From assembly GCA_963930775.1 (NCBI GenBank), contig OZ005702.1, positions 310,001 through 374,000 of the forward strand: a DNA stretch of 64,000 nt, written 5' to 3'. This DNA comes from Cliona cf. orientalis. Lineage: Eukaryota > Porifera > Demospongiae > Clionaida > Clionaidae. The position numbers were made by a program, and so were the translations under genes. Of this stretch, positions 1-64,000 are shown in pieces. Positions within the stretch are counted from its first letter, which is position 1. Every line of letters starts with the position of its first letter. The notes under the pieces were generated by a model, which did not search any database, was not told where the DNA came from, and saw only the letters and a list, made by a program, of their open reading frames with translations.

Positions 1-47
1 TATCTCCATAATGATTGTTATTATTGTGATAAAATTTTAATTACTAG

Positions 48-194
48 GTGACCAACAAGCGAATCAGAGCCACTATTCACGTTGGTATGGTGTGTCAGAC
101 CATCGCCAGCAAGCCAGTGGAGCGAGGAATGGAGAAAGAGCTCACGAGAGATGACATCCAGTGCAGAATATGCTATGCTGCAAATAGTATGTCC

Positions 195-234
<40 letters not shown>

Positions 235-391
235 TAAATTTTACATCTTTTTTCCTCTTACAGTTAACCCTGGAGGTTGGGCCCCACCCAGTATCGTACG
301 AACAATTGGAAAGAGAGAATTGTGCAAATTTCTTGTAAAATTTGGTTCAACTGTTCAATCAAGACTACAATCCACCCCTCTCACTCTATAG
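48..391 (+). CDS. CERT1: CERT-like ceramide transfer protein, START domain C-terminus (partial, 3' end)
   Basis: Two terminal exons are visible, 48-186 and 264-391 (stop TAG 389-391); the rest lies left of the window. The joined reading gives NKRIRATIHVGMVCQT, then a charged stretch, then AANINPGGWAPPSIVRTIGK and a short KREL..KFL..F tail. This is the end of the START lipid-binding domain as in CERT1 (STARD11), whose C-terminus has the same NPGGWAP(A/P)S(V/I)(L/V)R..(A/G)KRE core. The family carries ceramide from ER to Golgi in the cytosol. The splice phase is consistent (aat a|tt aac). The 77-bp intron contains a pure CT repeat that also extends its pyrimidine tract. A FFAT motif and PH domain cannot be checked here. 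The assignment to CERT rather than another START protein rests on about 85 residues. Confidence 0.85.
197..231 (+). repeat. (CT)n microsatellite in the last CERT1 intron
   Basis: A pure CT dinucleotide run of about 17 units starts ten bases after the GTATGT donor of the 77-bp intron. It makes up nearly half of the intron. Confidence 0.95.
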
Positions 392-536
392 CATTCTCTA
401 CCTTCCTAGAAAAGTAGTTTCTAAATTATTGTTATTACTGCTGTATCTCTGATATATCTCTCACTTTGCTTGTACCATTCTGTTCTAGTAATTTTTAATA
501 CATGGAATTGTACCTTACTCTACTTGTGATTGCCTC

Positions 537-547
537 GCGCATGCGTG
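537..547. promoter_or_regulatory. NRF1-like element upstream of the small acidic protein gene
   Basis: GCGCATGCGTG, one mismatch from the NRF1 palindrome GCGCATGCGC, 95 bp before the ATG at 642. Inferred promoter element. Confidence 0.4.
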
Positions 548-641
548 CATTACCTATCACGTGGACGTACTGTACTTGCTCTAAATTAACGAATATCCCT
601 AATAGAATTAGAAATCTTGAAAAATTAAATGAAGTTGCAAG

Positions 642-965
642 ATGAGTGACAGTTCTAGTTTTAGCTCTGAAAGCAGCCAAGAAGTAGAAGAGCACAATGT
701 TCCAGCCACTGAAACGGCCTCCGAGAATCCTGCCCCTGAAGTTAACGGAGTATCGGATCCCGTAGTGAATGGAGTTGGTGCGGGCGAGAACGCGATCGAT
801 CCCGAGCCCCAGGAGGAAGAAGAGAGAACTTTAACTGATCACCTCAACAAGAGGCTACTGGAGAGCTTTCTAGCTAGACTGGACTCTGGTAGCATGCAGC
901 TACCGCCAGGGGCGCGCGGCGCTGACCCTCCAGAGGAGGAAGACGGCCAAGAATTTGAAGATTAA
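642..965 (+). CDS. Small acidic protein of unknown function (107 aa)
   Basis: Single-exon frame of 107 residues with an ATG in a reasonable context (aagATGa) and TAA stop. Residues 1-60 are Ser/Glu/Pro-rich and disordered-looking. Residues 62-82 form a clear amphipathic helix with the core LTDHLNKRLLESFLARLD, and the tail is acidic (EEEDGQEFED). I do not recognise the family. The contrast between a low-complexity N-terminus and a well-formed helix argues for a real gene rather than chance. An NRF1-like GCGCATGCGT element lies about 100 bp upstream. It converges with the GRAM-domain gene, whose stop is at 1274. Confidence 0.6.
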   Translation: MSDSSSFSSESSQEVEEHNVPATETASENPAPEVNGVSDPVVNGVGAGENAIDPEPQEEEERTLTDHLNKRLLESFLARLDSGSMQLPPGARGADPPEEEDGQEFED

Positions 966-1273
966 CTATATAATAATTATTATTATGTAGCAGTAATTTT
1001 TTGTAAACACATCTCAAGCACACCTTTTACTTCGTAGATCTGTCAACTTATCGTTATGAAGGTTAAAGGTCACGATTTTCAATTGGCGCATGCGCATTTC
1101 CTCCAAACATGATATTCTGAATAATTTTGGTCACATCTCACAGAGTGACCACAAGCTGAAAACAGAAAACAGGGGTGCAGCACAAATTAAAAACGACAAC
1201 AACAATCTAATGGAATGATGAAAATTACAAAAAATTTGATACCAAACAACAACAAAACAAGTTGATTGATGAA
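966..1273. other. Convergent intergenic gap
   Basis: No gene seen. It separates the ends of two convergent genes. A perfect GCGCATGCGC palindrome sits at 1086-1095, away from any start codon I identified, so it either marks an unseen promoter or is incidental. Confidence 0.6.
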
Positions 1274-2745
1274 TCATGTAGTTGGTAAGGCTGACGGATG
1301 AGGGACACTACTATCACTATCAGTGTCTGTAGTGGTAGGTAGCAGAAGCCTACTGAGCATGCTCAGTTGATCCACGGCCTGCTGGTGGGTGGAGCCTGTT
1401 GTCATGGCGGCGGCGGCAGAGGAGGGATAGTCTGAGCTGGAGCAGAGGGAGCACCATGGCTGAAACTTGAGGTACGGCTGGAGGGAGGGGTTCACTTGAG
1501 AGAGGTGACAGAACATAGTCAGCATGTAGACAAGCATGAAGATGATTCTGAAAGGAGAAAAGGGAAATTGGAATCAGTGCTGTCACTAGATACGTCATTG
1601 TACACTTAATAATTAATGTTCCTAACTACGTAGCAATCGTGCAATAACACTTTACTCACTAGAAATTCTTTTAATAATACAATCCTTGCCCTCCACATAC
1701 TTTAATAATTTTTACAACCGTCACTTCTTACTACAATCATCTACCGTAGTTAATTGAATACAACACATGATCCAATTTAACGCAAGAAATTAATATTTTA
1801 TGAATTCTCACATTTATAATAATATTATATGGAGTGATTGACGACCTTTACCAGAAAAATGCACGTTTTCAAAATTGAAATTTTTTTCCATGCGTTGTAT
1901 TAGATTAAGTACGATAATTCACTTACGCGATACTGATGAAGAAGTTGATCAACTGAGATGTGCTGCACATGCTGACGAAGCGCATTGGCCGCCTGACCAC
2001 CTCCACCGGTCTCATCAGTGTCACTCGTCGCCATGCCGACGAAAAGCTCCAGGTCTGCTTCCAATAGTGGAACATATTGGGACTTCCCCCTCCTACCCTG
2101 GGCACGCCCTTTGTCACACCCACTTCACGTGGAGACTCGGAACGAAGCGTGACGAGCGACGGACTGCGAGGCATTCCAATGGATCTTTTACCATTCCTTT
2201 TCGGGGAAGAATCTACTTCCTCTCTCCTTTTCTCTCCCGGGGGCTCGTAATCTGGATCATCAGAGTCTCCACTCTTCGATGAATTACTGTCACCACTCTC
2301 CTCCTCGCTCGGGCTGCCCGATCGACTAGAGGAAGGGGAGGAGTTTTGGGTGTGGCTTGTCCGATGATGTGTGTTGTGATACGACTGATAGTGGTGGCCT
2401 GTCATTCTCTCTCCGTCATCTCCTAAATCGCTATCTTCCGTGGGATTTGTAATGGTATCAGTGCTACTATGGCGCATGGGGTGGACTGGAGTGGACGCAG
2501 CGGAGTCGGTTACGCTAGCGACTGATGCGTCAAACTCGATCGACGCGTCAGAGTTCATCGATGCAGACTTTGACCTTCGCCCCATGATGAGCTTTTCCTG
2601 CTCTTTGGTGACTTTGAGTGTCTTTAGCTCCTGCTGCAAGCTGTCAACGGAGAGGGGGTCCTGAGTTAGTGCGTTCTGCCAGACTGTTATCAACACCAGG
2701 TAGGTCTTGTCTCGATGATAGAAGGAGGAGAATCCATACTGTGGT

Positions 2746-2827
<82 letters not shown>

Positions 2828-5800
2828 TCAATCACTGGCTGCATCATAATATTTACATTCAGCACTAGCAAATATGTCGGGTCACCCAATGGCCTCATTG
2901 TAAACAATTGACATTCCATCCAAATTTGTGAGGGTCATACTAGCACACTTCACAGTCCATCATCCACAGGTATGCCGCATCGTTCATATACACAATATAG
3001 CGCTATGCAAAGAACACCCTATAATGTTATAGTGTACCCCTAGTTGCTAGTAATCCTAAAATATGCACTTAGACAGTTTTGTGGGTGCAGCAGGTGACAT
3101 AATTATAGAGACTAGATAAATAATTGCTAGTTAACAAACCATGGTTTGGTGTACATGGACATTTCATCGGTCGTACAACAGGAGCCCCATCCGTCCCATG
3201 GCCCAGTGACTACTCAAACTCAGCCAGGTGCACAAAATAAACCATGTACTACTAACGTTACCGTAAGGCCCAGTAGTCGTACGTGGTTGTGAGTCTCCAA
3301 AAGTATACTACATGATAAAATTAATTATTATCATTTCAATGGTCTAATTAGCTAAGGAGCCAGCCTATAATAATATTTTACTCCAACTCAGCCAGGTGCA
3401 CAAAATAAACATGACAGTACTCTACACTAGTCATGCAAAAGGATGCTGAATACAAAGTAAGCATGTGTATGCTTGTGAATCACAAAGGATATAGTGTACT
3501 ATCAGTGCATAATAAACAGGCAGAGTCTGCCATCCTTGAGAACTAAGGGGGTGGTGGTAGGGTTCATAGGTCAAGCTTGTGAATCTCCATAACAACAGAA
3601 CCGGCAGGTAGTAACAAGTATGCACCGACGCATCCCCTCCCCCCCTCCACCCTTGGGACAGCTGACAGCTTAAGTGTCCCCGATTAATTAAAGGAGACGT
3701 CCTCGTTTCCGTAGTCAGGGGTATCCTTATAGAGGGGTTCCACTGCTACCATAACTCAGCCACCATCAGCGATGGAGATGCATATGTACGAACGAGGCAG
3801 TGAGCTGAGTTTGGTGTATGCGTTTGGGAGAGAGAAGCAAGCAGGAAGTAGATGCTTTTACAGTGAAGCCCACTTTTGGAGATGCGATATGGCTCAGTGT
3901 TTAACAACAACCTCTTAAAGGCCTTCGCTAAAATTAGAATGGTCTGCTGTTGAAGTCACATGCATTGTGATACTGTTTAGTTCTAGTAGAGACATGCACT
4001 AATATAGCTTCATTTTGCATGCACATCTAAGTACCTTCTTCGTTGCTATGCCAATGCATGTACAAAGGTAAGCATAAATAATGTTGAATACAGCATACTT
4101 TGACAGTGCTCCAGCCCTGTGAGATTTCAATAAAGACTTTACTTTGATAAGATAATAATCACAGGAACGAGGATGATCCTAAACTGCTTTGATGTTGGCT
4201 AGGCTACAGGCAGCATATCCAAACTATGCCCCCTCCTCCACCTAATATCTTGCTTTGAATTTTGCCACAGAGAGAATACCCTAGTAATTAATATACCCTG
4301 TGTCGGTGTGCATGCCATGGCGCCTTTATATTTACGTGTGCATGTATGTGTAAGATATTGGAACGTTGCATCATCCGTGAGCATGTTCGGCCATAAAGCT
4401 ATCCTGCCGAAGACTGTAGCATGCACGGCGTGGTACAGTAGGGAACTACCCAATTCCATATAATATTATCACTAGTACAGGACAGGATGCTCTATTATAA
4501 TAGACTGCCACAACTAATGGAAGCTTTGTTGGGACTCGATGATAATAATAGCGATTTCTAAACCACATCCACTAGGCTGGGAAAATTACAGGATTATGCA
4601 AAGGTATCTATCCATCCTGCTGCAAACAGTACACGATTATGAATGTCTCTACTCAAGCATATACATGAGTGTTTTTGCTACAAAAAGGGAGGTAGTGATT
4701 GGAACCACAGCAGCCATGAATGTCCACATCGTGTATTGCATACTCAAACACAGACCCTGAGCTGTACCCTGAGCTGTACCCTAAGCTGTAACATGTACTC
4801 ATGTAAGGTCAGGTACATGACCGTTTTGATGAAAAAAGGCGGATGTGACAGGAGCATCCTGGACTCCAAATACACTGTCACAGCTCTACATTGCTTGTGC
4901 ACGCACGTCCCATCCATGATGAAAAATAAAACTGGGAATTACATAATTATACGATTGTTCTGATAAAAAAGAAGGTAGTGATTGGAACCACAGCAGCAAC
5001 CATGAATGTCCACATCGTGTATTGCATACTCAAACACAGTCCCTTAGCTGTACCATGTCCTCATGTAGGTACATGACTGTTTTGGTGAAAAAAGGGTAGA
5101 TGTGACAGAAGCATCCCGGACTCCAAATACACTATATATCACAGCTCTACATTGTTTGTATATGCACATCCCATCCATGATGAAAAGAAAACTGGGAATT
5201 ACATAATTATTCGATTGTTCTGACAAAAAAGGACGTGATGTCATTTTGGAGGCGGACTAGCACCGCATCTCTCTAATTCAGAACTATTACTTAATCTCAA
5301 TGCATAATTCTGATTTTTACAAATTCAATAAAATTCCAGGGAAAAAGTACTATACATTCAAAGAATAAAGGACCAACCACCAAACACTACCAGGTCAAAC
5401 AAGTAGCTACCATACATTAGTACAAGTTCCAGGAATCTGAATTCCTTATATTACAAATGAATCACAGGGTGTATTGATTAAGTATGGAGGAGAGGAGGTA
5501 TTCTATCCTTCCCTTACCTTCTTATCTCCAGTTTCAATCTGAATAGCATTTGGAATCAGCTTGGCCGTCTTGTGTTTCCTGATAGCAGTAACGTCCATGC
5601 AACTGATACATGTCTGTGTGTATGAGAGAGAGAGAGAGAGATTACAAAGAAGTCCTACGTGCACATCTTCAAAATGTTGTGGCTTTCCATTGAATTGCAT
5701 TCCAACATGTGCTTATACAGCCTCCAAACCTATCACCAGTCATCACTCACTTTACTGCATTGGCGGCCTGCCTCAGGGGGACTGCCCACAAGTGCAGCTT

Positions 5801-5897
5801 CTAATCAGCTTAGGCCCACTTGTAGGGGGGCCTGCTATGGTTATGAAACCTTCCCAGATTTACCCAAACAACATATCCTTAGAGGGGGGTGCACGTA

Positions 5898-5942
<45 letters not shown>

Positions 5943-7713
5943 TCACGTCAAGCGGTCAATATTATATAATATGCACAATAATCATTCTGTTGCAGGTTGG
6001 TTTTTTCCTCTTCAATGGCTGGAGCCATTACGTCAGTTTGTTCGTCGAGTGTCTAACGCTAGTCCTGCTGTCTTTATGTTTTGCTCTTTGTTAGAGACAC
6101 TGTAGCGGCCAAGTCCACTCTAAACCATTCAACCCCATAGTACCATATACTACATTACACTGTACAGGATACAACCACACGAGCTGTACTGAGCTGTAGG
6201 TTGAATGTATGTATGGATATCGACCCTAATGGCTCAATGACCAAAGTTCACAGGTCGAATATGCAGCATGGGTGAGAGAGCTTTTTAGTTAATGAAAAAA
6301 TCGGTGATGCGTTCACTTTCATCACTGATTGTAAAAGTAGATGTTTATCCTCCGTACACGTGAATACGCGTGTTCCAACAAGATATTAATTGAATTTACA
6401 AGAGAGTGCTCACTCACTCACGATCACTGACGTGTACAATTATTAGTCCAGGTCCTCCCCCAAATCAAATACAAATTGCTATTAAAATTAACTACTACCA
6501 AGAGTGTATACTATAGCTGCATGAGGCCTGTATGCATCCTTGCTTGCATGAGTACATGTGTGCATGTGCGTATAATAATATTATACCTTATTTTCGATTC
6601 CGAAAATGTTTGAGTAGAAGCAGACCCACTTGCTAGTGATGTAGAGGCGGCCGTGCACCAAGATGTCCTTCTGCCAGGCACACGAGTAACCTGAATGGAA
6701 TGATGATGATAATTGCATGTGATGTGCGTCATAATGCACGGTGGACTCGAGCAGCCTTTTCGTGCAGGTCACAAGAAACTATAAGAAGTCCCGACATTCA
6801 CAGGATCTGGTGTACGGGATTATTTGTGAGCACTGGGGCGGTTTCCCTCCGGGTTTGGGCCCTACCCCCCCCCACTCCCCCCTCCCCCCACCCCCCAGGG
6901 GGCAGTGTTACTAAACAACGAATACTAAGATTACCCTTCAATTTGTCCAATTTATGTTTAATTAACTACGTAGATATTAACATTCTTCTGCTACCAACCT
7001 CCCCCCCCCCTCCCCCCAATAAGTGAAATTTAATACCCCCCTTGACAATTGACCCCATTACTCTCCACCGCCCCCTCCCCTCCCCCCAATCTATAACAGC
7101 TCGCTCACTAACTGGCTGCTCCTCATTCCGCCACTCTTCCTCCTCAGGAAGTTATTGCTATCTCAATGACACCTCCACAAAGATTGTAGAGTAGGCACGA
7201 GTAAGGTACGTAGTGCGCCATGAATGCATGCAGCGTTTCATCATTAAATTTTCATCACAAATTTAATGCTATACTCCATATCGCTCAAGAAGGGGGTCAG
7301 TCTGGTATTCCCCACCAATTAAATTAAAAATGCACGCTGTAAATACAATTGAAACTACGACACATGCGTGCACACACACGTTAGCGTACTAGGGTAGTGT
7401 GACCACTATGTTTCTATATCAAAGGGCTAGGGGTGTAAATAGAGGTTGCAAAAAAATCACCAAACCATTCACTTTATTTTTCCCCCCACCCTCTCTCTCT
7501 CTCTCTCTCTCTCCCCTTATCTTGTACAATGACTGGTCAAAGAGTTTGAAACTGTTTAAAAAAACTGAAAATCAAAATAGATTATATTATTGAAAAGGCT
7601 GTATATGGAACGGTTTGTATTGAGGCACAGATGGATATAAACAGAAGGCAGCTTGAAATATTGTGATAAGTATACACACTGTTACCATAATCGTTTACTT
7701 AACTTAAACTGGG

Positions 7714-7748
<35 letters not shown>

Positions 7749-8418
7749 GGAGAGAGGGAGAGAGTGATAACTTGCACGAGCCATGCTAATGATTTTCCTC
7801 GAAGGTGTTTATCACCTTGAACTCACTTTTTAATAAGACCTCTTCATCATAGTCACTACCGAGGCATTTTCGCAGGTCGTGCTCAGACTTGCTACTGGTT
7901 GCCTTGTAGCTGTCCTGACTGGTGACACTTCCCCAGCGATGGAGCCCAGGGCTGGGGGGAGAGAGACGCTGCCCCTGATGGGGGTCAAACTGGAGGGGGG
8001 AGGGGGAAGGAGCAAGGGAGGGAGAGAGAGAGAAAGAGAGAGGAAACATGAGAACCTGATATACAGTTCAGCCTCACTCTATCTACCGTAGAAACTCGGT
8101 GCTGTAATGGAGAAGCAGACGCTTCATTGAGAACTAGGAACAGTGTAACCTACAACCAGAACTGTGCAAACTTTACACAGCGATCACTGTAGCATGGCTG
8201 CATCTTTGTTAGCGCATACAGCGACTTCTGGGGCCGGTAGTGGTAGGCCATGATTAAAGGAGAGGGGGCTTATCAGGTACGGCAGGTGTACAGCTGTCGC
8301 CCCCAAACTGGCCCTCGAAATGAGTTGAAGCGAATGCAGTATGGCTTTGTGAGGTATAAAACATTCACCTAATTCCGCCTTTTCATCTGACCATGTACAT
8401 AAACACATGCACACGCAT

Positions 8419-8464
<46 letters not shown>

Positions 8465-8979
8465 ACACACCCCTACACACCCCCTCACTCACTCACCCAC
8501 ACATACACAGCCATTTCAAACTTATAGGCAAAACATGATGATGATAATTTTGGCAAAGATTCGTGATTTTCACTTAAAAATGTAATTTTTCAGGCAACCC
8601 CATCCATCATAAACCCTCAGGGCACTATATAGAGCCACAAGGCAAGTTTATTTCACATCTGGCCCACGCACACATACAGCTAGCAGCTCAGCTAGGAGGC
8701 TTTTGATCGGCATAGTATCCATTCACAGGCACTTACAGACGAGTCGGCAATTTTGGCGGTCTCCATGGCACGCTGTTTGTGTTCACCCCGAGGGCTGTGT
8801 TGGCGGCTGAATATGCCTATGGCACGGCGCGGAGCTTTAGGTGCTGCACGCTGCTCCTTCTTCCCGATAATAATATCGCCAGCTGCAAGACCGCCGTTTG
8901 AAGAGACGAGCCGATTGTCCGTTGAGGAGTGCGACAGTGAGCGCTTGATAGTACTGTATGACTCCAGGTTAGGGCACAT
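1274..8979 (-). CDS. GRAM domain protein with C-terminal membrane anchor (GRAMD1/2-like, no ASTER domain)
   Basis: Six exons on the minus strand: 8979-8737, 7989-7827, 6690-6587, 5613-5518, 2738-1927, 1547-1274; together 1692 nt, 563 aa, all phases consistent. Residues about 125-230 form a GRAM domain: KDILVHGRLYITSKWVCFYS, NIFGIENK, KHKTAKLIPNAIQIE and HRDKTYLVLITVWQNAL. A long Ser/Asp/Glu-rich low-complexity linker follows (about 240-440). A single hydrophobic helix spans about 463-484 and is built across the last splice junction. Members of the family sit in the ER and reach to the plasma membrane at contact sites by binding anionic lipids through GRAM. The GRAM core resembles GRAMD1/Aster (TAKLIPNAIQI), but there is no room for the cholesterol-binding ASTER/VASt domain, so the layout is that of GRAMD2. 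Start chosen at the first ATG of the 5' exon. Confidence 0.85.
2748..2826 (+). repeat. (GA)n microsatellite
   Basis: About 38 GA units with one interruption. On the transcribed minus strand this is a CT tract next to the acceptor of the exon starting at 2738, so it serves as the polypyrimidine tract. Confidence 0.95.
4691..5235 (+). repeat. Diverged tandem duplication, two copies of about 260-280 bp
   Basis: Copy 1 (4691-4973) and copy 2 (4974-5235) share long blocks, for example ggtagtgattggaaccacag, aatgtccacatcgtgtattg, and actgggaattacataattat in the same order. Copy 1 also has three copies of a short gagctgtaccct phrase where copy 2 has about one. There is no open frame conserved between copies. 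Confidence 0.85.
5614..6586 (-). other. Intron 3 of the GRAM gene with (AC)n run
   Basis: No gene supported. An AC microsatellite lies at 5907-5938. Both plus-strand frames across the repeat are repeat artefacts. Confidence 0.6.
6865..7087 (-). repeat. Three C-rich clusters (G-rich on the transcribed strand)
   Basis: C-runs at 6865-6897, 7001-7017 and 7069-7087 inside intron 2 of the minus-strand GRAM gene. The first has four runs of six to nine C separated by one or two bases, so the pre-mRNA would carry four adjacent G-runs able to form a quadruplex (inference). Confidence 0.7.
7714..7764 (+). repeat. (GA)n microsatellite
   Basis: Near-pure GA run with GGAGAGA variants at its right end, in intron 2 of the GRAM gene just downstream of its second exon. 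Confidence 0.9.
8420..8458 (+). repeat. (AC)n microsatellite
   Basis: About 19 AC units in intron 1 of the GRAM gene (intron 7990-8736). The rest of that intron shows nothing I can support. Confidence 0.9.
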
Positions 8980-9468
8980 TCGAATATCGAATATTCACAA
9001 AATTGAAAACGATGATAAACTCAATTTAGAGTTCCCCTTGAAGTTGTGGTTTGATAAATGAGTTGGTTTCTCTTTGAGATTTCTGGTGAGCGAGTGTCAG
9101 CTGAGTTGAATATAACGTAACGCTTCGGCACCACGCCATTCGAGCTAGCGCCAGGAAGCGACTGAGCAACGTCCGATCTGTGTGCACTTAATTTGTGTAC
9201 TTCGAACTTGCAACTAATATGTGCGCTAAAGCATCCGAGTCAACTAAAGTGGGGAGATTTCCCAAACAAATCATGAATTCTATCAGAAGCATCAAGCGGA
9301 AGTGTACCATACAAATATGAGGATGTTAAAATTAATATTTCAAGGTCATTATAAATTTATTGTGCTATTCACTACCATTACACTGTACTACAATAGACTG
9401 TAGTCTGGTTACTAGCCATAAAGTTGGCTCCTAGGATAGATATTCAATCCAGCAGGGCAGGAGGTGAG
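8980..9468. other. Intergenic region, presumed promoter of the GRAM gene
   Basis: Lies between the GRAM gene start (8979) and the 3' end of cathepsin H (9469), both on the minus strand. No coding potential or recognised regulatory motif beyond being the likely 5' flank of the GRAM gene. Confidence 0.5.
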
Positions 9469-13422
<3,954 letters not shown>

Positions 13423-13595
13423 TTTCTTACCAAGCTATAGCTAGTTCGACCGTGCTACCGCAAACAATTAAGTACTCCCCACCCAAGTGAGCCATGTGGT
13501 AAATGCATGATGCTAGCTCATCTTTTTCATTGTGTAAACCGCACGCGCATGGCTGATAGTGTGCAGCTGCTGTAAAATTTGCTGACAGCTGCAGA
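13423..13595. promoter_or_regulatory. Bidirectional promoter gap, CTSH / unassigned gene
   Basis: 173 bp between divergent start codons. Contains a CACGCGCATGGC element around 13545. No TATA box seen. Confidence 0.5.
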
Positions 13596-15659
13596 ATGGA
13601 TGAGCTTATGAGATCCCTGGAGGGTTCCAGAAATGACCAGACTAAGATTGAGCCAGAAATCCCCAAGGAAATAGTAGGTTTAAAAGCCTCCATGCTCAAT
13701 TTCTCTACTGGTATGCCGATTGTGCTCACAGTATGGAGTTTTAGCTGCACATGTCAAAGTTATTCAGCTGGTAGCAACTGAAGATGTAGATGGTATGACA
13801 TTGTGTATTGTTTGTGTGTACATGTGCGTGTATGATGCACGATATGCATACTCTTTCAATGTGTGCATAGATAGTGTGGCATTTGCAGTCAGTTAGATGT
13901 TAACTGAGTGATATTAAACAATGCTATCACACCGGGCCCCACCTGTCCTTTCAATATTATAAATATGCAGCCAACTCTTCGATAATGGACCTCATGCAGC
14001 TGCAGCTTGAGGTGTGTGGACAGACAAAGACACTCCCCCTCAGCAGCACTGCCGGCGGCTCAGGCCATGTGGCTGTGGAGGGAGTGGATGTCCAGAGCTG
14101 CTCTGGAATCTGTAACCAGCTGAAGCACTTCAACATCGAGGTAAGTACAAATTGATCATGCTGGCTAACATGTCAATCCGTTAAAATTTCTCCTTAAGTC
14201 ATGTACTCATTTGTCTATTTTATGCTAATCACTAGATGATGCCCAGTAAGCAGAAATCGCATGATTTGGTGAAGCTGCATTTGGTCATACCTTCCCCTCT
14301 CCTCCCTGGAAGTGTCTCGGTTCTAGCTAAGGGAACACTGTCTCTTCACGACATCATTCACGTGAGCATTCATTGCATGGCTGGCTTAATTACTCAGTTC
14401 CAAATTTGATGCTTAATTAGCTATGTCATTAACGGTAGCTCGTAGCTACATAAGTTAACCATTACCACCAGGTCATGTAATTATATTAACGGGCCTGTTG
14501 GGAAAATCACCCCAGCACAAGTTTGTTCTTTGAGGTGACTGGTTTTACTTTCAGGTTATCCCTTATCAAAAAGTTTTACCGTGTGGAAGCTAGCCTACTC
14601 TCGAGTACATCGCATGCTGGCACACAATAATAATGATAATATATTATTATTATTGCTGAGTGTATGATTACAGGGTTCTCCCCTCTCTGGCAACTGTGAA
14701 TTAAAGAATACGGAGAGTGGTGCTCCATTTGCCGTCATCACGGCTGATTGGGTGTTCTGCTACGGAAGACTGGGCTACGGCGAATCTTATCAAGTAAAGC
14801 ATAAAATCATAATGACAATATTATTATTCTTTCTACATAATAATAATTTTATGGTATACGTAGTATATTATTATTCTTTCTATTTTTAGCTTAAACATGC
14901 CTCCCACCGGCCTGGAGACTATCTGCACTGCTCTCTCTTCCCTCGTCTGACTCAATCCGACCAGAACACTGATAGCAACGGGTGGGTGGACGGTGATCTG
15001 TATGATAGTAATGTTATTATGGTTATTAGATAGCAATTATTAGTACATGCTCATTGCTTGGTGCAGTCTGATTCTGAATCCCCATCCCACCAGTCACCCA
15101 GTCTTCATTCCATTTGGAAAACACGCCAAGTTGTGTAAGATAATGCCATTTTAATGGTTAAACTTGTCAGATGATGTCATTAATGAACGACCGCAGGTGT
15201 CCAAGAATCGGCCGAAGGTGTAAAGGAATCACCACCTAATGCACTTATGCATCACATGACTAGGTATAACCACTTTGGGCTGCAGTGTGCTATGCATAGT
15301 CTTAATTAAATTTTATATCGTCACAACATTATAATTATTGATTTACTCTAATCATAAGGGAAGCAATAATTATGAACAGAGTGAGAGAAAATTTCAAATT
15401 TCTCAATTTAGTTTCAGAGTTCTACCCATACAAAATACTAATTCAGTGCTCAACAAAATATGATTTTTACCATAGCAAAATATTATAGAGATTGTGGTTG
15501 CTCTGTGTTTGCAGACTAAGGAGCATGCATCGCCAGCTGAGAGGAAAGAGTGACAGGAGAGAGAGGCTTCGGTTCTTGGAAGACATTATCTTCACAAATG
15601 GTCCAGGCTCGCAGCAGCAAAATCAAGGCATTGGCATCACTGCAAGGGGAGCCAATTAA
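13596..15659 (+). CDS. Unassigned 308-aa protein
   Basis: Nine exons with consistent phases: 13596-13673, 13732-13792, 13971-14140, 14236-14361, 14674-14793, 14890-14981, 15067-15134, 15197-15263, 15515-15659; 927 nt. I do not recognise the family. The protein starts MDELMRSLEG, has alternating hydrophobic strands in the middle (VKLHLVIPSPLLPGSV, AKGTLSLHDIIHGSPLSG, FAVITADWVFCYG), two histidine-containing phrases near 215-235 (LNPHPTSHPVFIPFGKH), and a basic helical C-terminus (RLRSMHRQLRGK, RRERLRFLED). No signal peptide or TM segment. The spacing of some strands recalls M1AP-type proteins, but this is too weak to use as a name. Exons 1-2 rest on a 58-bp intron chosen because it restores frame; that part is less certain. 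Confidence 0.65.
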
Positions 15660-15880
15660 AATTTAATAGCTACCCAACATTAAGAGCTAGAGATCCTGGC
15701 AACATGTATTTATCTGATATCACTTCCTGTTTTATTGCTATTCTTAGAACTTCATTTCCGGTGGTGTAACTACATGTACTACTATACAAATACATGATGA
15801 TGCGTAGTATAAATTCGCGGCTAGCGCGCGGTAAATGATTGTTTGTGCGAGCCGAGCGATACGGAACAAAAGAGTTGTTC

Positions 15881-17810
15881 ATGGCGATGGAGTCGTCAGC
15901 GGTGGACTACCACAGACTGTCGGAAGAAACCAGGGACACTATCATGGCCTACGTCGAGCAAGAATGGCCAGTCACTAAAACCTCAGTGAGTTCTAAAATC
16001 TTTACTTGGAATGGTGAAATAGAAGGGCCGCGAGGGATGTGTCGTGAATGGCAGCATGAAGTAGATCTAAACGATCAGCTAATGCAATAGCTGGTAGAGT
16101 AAATCACTATCGTTTCATGATTGATTTCAGATCTGTTGGATGACAGAGGTGTCTACAACATAAATTAAATACTTTTGAAAGTTTGCACAATTTGAAAATT
16201 AGTGATAATTGCAAGAGTCAGTATCACCATAGCCATTGTCATAGAATGTCTGTGTTCCTGTAAAGTGTTTAACTGATAGTGCAAAGTGCTTAGTAACTAG
16301 AGTATGGTCGGTGCATGTTTGACTATAAATATTGAAGAATGCTATGCTCATCAAATACCGTATTGTGTGATGGTGTTTTTCTACAGCACGACGTTCAGAT
16401 ATCTACACACAAGGGAACAGAACTACCAGTCAAAATGTATGCCAACAGTTAATACAAACGTAGTATTGCTATAATATACTAGACTCTAGAATTACATGCT
16501 CTAGTCCGCATGGCTGAGTCAGACATTAATTACGTAACAGTACATATCCTTGATAGCCACCACTGTATGCCCTGCACTGTCCATTACCATGATGCACATT
16601 CATTGTAATGCATGATGTCACCACTTAACAGCTTCAAGGCAGTGAGTGTAGTGAACCTGCCGCCGGCAAAGACCTTTGACCTCATATCCATAACTCCCGG
16701 ACAGACAAAGAGAAAAATCCAAAAGAGCATCAAGGTATGGCAAACTAGCTATAGCTAGTGCATGCCTGTGATTGCTTACTATCACTCTCTACAATGACTC
16801 ATATTTCCTCAACTCCTTTGATGCATATGTATGCATACTGAATACTTATTATTTGGGTTTCTTATGTATTAATATTGTACGTACACGTTTCTATTGTTCC
16901 TTACATGCAGTCTTGGGAAGTGCTTAGAGAAGTCGAACAGGTATGTATAATTATGTATTCGGTAATGCCATTATACATGTACATGCTGCAATTCAGTGTC
17001 TGCAATGTATGCCTCTTTCATACATGATACTTCCTGCATGCCTATTAATCGTTAACCAAAATATATTTCCCTATTATGCAGAATGTGTTCATTCTGAGGA
17101 GTGTCTCCAATAGTGCACTGTCTGGTGCGATCAATTCGAGAGAATTCATCGATTTAGTTGGAAACTTCTCAAATTGGGGAGGAGGTGGTGTGTACATATC
17201 CAGTGGTAAGAGCACAATCTCTCAGATAGATAATATTATATTGATAGCTCAGCTCTTGTTGCAACATCGTTCCATAATAATATTATTATGACATTGTATT
17301 CCCATAGCCTGTATGGGGGTTTCAAGCTAAAAGCACCTCTCATCCTTAATAATAATTATTATAGTAGTGCAAATTATTTTGTGGTGATTGTATAGTATGG
17401 ACCCCACACTTCTTACAGCAATGCAAAACGACTATTCTTCAGCTACAGGTATTGATTACCCCTACCCAGAGGATGGAAAACAGATACGAGGTTTCAATTA
17501 TCCCAGTGGAATAGTCTGTCTTCCTGTGTCAGGGTAAGTAGAGCCTACCATGCCAATTTAGTTGTGTTATTAAACATACGTATTCAAAGCATGAAACTTT
17601 CAGTATTAGTTTGGTATGAATGGACTTTTTTTTATAATACTACGGTTTTGCAGGGACCCGGAGAAGACCAAGGTTGTGTACATTATCAACACAGATTTGA
17701 AGGGAAGACTTCCACTGAAATTAGTTAATGCTGCAATGCCAGATCTGCAGCTCACATTCTTCAAGGGACTGCAAAAAGCTGTGGCTGAGGAAATAAAAGC
17801 TAAGAGCTGA
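15881..17810 (+). CDS. STARD5: STARD5-like START domain lipid transfer protein
   Basis: Seven exons: 15881-15985, 16387-16436, 16632-16734, 16911-16940, 17082-17205, 17449-17533, 17654-17810; 654 nt, 217 aa (human STARD5 213 aa). The whole protein is one START domain. Characteristic phrases are SWEVLREVEQ, SALSGAINSREFIDLV, QIRGFNYPSGIVCLPV and VVYIINTDLKGRLPLKLV near the C-terminal helix. STARD5 is a cytosolic sterol/bile-acid binding carrier; ligand choice cannot be read here. The start is the first ATG of the exon; a second in-frame ATG follows two codons later. It is the second START gene in the window. Confidence 0.9.
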
Positions 17811-18040
17811 AGAATAATTATTAATCAGAGTTTTTTTATCCACAATACAGCTGAGCTGCTAGTTTTTATGCATGTTATCATCATTTTTATGTTAAACAAC
17901 TTGATCATCTAATTATTATGTAGTGACTGTCACTATAACACATGCACACTAGCTATACATGTACATTATCATTAATTTTATTACATCACTGGTCCATGGC
18001 AATTTTAACACACACAACTGATCAATCATTATTCTTATAT

Positions 18041-18742
18041 TTAATAATCATGACAAATTGTGAAGTTTTGTTCGCTGAATGGCGTAACATCACCCAACTC
18101 CTTATCCCCCCTCGGCACGTGGCCAGTGATGTAATCAGCCAACTCCAGGTCACATGACCAGACACTACAATAACCAGGAACAGCAGGGGTTGACTCTGTA
18201 ATAATTAAAAATAGTTAGTTACAGAATGATTTTTGCACTGTATTAATTTTTTTACCTCTGTGGGACGGTGACAGAGATTTTGCTCTATGCTTTTCATTTG
18301 ATTTTTGTAGACCGAGCTCCAGATCTTTCTGAAGCTTCCACGTATTGAATGTCTCCTCTGCTTTCCTTCTTCTTTCTCTCTTCTCGTCATCTTTAAACTT
18401 ACGCAGCTCTCTCTGCACTACCCTATCTTTCTTCATCAATTCATCTTCTTCCTGTTTCTGCTTAAGCCAGTTTCTGAACGCTGCCTGCCCCACGCCTCGA
18501 CTCTGCTCAGCAATTTCAAGCTTTAATTGCGCAGCTTTTCTTTCTTCTGCAGCAATTTTCTAACCAAGTGAATAGCAATGTCAAGGAGCTCGAGAGAGGT
18601 AAAGCCTAAACGTTTTTTGACAGTATTAAATTTTTACCCTTTGTTCTTCTTTTTTCCTCTCAAGCCATGCCTCAAAGGCTGCTCTGTTCCGCTCTAGCTT
18701 TCTCTCCAGCTCCGATTGCTCACTACTCAGTTTAGTAGCCAT
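18041..18742 (-). CDS. CCDC34: CCDC34-like coiled-coil protein
   Basis: Three exons: 18742-18638, 18559-18256, 18195-18041; 564 nt, 187 aa. Residues 1-130 are a highly charged continuous helix with a recurrent aromatic W-centred unit: AFEAWLERKKEEQR, AFRNWLKQKQEED and TFNTWKLQKDLEL, spaced about 40 residues. This pattern is typical of the CCDC34/MAP9 domain family, linked in vertebrates to cilia and flagella. The C-terminal exon (ITGHVPRGDKELGDV) is not coiled coil. An in-frame upstream ATG at 18838 would add 32 residues; I preferred 18742 because the helix begins there. Divergent to the PDZ scaffold, 230 bp away. Confidence 0.75.
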
Positions 18743-18972
18743 GTTTGTGTCATGTAAACCTTGTGAGCCCCACCCCCTTACATTATTGGGTGGTGCATAA
18801 AAGTGGGCGTGTCGGGGCTTGCAAGTACGCGTTGCCATAGGCGATATTAAAGCCTTATGCGTGTGTGGTAAAAAGATGTCACTAGCATTGTTTTCTGAAA
18901 CAGATCCATTGTTTAGCTGAAGACGACGAAAATAACCCCGATATTCGTCAATCGTGAAAACTCGAGCGAGAT
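18743..18972. promoter_or_regulatory. Bidirectional promoter gap, CCDC34 / PDZ scaffold
   Basis: 230 bp between divergent start codons. No distinct motif picked out. Confidence 0.4.
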
Positions 18973-21900
18973 ATGCCTTTGGATAGAGAAGACGCTGAGC
19001 GAGCGCTGCAGCTGCTCTGGGAGCTGTTTCTCAACAGAGCAGAAAACGACGACCTCGGCCAAGAAAACGCCTACAAAGAACTCATCTCCGGGCTTCAGGT
19101 CTACCTAACTGACGTCCTCCCGGCCAGCCTGCCGTGCCTGCGAGTCAAAGGAGCCGATGGATTGATTGTCGAGATACAACAAGAACCGAACGCGCGGCCG
19201 CAAACTATCGATCTGCACTGCTCGGAAAGAGAGCAACTTGGCATCGTGTTGGATAGAGTCAACGTCAATGGAGGATGGGGTGGTGGCGGTGGCGTAAACA
19301 GCAATCAAATCAGTCCCATAATGGTGAGCCTGATCACTCCAAATAGCGCAGCTGCCAAGGATGGTCGGATGGCCAGAGGCGACCAGCTGCTAGAGGTCAA
19401 TGGCCACCCTCTCTCTCAGTCATCGCTCGAGCGTGCAAGGTAAATAAAAAAAAAATTATAATTTTCTTACCTCCATTGTTTACTCCTTTACGTGGGTTGG
19501 CTAATTTGAGCTAATTGGGTGTAAATTTCTGAAGCAGAAATTTTTAGCCAAGTTTTTGTTAATTTTTACTGCTCATACTTTGGAATAATTATAAAAATTA
19601 ATGACAATGTCATATTTTACATTAACTATGCAGGTGGCTTTTGGATCGTGCAGAGCGTGCTGGATATGCTCGTCTCACTGTCATCACATCGGGCCTCCAA
19701 CAAGGCCTCAAGCACTCCATGTCACGTGACTTCCTTAACAGCGAGAAAGTCTACCGCCACAAGAAATCCAAGAGTATAGAGTCGCTGAGTCGAATCCAGC
19801 AGACAGAGATTCTTGTCACGGCCGAGGTACACGAACGCCAGGCAAGACAACCACCGCCATCACGCCTCGTCCGTGGTGGTGTCCAGCCCCCCATCGGACA
19901 AAAGGCTCCACCCCCTCCGAAGAGGCCAAAGAGACAAAGCTCCGCCCATTCTTCTGTCTCCTCGTCATTTCGTATTCGCCCGATGTATGCTCCTTCCATT
20001 GGTAGTCGCCGTGACTCCAACGCTAGTCTTGTGTCGAGCACTGTTGAGACAGCTGCCTATATAGCAAGGACGAGTTTCAGGAGATCAGAAGCAGCTGCTG
20101 GTGTGGCAGGTGGAGGGTTCAAGGTGCGTGAGTGTGTATAAAAGTGAATTAATTTTTGATATAATATTATGATATTGTAAAAATTAATTATACCAAAAGT
20201 GTGAACAAAAATTAATGTGCAATGTGCAGTGTGTAATAATTACAATTTTTGTTGTACATTTACAATTGATCACTAGAAACGCAAGGTTCGTAAGATGCAC
20301 ATCATGAAGGGAGAGCGCGGCCTTGGTCTAAGGATTGTCGGAGGGAAGGGGTCAAAGTTCGGTGACATGGGAATCTTCGTCAACAAACTGGAGGAAGGTG
20401 GAGCTGCATTCAAGTGAGTCAAATCATGAGCCATAATATATATAATAATAATATTATTATAATATCCAATTCATCCTTTTCATCTTCCACAAAGCTTTAA
20501 AAATTCACTCAGATCTATTATTGCTGAAATATTAAATTTTTTATGTGAATTCTTTGCAGTGACAATCGACTCCACCCAGGCGATGAACTACTCATGGTGA
20601 ATGGGAAGAGTCTGGTAGGTCTTACACACAACGAGGCCGTCGATGTGCTCAAATCCACCCAGAAGCTGGTCCAGCTCGTGGTGGCCACAGAGAGCACTGA
20701 GGGAGACAGTGTGGCCAGCTCTCTGCAGTCCATCCCGGAAGCCATACTCACCAGAGCGTACCAAAGCCCTCCCCTCCGATCGTTCAGTCCACTGAGCATC
20801 GAGTCTTCTTCGTCCTCTGCGACAGTAAATCCCCCTGCGGCGGCTGCCATAGGCCCTGAGCTGCAGCAGGTGCCACAGAGGAACGCTTTCCTAAGGGAAG
20901 AGAAGGGGAGCGCTCAACTTGAGCTCCAGCTTAAAGTGGATCCATCCCTCCATCATGGCCAACCAAGGGAAGGTGGCGGTGAAGCCGAGACGAGATTTTC
21001 ATCTGTTGAAGACGGCAAAGTGACAATGGCCACTTCTCCAATGGAGAGTAGTGATCAGTTTGAGGTCGTTCGTACAGTGACATCTTGGGCGAGGACAGCG
21101 CCCAATCACAAAACCACGCCCCCTCCAAAACGGCCGGAGATCGATACCATCATCTATGTGAAGACAGAGGGGAAATCCCTTGGATTCAGTATCTGCGGGG
21201 GGAAGGGAAGCCGACAGGGGGATCTGGGAATTTTGGTGAGGAATATTGACCCCGAGGGCTTGGCAGCTCAGGACGGCCGGCTACGCAGGGGAGATGAGAT
21301 TCTGGACGTCAACGGCAAGTCGCTGAAGGACTGCACCCACAAGAAGGCTGCAGGCATTATCAGGGTAAGAGAATATAATATTATTGCATCAGCCATGAAG
21401 TTAAGTCAGGTCACTGAGTCAAACTTTTCAATAATACTAAAATAATGAAGTGCATGTGTTCAGCAGCTGAGCTGATACTAAATTTTGCGACCAATATAAT
21501 ATGCATCAGCCAAAAAAATTGTAAGTTTGTATAGCTGCAATTTTGAGCAGATCTTCCCATCTCCTCTATACAGAGTATGAAGTCAGGAGTCGTGACCCTG
21601 ACGGTCCGCTATGGTGACGGCAAACTGCCACGTGATTTAACACTCAAGCGCAGCACCAGCAGTGATGTCATCCTCTCCTCCTCTCAGCAGAACAGCCACT
21701 CCCAGGCAGATCGAGATAGAGGAGGAGGGAGAGTGGACAGAGAAACAGCTGCAGCTGCAGTTAGCGCTGGAAGATTTGAGGTGACCCTGGTTAAAGAAAC
21801 CGGGAGACCTATAGGGCTGCAGCTCACTGATGTGAAGCAGAGGGAGGGTGCTCTCCTCCAGGGCAGCGCCGCTACTGCAGTGGCCATCAGGAATATTGCA

Positions 21901-24900
21901 CCTAACTCTCCAGCAAAGAGATGTGGAAATCTCATGTGAGTATACAACAGTTATAGTTCATTTAGAAATATTTTCAAGGGGGTAGCATAGCGATAAATTG
22001 TATTATTAGGAGGGGTGATGTGATTTATATATTGGGATGAAAGTTCTGGTGTACCAAAACTATTTCATAGCCCCAGATGGATTTGTAGTTAAGTCCACGA
22101 ACTGCTAATACTTGCATGTAGGTGCAATGATCAGATTGTTGCTGTGAACAAGACGAACGTAGCTAACATGAAGACTGACAAAGTGAGGGCCTTTCTCTCT
22201 TCTCTCCCTCCCGGGCCAATCACACTGACTCTAGAGAGACCCAGCACTGAGACAGAAGAAGAAGCTACTACCACTACTACTGCACATCCTGGTGACATGG
22301 AGAATCAGGAACCGAGGAATGCGTAAGTGGAATGGAATGGATTTCAGTTGGAAATGGCCTGGGTATTATCCATGTAATGTGTGTGGATTACTTGTTGTGT
22401 AAACACATCAAAGCAACGGTAAACATTATGAATAATGCTGTGGATCTCAATTGATACACCGTGCGATTTATTATGATAAAATTAATAACACACGGCAACT
22501 TGTGAATAAGGATTTCATAACAGTGTTTAGTAATGTATCATAATATTATTTTGGTACACGGCGGCTTGCAGTGCCAAGTACTGGCAGAACTTCCCCTCCC
22601 AATTAGTCCTATTATAGTCCAGAGTAGCAGAACACTCACTGCAGGAAGTGTGTAGCTAGCTGTAGTGTGGATCGATTTCATGAAGGTCTGTCATTCCAGT
22701 GACGCCACGTTGATCACTCCTACACGCCTCGTGGGGCTGCTCTGTGTACATACCTCGTCTCTAGTGAGCCGTACAAAACATACATTCGATTCTCTGGGTC
22801 ATTCATTCATTCGTAGAGTTCTGTCATATTAATATTGTGTAATATCTGAGATATAGCCACAGTGTAGTATGGCCCGATCAGGTCATAGTATATACAGCTC
22901 TAGGTAGCTAGCTATCTGTATTTCTGAACCAACTCTTGTCTTGTTAGCTACTTGTTCATCATGACATGTACGTGGAATCCTAGCCATCAGTGTTTAAGGT
23001 TGTACTCGTGAAGAAATACTTGAATTGAGCCATAGCTAAAGATTTGTAAGTTTATACTACAAGTAGTATAGTATAATAGTTATTATCAGTATGAACTAGG
23101 TCATAGTTTGAATTTCCTTGTACAAGAATGTTGCTCTAATTTTTATCAATTTGTAGGAGAGTCAGTCAGTTGTCAGGCATCTAGCTATTTACACAAGAGA
23201 GGTCTCGCTAGATACTTGAAATCGATATAGACGTGTCGATTTTTGTACTTGTAGGTTGATGAATCAGTCTATCTCTACTTCTGCTCCTCCAACTAGTGAC
23301 ATGGCTTCAGAGAAGACAGCAGCTGCTGCTGCTGCAGTTGTCTCACAGGCCACTCCAGTCAGCCATAGAGAAATGGAGGCTATCTCTGAGAGTGACTCTG
23401 ACTCAGAAGGCGAAGATGCTGCCCCAGTAAGCTGTCTCTGGTGTTGTTATAACTATTAGTTAGTCACTATAATATTATTATCAGTATTGTAAGAACAAAA
23501 ACTATGATGTACACACCTTAGTCCTATCATCATCTGTAACGCTGAAAGCATAGATTATATATAGGGGAATATATAATCTATGCTGAAAGTGATCTTACTA
23601 GTCTATCTACTGTACTTGTTTATATCTTTGGGGAGTTCTATTTGTCTCATACCATGCAGGATATACCATTGGCCCCGCCTCCTACTGCTGGGGGATTAGC
23701 GCACGACTTGGAGGAGGAAGAGGAGGAAGAAATGGGACCACGCCTTAACCTTGTTGTACCACAGTCCAAATCATCACGTCCCGATTCCATGCTGATGACC
23801 ATCACCGGTTCGATTCCCATGTTCGAAACAGAAGAACTAGAGCAAGAAACATCACTTTTCACTCTCCCCGCTCCCCCTCCCTCACCTCCAGCTAGTGAGG
23901 ATGGTGAATTTGGAGAAGTGGAAGATGATGTTCCCCCGATAGTTCCAACGACTGCCCCGCCCCCAATACCAGCCAACGAGTCTCCAATGGAGATTGAAGG
24001 TCAAAGTTCACTCCCTCCTGATAGTTTATCACTTCTGCCATTGCTAGGTGAACCTCCTCAGAATGAACTTCCAACAAGTAGACCACCTCCCATTCCCATT
24101 CTTGATGATTCCATACTCCATTCACCGGATCTCCCATCACTACCTCCACCTTTACTTCCCGATAGTCCAGCAGCTGAAGTTAGTAAGCCTTCACCCGATG
24201 ACAACGATGGCGATGACGATGGCCACACCCCCCATGGCTACATTCAGCTAGAGGTTGACCTGAAAAAGCGAGCAAAGGGAGGACTCGGTGTCACCGTTGT
24301 GTCCAGCGGTGCTCCGACAAACGATCTATTTATGATTCGTCGGATCATAGCGGCAGGAGCAGCTGCTAAGGACGGCAGATTGAGACCTGGGGATCGATTG
24401 GTGGCTGTGAACGGAAAAAGCCTTGCTGGTCTACACCACGCAGCTGTCCTCCAGGAATTGAATAAAGCTCCGAAGGAGTGTCACCTCACGGTCTGGCGAG
24501 ATCCCACGGCTTCCGAGGCGGCAGACGCCACTCCCCCTAGCTACCCCACTAGCCGTCGCTCGGGAAGCCACTCAAGTCTCCTCACTGGATCGGACGATGA
24601 ACAGCAACAACAGGAGGGGCTCCTCGTAACAAAGAGATCGCTCTCGATAAGTAGTCTCGAAAATTCTCCCCTCGCTGTGGCAAAGAAGCTATCCGTGGGT
24701 AAGGGGCTTACTCCAAGGGGAGGGTCCCCCCTTGTGCACAACAGACTAAGTCTATCCAGCGCTATAGCTGCAGCGGCAGCTGTCGGTGGTACACCTCCAG
24801 CTGTGAATGGGGCATCATCACCACTCACAAAGAGATGGAGCGCAGAGGCGGCACTTTTCGCTGGACCTGCCGGAGAGCTGATGATGGATGATTTGACTCC

Positions 24901-27770
24901 ACCCCTTCCTCCTCCTCCTCCCCCTGCTCCCATCTCGAGTTCACCGATAAATCCAAGCCCTGGTGGTGAAAATTCGCCAATGGCGGGAGGGCAGACGCCA
25001 GAACTGTTACTTCACAGTGGTGGTGGAGAGAACGGAAGGAGGGATGATTTGATGAATGATGACGAGTTTTATCGCACGGAATCTCCGCCCATTGCCACAC
25101 CTCCTCAGCCACCTAGTACGCCGCCACCTCCCATTCCGTCAGCCCCTCCTCCCACCATGCATCGAGGGATGAAGCTGGACTTGACCAAGGTAGCAGCTGC
25201 CATGAAGGTAGCAGCTGACGATTTAATTAGTTCGTCTGAGGATGAAGAGGATAACGAAACTCCTCCCCCTCTGCCGCAGACTACACCCCCTCCACCTGCT
25301 ATAGCTAAAACTGAGGAAGAAGCTCCACCCCTGGCCCCTCCTCCTCCATCGCAAACCACACCTCCTCCTGCTGAGCCCGAAAAGGAAGCTCCACCTCCTC
25401 TGCCGCAGACCACACCTCCTCCTCCTCCGCCCACTGATACTGAGAAAGGAGCTGAATCTACAGAAGTTAATCGCTCAGTGAAAGAGGAAAAGAGTGTTGA
25501 AGTCGATCGTCCCAAGTCGCTTGGCCCCGTACCCAAAGGGAAGCGTCTAGAAGAAGCTCCATTTGAGATAGAGGTGTCCAAGGGAATCCTAGGAGGCCTG
25601 GGATTGACTCTGTGCGAAAATGAGCTCGGAATGATCGCTGTCAAGGCTCTGACCAATAGGAGCCCGATCACAAAAGACGGAAATATCAAGTGAGTTCTTT
25701 AGCTGGCTGGGAAATTTATCTCAAAGCTACTGTTTTAATCCACGTGTTTTATTTCTGCATTTATTCACTTTGTTTGATTTTTTTTTCAGGGTTGGTGATC
25801 ATCTCATCTCCATCAATGATGAGAGCTTACTTGGAAAGAGATTAGCAGAAGCTGAAGCCATTATCAAATCACTTCCCCGGGGAGCAGTGAGAATTGTGGC
25901 CATGGCCCCTCCAAAGAATGTCACAGGTGGGGGGATCAAGACTGCACCCCCAGCTGGGAAAAGCTTGAAGCCTACTCCCTCAACTGATGCCCCCCTCAGC
26001 TCCAAGGCTCCAGCAAGCAGTGTGTCAGAAACACCTTCTCTCTCATCTTCAGGACAACAGACAGTCGATGAAGAAGGTAAAAAGAAATTTTCACTAGATT
26101 GAATTTCCAGTAACAGTGAATAATTTATTGTTTTTAGGTATTGTCCGTGTATTGCTTCATCGCTATGGAGAGCTGCCACTTGGCTTCACCATAGAGGGGG
26201 GAAGTGACACGCCCCTCAAGTACGTCTACATCCAGTCCCTGTCCGTGGGATCTCCCGCCTCCAACTCTGGCCTCTTCTCAAGGGGGGACCAAATTGTCAT
26301 GGTAGGGGAGCACTGTCTCATCGGAATGACCCACCAAGAGGCGAGAAAAATCCTCGAAACAGCTCCAAGCTCCGTGGAAATTGTCGCACAGAGAAAGCAG
26401 TCCCCAAAACAGACCCCTAAGAGTTCCATTCCAGAAATACATTCCGATACTCCTACCAAGTCTCATTCCGGTTCTGAGGCAGAGGCAGACCTCCCTAATG
26501 CAGCCAGCGCCAATTCTCTGAATAATACGGATCATAAAGACAACAAACCTAGTGTAGCGGAGTCTGGGGGAGCCACTGATAATCCGCCGTCCATTAACGT
26601 GGTTCTTCCTCAGGAGCCTCCCCCTGGCATTATGATGGTGCCAGAGGAGCGGCTGACTGTGGAGTTGCACAGAACATCGACTGAAAAGCTTGGGCTCAGC
26701 ATCACCGGTGGAGTTGATAATCCCAACCTGCCCGAGATACATGTAAGTTGAAACATGCAGGCATAAAATTTATGATATACTGAAATTACTTCTTATTAAT
26801 TTGTGTATAACAAAGTTCTTGGTTGGGTAAATGGATACTAATTCACATAGCAAGTATATGCTCGTTCTTATTGCACCAACACTGGCAGAATAGAATAATA
26901 ATAATATTATTCTTATGTATAAATAATGCCATGGAAATTTTATTGTTCAACAGTCACCCTATTATTTTGTTGAAAGGTCAAAATTAATTTCTGGACCTAA
27001 TTAATTCATCTTTTTTTCTTTAGGTGAAGAAGGTTCTTCCAGACAGTGTGGCTGGCAGGGGTGGTTTGCTCAAACGAGGGGACAGGATCGTCTCCGTCAA
27101 CGGCAGCTCCCTTGACAGAGCCACCAATAAAATGGCTACCGATCTGCTGAGGAGCGCTGGAGATCATGTGACCCTTGTAATTGCCAGAAAAATCGGCCGT
27201 CGCATAAGCACAGTCGCCACGCCGTTTGAATCGAGATTGACATCAAAGCACGGTTCAGGAGAACACACTAGGCAGGGGAGCAAACGTGCATCCCCACAGC
27301 CTCAAAAACGATTGGCCAAAACCACTTCCTCCTCAGGAGAGAACTCACGGGAAGGGAGCCGAAGCCACACCCCTCCTGCGAGCGTCCGAAAACACAACCG
27401 ACGAATGTCTCTCGGTCAGAGCGGGGAGGTGCTCGCTTTCAGGGAACGAAGCACACTGCCTCGAAAACTCGGACCGAAGTTTGGGATACGTCTGGTGGAA
27501 CTGCATAAAGGCCCAACTGGACTGGGGATGCAAATACAAGGAGGGAAGGACAGGAATAATTCGCCGGTCACCGTTAAATTGGTGTTTCCGGGGGGCGTGG
27601 CTCACAAGAGTGGCAAGATCAATCCAGGGGATGTGATTCTAGAGGCAAATAGCGTCTCGTTTGAGAACTTGACTCACGCAGAAGCGCTGAAGACATTGAA
27701 GGGGTTTCCCCAGGGACAGGTGCATCTCATTATTAGAGACAGAACAGCTGTAGCTCACACAAGAAACTAA
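18973..27770 (+). CDS. Nine-PDZ scaffold protein (MUPP1/PATJ-type multi-PDZ)
   Basis: Eleven exons: 18973-19439, 19634-20123, 20277-20413, 20560-21364, 21574-21935, 22122-22322, 23255-23426, 23660-25689, 25790-26076, 26138-26742, 27024-27770; 6303 nt, 2100 aa. PDZ domains lie at about 78-175, 323-408, 557-645, 698-795, 1071-1158, 1510-1600, 1652-1740, 1819-1910 and 2004-2090. Each shows a GLGF-type loop (for example RGLGLRIVGG, KSLGFSICGG, LPLGFTIEGG, EKLGLSITGG) and the (R/P)GD.(I/L)..VNG motif; PDZ4 and PDZ7 deviate there. Residues 1-50 are helical and might be a degenerate L27. Linkers carry PPPPKRP twice and a proline-rich tract at about 1370-1490 with repeated PPPLPQTTPPPP. Such proteins gather receptors and polarity factors under the membrane. 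The order of PDZs matches no named family that I can assign with confidence. Confidence 0.88.
23547..23584. repeat. Perfect 16-bp inverted repeat hairpin with flanking direct repeat
   Basis: Arms 23547-23562 and 23569-23584 (AGCATAGATTATATAT and its exact complement) enclose a six-base loop. The 8-mer GCTGAAAG overlaps or flanks both ends (23541-23548 and 23582-23589). It sits in the intron before the large exon of the PDZ scaffold, 75 bp from the acceptor. Confidence 0.85.
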
Positions 27771-28079
27771 TAACTATTTATTGTTAATAATAACCAGCCC
27801 CTTGAATCACTTTTTGATTGTTTGTGTCACCGTTTTTTTATGTCCTTGTGTTTAAATAATTATTTTTATACTTAGAATAGAGATTGGTACAAATACACAG
27901 GTGATACAGCAACACAATTATATTATTATAATAATATTTCAAAAGATCACAAAAGGTATTTTTATGCTGATAATAATTAGATTAATTCACAACATAACTC
28001 ATAATGGCTGACACACAATAATAATAATAATAATTATGATGGACGAATGTGGATGTGTGTGACAATACTTATTATGACG
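27771..28079. other. Convergent intergenic gap, PDZ scaffold / FKBP8
   Basis: 309 bp of AT-rich 3' flanks with TAATAAT runs. No gene seen. Confidence 0.5.
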
Positions 28080-29293
28080 TTAGTGTTTCTGTGTTAGAAA
28101 GTACGCCAGTCCAATGCCGATGGACGCTATCACAGCGGCGACTGCCAAATAAGGAAGTGGGCCCTGCACACAACACACATGCAACACAATAGGTAAAGGG
28201 CAGTCTACCAATGATTATCACATAGGTAAAGGTCGTCAATGCCTCTACTACTCTCTACTCTACTCACCCAGCTATTGTCTTGTGATTTCTCCTTGGAGCT
28301 CTGTTTCGCTGGGTCCTTCTCTCCCTCCATCATCCTCCGGTACATCTGCCTCTCCTTGTCCTGCTGCATTCTTCTCTTCTGCAGAGCCTTATCGAGCTCC
28401 AGCTGTATCGCCCTCTCCTCTGAGTCGAGGGATTTGGCCTTCTCCAGCTGCCGGACAGCCTCATCCATCTCCCCCATCAGAGACAACACCTGCAGTAAAT
28501 TAGCACGGTTGAGTATATAATATATAGCCTAAACTAATTGTTAAGCCATCATTATGGCAAAAAAAAAAAAACTGAATATACATGTATAAATAATTATACA
28601 GCTTTGGCATTTTGACAATGTTTGTTTGCTTATTTTCAAGGAATTTGGCATTTCGACAATTTCTGCTTATGTTAAGGAAAATCAACTGCCAATATGTACA
28701 CTTTCTCTGTCCACTCACCTTTCCAGCTCTGAACAGTGCCTTGACGTTATTGGGATCTCTCTGAAGAACATCCTCACAGGACTTCAGCGCCTCTTTCAGC
28801 AAATCAACCTAGTTTGAGTGAGTGTGTGTGTGTGTGGTGTGGGGGGGGGGGGGGGGGGGGGGAGGTGGATGGATATGAAAAAACATGAAAATTTTACAGC
28901 TCTTGCAACATGTACTTACCTTCAGCTGGGCAGCTGCAATATTGTTCCAACATCTTATCTGCATGTCTTGAACTGGCTTGGTAGGCTCAGGGCCAGCTTG
29001 CTGAAAATAAAACAGATACAAGAAAAAAAAGATCAATTATCTTCTTATAAAAATATCATGCTTCTCTATAGCAAGTCTTAGTGTTTTGGTAATACTTAGA
29101 TACTATATGACATACCTCAGATTCTAGGTAGTTCTCTATCATGTTCAGACCTTTCTGGTAAGAGTGAATGGCTCTGTCGAACTCCTTGCGCTGAAACAGC
29201 TCATTGCCTCTCACCCTCTTCTGATCACTGAAACAGCAGTAGCAGCATACAAAAAAATTGATTCAGTCCTGGCTTATTTTTTGTGTCTATCAT

Positions 29294-29329
<36 letters not shown>

Positions 29330-30404
29330 TATATGGGACTCACACTAGTTTGAGTAGCTCTTCCTCAGCGATTGTCTCAAAGTCCAGAGGAGGCTGAACA
29401 TCCAGCAGCTCAAGTTCGTACGTGATATTAGCATCAGGTGGTATATCTGGTGACCTGAGGATCGAAACATTATTTATAATAATATTCTACTCTCAGCACT
29501 ACATGCACTGTAGCTTTATAATGAAGATCTAAGCAACACGTAGCTATTAACAGGGGAAAAAAACATAAAATTACAATATCATCTTCTATTACTTGACTTG
29601 ACTACACTGGTGCAACTACCTAGGCCTATTGCATCATCATGAAATTGTTTTTATTTCTTACTTTCCCAAACTGCCGTAAGCGAATCTTGAGTTAGTCTTG
29701 ACCTGTGCCATCTCCCCCTTCTCCATGAGAGGAACGACAAGATCCCAAGCCTGAAGCACGTCCCCGTCCCCCACTGTGAACGAGACTCCGCTGTGCTTGT
29801 CCACCGACTTACCCCCTTCTAGAAAGCCGCGGGTACGTACCTTCACACGGGACTGGGGTGTGGGCCTTGTTGATAGCCCCGCCCCTTTGCGAAGTATCTA
29901 GATTAAAGCACAATTTGGGATCAATCAGGAAAATTTCAAAACTTTAGAATTTCACACATTCTTAGTCTCACTTTAATTTAATTAGCTCTTTCTAACCTTT
30001 TTCATCAATTGCCCATTTCCCAGTACATCCTGCCAATCATCACCTCCATTTCCACTCTCTCCATTGCTAGCCGGCTCTTCTACAGCTTCAGCCGCCTTAT
30101 CTTCACTGCTTGAACCATTTTCGGCGCTACATGTAGGTGATTCCTTAGGAGGCGCTTCTACCACAGGTTCAGCCGCCTTATCTTCACCGTTTGAACCATT
30201 TTCGGCGCTTGGTGATTCCTCAGATGGCGCTTCTACCGTAGTATCGTTCACTGACTCGTGGATATCTGAAGCTGAAACGACACTAAAGTTTGTTACAGCT
30301 TCTGGCGATATTTTCCCGTCTCTTTGCGATTGATTGTTGTCTTCCCCATCTCCGTTCTCTACAGAATGCTCCTCTGATGGCTGGTTCGCTTCTGGTGTGG
30401 ACAT
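28080..30404 (-). CDS. FKBP8: FKBP8, membrane-anchored FK506-binding immunophilin with TPRs
   Basis: Eight exons: 30404-29997, 29897-29662, 29454-29344, 29227-29116, 29000-28920, 28808-28719, 28489-28268, 28163-28080; 1344 nt, 447 aa (human 412). Order: acidic N-terminus with an internal repeat (about 58-110), DDWQDVLGNGQL (human DDWLDILGNG), FKBP domain at about 137-250 (VSFTVGDGDVLQAWDLVVPL, SRFAYGSLG), TPR helices about 258-400 (ELFQRKEFDRAIHSYQKGL, NNVKALFRAGK), and a C-terminal TM helix (LAVAAVIASIGIGLAYFL) with a short basic tail QKH. The protein is expected in the mitochondrial/ER outer membrane facing the cytosol, where it binds HSP90 through its TPRs. Divergent to WASP, start codons 231 bp apart. 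Confidence 0.95.
28840..28863 (+). repeat. Poly-G run following (GT)n
   Basis: A TGTGTGTG stretch followed by about twenty G, in FKBP8 intron 5. Confidence 0.8.
29294..29329 (+). repeat. (GA)n microsatellite
   Basis: Near-pure GA run in an FKBP8 intron, 15 bp from the exon end at 29344. Confidence 0.9.
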
Positions 30405-30507
30405 GTCGGCAATTTCCTAACTTGCCCCTCAGTGCAGTGCTGAGTCACAGATGAATTCCAAATAGTGCGCATTAGTTTTCTGCAGACTCAGCAGATCGTG
30501 CTCGGTA

Positions 30508-30521
30508 TTGCGCATGCGCAA
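30508..30521. promoter_or_regulatory. NRF1-like palindrome
   Basis: TTGCGCATGCGCAA, a 14-bp perfect palindrome containing the full NRF1 core GCGCATGCGC, near the middle of the divergent promoter. Confidence 0.6.
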
Positions 30522-30537
30522 TAGTATTGCCCCATAT

Positions 30538-30547
30538 CCATATAAGG
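30538..30547 (+). promoter_or_regulatory. CArG box (SRF site) upstream of WASP
   Basis: CCATATAAGG matches CC(A/T)6GG exactly, 89 bp upstream of the WASP ATG and 31 bp upstream of TATAAAT. SRF with MRTF controls actin-cytoskeleton genes in animals, so the site fits the gene. Confidence 0.55.
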
Positions 30548-30635
30548 TGGCGACCTTATCATGCTTCCTTGCCTTGGTATAAATTTTGAGGTTGAGAGAA
30601 GTTGTTTATTTCTAATACGCTAGTTTATCGTCAAG

Positions 30636-33198
30636 ATGTCTCAACCGGGCAGCCAGAACGTGCCCTCGAACCTCCTCAGCCACGAGGAGAACGATCTGAT
30701 CTTCACCCTGGTCGGCCAGAGGAAACAGGTGAGAGAGAGAGAGAGAGAAATATTTTAATATATATCCAGCCACAGCAGTCTATGGTCTACATCTTCATGT
30801 CATCCCCCACTTTCTCCTTCGCCCCCACCCCACACACACACTCGCATATTTCAGACTAAGGCTACTACTGTTGTTCAGATGTTTCATGCCAACCAGGATC
30901 GCCACAGCTGGACCAAGTTCAGGACTGGAGTGGTCTGCTTTGTCAAGGATAATGTTAAGAAATCGTACTACATACGTCTTTTCGACCTCTCAGTGAGTTT
31001 ATATTTGCTAAGGAGTATATAATTTTGTCTTGTATAGGCCTAAGCTTATAAATCTCTCTCCTCTCCTCCAGAGCAAATCGATGGTCTATGAGCAAGAGCT
31101 TTACAACCAGTTCACCTACAAACAGGACAGGCCATACTTCCACTCCTTCCCAGGCGATGTAAGTGTGTATTTATGTTGTGTGTACAATTTCCCAAAATGG
31201 TGGGAAATTCCTTAAGATCAGAGAGCCACTGAACAATGAGTACATCGGGTGTGATTTGTTGTCAATTATCATGAATCGTGTTAACTAGTGCTACCTGCAC
31301 TTCCTATTGTCGTCAACATGCCCCTCACACGAACCCCAGCCACCGTTTGTGATGTTCACTTATAAGGCAAAGCTTCCTGTTCAATTGAATATGTACCCAA
31401 TTTGCTTCACATCTGAAACCCTTTCTCTTTCTAAGTACGTCCCTTTTCTATTTTGTTCCTGTCAGCGTGTAGCAGTAATTATCAGTGGTTCATTGCTAAT
31501 GACTTTATGCTAACTGTGTGTGTGTGTGTGTATCTTCCTCACAGAAATTCATGGTGGGTCTCAACTTTGCTAATGAGAGAGAAGCGACACAGTTTTTCAA
31601 AGCTGTGGACGCTAAGGTCAATGAAAGGCAGGAAAAGAGAGCAAGTGAGTTTGGATATATTATTTTTGCAGTCAGAAAGTCTTCTGTAGTCTGTGCTGTT
31701 ATCACTGTATAAATCATGTTTTTTTTTCTTTATCTACTCTCTTTGCAGCGATGAAGCGTCGTCGCGAAGAGGGTCCCACGCCAATCAAGAGTGCCCCCAT
31801 TGCAGTCACTTCTGGAGTTGGCAGTGATCCATTTTCGGGTGGAGGTCTAAGGTCGGCTGGGGGCAAGGCTCGGAAGCCGAGGAAGAAGATCAACAAAGCC
31901 GATATCGGTCTGCCTTCAGACTTCCGTCACCTTGCTCACGTGGGGTTCGATCCGTCGACTGGAAACTTTGATGTACGTTGACCACATCTTTCACTCACTA
32001 TCTTTAGACATGTTTGAACTAAAAATAACAATTTTATCGGCTTCATGGTTCTGAAATCCTAGTCTTTCTTCAAGTTTTGGGGTATCTGTAGTATAGTTGA
32101 AACACCAATTTTTTTCCCTCTTGACCATGTACAGAGTGACAATGTGGACCCTCAGTGGAAGAAGCTACTGGACACAGTTGGTGTGAGTGATGAACAGTTG
32201 CAAGATCAAAATACTGCCAAATTCATCTACGACTTTGTGGAAAAACATGGTGGGATCCAGGAGGCTAACAGACAGCTGGAAGCTACTAGAAATACTGCCC
32301 CACCTCCCCCACCACCTGGCCGGGGTGGGCGTGGCACGAGGGGCGGAGCTCCAAAGGGTGGTGGGCGTGGTGCTCCACCCCCTCCTCCGCCCCCCGGTGG
32401 TGGTGGTGCTCCTGCTCCTCCGAGTCGTGGTGGCCCTCCACCGCCCCCTGGACGAGGGGGTAGTGGGGGAGGCAATGTTCCTGCTCCCCCTCCGCCTCCC
32501 CCAATAGGTAAGCTTGAATGTGATTATAATATCAAAATAGCTTGCACTTTTTAAAAAAATTTCAGGAGGCCCTCCACCACCCCCTCCGCCTGTAGGGGGA
32601 TCTGGACCACCTCCCCCGCCAATGGGGGGAGGGAGATCCAAAGGACCTCCCCCTCCTCCTTCGAGGGATAACAAGCCTCCCCCTGCCCCCGACGGTCGCG
32701 GAGATCTCCTGGCTAGCATCCGAGCCGGTACCAAGTTGAAGTCAGTTGAGACGAGTTCTTCTGGCGGTGGGCCACCCCCTGCCGAAAATCCAGTGGAGCC
32801 AGTTGGGATGGTGGGAGCACTGCGTCGTGCTCTGGCCATGAGGTCTGATGCCATTCAAGGCAGTGGTGAGTTATTGTGATGGAGAGGATGTTTTGGTGTA
32901 AATTCGATCATGACTGTGAGGTAGCTGTTACCGTAGATCTGGAAATTTTTGTATAAAGAAATTTTCGTATGATAAATTTTTGTGTAAAAAATTTTCGTAG
33001 GAACGACCCCTTACCGCATTAGCATTAATAGTGCATGCTAATTCTCGTATCCGCCATCAACTACGAAAATATGTTTACAACGAAAATTTACGGTAATCTT
33101 TTTACTTACATTCTCTCTCTCTCTCTCTCTCTCTAGATGATGAATCTGAAGATGGTGGTGACTGGGATGATGATGATGATGAGTGGGGCTCTGATTAG
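30636..33198 (+). CDS. WASL: WASP / N-WASP, Arp2/3 activator
   Basis: Eight exons: 30636-30728, 30855-30992, 31072-31158, 31545-31644, 31749-31972, 32135-32507, 32566-32865, 33137-33198; 1377 nt, 458 aa. Order: WH1/EVH1 at about 17-135 ([50 protein letters not shown]), a basic patch ([10 protein letters not shown]), CRIB at about 191-215 ([18 protein letters not shown], binds Cdc42), a polyproline region rich in PPPPPP blocks, then VCA: one WH2 ([17 protein letters not shown]), the central helix ([18 protein letters not shown]) and the acidic tail [10 protein letters not shown] with its conserved Trp. One WH2 as in WASP, not two as in N-WASP. It should be autoinhibited in the cytosol and drive branched actin when bound by Cdc42. 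Confidence 0.95.
32928..33096. mobile_element. Putative MITE in WASP intron 7
   Basis: TTACCGTA at 32928-32935 and its complement TACGGTAA at 33089-33096 bound a 169-bp AT-rich block. Inside are repeated AAATTTT(C/T)GTA phrases on the left and their complements (TACGAAAAT, AACGAAAATTTACG) on the right, so the element is largely foldback. No target-site duplication is obvious and no coding frame is present. No second copy found in this window. Confidence 0.5.
33112..33134 (+). repeat. (CT)n tract serving as the WASP exon 8 polypyrimidine tract
   Basis: TTCTCTCT... running directly into the CTAG acceptor at 33136. Confidence 0.85.
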
Positions 33199-33569
33199 CT
33201 CAAAATTGATGGAATTCAACTGATTTATTATTAGTATACTAACTCCTTTAAATTTGTATGTAGATCGTAGATTTGACTTTTTAGTATTGAACTGGGCATT
33301 CCCTCTTCTTTGTGTTTGGATGAGCTGTTACAATATTATCTGGACTATTAATAGGAGCAAGAAATAGGAGAGTCCTTAATTTTCTATATTGGTTGTGCTT
33401 GCTATTTTGCATAATAAGGTTTGTGCGTGTACTTTGAACTCTGTATGTAAACAAAATTGACGACCACTACCACTTTAATTGTTATAACAATGAGATCAGA
33501 CTTTCTTCAGAACATGGCTTGTTACGGAAGCTGACAACTCGCTACTCGGCGTCTACTTGGAACAATGAG
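33199..33569. other. Intergenic gap, WASP to first purple acid phosphatase
   Basis: 371 bp of 3' flank and presumed promoter. Two short upstream ATGs (around 33490 and 33514) lie in other contexts. No further gene seen. Confidence 0.5.
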
Positions 33570-35297
33570 ATGTATCGAGACAGATTATCGAATCCGGCGA
33601 AGATCTCGCTCGCGATTGTCGCAATCATTCTGGTGATAGTCTTCTACCGCTTGTCAAAACTGGGCCTCAACCAACATCAAGATCGTCCTATGCTCTCAGT
33701 TACACCATCCACGATAGAAAATGGTGGAACAGTGACATTAGAATGGAGAAACATACCCGATCCGAGCCAGCGTGTATTGAAAAATGATAAATCTGATTGG
33801 ATAGGTCTATTTTGTCCATCATCAACTACCTCTGATAGCTACATCGACCGCTGGTTGGTCAGTGAACTAAGTGCCATTTACCCTAGCTCAAGTGGTAGGG
33901 CAAATCTAAAACTCTACAATGTACGCACATATTGCGAATTTCGATACTTCATCAATGATAAGGAATTGGTTGCTGCGAGTGATAAAGTTACTTTTGTTGA
34001 TGGAGCCAAGGCCCCCCTACATGCCCACCTGGCTGTCACCGGTGATGCGTCTGAAATGAAGGTACAATGGACGACCGGTGTACAGTACACTCCGACTGTG
34101 GAGTACGGTCGGTGCGATGGTGGCAAGCTAGACCGAGTCTCCACAGGAACTTGGAGGACCTACAGAGCCAGCGACATGTGTGGCCCCCCAGCCAATCTCT
34201 CGGCTCACTTCATCCATCCCGGCTACTTTTATGACGTCATTTTGACGGACCTTCAACCAAACACAAGATATTGCTATCGCTATGGCAGTCCTGGGTTCCC
34301 TTACAGCAAAGAGAAGAGCTTCATTTCCCCCATCCCCCCAGGAGCTCCACAACCTTTCAAATTTGTTGCATACGGAGACATGGGTACTAGCAAACCTCCA
34401 GGAGGACAAACGACTGCTAAGCTAGTTCATAGGGAAGTAGAACAGAACGGTGTATCATTAGTTCTTCACGTTGGAGATTTGAGTTACTCGATGGGTGTGG
34501 CCTATGAATGGGACAAGTGGATGTCACTAATAGAGCCTTACGCTAGTCAAGTACCGTACATGATCAATGTTGGAAACCACGAACAAGAACACAAGTTTGG
34601 AGGAGAGAAGGATCCTAGCCATGCCCCCGGAATCGGATTCCATCCAATTTGGGGAAATTACGGAGATGACTCTGGAGGGGAGTGTGGGGTGCCTGTCTAT
34701 AATCGATTCCACATGCCAGACAACAGTAATGGGAATCAGCCTTGGTGGTACAGCTTTGAGTACGGCCTCGTACACTTCACACTATTCAGTACGGAGCATA
34801 ACTTCACTCACGGATCACCTCAGCATGAGTGGCTCCTGGGCGATCTTGAATCAGTGGATCGCTCGCGTACTCCTTGGCTCATTCTCGCCACCCACAGACC
34901 TCTGTACACTAGTCAGCGAATACCTCCCGACTACAAGGTCAGCATTCACCTACGCGATGAGTTAGAGCCACTTTTTCACGAGACCAAGGTCAATCTCCTC
35001 GTAGCTGGACACATTCATTCTTACGAGAGAACTTGTGCGGTGTATCAGGAGCGCTGTGTCAGCAGTGGTGGGGTCACCCATGTCGTTGTGGGAACGGGAG
35101 GGACAGACGTCGAGGACAGTGGAGCCTGGGAATTTGATTGGTCGAAGCATTTTGAGGCTGTGAATGGCTATGGTCGCGTGACGGTGGCAAATGCTAGCTC
35201 CCTGCTTTGGGAGTTTATCAGGAATCAGGATGACCATGTGACAGATAGTGCGTGGATGCAAAATTTAAATAATAATGTAGAAATCAAAGCTAGTTAG
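33570..35297 (+). CDS. Purple acid phosphatase, plant type, membrane-anchored (copy 1)
   Basis: Single exon, 575 aa from the ATG at 33570; the frame is open about 17 codons further upstream but without an ATG. Residues 12-28 (ISLAIVAIILVIVFYRL) form a signal anchor, followed by a beta-sandwich N-terminal domain (GGTVTLEWRNIPDPS, WIGLFCPSS), a fibronectin-like domain (MKVQWTTG..PTVEYG) and the metallophosphatase domain. All metal ligands of the di-iron centre are present: YGDMG (Asp), GDLSYS (Asp, Tyr), GNHEQE (Asn), THRPLY (His) and GHIHSYER (His, His). The family hydrolyses phosphomonoesters. It stays uninterrupted in an intron-rich area. Close paralogue of the next gene. Confidence 0.92.
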   Translation: MYRDRLSNPAKISLAIVAIILVIVFYRLSKLGLNQHQDRPMLSVTPSTIENGGTVTLEWRNIPDPSQRVLKNDKSDWIGLFCPSSTTSDSYIDRWLVSELSAIYPSSSGRANLKLYNVRTYCEFRYFINDKELVAASDKVTFVDGAKAPLHAHLAVTGDASEMKVQWTTGVQYTPTVEYGRCDGGKLDRVSTGTWRTYRASDMCGPPANLSAHFIHPGYFYDVILTDLQPNTRYCYRYGSPGFPYSKEKSFISPIPPGAPQPFKFVAYGDMGTSKPPGGQTTAKLVHREVEQNGVSLVLHVGDLSYSMGVAYEWDKWMSLIEPYASQVPYMINVGNHEQEHKFGGEKDPSHAPGIGFHPIWGNYGDDSGGECGVPVYNRFHMPDNSNGNQPWWYSFEYGLVHFTLFSTEHNFTHGSPQHEWLLGDLESVDRSRTPWLILATHRPLYTSQRIPPDYKVSIHLRDELEPLFHETKVNLLVAGHIHSYERTCAVYQERCVSSGGVTHVVVGTGGTDVEDSGAWEFDWSKHFEAVNGYGRVTVANASSLLWEFIRNQDDHVTDSAWMQNLNNNVEIKAS

Positions 35298-35537
35298 TCA
35301 TAGCATTATTTATTTCAGCTACCATTGCCATTCATCCATATGCGCATGCGCTGCGCACTTATAGCGATCGTGCGATCTAGCTACATGTACATGTACCGGG
35401 CGCGGCTGCACGGGAAAGACCCGTGAATCCAGTGCACATAGAAACATGTTATAGCTATAATAATATTATTGTACAATCGCAACAAAAACGGAGCTGAAGC
35501 AGAAGTCTACAGGTCAGGGCTAAAGCGCTCCTGTTAG
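35298..35537. promoter_or_regulatory. Gap between the tandem phosphatases
   Basis: 240 bp. A GCGCATGCGC palindrome is at 35342-35351, 187 bp upstream of the copy 2 ATG; a GTACATGTAC palindrome lies at about 35387. Confidence 0.45.
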
Positions 35538-37418
35538 ATGGGACCGTACGCCAGAAGGCTTGTCCTCCTCGGAATCGCTATTGTATCCGCGCTGGGATTT
35601 CTCTATCTACCCGGCATCAATGTTGAATCGTCTCGTTCATCATCCGTGGAGGTCGGGCGCGACGCCATGACGATAAAAAGTGTTCCTGGCAGGCCCGCGA
35701 GGCCTCTAGCTATCAAAGAAATGATGAAGAAACTGCGGCTCGGCTACATGCACGAAGATTCTAAGGTGAGCGGAAAGGCCGAGATCGGCGATAAGCCCTA
35801 TTGGAAATGGTTGCCTGCAGCTGTAGCCGATTCTAGTACGAAATATAAAGATGCCGTGTTGTCGGTGATGCCGTCGCTGGTGGATAATGGTGGAACGGTG
35901 ACTTTGGAATGGAAAAACGTGCCCGATCCGAGTCGGCGTAGAGATTATATCGGCCTCTTTTGTCCGTCATCATCTCCTTCAAATAGATACATTGACTACT
36001 GGCCCGTCAATGATTTATCAAAGAACCACCCTAACTCCAATGGCAGAGCTAACTTTATTCTTTACAACGTGCGCACAGACTGTGAATTTAGATACTTCTC
36101 CAATGACACTTACATTGAACTAGTTGCCACTAGCAACAAGGTGACCTTTGTTGATGGAGCCAAGGCCCCCCTACACGCCCACCTGGCTGTCACCGGTGAT
36201 GCGTCTGAAATGAGGGTACAATGGACGACCGGTGTACAGTACACTCCGACTGTGGAGTACGGTCCATGCGATGGCGGCAAGCTAGACCGAGTCTCCACAG
36301 GAACATGGAGGACCTACAGAGCCAGCGACATGTGTGGCCCCCCAGCCAATCTCTCGGCTCACTTTATCCACCCTGGCTACTTTCACGATGTCATTTTGAC
36401 GGACCTTCAACCAAATACAAGATACTGTTATCGCTATGGCAGCCCTGGGTTCCCATACAGTGAAGAAAAGAACTTTATATCAGCGGTCGAACCTGGTGGT
36501 GAACAACCATTTAAATTTGTCGTATACGGAGATATGGCCACAACACCTCCCCCTGGAGCTGAAACGACAGCTGCTCGCGTCCTCAATGAGGTAAAAAATA
36601 ACAGAGTCTCAATGATCTTTCATGCTGGCGATCTTTCGTATGGAGTGGGGTATGGATATCGCTGGGACGAATGGATGACAATGATAGAGCCTTATTCTAG
36701 CCTAGCGCCATACATGGTCACCATTGGCAACCATGAACAAGAAACATTAGTGGGCGGAGAGAAGAATCCTAGCCACGCCCCTGGTAACGGCTTCCATCCA
36801 AGTTGGGGCAATTTTGGGCACGATTCTGGAGGGGAGTGTGGGGTGCCTGTCTTTAATCGATTCCACATGCCAGACATCAGGAATGGGAATCAGCCCTGGT
36901 GGTACAGCTTTGAGTACGGCCTTGTACACTTCTCAATTCTGAGTTCTGAGCATAATTTCACTTATGCATCACCACAGTACATATGGCTTGAAAACGACCT
37001 AAAATCTGTGAATCGTTCACGCACGCCTTGGCTCATTCTGATTCTGCATCGCCCGATATACTCAAGCCAGCGTATCATTCCAGACTTCGAGGTAACAACT
37101 CGTCTTCGCGTTGCTCTTGAAGAGCTGCTCTACTACAACAAAGTAGATCTCGTCATAGCTGGGCATCACCATCTCTATGAGCGATCTTGTCCTGTCTACA
37201 GACAGCTGTGTCGAGAAGGTGCCCCCACCCACGTGGTGATAGGAGGGGCTGGATTTGAACTTGAGAATCCCGGAATGTGGGACTTTGGCTGGTGCAAGTA
37301 TTTTGAGTCCAACCATGGCTACGGGAGGGTGAGTGTGGTCGATAGGAATTCACTTCTCTGGGAGTTTGTGAGAAATGAGGATAATACTGTTGGAGACCAA
37401 GTCTGGTTGCACCACTGA
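35538..37418 (+). CDS. Purple acid phosphatase, plant type, membrane-anchored (copy 2)
   Basis: Single exon, 626 aa, ATG at 35538. Residues 7-24 (RLVLLGIAIVSALGFLYL) form a signal anchor or signal peptide, followed by about 75 residues of stem not shared with copy 1. Then come the same domains: GGTVTLEWKNVPDPS, a fibronectin-like block nearly identical to copy 1, and the metallophosphatase domain with YGDMA, GDLSYG, GNHEQE, LHRPIY and GHHHLYER. All metal ligands are retained; only the glycine of the first GDxG motif is Ala. It arose by tandem duplication; the stem and catalytic domains have diverged while a 308-bp block stayed about 95% identical. Confidence 0.92.
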   Translation: MGPYARRLVLLGIAIVSALGFLYLPGINVESSRSSSVEVGRDAMTIKSVPGRPARPLAIKEMMKKLRLGYMHEDSKVSGKAEIGDKPYWKWLPAAVADSSTKYKDAVLSVMPSLVDNGGTVTLEWKNVPDPSRRRDYIGLFCPSSSPSNRYIDYWPVNDLSKNHPNSNGRANFILYNVRTDCEFRYFSNDTYIELVATSNKVTFVDGAKAPLHAHLAVTGDASEMRVQWTTGVQYTPTVEYGPCDGGKLDRVSTGTWRTYRASDMCGPPANLSAHFIHPGYFHDVILTDLQPNTRYCYRYGSPGFPYSEEKNFISAVEPGGEQPFKFVVYGDMATTPPPGAETTAARVLNEVKNNRVSMIFHAGDLSYGVGYGYRWDEWMTMIEPYSSLAPYMVTIGNHEQETLVGGEKNPSHAPGNGFHPSWGNFGHDSGGECGVPVFNRFHMPDIRNGNQPWWYSFEYGLVHFSILSSEHNFTYASPQYIWLENDLKSVNRSRTPWLILILHRPIYSSQRIIPDFEVTTRLRVALEELLYYNKVDLVIAGHHHLYERSCPVYRQLCREGAPTHVVIGGAGFELENPGMWDFGWCKYFESNHGYGRVSVVDRNSLLWEFVRNEDNTVGDQVWLHH

Positions 37419-37602
37419 CTTTGACAGTGTGAATTTTTGATCGAATTGGTGCAAATTTCAAAATTTACTGTAGGCAATTAATATTAGTATGCATTAAGTT
37501 AGCTATCCATTCTTTCTTCTTGATTCACTTTGCAAATATTTATAAAGCTATGATAATATAACACAACAGTCCCGAAAATTATAATAACTTATGATTTTGG
37601 TG
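37419..37602. other. Convergent gap, phosphatase 2 / GALT
   Basis: 184 bp of 3' flanks, nothing else seen. Confidence 0.4.
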
Positions 37603-39878
<2,276 letters not shown>

Positions 39879-42800
39879 ATGTCCTTTTTCACCGTGCAAG
39901 GTCTGCAGGAGAAGCTTAACCGACTCACGCTCTCGCAGGACAGCATAGAAACACTCTCGCTATGGATCATACACCACAAGGCGCACGCAAGCACCTCCAT
40001 CGAAATATGGATGGAAGACATGCAAACTGGTAAAGCCTTTTTTTGTGATTCACACACGATTTTGAGTACAAAATAATTGATTATCTCATCAAAAAAACAA
40101 ATAAATTGCTAGTAAGGGTGTTTTTTGGTCCGCTGTGATGCTATTTTATATTTCGCTCTTTCCAGCCAACGCAGATCGTAGGCTTATGCTGTTCTACCTA
40201 GCCAATGATGTGCTTCAAAACAGCCGTCGAAGAGGAGCCAACATGTTCCAGGACCTCTTTAGAGATCCTCTTAGGCGAGCGGTTACCCTAGTGAGGTGAG
40301 CGAGATAACAGATTAAACATCCTGGACCCTCCATTTAAATAATCCTGACACGAGCACTATCCAAGGGTCTCAGTTCAGAATTATGTCTGTTTTATCGTGT
40401 ACGTGTGTTGTGTGATTGTTTTTAGAGGTCAGAAGATCCAAACATCTGTGGAACGCATGTTTCGGATATGGAAGGAGAGGCGTGTCTACGACAACTCCTT
40501 CCTCAAGGAGCTCGAACAGTTGATAGAGCCGGCAAGGCAGGCCCAGACTTCTTCGCAGCTTACCGGCCCTTCCTTCAAGGTTGGTTGGAGAGAATATTAA
40601 ATACTTTTTTTCCTGCCTCTCTGGATTATCTATTACTGATTTTATGTCTCTCTAGCTGTGTTTAATGGAGGATGCACTGACTGAGTTGAGGAAATTTGAA
40701 GCCGAACTGAAAGTCAAGTCGGCTCATCTCAAAAATCTTCGAGTAGACATCTCCGACCCGACGGCCAGCCTCTCCCAGCTCAAGGGTACGACTAGTTAAC
40801 GAAATGTTTCTGATCTGGTGTAATTATTCTTCTATACGTCTCTCTCTCTCCCCCTCTAGATAAGTCCGAGGGAGGTCGTGTGTCTGCGGAATTTGACGAG
40901 ACGTCACAGAAGTTGCAGGACTACAGTGAGTGCCTCGGTATCGAGGTGAACGAGAGAATCAACATCCTGGACATGATGAAAGACTGCGAGGACTACCAAA
41001 CCCAGTGCCTGCTCGAAGTGCAAAAAACCTCCTCCGTGAGTTTTAAGAAAACATGTCAGTGCTATAATAGATTCTAAGAAGCAGTGACGATTCACCTTAA
41101 CTGTACAGTAAACTTGCCGATATTTCAACGGTCATCCTTGATAAAATTGTTTTATTGCTGTATCATGCACACATAATATGGTACATGCTATAACTATTAT
41201 AACCTTGACAGGACTACAAACAGATGGAGAAGAAGGCAAAAAAATTGAAGGGGAAGCTCGATGCAAGAATCAAGGAATTGGAACGAGCCCAGAGCACCGC
41301 GACCTCTGACCCCACCGCCAAAGAAGACATCACGGACGTTGGAGATATGGAGATCGAATCAGACAATGAGATGCAAGACTCCCTCCCTCCCCCTGTTCCC
41401 CCTTCTCTTCTTCCTCCCACTGCCGTGCAACCTCCCTCTGCCGCTCCCTTGCAACCGCCAGCGATTGGTAGCATGGTGGTACGACCTCCTACAGCTACCA
41501 CGGCACGGTTTCAGCAACAGCAACAGCTGACTCAGCAGTCGCAGCAGCTGACTCGGCAATCACAACAGCTGCAACCAAGATCCGGTCCACTCGTGCCCCC
41601 TCCCACTTCTGCAGCACCCCCTTCATCATCCTATCCATTGCAGCCTCCTAGAGGTTTACCACCACAGCAGCCACCTGCAGCCAATGTTGCTATGGTGTCA
41701 TCTACTGCAGCTGCTTCCGGCAGTGGCGTTAATACTGGAGGATTTTCAAATTTGAATAATATGCCTCCATCTTCTTCGCTTCCTCCCCGCGCTCGCCCTC
41801 CCCCTCCTCCTGTTCATACCTCTTATGCTCCGCCCCCTCAATCACGCCCACCGCCCCCCGCACAGGTTCCTAGACAGCCGCCTCCCCCCAGATCAAATAT
41901 CCCCCCTTCCTCTAATATTCCACCTGGATCTACTGCTCCCCCTAGATATCAGAGGCCGTCTTTCCCCCCACCAACTGGAGTACGTCCCTCTTTAAATATG
42001 TCCCCCGGTGGCCAGAGGCCACCTCTTTCTGCAAATTTCAGTGGCCCCCCTCCTCCAAGGCCAAGATACCCCCCACCACCTGGAAACTCAATGAATATTC
42101 GCCAACCACTTCCCCCTCAGAGAGGAGGAGGAGGACCCTATAATAATAACAGTCCTAACGGCCCGAGGCCATCCTTTCCTCCGCCGCCTTCTTCTTTGGC
42201 CACTCAAGCGAACCACTCCCCTTCTTCTGCTCCTCCTCCTCCACAATTGACCACACCCCTTAGAAACAATTCTCCGTCTCCAGCAGGTGCCCCAAACATC
42301 GCCACAAATGCACCAGTAATGACGCAACAACCAATTCCCAGAATATCTACTCCTGATAAAAATGAAGATACTACTGCAGGAAAGGACAGTATTGATTTAC
42401 AGATACGAAATCAGAGCGGTCTCGATCAGCGACTGAAGAACATGGTAGCTCAAAGGATGTTTGGAGGTGTTTTGAATGAGTATGGAGATGCTAGCTCAGA
42501 TGGAGATGAAAAACCGTACAGTCCAGCGAGCGATCAGCCTGAAATTAGCATCAGTAACACGGGAACTCCTAAGCCTGAAGACGATAATGACGACGATGAA
42601 GAATCCATTCCCACTCCCGATTCTGGAATGGAATCACCGGATGAAGAAGGTGCTAGTCCTCGCATGAACATGAACAATCCCATTCTACAAGCTCTCTATA
42701 ACTCTTCGCCCGATATCAATGAAAAGGGTGATGTTCAGCGCGAGGCACCGAGCAGCGTGACTGTACCTCCTAACCTATCAGCATCTGTCGCTGATATCGA

Positions 42801-43854
42801 TACCCAATATTTGAAGGGAATATTAGACACAGTGAAAGTGAAGTCTACTTCAAGCCCAGGTGTGCAGGAGATGGCTGTTGCTCCTGAACAGTCAACATCA
42901 CAAAGTGATTTCGAGCCACCCGAAGCTATGGCTGTAACTCCAAATAAAGCACCAGGTTTGGCTGCCATCAAAGATATAAAGATCACACCAACTGTTACGA
43001 ATCTGCTTGGGGAACTTTTTCCGCAGCTATCAAAGACTCTACAACAGAACAAAAAGAGAAAGCAAGAGGGAGCTGAGGACGAAATAGCTGTCAAGGTACC
43101 AAGAGTGGATGAAACTCACGACTTTGCTTCCAGAACGATGGTCAATGAGCAGCGTTCGTATTCCGATTCTCAACCACAAGCTCCCGTTCCAAGTATGGTT
43201 GGTCCAGGCGCGCGACCGCCACAACCTAATACTATCCCATCGTCTCGTCCAGGTATGGGAATGGGACCACCTCCACGTTCTGGCATGAGACCTCCAAACC
43301 CTGGAATGAGACCTCCACGTCCTGGAATGGGACCTTCACGCCCTACTGTGGGAGCTCCTCGCCCTGGAATGCGACCCCCTATTCCTGGTCCAATGCTTAG
43401 GGGGATGCCACCTCCCCCCACTAGAGGTCATTTCCCCCCTACAAATTCCCCTAGGGGTGCACCATTCCCCCCTCGATTCAGGGGACCACCACCTCCTTCC
43501 TTCAGGGGGCCTCCCCCACCACGTACACGAGGCCCTGCACCAGCTATGACATCATCACCAGGTATGCGATATCCTGGCCCCCCTCCTCCTCCTTCTCAAG
43601 GACAGCAGCTTGTTGGCACCAAACTGAGGGCTCCTTATCCATCTCAGCCCCGTGCACCCATGCCACCGAATCATACTGGTCCAATTCCTCCAGGGGCTTA
43701 CCCACCAGCACCAACACAGGCTCCAATAAATCATGCAAGTGTGACGGTACAGCAAAGTGTATCGACGGGGGATGGTAGAATGGCAGAATCAGCTCCACCC
43801 CCACATCCACCTTTTCAAGGTTCTGGCTCTTTTAGGCCGCCTAGATATGTATGA
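39879..43854 (+). CDS. RPRD2: RPRD2-like protein with RNA polymerase II CTD-interacting domain
   Basis: Six exons: 39879-40029, 40166-40295, 40426-40579, 40656-40785, 40860-41035, 41212-43854; 3384 nt, 1127 aa. Residues 1-135 form a CID (SIETLSLWIIHHKAHASTSI, LMLFYLANDVLQNSRRRG, VERMFRIWKERRVYDNSFL), which binds the phosphorylated CTD of Pol II. A coiled-coil region follows (about 145-270, ending in MEKKAKKLKGKLDARIKELE). Then comes a long Pro/Ser/Gln-rich tail coded by one 2.6-kb exon, with near-tandem GMRPP(N/R)P units around residue 945-985 and a central short helix LLGELFPQLSKTLQQNKKRK. Size and layout fit RPRD2 better than the short RPRD1A/B. Confidence 0.88.
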
Positions 43855-44194
43855 TTAAAAATTTTTTTTATGTTGTGTATACACTCCTTTTTGTGGTTGT
43901 TCTGAAGAGTTCTTTTCTTTGTCTCATTTCCCGCCAAAATGTCAATGTAAACTAGGACGCATGCGCACGAGTGTGAAACCGTTCACGCATGCGTATAGAG
44001 CTAGCTAATTAAGCGAAACGTGAAAAATTGGTTAATTCAATGATCACGTGACCTTAAACCAATTTAGTGATAGAGTATGCAAAAAAATATAGTGTATGTC
44101 ACGAACAAGAATGTGCGAATGAGTTCTATTTTAGAGGCTTTTTGTATTTATTGAGCGTATTCTACGCTCCGGCTGACACAACCAAGTTACCACC
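43855..44194. promoter_or_regulatory. Intergenic promoter of the CSPG4-like gene
   Basis: 340 bp. Two NRF1-like elements, ACGCATGCGCAC at 43958-43969 and the palindrome ACGCATGCGT at 43985-43994, sit 200-235 bp before the ATG. A CACGTGA element lies at about 44045. Confidence 0.5.
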
Positions 44195-47100
44195 ATGGGC
44201 AGAAGAACAGTTCTCGCCGAATATCTGGTCTTTTCTGTCGCCGTATTGTCTTCGGTCGGCGGATGTTTCGCCATACCCTCTCAACACTCATCTATAGGTA
44301 AGACTACACTCTAATTCACACACTACCAACCATTCTGTTCGAGTTGAAGGCTTTTATCACTCACACTACTATTTAAATATACGGGGGTCACGCTTTTTTT
44401 GTTTAGTAACGTACAGTACGTTGACCGTTTCTTTCCGTTTTGTTATTGTTGTATTAAATTTTCAGTACACACTTGTAAACCAATGATTATTTTATACCAT
44501 ACCCTGGTCCACCCTACCTCTGTGTGTAAAGTAAAACATAATGGATATGGACTAGCTCTCAATTTAAATCTATCTTCACCTTTTATAATATGTACTGCGT
44601 CTATTAAACACTCCATGTGTTATGTATATCGATATGGGAGGGACCTTGTGTATTTAATACTAATCGACAAAGGGTATATGTTATGTTTTGTGGTATAAAC
44701 TATGATAAAATTGTAGCCCCCTAATATCCGTGGTGCTCGTCGAGTATGAGCATCCGTGTCATTTGATAGTGTTTTAGGTGGGTCAGGGGTCCAGGGGGGG
44801 GGGGGTCTAGGAAGGAGGATGTAATGATTTACCATGGCTGACCACAAAAGTGATCAAGTCACACAGAAAATGGTTTATTTTGTGGGGAAAGTCCTCCACC
44901 TGCTGTATTTAATTCTATAATACGAGGTAGATTGTACAGGTTTAACCCCTAAAGTGATTTGTGTAATAAATTTCTCTGAAATTTGATTGCTTTCTACGAC
45001 TCTGTACTAGAGAAATTTTTTAAAATCTTGGTACAATTTGCGGCCGGCTCCACCACTGTTTGTTGTTATAGTGACAACACAAGAAATGACGGTTTAATTC
45101 GCTAGGCGCCGACTTGCCTTTTCTGCCAACTATTTTCTGATTTACGACTCATTCTCAGCCCCCAACAAGGCATGGTCGGTGGGCAACCACTGCACTCTCT
45201 CTCTCTCCCGTGCCCGGCTAATGGCCAATCCAAGTCTTATCACCATTTGGCTTGTGTTTACATTGTGCGGAATCAGTACACCTAGTAACTGGTGTGTACT
45301 TTTCGTGTTAGTGCTAGCTTGAGAAGAGCAAAAGTGTTGGCCTAATTTCATTATTTTCTCATTCCATTGCCCTATAGACGTACATCCATACATACGTACT
45401 GTACGTACGTACATGTGCGTGCGTACATGTATTATGAGGTACATGTGTTGTGTATACATGTATATGTGTAGTCTTGGGGTGCCCCCCTGTATGGTAGAAA
45501 TCTTTTGGCCGTCTTTGTTGGTCATGGCCCATCCTTGACCTACATGTGTACAGTAGTTTCAATCTCCGGCCAGGTTAAACAGTTTGTTGACACTGGATCA
45601 CTTCCAGTTCGTGGTCATACCCGCATTCCCCACTCGTTGCCATGGCTACCCCCTTCCACAAAACAGTACTGAGTTGGCTGGACCTACCAAGTGGAATTCA
45701 CTTAACCAGAGTATATTAAATTTTTTTTATTCCCTCCCCTGTGTGGTTATTTTCAAGGACGTTCCAATCAGCTATGGCTTGGCTAGCTTAGAAGAACTTT
45801 TTAATCTTGACAAAATTTCCCCACCCAGTTACTATGTATTGGTAGCCAGGATGTTTGTGACCTTTGCACTGTATGAAAGCTGATAAGCTATAGTTTTTTT
45901 ATGCAGTGCTAGCTAGCTGTCTCCAGCTGCACTGTACTGTGCCTCCTTTGATGAAAGGTGAGGGATCCCTGCTCTGCACGTGCGTTGCATTAAAAAAACT
46001 GGACAATATCGATAATCCAATTAAGGAGCAGGGATGGAGAGAGGAATGGTTGTTGTGCACAATAGTCTTTCACTTGCTCATCACATGTAGTGCATCAGTC
46101 GTGCAGTTTGTGTTACCATAATTCCAAATAACTATTTTGCTGTACGTTAGTATACTGTGGCTTTTCTGATAATGTCACCGGTTATTGGTTGCTCTCTCTC
46201 TCTCTTCCTTCCACATACTCTTTATCTCCCCTCTAATATCTCTAAACATGATTCAGCTTCCCTTTGTGGTTGTGTGTGGCCAGCAAAGGGTTGAACAAAA
46301 CGCTGCCTCATCTTGAGCATGAGCCTTGCATGCCTGGGCCTGTAGACTTGAAAGAAGTTTCACAAATATTCATAGTGGGGTATGAGTTATTCATTGTTTA
46401 CTGCTACTACTGCTGACTTTCCCTGCTAGTGCCTGTCCAATTTTTTTCACTTTTATTAAGTGGGGGTACTTATGGATTTGCACTAAGTACTTTTTATGAT
46501 ATTCATGCTCTGCTATTCTTATTCATTGTTGATTGGACTATGGTGCATTTTAAGTGGGGACATTTGTCACCGTAGTAAAAGTACAATGTCCCACAGCTGT
46601 GATGTAATGATTTACATGTACGCCATGCCGTACCGTCCCATGCCCAAGCTGTCTCCAGGATGTCTCGCCTTTGCGTCTCTCTCTCTCTTACTCTCTCTCT
46701 CCTCTCCCCCTCCCCCCTTCTTCTTGAGGGGGCCGTGTGAGTAGGTAGCCATTTATCCATCAATGGAGCGTAGCTTGGAGACTCGAGACCACTCAACCAT
46801 AGCCCCTTATTGCCTCAGGCTACTCGTACAGCCCCTACTCCTAGTAAACTACACCTTAAGCTTTTGAGCTTTTGACCTTTATTATTTTTTTTTTTACAAA
46901 TTCCCTACGCTGACTGCGCTGCTGGTGGGAAGAGAGTGTGTGAAAGAGGTGGTGAGGTGCATTACGGTGGCCAGCATTGCTGGAGACTGCGTAGTGGTGG
47001 TCTGTCTGTCTACCTGTCGCACTCCGTGGTAGCTTCTCATAAACCTTCAAAGATATTCATATCGAGCGAGGCCTTTTCTCCCACTGTGCTGTGCATAAAT

Positions 47101-50100
47101 GCTTGAATTTTTCTCAAGCTATACAACTACACACTCTGCGTACATTACTTATGGGAAAAGGGGAGAATTCTGTTAATTAGATACAACTAAGAATGTACTT
47201 CTGATAGGAACAGGATATCCCAGAGACAATGTCTTGGGGGTCCGTCTGTCTGCCAGCCAAATCCATCATAACTTTCACGACTTCTCACGCGCAGCAAAAC
47301 AATATTCATACAGAAGCCGTTGACTGCCATGCCCGGTTAATATTTTATTGTTCTCGTTGTTGTTTTGTCCTGACTATTCTTTTATGGCTGCCAGTAAATC
47401 AAAGAAATGGAGTTAGTCAAATGATCCATTCTTCACTGATTGGGTACCTTTGAGTTGTGAGGCCACAACTATTCCGAGTATGCCAACATTACACATACTG
47501 CACCATCAATTAAATCAGTTCTGCCTGCCCAGACTAATTTGATTTATCGTTTGACTGTGGGTATTTCAGACTGCATGCAGGTGTACCCGGCACGGCATAA
47601 GCTACATAATAATATGCGTATATATATATCTACATACTGTGCACATGCATGCACCTACGTAGATGGGTAGGAGCTGCTAAGATTGTGCCCCACTGGTTTA
47701 GGGACGCCATAGTCTACGCTAATGGATTCCTTCTTTGAGAAAGGTTATGCAGCGTGCGGTGCCAGGCTTCTTGGTAGTAGCCTTTCTACTGTCTGCCATG
47801 GGCCAAATTTTTCCACACTTCTCTTCTCACAGAAAGCAAATGATGCCCCAAATGCTTCTCTGTGCTTCCATATATGCCCTGCACCCTTTTACTCCACTGG
47901 GCTAGCTACTATAGGCTGGGGTTATCACACCATCTCTGTTGTCTGAGTCGGATGGGTGGGTGGCCCATAACTGAGATATTTGAACAGCTGGACACAGCAC
48001 TGCTTGCTATATAGTTCTCAAGGAATCTGTCCATCTATCTATGCAATGTATGTGTTTATACAAGAGACTTACTTTGCTGCCCTGAGGCCGATTTCTTTGT
48101 GCATGTTACGATGTATGTGATAAGTTGCGCATAAACAAGCTGTTTGTGGTGAGCCCCTTACAAACGATGGGAGCAGCTTCCGACATGATTAAAGCTTAGA
48201 GGATCTCCTAGAGGGTGGCATGTTCTGGATGATGGATAAACAGAGCCAGTGTACAAAGGCAACTGCACTTGGATAAAAGCACCTTTGCAGTAGAAAAGCA
48301 GCTATATACTGTAGGAATACTAATAAAACCGCTGGTGTAGATATTGATTTTAAAAAGCCATAGACATGAACGGCAGGGGGTGTAGTCTAGAGGATGCCTA
48401 AATTTGCATTATTTCTATGATGAGCAACACTGGGATGGTTTCACGTAATTAAGAATGTTTATTTGGGATTTTGTTACGAAATATGAAACTTCTAATCTTT
48501 GTACCCTCTTGGCCTAGCTCTGCGTGCTTGCACGTACACGTCGCTTTTTTCTCGCTTCTCTAGGTGTGTCCGCTTCGTTAATTTATACGATTTACACGTC
48601 AATTGTCGTAAATGGCTTCATGGCACGTTTCCATCCAACCAATGAGATGTCAGTATGACGACTATTGATCATATTATCAGCCGTTGTCACTCCTCATAGG
48701 CCCAAGTAGCCAAATTAACTAAAACTATTAAGTAACATTTCTCTCTCATGATTCGTAGCCAACAGTCAAATTAATCCAACAGAACCTAGCTTGCCAGCAA
48801 CCAGCCGCTTTTAAAAGGAATACCCTTACCCAAAGCAGGTGCTAAACCAGTTACCTGTTTATATTTTCTCAAATATGGAAAACATTTTAGTCCAGTCGAT
48901 GGTGCCGGGCTAGTGGTGGGCCAGATTTGGGGTTCCTCCTCCTCCTCAGTGTGCGGTGCCACTCAGTCTGATCACTAAGTGAAGGAAGGAGAGTAACTGC
49001 ACCCAATTGGCCGCGCGCGGTTAAGCGAGCTGGCAGACATTCCATTAAGCTTCTGGCTGCTAAAAACTCTGTGGGTGGATGTGTACGTAGATGGCTGGGA
49101 TGGTACAGGTGGGCGTGTACCTCTCAGATTATTGTGTGTGCTATATTTATTGCGGCTTCTATTTTTAGTTGATGATTGATAATTGTTATATTGAAGGTCG
49201 TCCTAGCAACATGGAGGTTATGCATGACTCAATTTGGGATTCAATTTCTGTGGCATGAATATTTCATAAAACCATTCATTGTTATATACGGAAGATGAGA
49301 AATGAGTCTATAAAAGTGTGAGAGTGGGGTGTGCTGCATGTGCTAGGGAGAATTTTGGTGTGGTGAGTATCATTAAGTCTTTCCTCATTCTTGCGTAGAG
49401 GGAGAAACAATTCTACATTTGTATGGAGTGCGACAACGGTATAAGAATTATGTGTTTTCGTGAGAAAATTCTAATTTTATCAGTGTTTCCTTGTTCCTAG
49501 CAAGAAGCAGATCTCTAAGTGCATACTGAATTCTGCATACTGCAGCCTAGTATATTATTATGCGTACAAATTGAAAAACTCACCCACTAATATTTGTAAA
49601 GCATATTTGTGGTGGTGTACGTGCGTTCAGGGCCGGCAAGCGCAACCAGGTGTTCTGAAATTTTTCCATCCATGGAATTTGTGCAATTCTCAAAATTTAG
49701 CCTATTAGACGTTAAGTGGAGAACGAGAGAACACACACAATTACGTAGTAACGATAATGTAATTATTACGTTTTGTTGATATGAGTAAATTGAGCGTAAC
49801 ATTTTTCCTTGCATACCAACAGGTTCATTTCGTGGTGGATTTCATCAAGTTGACTTGGAATTGAAAGAAGGAGCATCGCTGAAAGTAGAGCTTAGCTTCA
49901 GAACTGCTAGCTACGATTCCGGTCTCCTCTTTCTCGCTGCTCAACGGAATCACTCTGGTTACCTGGCAGCTGGGCTGAGAGATGGTGCCTTGGAGATTGT
50001 TCTGAAACGGAACGATGATGGGCAGACACCACCACGAGTCCTGCACTCCTTTGATTTCATACTCCATAATACATCAACCCATCCTTCAGACTGGCATAGT

Positions 50101-53100
50101 TTATCTGTGCAGTACGATCAGTCTCTGCAGCTGTTATCTGTCACCTTAGATAACTCCATTATTCACTCACAAACTCTTACCCTAGGTGAAGCTTTTTCTA
50201 GTGTTTTCTTTTCTGGAATGGACTCTTTTCTCTCTCATCGACTGTTTCACACTCTCCCTCTCGCTAGCTTCTTTATCGGTTGTCTAGCAAATGTATCTGT
50301 CGATTCCATGCCTGTCGTCTTTGTACCAGATCACCAGAATGGAATAGAACTTGGATGCTGTCTGATTCCAAGAATGCCATCATGGTGTTTCCAATCTTCT
50401 CATTCCAACTTGTCCATTCCAACACCCCTCTATCACAATGGATCCTTGCTAATCTCATTCAATCTCGAACCCAGTGCCAGTGGACTCGTCTTATTCACAC
50501 AAGCAGAACCATCTCAATCTCTACAGCTTTACCTGTCCAGTCACAACCTCTCTCTCGTTATTTTATCCTCTCAAGAAAACAAGACGACAGAGACACTCCT
50601 CAATTGCCCTGAGCTTCCATCTGCAAGAGAGGTGCACTTGGTCGAAATTACATTGACATCAGAGTCTATACGTTGTTCCATTGGTGGTAGTACTGCTAGT
50701 GATATGCAGCTTTCTACAGAACTGTCTCTGATGTTCACAGACTTGATACTGGGCAGTGCTTTTGTGCATGGTGTGCACCATCCCTCATTTGAAGGCTGTA
50801 TCCAACACTTTAAACTCAATGGTGCTGAGGTTACGCCGTCTTTGGGTGGAAACCAACTAATACAACCGCCTCCTCGGTGGGAGGAGTTGACCTTTGACCT
50901 ACATCCATTGATCGTAGATGAGGGAGATAGGGTGCGCTTGTCCGAGCAGAACGTCAGAATCACATTTCCTGAAGAATTTTTTGCCGACGATTTCACCGTC
51001 ATGTACCAGCAAGACATCAAGAGATCTCTTCATATCAGACTAGTGGAGGGCCCTTACCAAGGTCACTTGGTTCAGGGCTCCTCTGGGAATGCTGTTTCCG
51101 AGTTCACCTACAATGCCCTGACCAGTCAAGATAATGAAACACAGATATTCTACCAACATTCGGAAATCAGCTCGGGCAATGTCACTGATGAAATTGTGAT
51201 AAAACTGTCTGTAGAGTGTGGTGGCAGCACTGCAGCTGCTCACCAAGTCCTGTTCAATGGAACACTGGAGATAACCATAATTGAGAGCATCAATATTCCA
51301 CTCGAAGTAACACAAAATGATGCGATGTCCATTGCAGCCGGTACTCGTAGAGTGATAACCTCCAACCATTTGACCGTTATCAGTCTAGTGAGCCCTATAC
51401 ATGTATCTAGTGAAATCACCTTTGCTCTCCAGTCAATTGAACTGGTGGCCTGCGATGGCACCAGTTGCAACGAAGAGAGTGGAAAACTTGTCAAGACTTA
51501 CAACCCCAACTTACCGGTCATTTATTTCTCCCAGCAGGAGATCGATGAAGGAAAGATCTCATTTCAGCACTACGAGAGATTTGGCGTGGAGCCAGTGGTC
51601 ATCCAATTGCTTGCCAGCACCAACGGAGGATCGATAAATGTCACCATTGACGTACACCCATACAATGGTCGCATCAAATATCTCTCCCCACCGGGCACTT
51701 GTCTATTCGTGAAAGAGGGCAGCACAGCAGTGGTCGGGCCTAAGCATCTGAACACAACCACTAATTTTCAAGATCAGGATCCTACTGTTAACTATGACAT
51801 CATCGTTGAGCCCATGTATGGCTATTTTGAGAGATTCATTACGTATCATAACATCACCCCGGACTGGCATCCACTCACGAGTGTAGCACCATCCACCAGT
51901 GGCAGTCAGATCAGTGATGTCCAACACTTCACACAGGAGGATGTAGACAATGGTCACGTCAGATACATCCACAACCATTCACTGACCCAGGAGAGCGTCC
52001 AGTTTCGTCTTCGCAGCTCAAATCTCACAGGAGACGTAGAGACTCTCTGTATTCAGATTGTACCAACAGCCATCCTCCTCGATTCACATATCTCCATCGT
52101 TGCACAGCTAATTCGAGTGGATGAGAGTGGATCTGTACAAATTAACAGGGGTTTACTCACAACCACGTCCTCCCCAACAGAGGACGCCTTCAACGAGGTG
52201 GTGAGTATTGAACAGATGGGCATCGTCTACATCCTAGAGGCAGTACCCTCCCATGGGAGTCTGTTGATCAGTCAGAGAGAGCTGGGTATTGGTGATAATT
52301 TCACATTCGACGAAGTGAGCTCTGGCCTCCTCAGCTACGAGCACAGAGGAACAGAAGACCACAGTGACAGCTTTAGGATCTATGCCGTCGCCACAACGAC
52401 ATCTACTCTCCTGATCAAGAGCCCTGATCCCAGCCCAGTTGTGACGGTGAACATTGCCGTTAACCCCATCAACAACCATTTACCAGTTTTGAGCGATAAC
52501 CTTGTACCAATCAACCCCCCAGAAGGTGGCTTTATTGTGATCACGGAAAATCACATCCAGGTCACGGATGAAGACAGGCCACACGAAGTCCTCACCATAT
52601 TCATCCGTAGAAGGGGAGAGACCCACATTGGCTTCTTTGCGCGCAGAGATGCTTCGGACAAGCCTGTGTCGAGGTTCACAATGCGTGACGTGAGAGAGAG
52701 ACGTGTTATCTACCAGCATCGTCTCAACACAAGCGCCCCACTCACTCAAAATCAGATTGTGCGTTTGGACGATGGCCTCAAGGATCACTATGTCAGAGGG
52801 GTGAGTGCTGCTATAGATTGATTGCTACTGTGACAAAATTAAAGTATTATCATAATGGGGATTAGGAGACTGAATGACTAATATGACTAATATGAATTGA
52901 TATGTACTTCTGTTATCACATAGAAGGTTAAAATAAGTAATATGCTTGAAATGGTTTCATGGTTTTGCCCCCTCCCAATTTGATTTATTTATTTTGTTGT
53001 CTTCTAATTCTATGCAGCCAATTCGGATAGAAGCCGAGCCACGGAACTTGACCGTGGAGATATCCGGCTCCAACTGTCTTGCCAACATTGACGCTGCCAC

Positions 53101-56100
53101 TCCAGACCAACTTACCGTCAGTATAGACTACTCCATGTTTAGCGTCATGCTGGAGGACCACCTGGGGCAGGACGGAAACCTGGTGCACGAGATAGATGTC
53201 TTTGTTTCACCCCCTCCGCGGTATGGTCAATTCAACAATCGAGTGAGGGGTACGAGAAATATCACGACGTTTAAGCTTGTGGAGCTCGAGCAAAGAGAGA
53301 TTGAGTATCAGTTTGCCAATCAGACTACCACCACAGATAGTGACAGATTCTCGTGGGAGTTTCGGTATGGGCACAGCATAGAAGGCCCATTCCCATTTCA
53401 GATCTGTATCATTCCCGTTCCCATTCCCGAAATCGTACATGTGGGTATTGCGTCGGTGGCCTTCGGGGGTATGGTCAATCTTGACTCCTCCCACCTGCTA
53501 GCAAGAGACAACCGTGGCGGTCCAGGGATGAACGATTCCCTCGAATATCGCATTCTCATTCCTCCCCAGAACGGCACACTCATGAAACGAGATACACCCA
53601 ATATCGTAAAGTTCACACAGACGGACGTGAATGATCGCCGAGTGCTCTACCAGAGCAGACATGCGGACACACACAGTACCATGCAAGATCGCTTCACGTT
53701 TGAAGTGTGTACCACTTACAGATGTACCGAGCCTGAGACTTTTGTCATCAATATCAATCGTAACAATATAACTGTTGTGAATACAGGATTTGAAGTCAAA
53801 GAGGGAAGCATGCACCGCATTACAACAAACGAGTTGAACATTCTTGCCCCCAAGGATTCTAAGGGGCTGCGTTTCTTCGTCGAGCAGCAACCTGAGCATG
53901 GTAATATCACCTTGAAGACTGACATTAGGGTAATCAACAAAGTCCAGTACTTTGATTTAGCTGACGTCGAGACCGGGAGCATCTTGTATATAAACGACGG
54001 CGATGAATTTCTTCATGACAGCTTTGAGTTCACCGCAATAGCTCAATATCTCAACGAAGTGACTAGGAACTATGGAATTCTCCAATTTTCTGACATGGCC
54101 AATATCACCATTCTGCCTGTCAATGATAATCCTCCTGAAATTGTACGCTCACTTGAGAGCTATGATGTTGTCATAGGTGGATCAACAAACATCCCTGGGT
54201 CACTGCTGAGTGCTCACGATTATGACAGTGATATGCATGATGATGACATCGTCTGGCAGCTGCAATTTAACAGCCCTTGGAATGGTTACATGTACTTGGA
54301 TGAAGATCGTGGAAGTGCACATGCCATATCCAATTGGACAGAAGGAGATCTGAGACGAAACCGGCTCTATTATCGAAACGAAAGGGATGGCTCAAATATT
54401 GATATTATTATTTACACTCTCTCTGATGGTTTCCATACGAATGCCGGCGACCAGGATGAACAGCAGATCTTTCTGAATCTGCAGGAGATCATTTTTGAAT
54501 CCACTGCCACAGCCAATAGTCGAATTCGTGTTACGGAGGGGGAGAGCGTCACAATCACTACAGACTACCTCAGCTACCGAGCTTCAAACGATAACAGCCT
54601 GGGAGATGAAGATTTTATCTATACAGTGGATATCCAGCCTAACCATGGCAGTCTGGTGTTCAATGGAACCGTTCTTCAGACTGGAATGTCTTTCAATCAA
54701 CAAAGCCTTCGTAATGATTCACTAGTGTACATCCATGACCACAGCAACAGCAAAACTGACAGCTTCTGGTACAAACTCAAAGTTATTGATCGTACTCGTG
54801 AAGATAGCTTTTTTGAATTTCAGATCGATATCGATTCTGTGGACGATGACCCCCCGGAGGTGACATACATTCAAGATCCCCTGTTTGTGGTTGAATTGAG
54901 CCACGTTCAAATTAACAATTCAGCCTTAGAGATTGATGATTTAGATGCGGGTAATGACGTTGAATTTGATGAGATTGTCTGTACCCTTGAGAAACATCCA
55001 AGTTATGGACTCCTATCGAGGGACAGGTTTGGGAAGAAAACAATCCACACCCGTGAGTTCACTAAGCTGGACGTCGAGAGGAACCATCTAGTGTACAATC
55101 ACACTACTCTCGGTCACTACGAGGACCAATTCACCTTCAAGGTCACCGATGGAATTAACCCCCAGAATGAAACATACAAAGTAAATATCGTCATTCTACC
55201 GGAAGAGGTGTCTGTGCGAGTGAGCAATATCAGTGTGGATGAAGGCCAGAGAGAGTACTTGGAGCGAGAGGACTTTGTCATCGATCATCCATACCTGAAC
55301 ACAGTTGCAGGACAGTTTTCTGTCATCCGATATCCCACCAGCGGTGAACTGAGAAACATAATTACCAACGAGAAAGTCATGCATGCTTTCACCGTTGAAG
55401 ATCTGGCTAGGAAATTCATCGTGTACCAGCACAATGGCAACGGAAAGGAGATTACCAGTGATGCCTTTGAGTTCTTTTACGAGTCGCTCCAACCAGAAGG
55501 ACTACGGAGGCGCAGTTCTCCTAAGACAGTCCACATCAACATCAAACCTGTTGATGATGAACCTCCCATTTTTGGCAGATCTGAAAACAGAGCCGATATT
55601 ATTTCGGGATCAGAGATCCTCCTCAACGAGCGATACCTGAACGTGACTGATGGTGACACTCCTCCTGAGCAACTGAAATACACCTTTACTTTTAACATCA
55701 GAGGGTACATTGCCTATACTAACGATACCAAGCAGAGCATCCAATGGTTCACCCATGCCGATGTAATGGCAGGTCGCGTAAAGTTCATTCACGAGATGGA
55801 TCTGACTGGAAACATCCTGTTTAACGTCACCGATGGCAAGCAGTATGCTCTGACTATGCTTGATATCACCACGACCGAGCTGGAAATTGACTGCGATGAG
55901 GAGAGGTGGAGTGAAGTTTCTGTGACAGCTGGAGGGGAGGTGAGGATCACAAATGACCACATCAACTGCCGCATCTTGTACGACGTACTGGTGCCCATCA
56001 CGTTTGTGGTGAGCGGGCCTCCTCAGCATGGCAACATCATGGTGGACGGAGAGGTGAGAAACAGATTCACCATGGTGGAGGTGAACGAGAACAAGGTGAC

Positions 56101-58777
56101 GTACGTTCACACCGATTTCGAGTTCTGGGAAGAAGAGGAGCGTCTCAACATGAGCGCCGTAGCCAATTACGTCGAGCCGTTTCTGTGTGAAAAATTGATT
56201 CACATCCGATTCCCTCAGAGCAACACTAGTAGTCTGTTCGCCGTCAATGAAGGACTCCAACTGGAAGAAGGGGGTGTGGCCTGTCTTAATGAGACCAATC
56301 TCGACGTGCGTAACCTCCGCTATCGTGCCTGGCTAGCCAATCGGGAGGCAGTCCCATGGCCGAGTGACTTGGTACCAGTGTTTGATGTAACCGATGGACC
56401 CAGGAATGGAACTCTATTCCTTCTCGATTCACCATCCACCCCTGTTGCTAATTTTACGTACACAAATGTGAGTCAAGAAGTCTGCTACCAGCATTCTGAT
56501 GAGGAGAAGTTTGAGGATTCCATTCACATCCGGCTCCATTTTGTGCCCAGGGAAAATCTCGCAGCTTCACTAGTGTTCACTGGAAATCAGAGTTATCTCA
56601 GTGGAATCAGTGACATCATTGCAATCAATATCACTCCAGTGAATGACCAACGACCAATAGTTAAGACAAATCGGAACCTAGCGCTCGTGTTGAACTTCAC
56701 CCATAGAATCACTGCGGACGATTTGTGCGTTAAGGACCTGGATAGCCCTCCCGAGAATGTGACATTTACCCTCTTGTCCCCTCTCCCCTCTGGTGCCAAC
56801 CTACTCTTGAATGATCAGGCTTTAACTATAGGTAACAACTTCACCCAAGCAGACATCTTTAACGATCGGTTGAAGATTGAGCCAGTTTCTGAGACCACGG
56901 AGCAGCAGTGGTTTAATCTTAATTACGAGGATGAAATTGCAGTGAAGAACAAAGTGTACATCTGGTTTAATGTCAGTGGACACTTCCTGAGAATTCTTCG
57001 TGCTGGAGAGGTGACTTACCAGCAGAATGCGAAACGGATTTTGATCGGAAGAGACAACCTTGACACGGAGACAAATGGCGATTTTAGAGATACGGTCTTC
57101 AAAGTGAGATCTGGCCCAGAGATTGGAAAACTACGTGTAGGTGAGGAAAGAGCTGCCCAGCAGTTCACTCAGATAGACATCAACGAAGGGAGGGTGATAT
57201 ATATTCCCCCCAGCACCGATACCAGCGGCTACTCTGACAGTATCTCACTTGTTGTCACCAATCACAATCAGAGAAAAATTGTCAACCTGACCTTCACCTC
57301 ACTAGTGTGGGGAACCGTTAGAGAAGACGCTAGCGTAAATCTCACCTCCAGTCTCTCGCGGCCCCTCCCTAGTGACTTGCTCAAGCTTGGACCAGACAAA
57401 CCGCCCGAGATTAAAGTCATACAGAGACCTACATACGGCAGATTGGAGTTCATAACTGAAGTAGGGGAAGGAGTCGGCTGGCGTGGTGATATGTTCACAT
57501 TTCACTACGACGATCTGATAAGAGGATGGGTGAGCTACAGGTGGGACTACACGCAGCGTGTGTCGGGAGTGGAGCTGACTGACAACTTTACGCTGCTGGT
57601 TGTTGCTGAGGGAATGCAACCAGGCAAGGTTACTGTAAGTCTAAAGGTATATCCACCTAAAGATTACCAGCCATCATCTACGACTCTTCCAGGAGTCGTC
57701 ACTCGTACAGACCCTCCACGAATGCCTGATCAGGCACCGCGCACTGGTAATGATGAGCAGGGTTTTCCTCTTTATACCCTTGTGCCGATTCTTGGGATTT
57801 TTGTCATCTTGTTGATCATCATTGCCGTCATCATTCTGTTCTGTACCACTCAGCAGTCTAGAATACGTAAGAAAGTGAACATAGGCATAGCACGACCCCC
57901 TCCCATGTCAGTTCGAGTTCGACGGTGCTATCCATGGTCTGTAGATTCCCACGCTCCTCCCAGCACCCAAGCCATGGCCCCGCCCAACTACAGCTTTGAC
58001 CCCACCTCTCATAGCGGCGACGAAAGTGTTGACAATGAAGAGCACAACAACTCAGAGACTTCTTCGGGATTTTCTGAGCCTTCTCCGAGACACAGCCCCG
58101 TCCAACAGCGAGCGTTTTCCATCCCCGTACACCGCTCCCAGCAACTAATCTCTTCGCAGTCTAGCGCCAACCATATCGCAGCAGCGTACGGCCGGGGAAC
58201 AACCACTCCATCTCTTGCCCCTCCTCGTGCAAGATCCAGAGCAAGCAATGTCTCCATCACTTTTTCCAGCCGGCAATCAATGGCGGCGTCTGACGTGAAT
58301 ATTGAAGATTCAGCGTCGCACTTTTATTGCCACTCCCTCCCTGGACCCCAGCAACATGGAGTAGTCGTTCCAACACCAATGAGACCTGCCTCTCATTCAG
58401 CATTTAGTCGAGTTCCCAGACCCCTCCCACCGATGGAGAGCGGCTACAACTCGGAAATGTTCCCCCACGGAGCTGGTGACTCGGGCGTGCTCAGTAGAGC
58501 AGGCAGCTGTGGAGACTATGACGAAGATTACGACCTCCCAGATTTCCCAAGTGCTGATGTCGACGTTCCTCTACCTGCGTCTTTGAACGACAGACTGAGC
58601 GGGAGCATCGTGGTGCCGTCTTATCGCGTGGACGGAGACGCCGGTCCTGGTCCAATGGAACTCGGAAAGAGCAGCTTAGCCATCGGAGAAGATTTCTTGG
58701 ACTTGAACGATCCGAACGTTTTACAGCGATTAAGATCACCAAACCCAGTCTTGAGAAAAGAGGAGTACTGGGTCTAA
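44195..58777 (+). CDS. CSPG4: CSPG4/NG2-like transmembrane proteoglycan
   Basis: Three exons: 44195-44297, 49823-52800, 53018-58777; 8841 nt, 2946 aa. The ATG is in a perfect context (ACCACCATGG). Order: signal peptide (1-27), two LamG domains (about 38-190 and 200-355), then about 15-18 CSPG repeats to about residue 2580, each closing on a phrase such as FTQEDVDNGHVRYIH or FTKLDVERNHLVYNH followed by D.F.F. A single TM helix follows at about 2612-2638 (TLVPILGIFVILLIIIAVII), then a basic stop-transfer (RIRKK) and a tail of about 305 residues ending SPNPVLRKEEYWV. Human CSPG4 ends TPNPALKNGQYWV, a PDZ ligand. Many N-glycosylation sequons. The human tail is only 76 residues, so this one is much longer, with Ser/Pro-rich stretches. 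Confidence 0.95.
44298..49822 (+). other. 5.5-kb first intron of the CSPG4-like gene
   Basis: By far the largest intron in the window. No gene, RNA gene or element could be supported. It contains a poly-G run at about 44796-44806, an alternating TACG/ACGT stretch around 45389-45430, and TC-rich patches at 46190-46205 and 46674-46702. Short open frames here have no coding character. Confidence 0.6.
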
Positions 58778-58782
58778 ATAAA
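58777..58782 (+). terminator. Polyadenylation signal overlapping the CSPG4 stop
   Basis: AATAAA begins on the last base of the TAA stop. If used, the 3' UTR would be only about 20-30 nt. Confidence 0.4.
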
Positions 58783-59406
58783 ACAAGCTGTTTCTCACCC
58801 TCTCTTTGTATGTATGTCTATATTATCTATGTATGTATATTATCGAATCAATCTTGGCTGTGATATTATAGTATGCAAAAGTTGTGGAAAAAAAGCATTT
58901 ATATATCCTCATTTATTTTATATCTGCGTATGTTGTATTGTCCATGTTCATACCTTCAAATTTATCCTTTATACCCATTTTGCATGGAAAAGTATAATAT
59001 TTTTGTATGTTATGTATGATCATTTTTGTCGTATGCCAGTAGTTATTTTTTTTTGTCCATCACAAAAAATTTGTATTCATCTTCTAATTTACCCCCTCAT
59101 CAATAACAATATTTTGTTGATTAACGCATTACCATCTATTCTTTCTAAAATGGTTGCAATAATACCATAATCGGCGGTAAAAGACCCACAACAAGGTGCT
59201 AACCTTGCCACTATACCAGGTGATATTCGCACGCTGCCTACGTGCGTGAGATCGAAGTTGCGCCACGCGCGCAATGCAGGCGCCTAGCGCCTGGGATTTA
59301 TCCGCAGCTAATACTCTTAGCACTAAAAATTGCTTTTTCTGTAATCTGAGGTGTTGCAACACTAAGCGATCGACTCGGCTGCTACGTAGAGAAATAGAAT
59401 CCGAAA
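58778..59406. other. Intergenic region, CSPG4 to homeobox gene
   Basis: 629 bp. The left 350 bp are AT-rich 3' flank. The right part turns GC-richer and holds a 17-bp palindrome at 59277-59293 in the presumed homeobox promoter. The plus-strand open frame 58814-59170 is low-complexity 3' flank, not a gene. Confidence 0.5.
59277..59293. promoter_or_regulatory. 17-bp palindrome upstream of the homeobox gene
   Basis: CAGGCGC-CTA-GCGCCTG, seven-base perfect arms, 114 bp upstream of the homeobox ATG. Confidence 0.4.
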
Positions 59407-60534
<1,128 letters not shown>

Positions 60535-60811
60535 AGAAAGGACTTTTTAAAGTCAAAATATTTGGAGGTTTTGGGGATTTTTTTTTCTAGTTGAGACTTT
60601 GACTGGCAAACCACTGGTCACTTCATTATCCGTCACCTTAGCTTCTTCACTTTCTATTCGTTTAATCTTATCACTTTAGAAATATTTGTCGCCTCAATCA
60701 ATGATTCAAGCAATTTTATATCACCCTCTTCAATCCACCTCTCACACATCAGGACGTAACACAAATATTGATGTCAAATACTATACTGCTAATAACTCAC
60801 TTATTTGGAAA

Positions 60812-62715
60812 TCAGGTATTAAAATTATCGCTAGTGGAACAATTGTCACATAGTAGAGTAGCTACGGAGGTCGGTCCATATGCAATGCTTTGCACATTCT
60901 CTTGAAATACAAGCTGCATATGGAAGGATGGGCAGAAATGAGTAACTTTATGTCAATGCACTTCAAAAGTATATACATACCCTGATCAGGACCCCTTTAA
61001 CATTAAAGATTGTTTCAGTGGGGAATTTTAAACAAAAAAATGACCCTTTAATGAAGCAATACAATTATTCTTTTCTGGACTCTTCCATATCAAAGGAAAT
61101 CTGCACTATTGGTCAGACAAGCTTTATGACTCGTGTATATTATATTATGCTGGGGGGCTGGAGAGAACACTGATCAGATCTTACCTTCTTTCCATTTGCC
61201 TGTTCCTCCCCTTCCTTCCCAGAGTCTGGATCCCTCCCCCACAAGATTGCCTCCTGACATGGAGACACCTCACCAACGAGATAGTGCAGGCCAGCGTGCA
61301 CCTCACTAACACGGTCACTAGTCTTTGTAGCGTCTCCATGATGAATCTTTCTCAACTTGCACATTTGGTGAGGGTGAAGCAGCTTCCCAGAGGAGCTGTC
61401 GTGAGAAATGGAGGGATCTTCTATGCTGTAGCCTACTAGATAGACACTGCCTCTGCCTGAAAAAGAAAACCAAAATTATTAATTTTGAGACTTGCTCCAT
61501 TTTTAGTGGTGGTCGTTACTAAAATTTTTTTAGTTTTTGTGCTAGAATTACTTGTTAAGAATGCAGTGAAGGCTCCCCCTGTTGCCATGGAGACCAGCCG
61601 GCCATCAAGGTCGGAAAGATCCAAATGGATGGGAGTGGAGATTTGTGGATCATCCGTAGCCACGCCCACTTGACCATACTCGTTGTTACCCCAACCATAG
61701 ACAAGACCATCACCTACAAAAGTACATGTACAATTATTATGAGTACGGCATAAAATTTTATTAAGTGCTTTGTCATCAGTTTTGTTATTGGACTCACTAG
61801 TCCAAGCAAATGAGGTATCGGCACAGGTGTACACACTTGTGAAACGGAGGTCAGAGGGTAATTGAACACGGGTGGGTGACGATGCATCAGAATATCCACC
61901 AACACCTATTAAAGTTGACAATAATACGTGAAGACAACTAACAAAACTAATTTTCAATCTTGTTTGGAATCGAGCTCCAGATTTTACTTGCCTGTCTGTC
62001 CGTCAGCGCCCCATCCACAAGCGAGAATCTCCCCACTCTCGGACAATAAGAGGGTGTGGTCAAGCCCACATACAATCTGCACTTAAAATTTTAATATGTA
62101 GAAGGAAGAAATTCTTTCTCTCGTACATACATACATACATACCTGGCTTATTCTTTCACTAAGATCACACATCTGATTGAACAAAGGAGGAGTAACATGT
62201 TCTGATGTCTGAGTGGTATCGTAGCCACACTGTCCAAAGTTGTTCAATCCAGCTGTATAAACTGAAATGGTTTGAGACTGAAAATGTCCTCCTCACTTGG
62301 AACATGATATTATAGTGGGGTGTACCTTTACCCTCTGTCGTCAAGGCGACCACATGTGATCTCCCACATGCCACTTTCCATAATATTACGGGTGCGGTAT
62401 CGTCTGTTGTGGATATTCGGAGGTGGTGCCAGGCTCCAAGCTCGCCAAAAAGGTTTGGTGAACAATCAAATGGCCTTACCCAAACAGAATTGCCCGAGTT
62501 TGGTGAATATGCAGCAATAAACCCAATACCGAGAGAGAGATGTGACGCATCCTGTTGAATTAAATTTGGATACAAACGTAATATTATTAGACACTGATTA
62601 GATCTACCTTCTTTTCAAATTTGATCAAGTCTTTGATTGTCGAGTGACGGATATGCAACTTTCTACATAGCCTCTGGCCTGCAAGAGCACATGTTGACAT
62701 CCAACGGCGCAACAT
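60812..62715 (-). CDS. RCC1L: RCC1L (WBSCR16), mitochondrial RCC1-repeat protein
   Basis: Eight exons: 62715-62608, 62551-62326, 62261-62143, 62076-61992, 61905-61798, 61713-61552, 61456-61185, 60913-60812; 1182 nt, 393 aa. The Arg-rich N-terminus (MLRRWMSTCALAGQRLCRKL) looks like a mitochondrial presequence. RCC1 blades follow: WKVACGRSHVVALTTEGKVY, AGLNNFGQCGYD, IVCGLDHTLLLSESGEILAC, GWGADGQTGVGGY, GDGLVYGWGNNEYGQVGVA and VQSIAYGPTSVATL. CGWGADGQTG is nearly identical to human RCC1L, which acts in mitochondrial ribosome assembly and OPA1 regulation. The exon 4 donor is GCAAGT (GC-AG intron). The last exon was added because it closes the final blade in frame; without it the frame would end at 61140. 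It is shorter than human (464 aa). Confidence 0.88.
61990..61991 (-). other. GC splice donor of a GC-AG intron in RCC1L
   Basis: Exon 4 ends CAG ACA G before GCAAGT; joining to 61905 restores GADGQTGVGGY in frame. Confidence 0.85.
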
Positions 62716-62918
62716 GCTGAGCTGGCTTTTATACGCGGCGACGATCTGCCGGAATCTTCTAATTATTCGAATCCCGCCGCCGCTGCGCTGTTCAAAAGTA
62801 ACATTTTCGCTTGTTTTCAGGCAGTTGAGTGGATGTGTTTGTGTCTGGTCTCCTATTTTCGCTCGCTAAGCTTAGCCTCTTAAGGTGTTGCGAGATTGTG
62901 GCGGGTTTGCGTGGCGCC
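62716..62918. promoter_or_regulatory. Bidirectional promoter gap, RCC1L / MAP2K5
   Basis: 203 bp between divergent start codons, GC-rich around 62730-62790. No specific motif assigned. Confidence 0.4.
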
Positions 62919-63835
62919 ATGGCCAACTGTCTTCCTCCTGTGGTAGTGAGGATCAGCGAGAGCGATGCGGCCGGCGAGGGGAAGGACTGGCTTGTACCCG
63001 GGGAGGTCAGCTTCAGGATGGTGCTGGTGAGTGTCAAGAACAGAAAATTAACATCAATGCATCCTCTTTGGGCTGAGTCTGGTTTTGATTTCACTACGTC
63101 AGCCTGTATTATGATGACCCCTCGCCTATAGTCTTTCCCCATACATTATTTGCACACACACACGTACATCTGTTGCACAGGATGTCATCTCTCAAGTGAT
63201 TCCTGGTATATCCCCAAGACCCACAGCCTTCGAATGTAAGTACACTCTCTATTAAAGTACATTTATAAATATTGATCATAATTCTTTCTCCTCCTTCTCC
63301 TCCTTCAATTCAGACGATGATGAAGATGGTGATAGAATAACCGTCTGTAGTGACGATGAGCTGGCGGCCATGCTCTCCTATGTGAGTCATCGTACTGTTT
63401 AATAGCCTCTCAGCTTCTGTAAGGAGAAAGATAGGTTACTAACATTTCTCTTATGTCTTAGTGTCAGTGGAGATCAAGGCAGTATGGAGCTACTGTTGGA
63501 CCCCTCTCTATCCATCCTAAAGGTATTTATGACAATATTGTACGCTTTGAGATACATTGTAAAAATCGATTACTTTTGTGCACTATACTCACTCGCTCGC
63601 TTGTAGCCAGCAAGAGAAGAAACACTTTGAGATTGCAAGTGAATCCATTCGCTGCCTCTACAGCCACTTCCAAGTCAAACCCTGGAAGCGCGTAAGTGTA
63701 TATACGAGGTTTAGGCTTTTTAGACAATGTGGCAGCTGCTTTTAATTATGACAGGGAGAGCCTCGGTAGGAGTGGCAGCTTCAGGAGGGCTAACGAACAG
63801 ACACTCATCAAGTTGATATCTGAAGGACAGGTTAG

Positions 63836-63903
<68 letters not shown>

Positions 63904-64000
63904 CCTCCCTCCCTCAGACTAATATGCACCCCCCCCCCACCCCCCCAACTCATATTCACAGGTAGCTCAGCAAGACCTACAGTATCTTGAGATCCTGGGT
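62919..64000 (+). CDS. MAP2K5: MAP2K5 / MEK5, N-terminal part (partial, cut by window end)
   Basis: Seven exons seen: 62919-63026, 63181-63235, 63314-63381, 63462-63522, 63607-63691, 63755-63830, 63962-64000 (continues). Residues about 8-85 form a PB1 domain: VVVRISESD, a DWLVPGEVSFRMVLDVISQV stretch, TAFEYDDEDGDRITVCSDDE and LAAMLSY. Human MEK5 has AFEYEDEDGDRITVRSDEEMKAMLSY in the same order. The linker runs to ANEQTLIKLISEGQVAQQ and LQYLEILG, the entry to the kinase domain (human IRYRDTLGHG). The PB1 domain couples MEKK2/3 upstream to ERK5 downstream. Kinase motifs lie outside the window. Confidence 0.93.
63837..63899 (+). repeat. (CT)n microsatellite in MAP2K5 intron 6
   Basis: About 30 CT units starting seven bases after the exon 6 donor, followed by CCCT repeats and C-runs up to the acceptor at 63961. 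Confidence 0.95.

Follow-up and report, generated by a model that had tools for sequence, protein, structure and literature searches.

A CSPG4/NG2-like receptor with a C-terminal PDZ ligand in Cliona cf. orientalis DNA, and candidate PDZ partners encoded in the window and elsewhere

The DNA analysed here, called the window below, is a stretch of 64,000 nucleotides from Cliona cf. orientalis (contig OZ005702.1, positions 310,001 to 374,000), and it encodes what is quite likely a receptor of the CSPG4/NG2/Kon type whose partner would be the GRIP protein encoded on C5 or the MUPP1/PATJ-like protein encoded on C15, not the nine-PDZ scaffold encoded close by. An earlier note on this DNA had pointed to positions 18973 to 58777, and those limits proved exact: the scaffold's ATG lies at 18973 and the receptor's stop codon ends at 58777. 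The features are collected in Table 1. The exons were modelled with a simple gene finder, written for the analysis and trained on this window, and the end exons are uncertain; a run over the whole window fused genes into one and served as a guide only.

Table 1. Positions of the receptor, the scaffold and the genes between and beside them, numbered from the first letter of the window
Feature	Position	Strand	Details
Nine-PDZ scaffold	18973..27770	+	2058 aa; 12-exon model (gene finder)
Scaffold exons 1-6	18973-19439, 19634-20123, 20277-20413, 20560-21364, 21574-21935, 22122-22322		
Scaffold exons 7-12	23255-23426, 23660-25689, 25790-25926, 26053-26076, 26138-26742, 27024-27770		
FKBP-TPR gene, which we take to be FKBP8-like	28080..30404	-	447 aa; hydrophobic C-terminus; FKBP_C 1.2e-15, TPR_1 2.9e-15; between scaffold and WASP
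WASP gene (WH1, PBD, WH2, acidic end)	30624..33198 (ends approximate)	+	WH1 at 30852-30992; WH1 2e-29, PBD 1.9e-15, WH2 8.4e-9 (protein joined partly by eye)
Purple acid phosphatase-like ORF	33438..35297	+	Pfam PF16656, PF00149, PF14008
Second purple acid phosphatase-like ORF	35538..37418	+	Pfam PF16656, PF00149, PF14008
CID-domain proline-rich gene, presumably RPRD2-like	39879..43854	+	1097-aa model; CID 4.6e-31
CSPG4-like receptor	44195..58777	+	2946 aa; exons 44195-44297 (signal peptide), 49823-52800, 53018-58777
Receptor C-terminus SPNPVLRKEEYWV, PDZ ligand YWV	58736..58774	+	
Homeobox gene downstream of receptor	59407..61309	+	PF00046 1.2e-22

The description of the receptor as CSPG4-like with an intact PDZ ligand is borne out by its architecture. 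The signal-peptide exon joins the exon at 49823 in phase, as read from the sequence, and Pfam searches of the ORFs find two N-terminal Laminin_G_2 (LamG) stretches and at least 14 CSPG repeats (4 + 10 Cadherin_3 stretches above threshold), where human CSPG4 has about 15. A single transmembrane segment near residue 2615 gives a type I topology with a cytoplasmic tail of 311 aa; both the signal peptide and this segment were called by reading the sequence. The C-terminal tail peptide that carries the EEYWV end is RSPNPVLRKEEYWV. The receptor's C-terminus shares the pattern PNPxL...YWV with the human CSPG4 tail as quoted in the note, and at fixed register 7 of 13 residues are identical, PNP and YWV among them; of 2,000,000 random 13-mers sampled from the amino-acid composition of the receptor's tail, one equalled this match. 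The hydrophobic PDZ ligand is preceded by Ser-Pro where the human tail has Thr-Pro. Taking the length of rat NG2 to be 2326 aa, we place Thr2314 at the T of TPNP. That Thr2314 of NG2 is phosphorylated by ERK is stated in a passage of PMC6164575. A single-sequence phmmer search with the receptor's first 1163 aa found nothing among PDB sequences at E 0.01, although such a match is not by itself a trait that defines the family. The orthology of the receptor thus rests on architecture and tail, and by these it is a relative, and most likely an orthologue, of CSPG4/NG2/Kon-tiki. The similarity of the tails suggests an ancient PDZ-coupled receptor, and the tail is what we would call the solid part of the finding. 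A full-text literature search did not find the exact human CSPG4 tail sequence; the papers listed as pairing CSPG4 with sponge were on cancer, vesicles or glycobiology and mentioned sponge once each, and among the matches listed for CSPG4 with early-animal terms there was no occurrence of CSPG4; a sponge CSPG4 may nevertheless have been described already.

Passages of PMC4560422 name GRIP1, syntenin, MUPP1 and OMI as binding NG2; RhoA is affected by NG2 through MUPP1 and Syx1 according to a passage of PMC5494508, and one in PMC8762229 places fly Kon in a complex with Grip. Candidate relatives of two of these partner families, GRIP and MUPP1, lie outside the window. The C5 gene has seven PDZ domains arranged 3+3+1, and its matches to GRIP chains run in order over its first PDZs and PDZ4-7: the best match of PDZ4-5 is 1p1d (116.5 bits), PDZ6 matches 1n7e (65.8 bits) and PDZ7 matches 1m5z (56.2 bits). 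Judged by layout and matches, this gene is a GRIP orthologue. The C15 locus holds 14 PDZ-HMM matches, 11 of them ahead of a kinase-like stretch (recognised by eye) that the gene finder merged in, and upstream of the multi-PDZ gene lies the sole L27_2 candidate reported in the genome (E 5e-4, 20.4 bits against a Pfam cut-off of 27). In a comparison with PDB that covered its first three PDZ domains, the two best single-domain chains for PDZ1 were MPDZ 2o2t (60.7 bits) and InaD-like 2db5 (55.1), and InaD-like and MPDZ chains ranked high for PDZ3; the MPDZ chains are nonetheless outscored by DLG4 and a few more. MUPP1 and PATJ combine an L27 domain with 10-13 PDZs. We regard the C15 gene as MUPP1/PATJ-like and as a better MUPP1/PATJ candidate than the scaffold in the window.

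The scaffold itself is much as had been claimed, namely a nine-PDZ protein on the same strand: Pfam finds nine PDZ domains (E 9.7e-121) in a model somewhat shorter than the 2100 aa given for it, the gap to the receptor is 16.4 kb (16 kb in the note), and all nine were recovered again with a PDZ HMM built for the analysis, some of these domains being part of its seed. By the HMM alignment the alphaB1 residues of PDZ1-9 are L, H, H, T, H, L, H, N and H. The usual PDZ class rule holds that Leu at alphaB1 suits Tyr at ligand position -2, and PDZ1 and PDZ6 would thus suit a class II ligand such as the receptor's, so that the scaffold may be able to bind the tail. A candidate harmonin-like N-terminal domain gave a single-sequence AlphaFold model of mean pLDDT 41.6, too poor for use.

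That this protein is the natural partner by descent, as a divergent co-orthologue of MUPP1/PATJ or GRIP, we consider unlikely. Single scaffold PDZs do match InaD-like/MPDZ and GRIP chains, and with GRIP1 PDZ1-2 as query PDZ9 is a close second in the genome (41.7 bits) to the first PDZs of the C5 locus (42.5 bits). However, the matches listed are scattered over DLG, PTPN13, scribble, IL16, LIN7, GOPC and syntenin as well, and the PDB sequences searched with all nine PDZs (best 60 matches per search) gave no collinear series for either MUPP1/MPDZ/PATJ or GRIP. No L27 appears among Pfam families at E 0.01 in the first 180 aa or the whole model, with upstream exons possible. The lack of L27 and of collinear matches, together with the better candidate on C15, leads us to reject the scaffold as MUPP1, and the idea of the neighbour as a MUPP1-type partner is not upheld: it matches neither MUPP1 nor GRIP, whose relatives are on C15 and C5. 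A second proposal is that the scaffold is nonetheless the receptor's dedicated partner, with the linkage reflecting co-regulation or an ancient module that includes WASP. The alphaB1 Leu of PDZ1 and PDZ6 fits this, receptor, WASP and scaffold all lie on the plus strand within 40 kb, and a locus with at least three PDZ matches is found as near as this (17-25 kb) for only about 0.16-0.22% of random positions. Yet the pair was chosen after the fact, and one or two such neighbour pairs are expected by chance on the assumption that proteins with PDZ ligands number in the hundreds. The GRIP orthologue, moreover, offers four PDZs with hydrophobic alphaB1 (I, L, L and V in PDZ3-6). The gene between the two that had been called WASP is a true WASP with WH1, PBD and WH2, but four further genes stand there too, among them the phosphatases, the CID gene and the FKBP/TPR gene on the opposite strand. 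We therefore think a dedicated pairing highly improbable; because relatives of the known partners are on other chromosomes, the scaffold is probably a mere neighbour and its nearness to the receptor incidental. Of the proposed receptor-scaffold-actin module, the parts (receptor, WASP, multi-PDZ scaffolds) are all in the genome, whereas the inference drawn from their linkage is weak.

The tail, too, can be read otherwise, as a generic hydrophobic PDZ ligand that resembles human CSPG4 by convergence. Short C-terminal ligands evolve easily, which favours such an origin, as does the length of the tail, 311 aa against the 76 aa given for mouse NG2 in a passage of PMC4560422. We find convergence very unlikely against the identity of 7 of 13 residues, PNP and YWV included, and its rarity among random draws. 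A further reading concerns a second CSPG4-like receptor on the same chromosome, 1.4 Mb away (C14:1788.8 kb). The head that the two have in common (LamG and the first CSPG repeats) is 93% identical in DNA, with dS about 0.1, and their tails are dissimilar, one with the PDZ ligand and Ser-Pro, the other with YERI, YEQV and YEVI and without a PDZ ligand. The near-identical heads might be recently duplicated or converted and the receptors paired, reading one ligand into different signals; this is decidedly doubtful, and the main point against it is the 2-bp frameshift that the copy carries.

Several observations concern the surroundings of the two genes. Some of the intervening genes have no obvious link to receptor signalling. 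An 881-aa proline-rich ORF (41209-43854), considered as WASP, is part of the CID gene, WASP being at about 30.6-33.2 kb; a second WH1 locus (C14 near 1.93 Mb), considered as a WASP copy, reads like Homer by eye, and a weak WH1 match also lies on C18. Nothing points to a segmental duplication that took in both scaffold and receptor: the receptor stretch has its copy on C14, whereas the 39 candidates scored, out of 875, for the scaffold-WASP stretch comprised 38 copies of a short dispersed repeat and, on C8, one 745-bp copy of the PDZ4 region. With a sample of this size a diverged copy may have escaped notice.

Returning to a receptor of the CSPG4/NG2/Kon type served by partners encoded elsewhere, its outside would most likely bind matrix or neighbouring cells, and inside the cell a PDZ scaffold, likeliest the GRIP orthologue or the MUPP1/PATJ-like protein, would anchor it to cortical actin and the polarity machinery. 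If the organism is a sponge, the PDZ ligand of CSPG4 and its Ser/Thr-Pro site predate the split between sponges and the remaining animals, and by that time the genome also held relatives of the known binders (GRIP, MUPP1-like). The NG2-GRIP and Kon-Grip pairing thereby becomes testable as an ancestral matrix-to-cortex link that predates muscles and glia. That the nine-PDZ gene lies close by contributes little to this picture.

Among known systems, the receptor is most like CSPG4/NG2 and Kon-tiki/Perdido, which have a signal peptide, two LamG domains, a long CSPG array, one transmembrane segment and a C-terminal PDZ ligand; the tail is 76 aa in NG2 and 311 aa here, and human CSPG4 has Thr-Pro in place of Ser-Pro. 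The scaffold resembles MUPP1 (MPDZ)/PATJ as a multi-PDZ protein with long linkers, but differs in that it has nine PDZs whose matches are not collinear, and in that no L27 was detected. It resembles GRIP1/2 and fly Grip in being multi-PDZ, whereas GRIP's seven PDZs in a 3+3+1 layout are found at the C5 locus and not in the scaffold. The WASP of the window, with WH1, PBD, WH2 and an acidic end, is like WASP/N-WASP, and no notable difference was seen.

Open reading frames, Pfam matches and gene models together confirm that a CSPG4-like receptor with a PDZ-ligand tail and a nine-PDZ protein (the scaffold) lie on the same strand of one window, as the earlier note had described (C14:310001-374000, in a genome totalling 216.8 Mb). 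Gene models came from a small gene finder written for this analysis; its scaffold model comprises 2058 aa (18973 to 27770), in which Pfam recognises nine PDZ stretches. With its signal-peptide exon the receptor has 2946 aa and the terminal stop as its sole stop, a TM near residue 2615 and, in its final exon, the C-terminus SPNPVLRKEEYWV.

Features in the window (plain coordinates) and on contigs of the same genome
Feature	Position	Strand	Basis or remark
GRAM-domain gene	1402-8979	-	
PDZ exons (scaffold)	18961-27767	+	stop-to-stop ORFs, Pfam
FKBP-TPR gene	28080-30404	-	between scaffold and receptor
WASP, WH1 match	30852-30992		whole-genome WH1 search
Purple acid phosphatase ORFs (two)			between scaffold and receptor
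CID-domain gene	39879-43854		between scaffold and receptor
Receptor signal-peptide exon	44195-44297	+	good donor, in-phase join to acceptor at 49823
Receptor, LamG plus Cadherin_3	49789-58774	+	stop-to-stop ORFs, Pfam
Homeobox gene	59407-61309		directly downstream of receptor
PB1-domain exons	62919-63402		
Receptor paralogue	C14:1788784-1799605		L021, L022; 1.43 Mb from receptor
WH1 gene, Homer-like by eye	C14:1930001-1943000	-	L029, L030; on the receptor's chromosome
Seven PDZs, layout 3+3+1	C5:1659784-1671961	-	L031, L032
Third Cadherin_3 locus	C12:9136500-9143700		L026; 1149-aa frame; possibly FRAS1/FREM-like
MUPP1/PATJ-like gene	C15:940297-about 960000		L023, L024

The proposed resemblance of the receptor tail to that of human CSPG4 is upheld: 7 of 13 residues are identical to the human tail as quoted in the earlier note, a match equalled by 1 of 2,000,000 random 13-mers drawn from the same tail composition, and of the receptor's 2934 ungapped 13-residue frames the C-terminal one alone scores >4 against that human tail. 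Judged by sequence, this conservation is meaningful. Ser-Pro in the receptor occupies the place of Thr-Pro in the human tail, where the Thr of TPNP would be Thr2314, a placement that depends on the length of the rat protein. Thr2314 of NG2 is an ERK site (PMC6164575), and mouse NG2 ends NGQYWV (PMC4560422).

WASP is indeed present between the two genes, since a WH1 search match lies there and the joined protein carries WH1, PBD and WH2. Together with the FKBP-TPR gene, two phosphatase ORFs and the CID gene, this means that five predicted genes separate scaffold from receptor. The last predicted WASP intron contains a short dispersed repeat of ~160 bp (32929-33089), with at least 38 copies of 85–95% identity spread over many contigs. 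By eye the homeobox gene resembles BarH/BarBsh, and an NK-cluster context is possible.

The C14 paralogue aligns with window 49784-55325 as one block of 92% identity; from 49823 onward 5070 of 5447 aligned bases are identical (93%). Overall dN/dS is 0.35, and dS is 0.07–0.19 over eight consecutive 200-codon blocks and 0.79 in the final 143 codons. The near-identical head and the jump in dS from about 0.1–0.2 to 0.8 at its edge suggest a recent partial duplication or gene conversion. Outside the shared block the paralogue differs, with a different TM, tyrosine motifs in its tail and a last ORF that ends CDLKLEDLQ, without a PDZ ligand; comparison of the two tails gave no convincing match (best blastp E 0.075). 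Its signal exon lies outside the duplicated block; the 10.7 kb scanned hold one candidate, at 1784869. Coding indels are all in frame except for a single one of 2 bp, which shifts the frame within the second LamG domain. Possible readings of the paralogue are a pseudogene, a fault in the assembly, or a receptor that combines the shared head with another tail.

The usual PDZ class rule ties the alphaB1 residue to ligand position -2. Scaffold PDZ1-9 carry, in order, L, H, H, T, H, L, H, N and H at alphaB1, and under this rule a hydrophobic -2 residue would be acceptable to PDZ1 and PDZ6. The rule does not settle the matter. MUPP1 uses its first PDZ to bind NG2, and PDZ1 of the C15 gene has His at alphaB1. 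Searches with all nine scaffold PDZs gave no MUPP1/GRIP-like pattern among the up to 60 best matches listed per search, and Pfam found no L27 in the scaffold. The stretch around PDZ4 (21651-22395, 745 bp including an intron) has an inverted copy, 86% identical, at C8:502814-503565.

Genome-wide, 85 PDZ matches fall into 42 loci, eight of them with at least three matches (the window's own included), the match counts being lower bounds. A random position lies within 17–25 kb of such a larger locus in about 0.16–0.22% of cases, and of any PDZ locus in 0.85–1.2%. If an animal genome encodes hundreds of PDZ-ligand proteins, roughly one of them would be expected by chance to lie this close to a large scaffold gene, and a few to lie this close to any PDZ gene. 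Given this expectation, the scaffold's lack of a MUPP1/GRIP pattern and the partner relatives on C5 and C15, the idea of receptor, scaffold and WASP as a physically linked module is unsupported, and the nearness of scaffold to receptor is probably incidental.

NG2 binds GRIP1, syntenin, MUPP1 and OMI (PMC4560422), and influences RhoA through MUPP1 and Syx1 (PMC5494508). The single L27_2 candidate reported in the genome (20.5 bits, below cut-off) lies immediately upstream of the long PDZ array on C15. Chain comparison covered three PDZs of this locus: the two best single-domain chains for PDZ1 are MPDZ 2o2t (60.7 bits) and InaD-like 2db5 (55.1), and PDZ3 matches InaD-like chains at 65–71 bits and MPDZ 2iwn at 60.3. 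The gene appears MUPP1/PATJ-like, an identity that scores alone do not settle because DLG4 ranks first in this comparison and chains of PTPN13 and GRIP1 score similarly. Downstream lie a kinase-like stretch (by eye) and a second, similar PDZ exon set; another copy may lie at C15:3140903-3141518, where PDZ matches score the same as those at C15:960951-961566.

On C5, PDZ4-5 best match GRIP chain 1p1d (116.5 bits), PDZ6 scores 65.8 bits against 1n7e and PDZ7 56.2 against 1m5z. A GRIP1 PDZ1-2 query placed the C5 locus top at 42.5 bits, with scaffold PDZ9 next at 41.7. By these scores and its 3+3+1 layout, the C5 locus is the predicted GRIP orthologue. Grip is a partner of Kon in the fly (PMC8762229), and both PMC4095857 and PMC5004445 list a 2007 Perdido-Grip title among their references.
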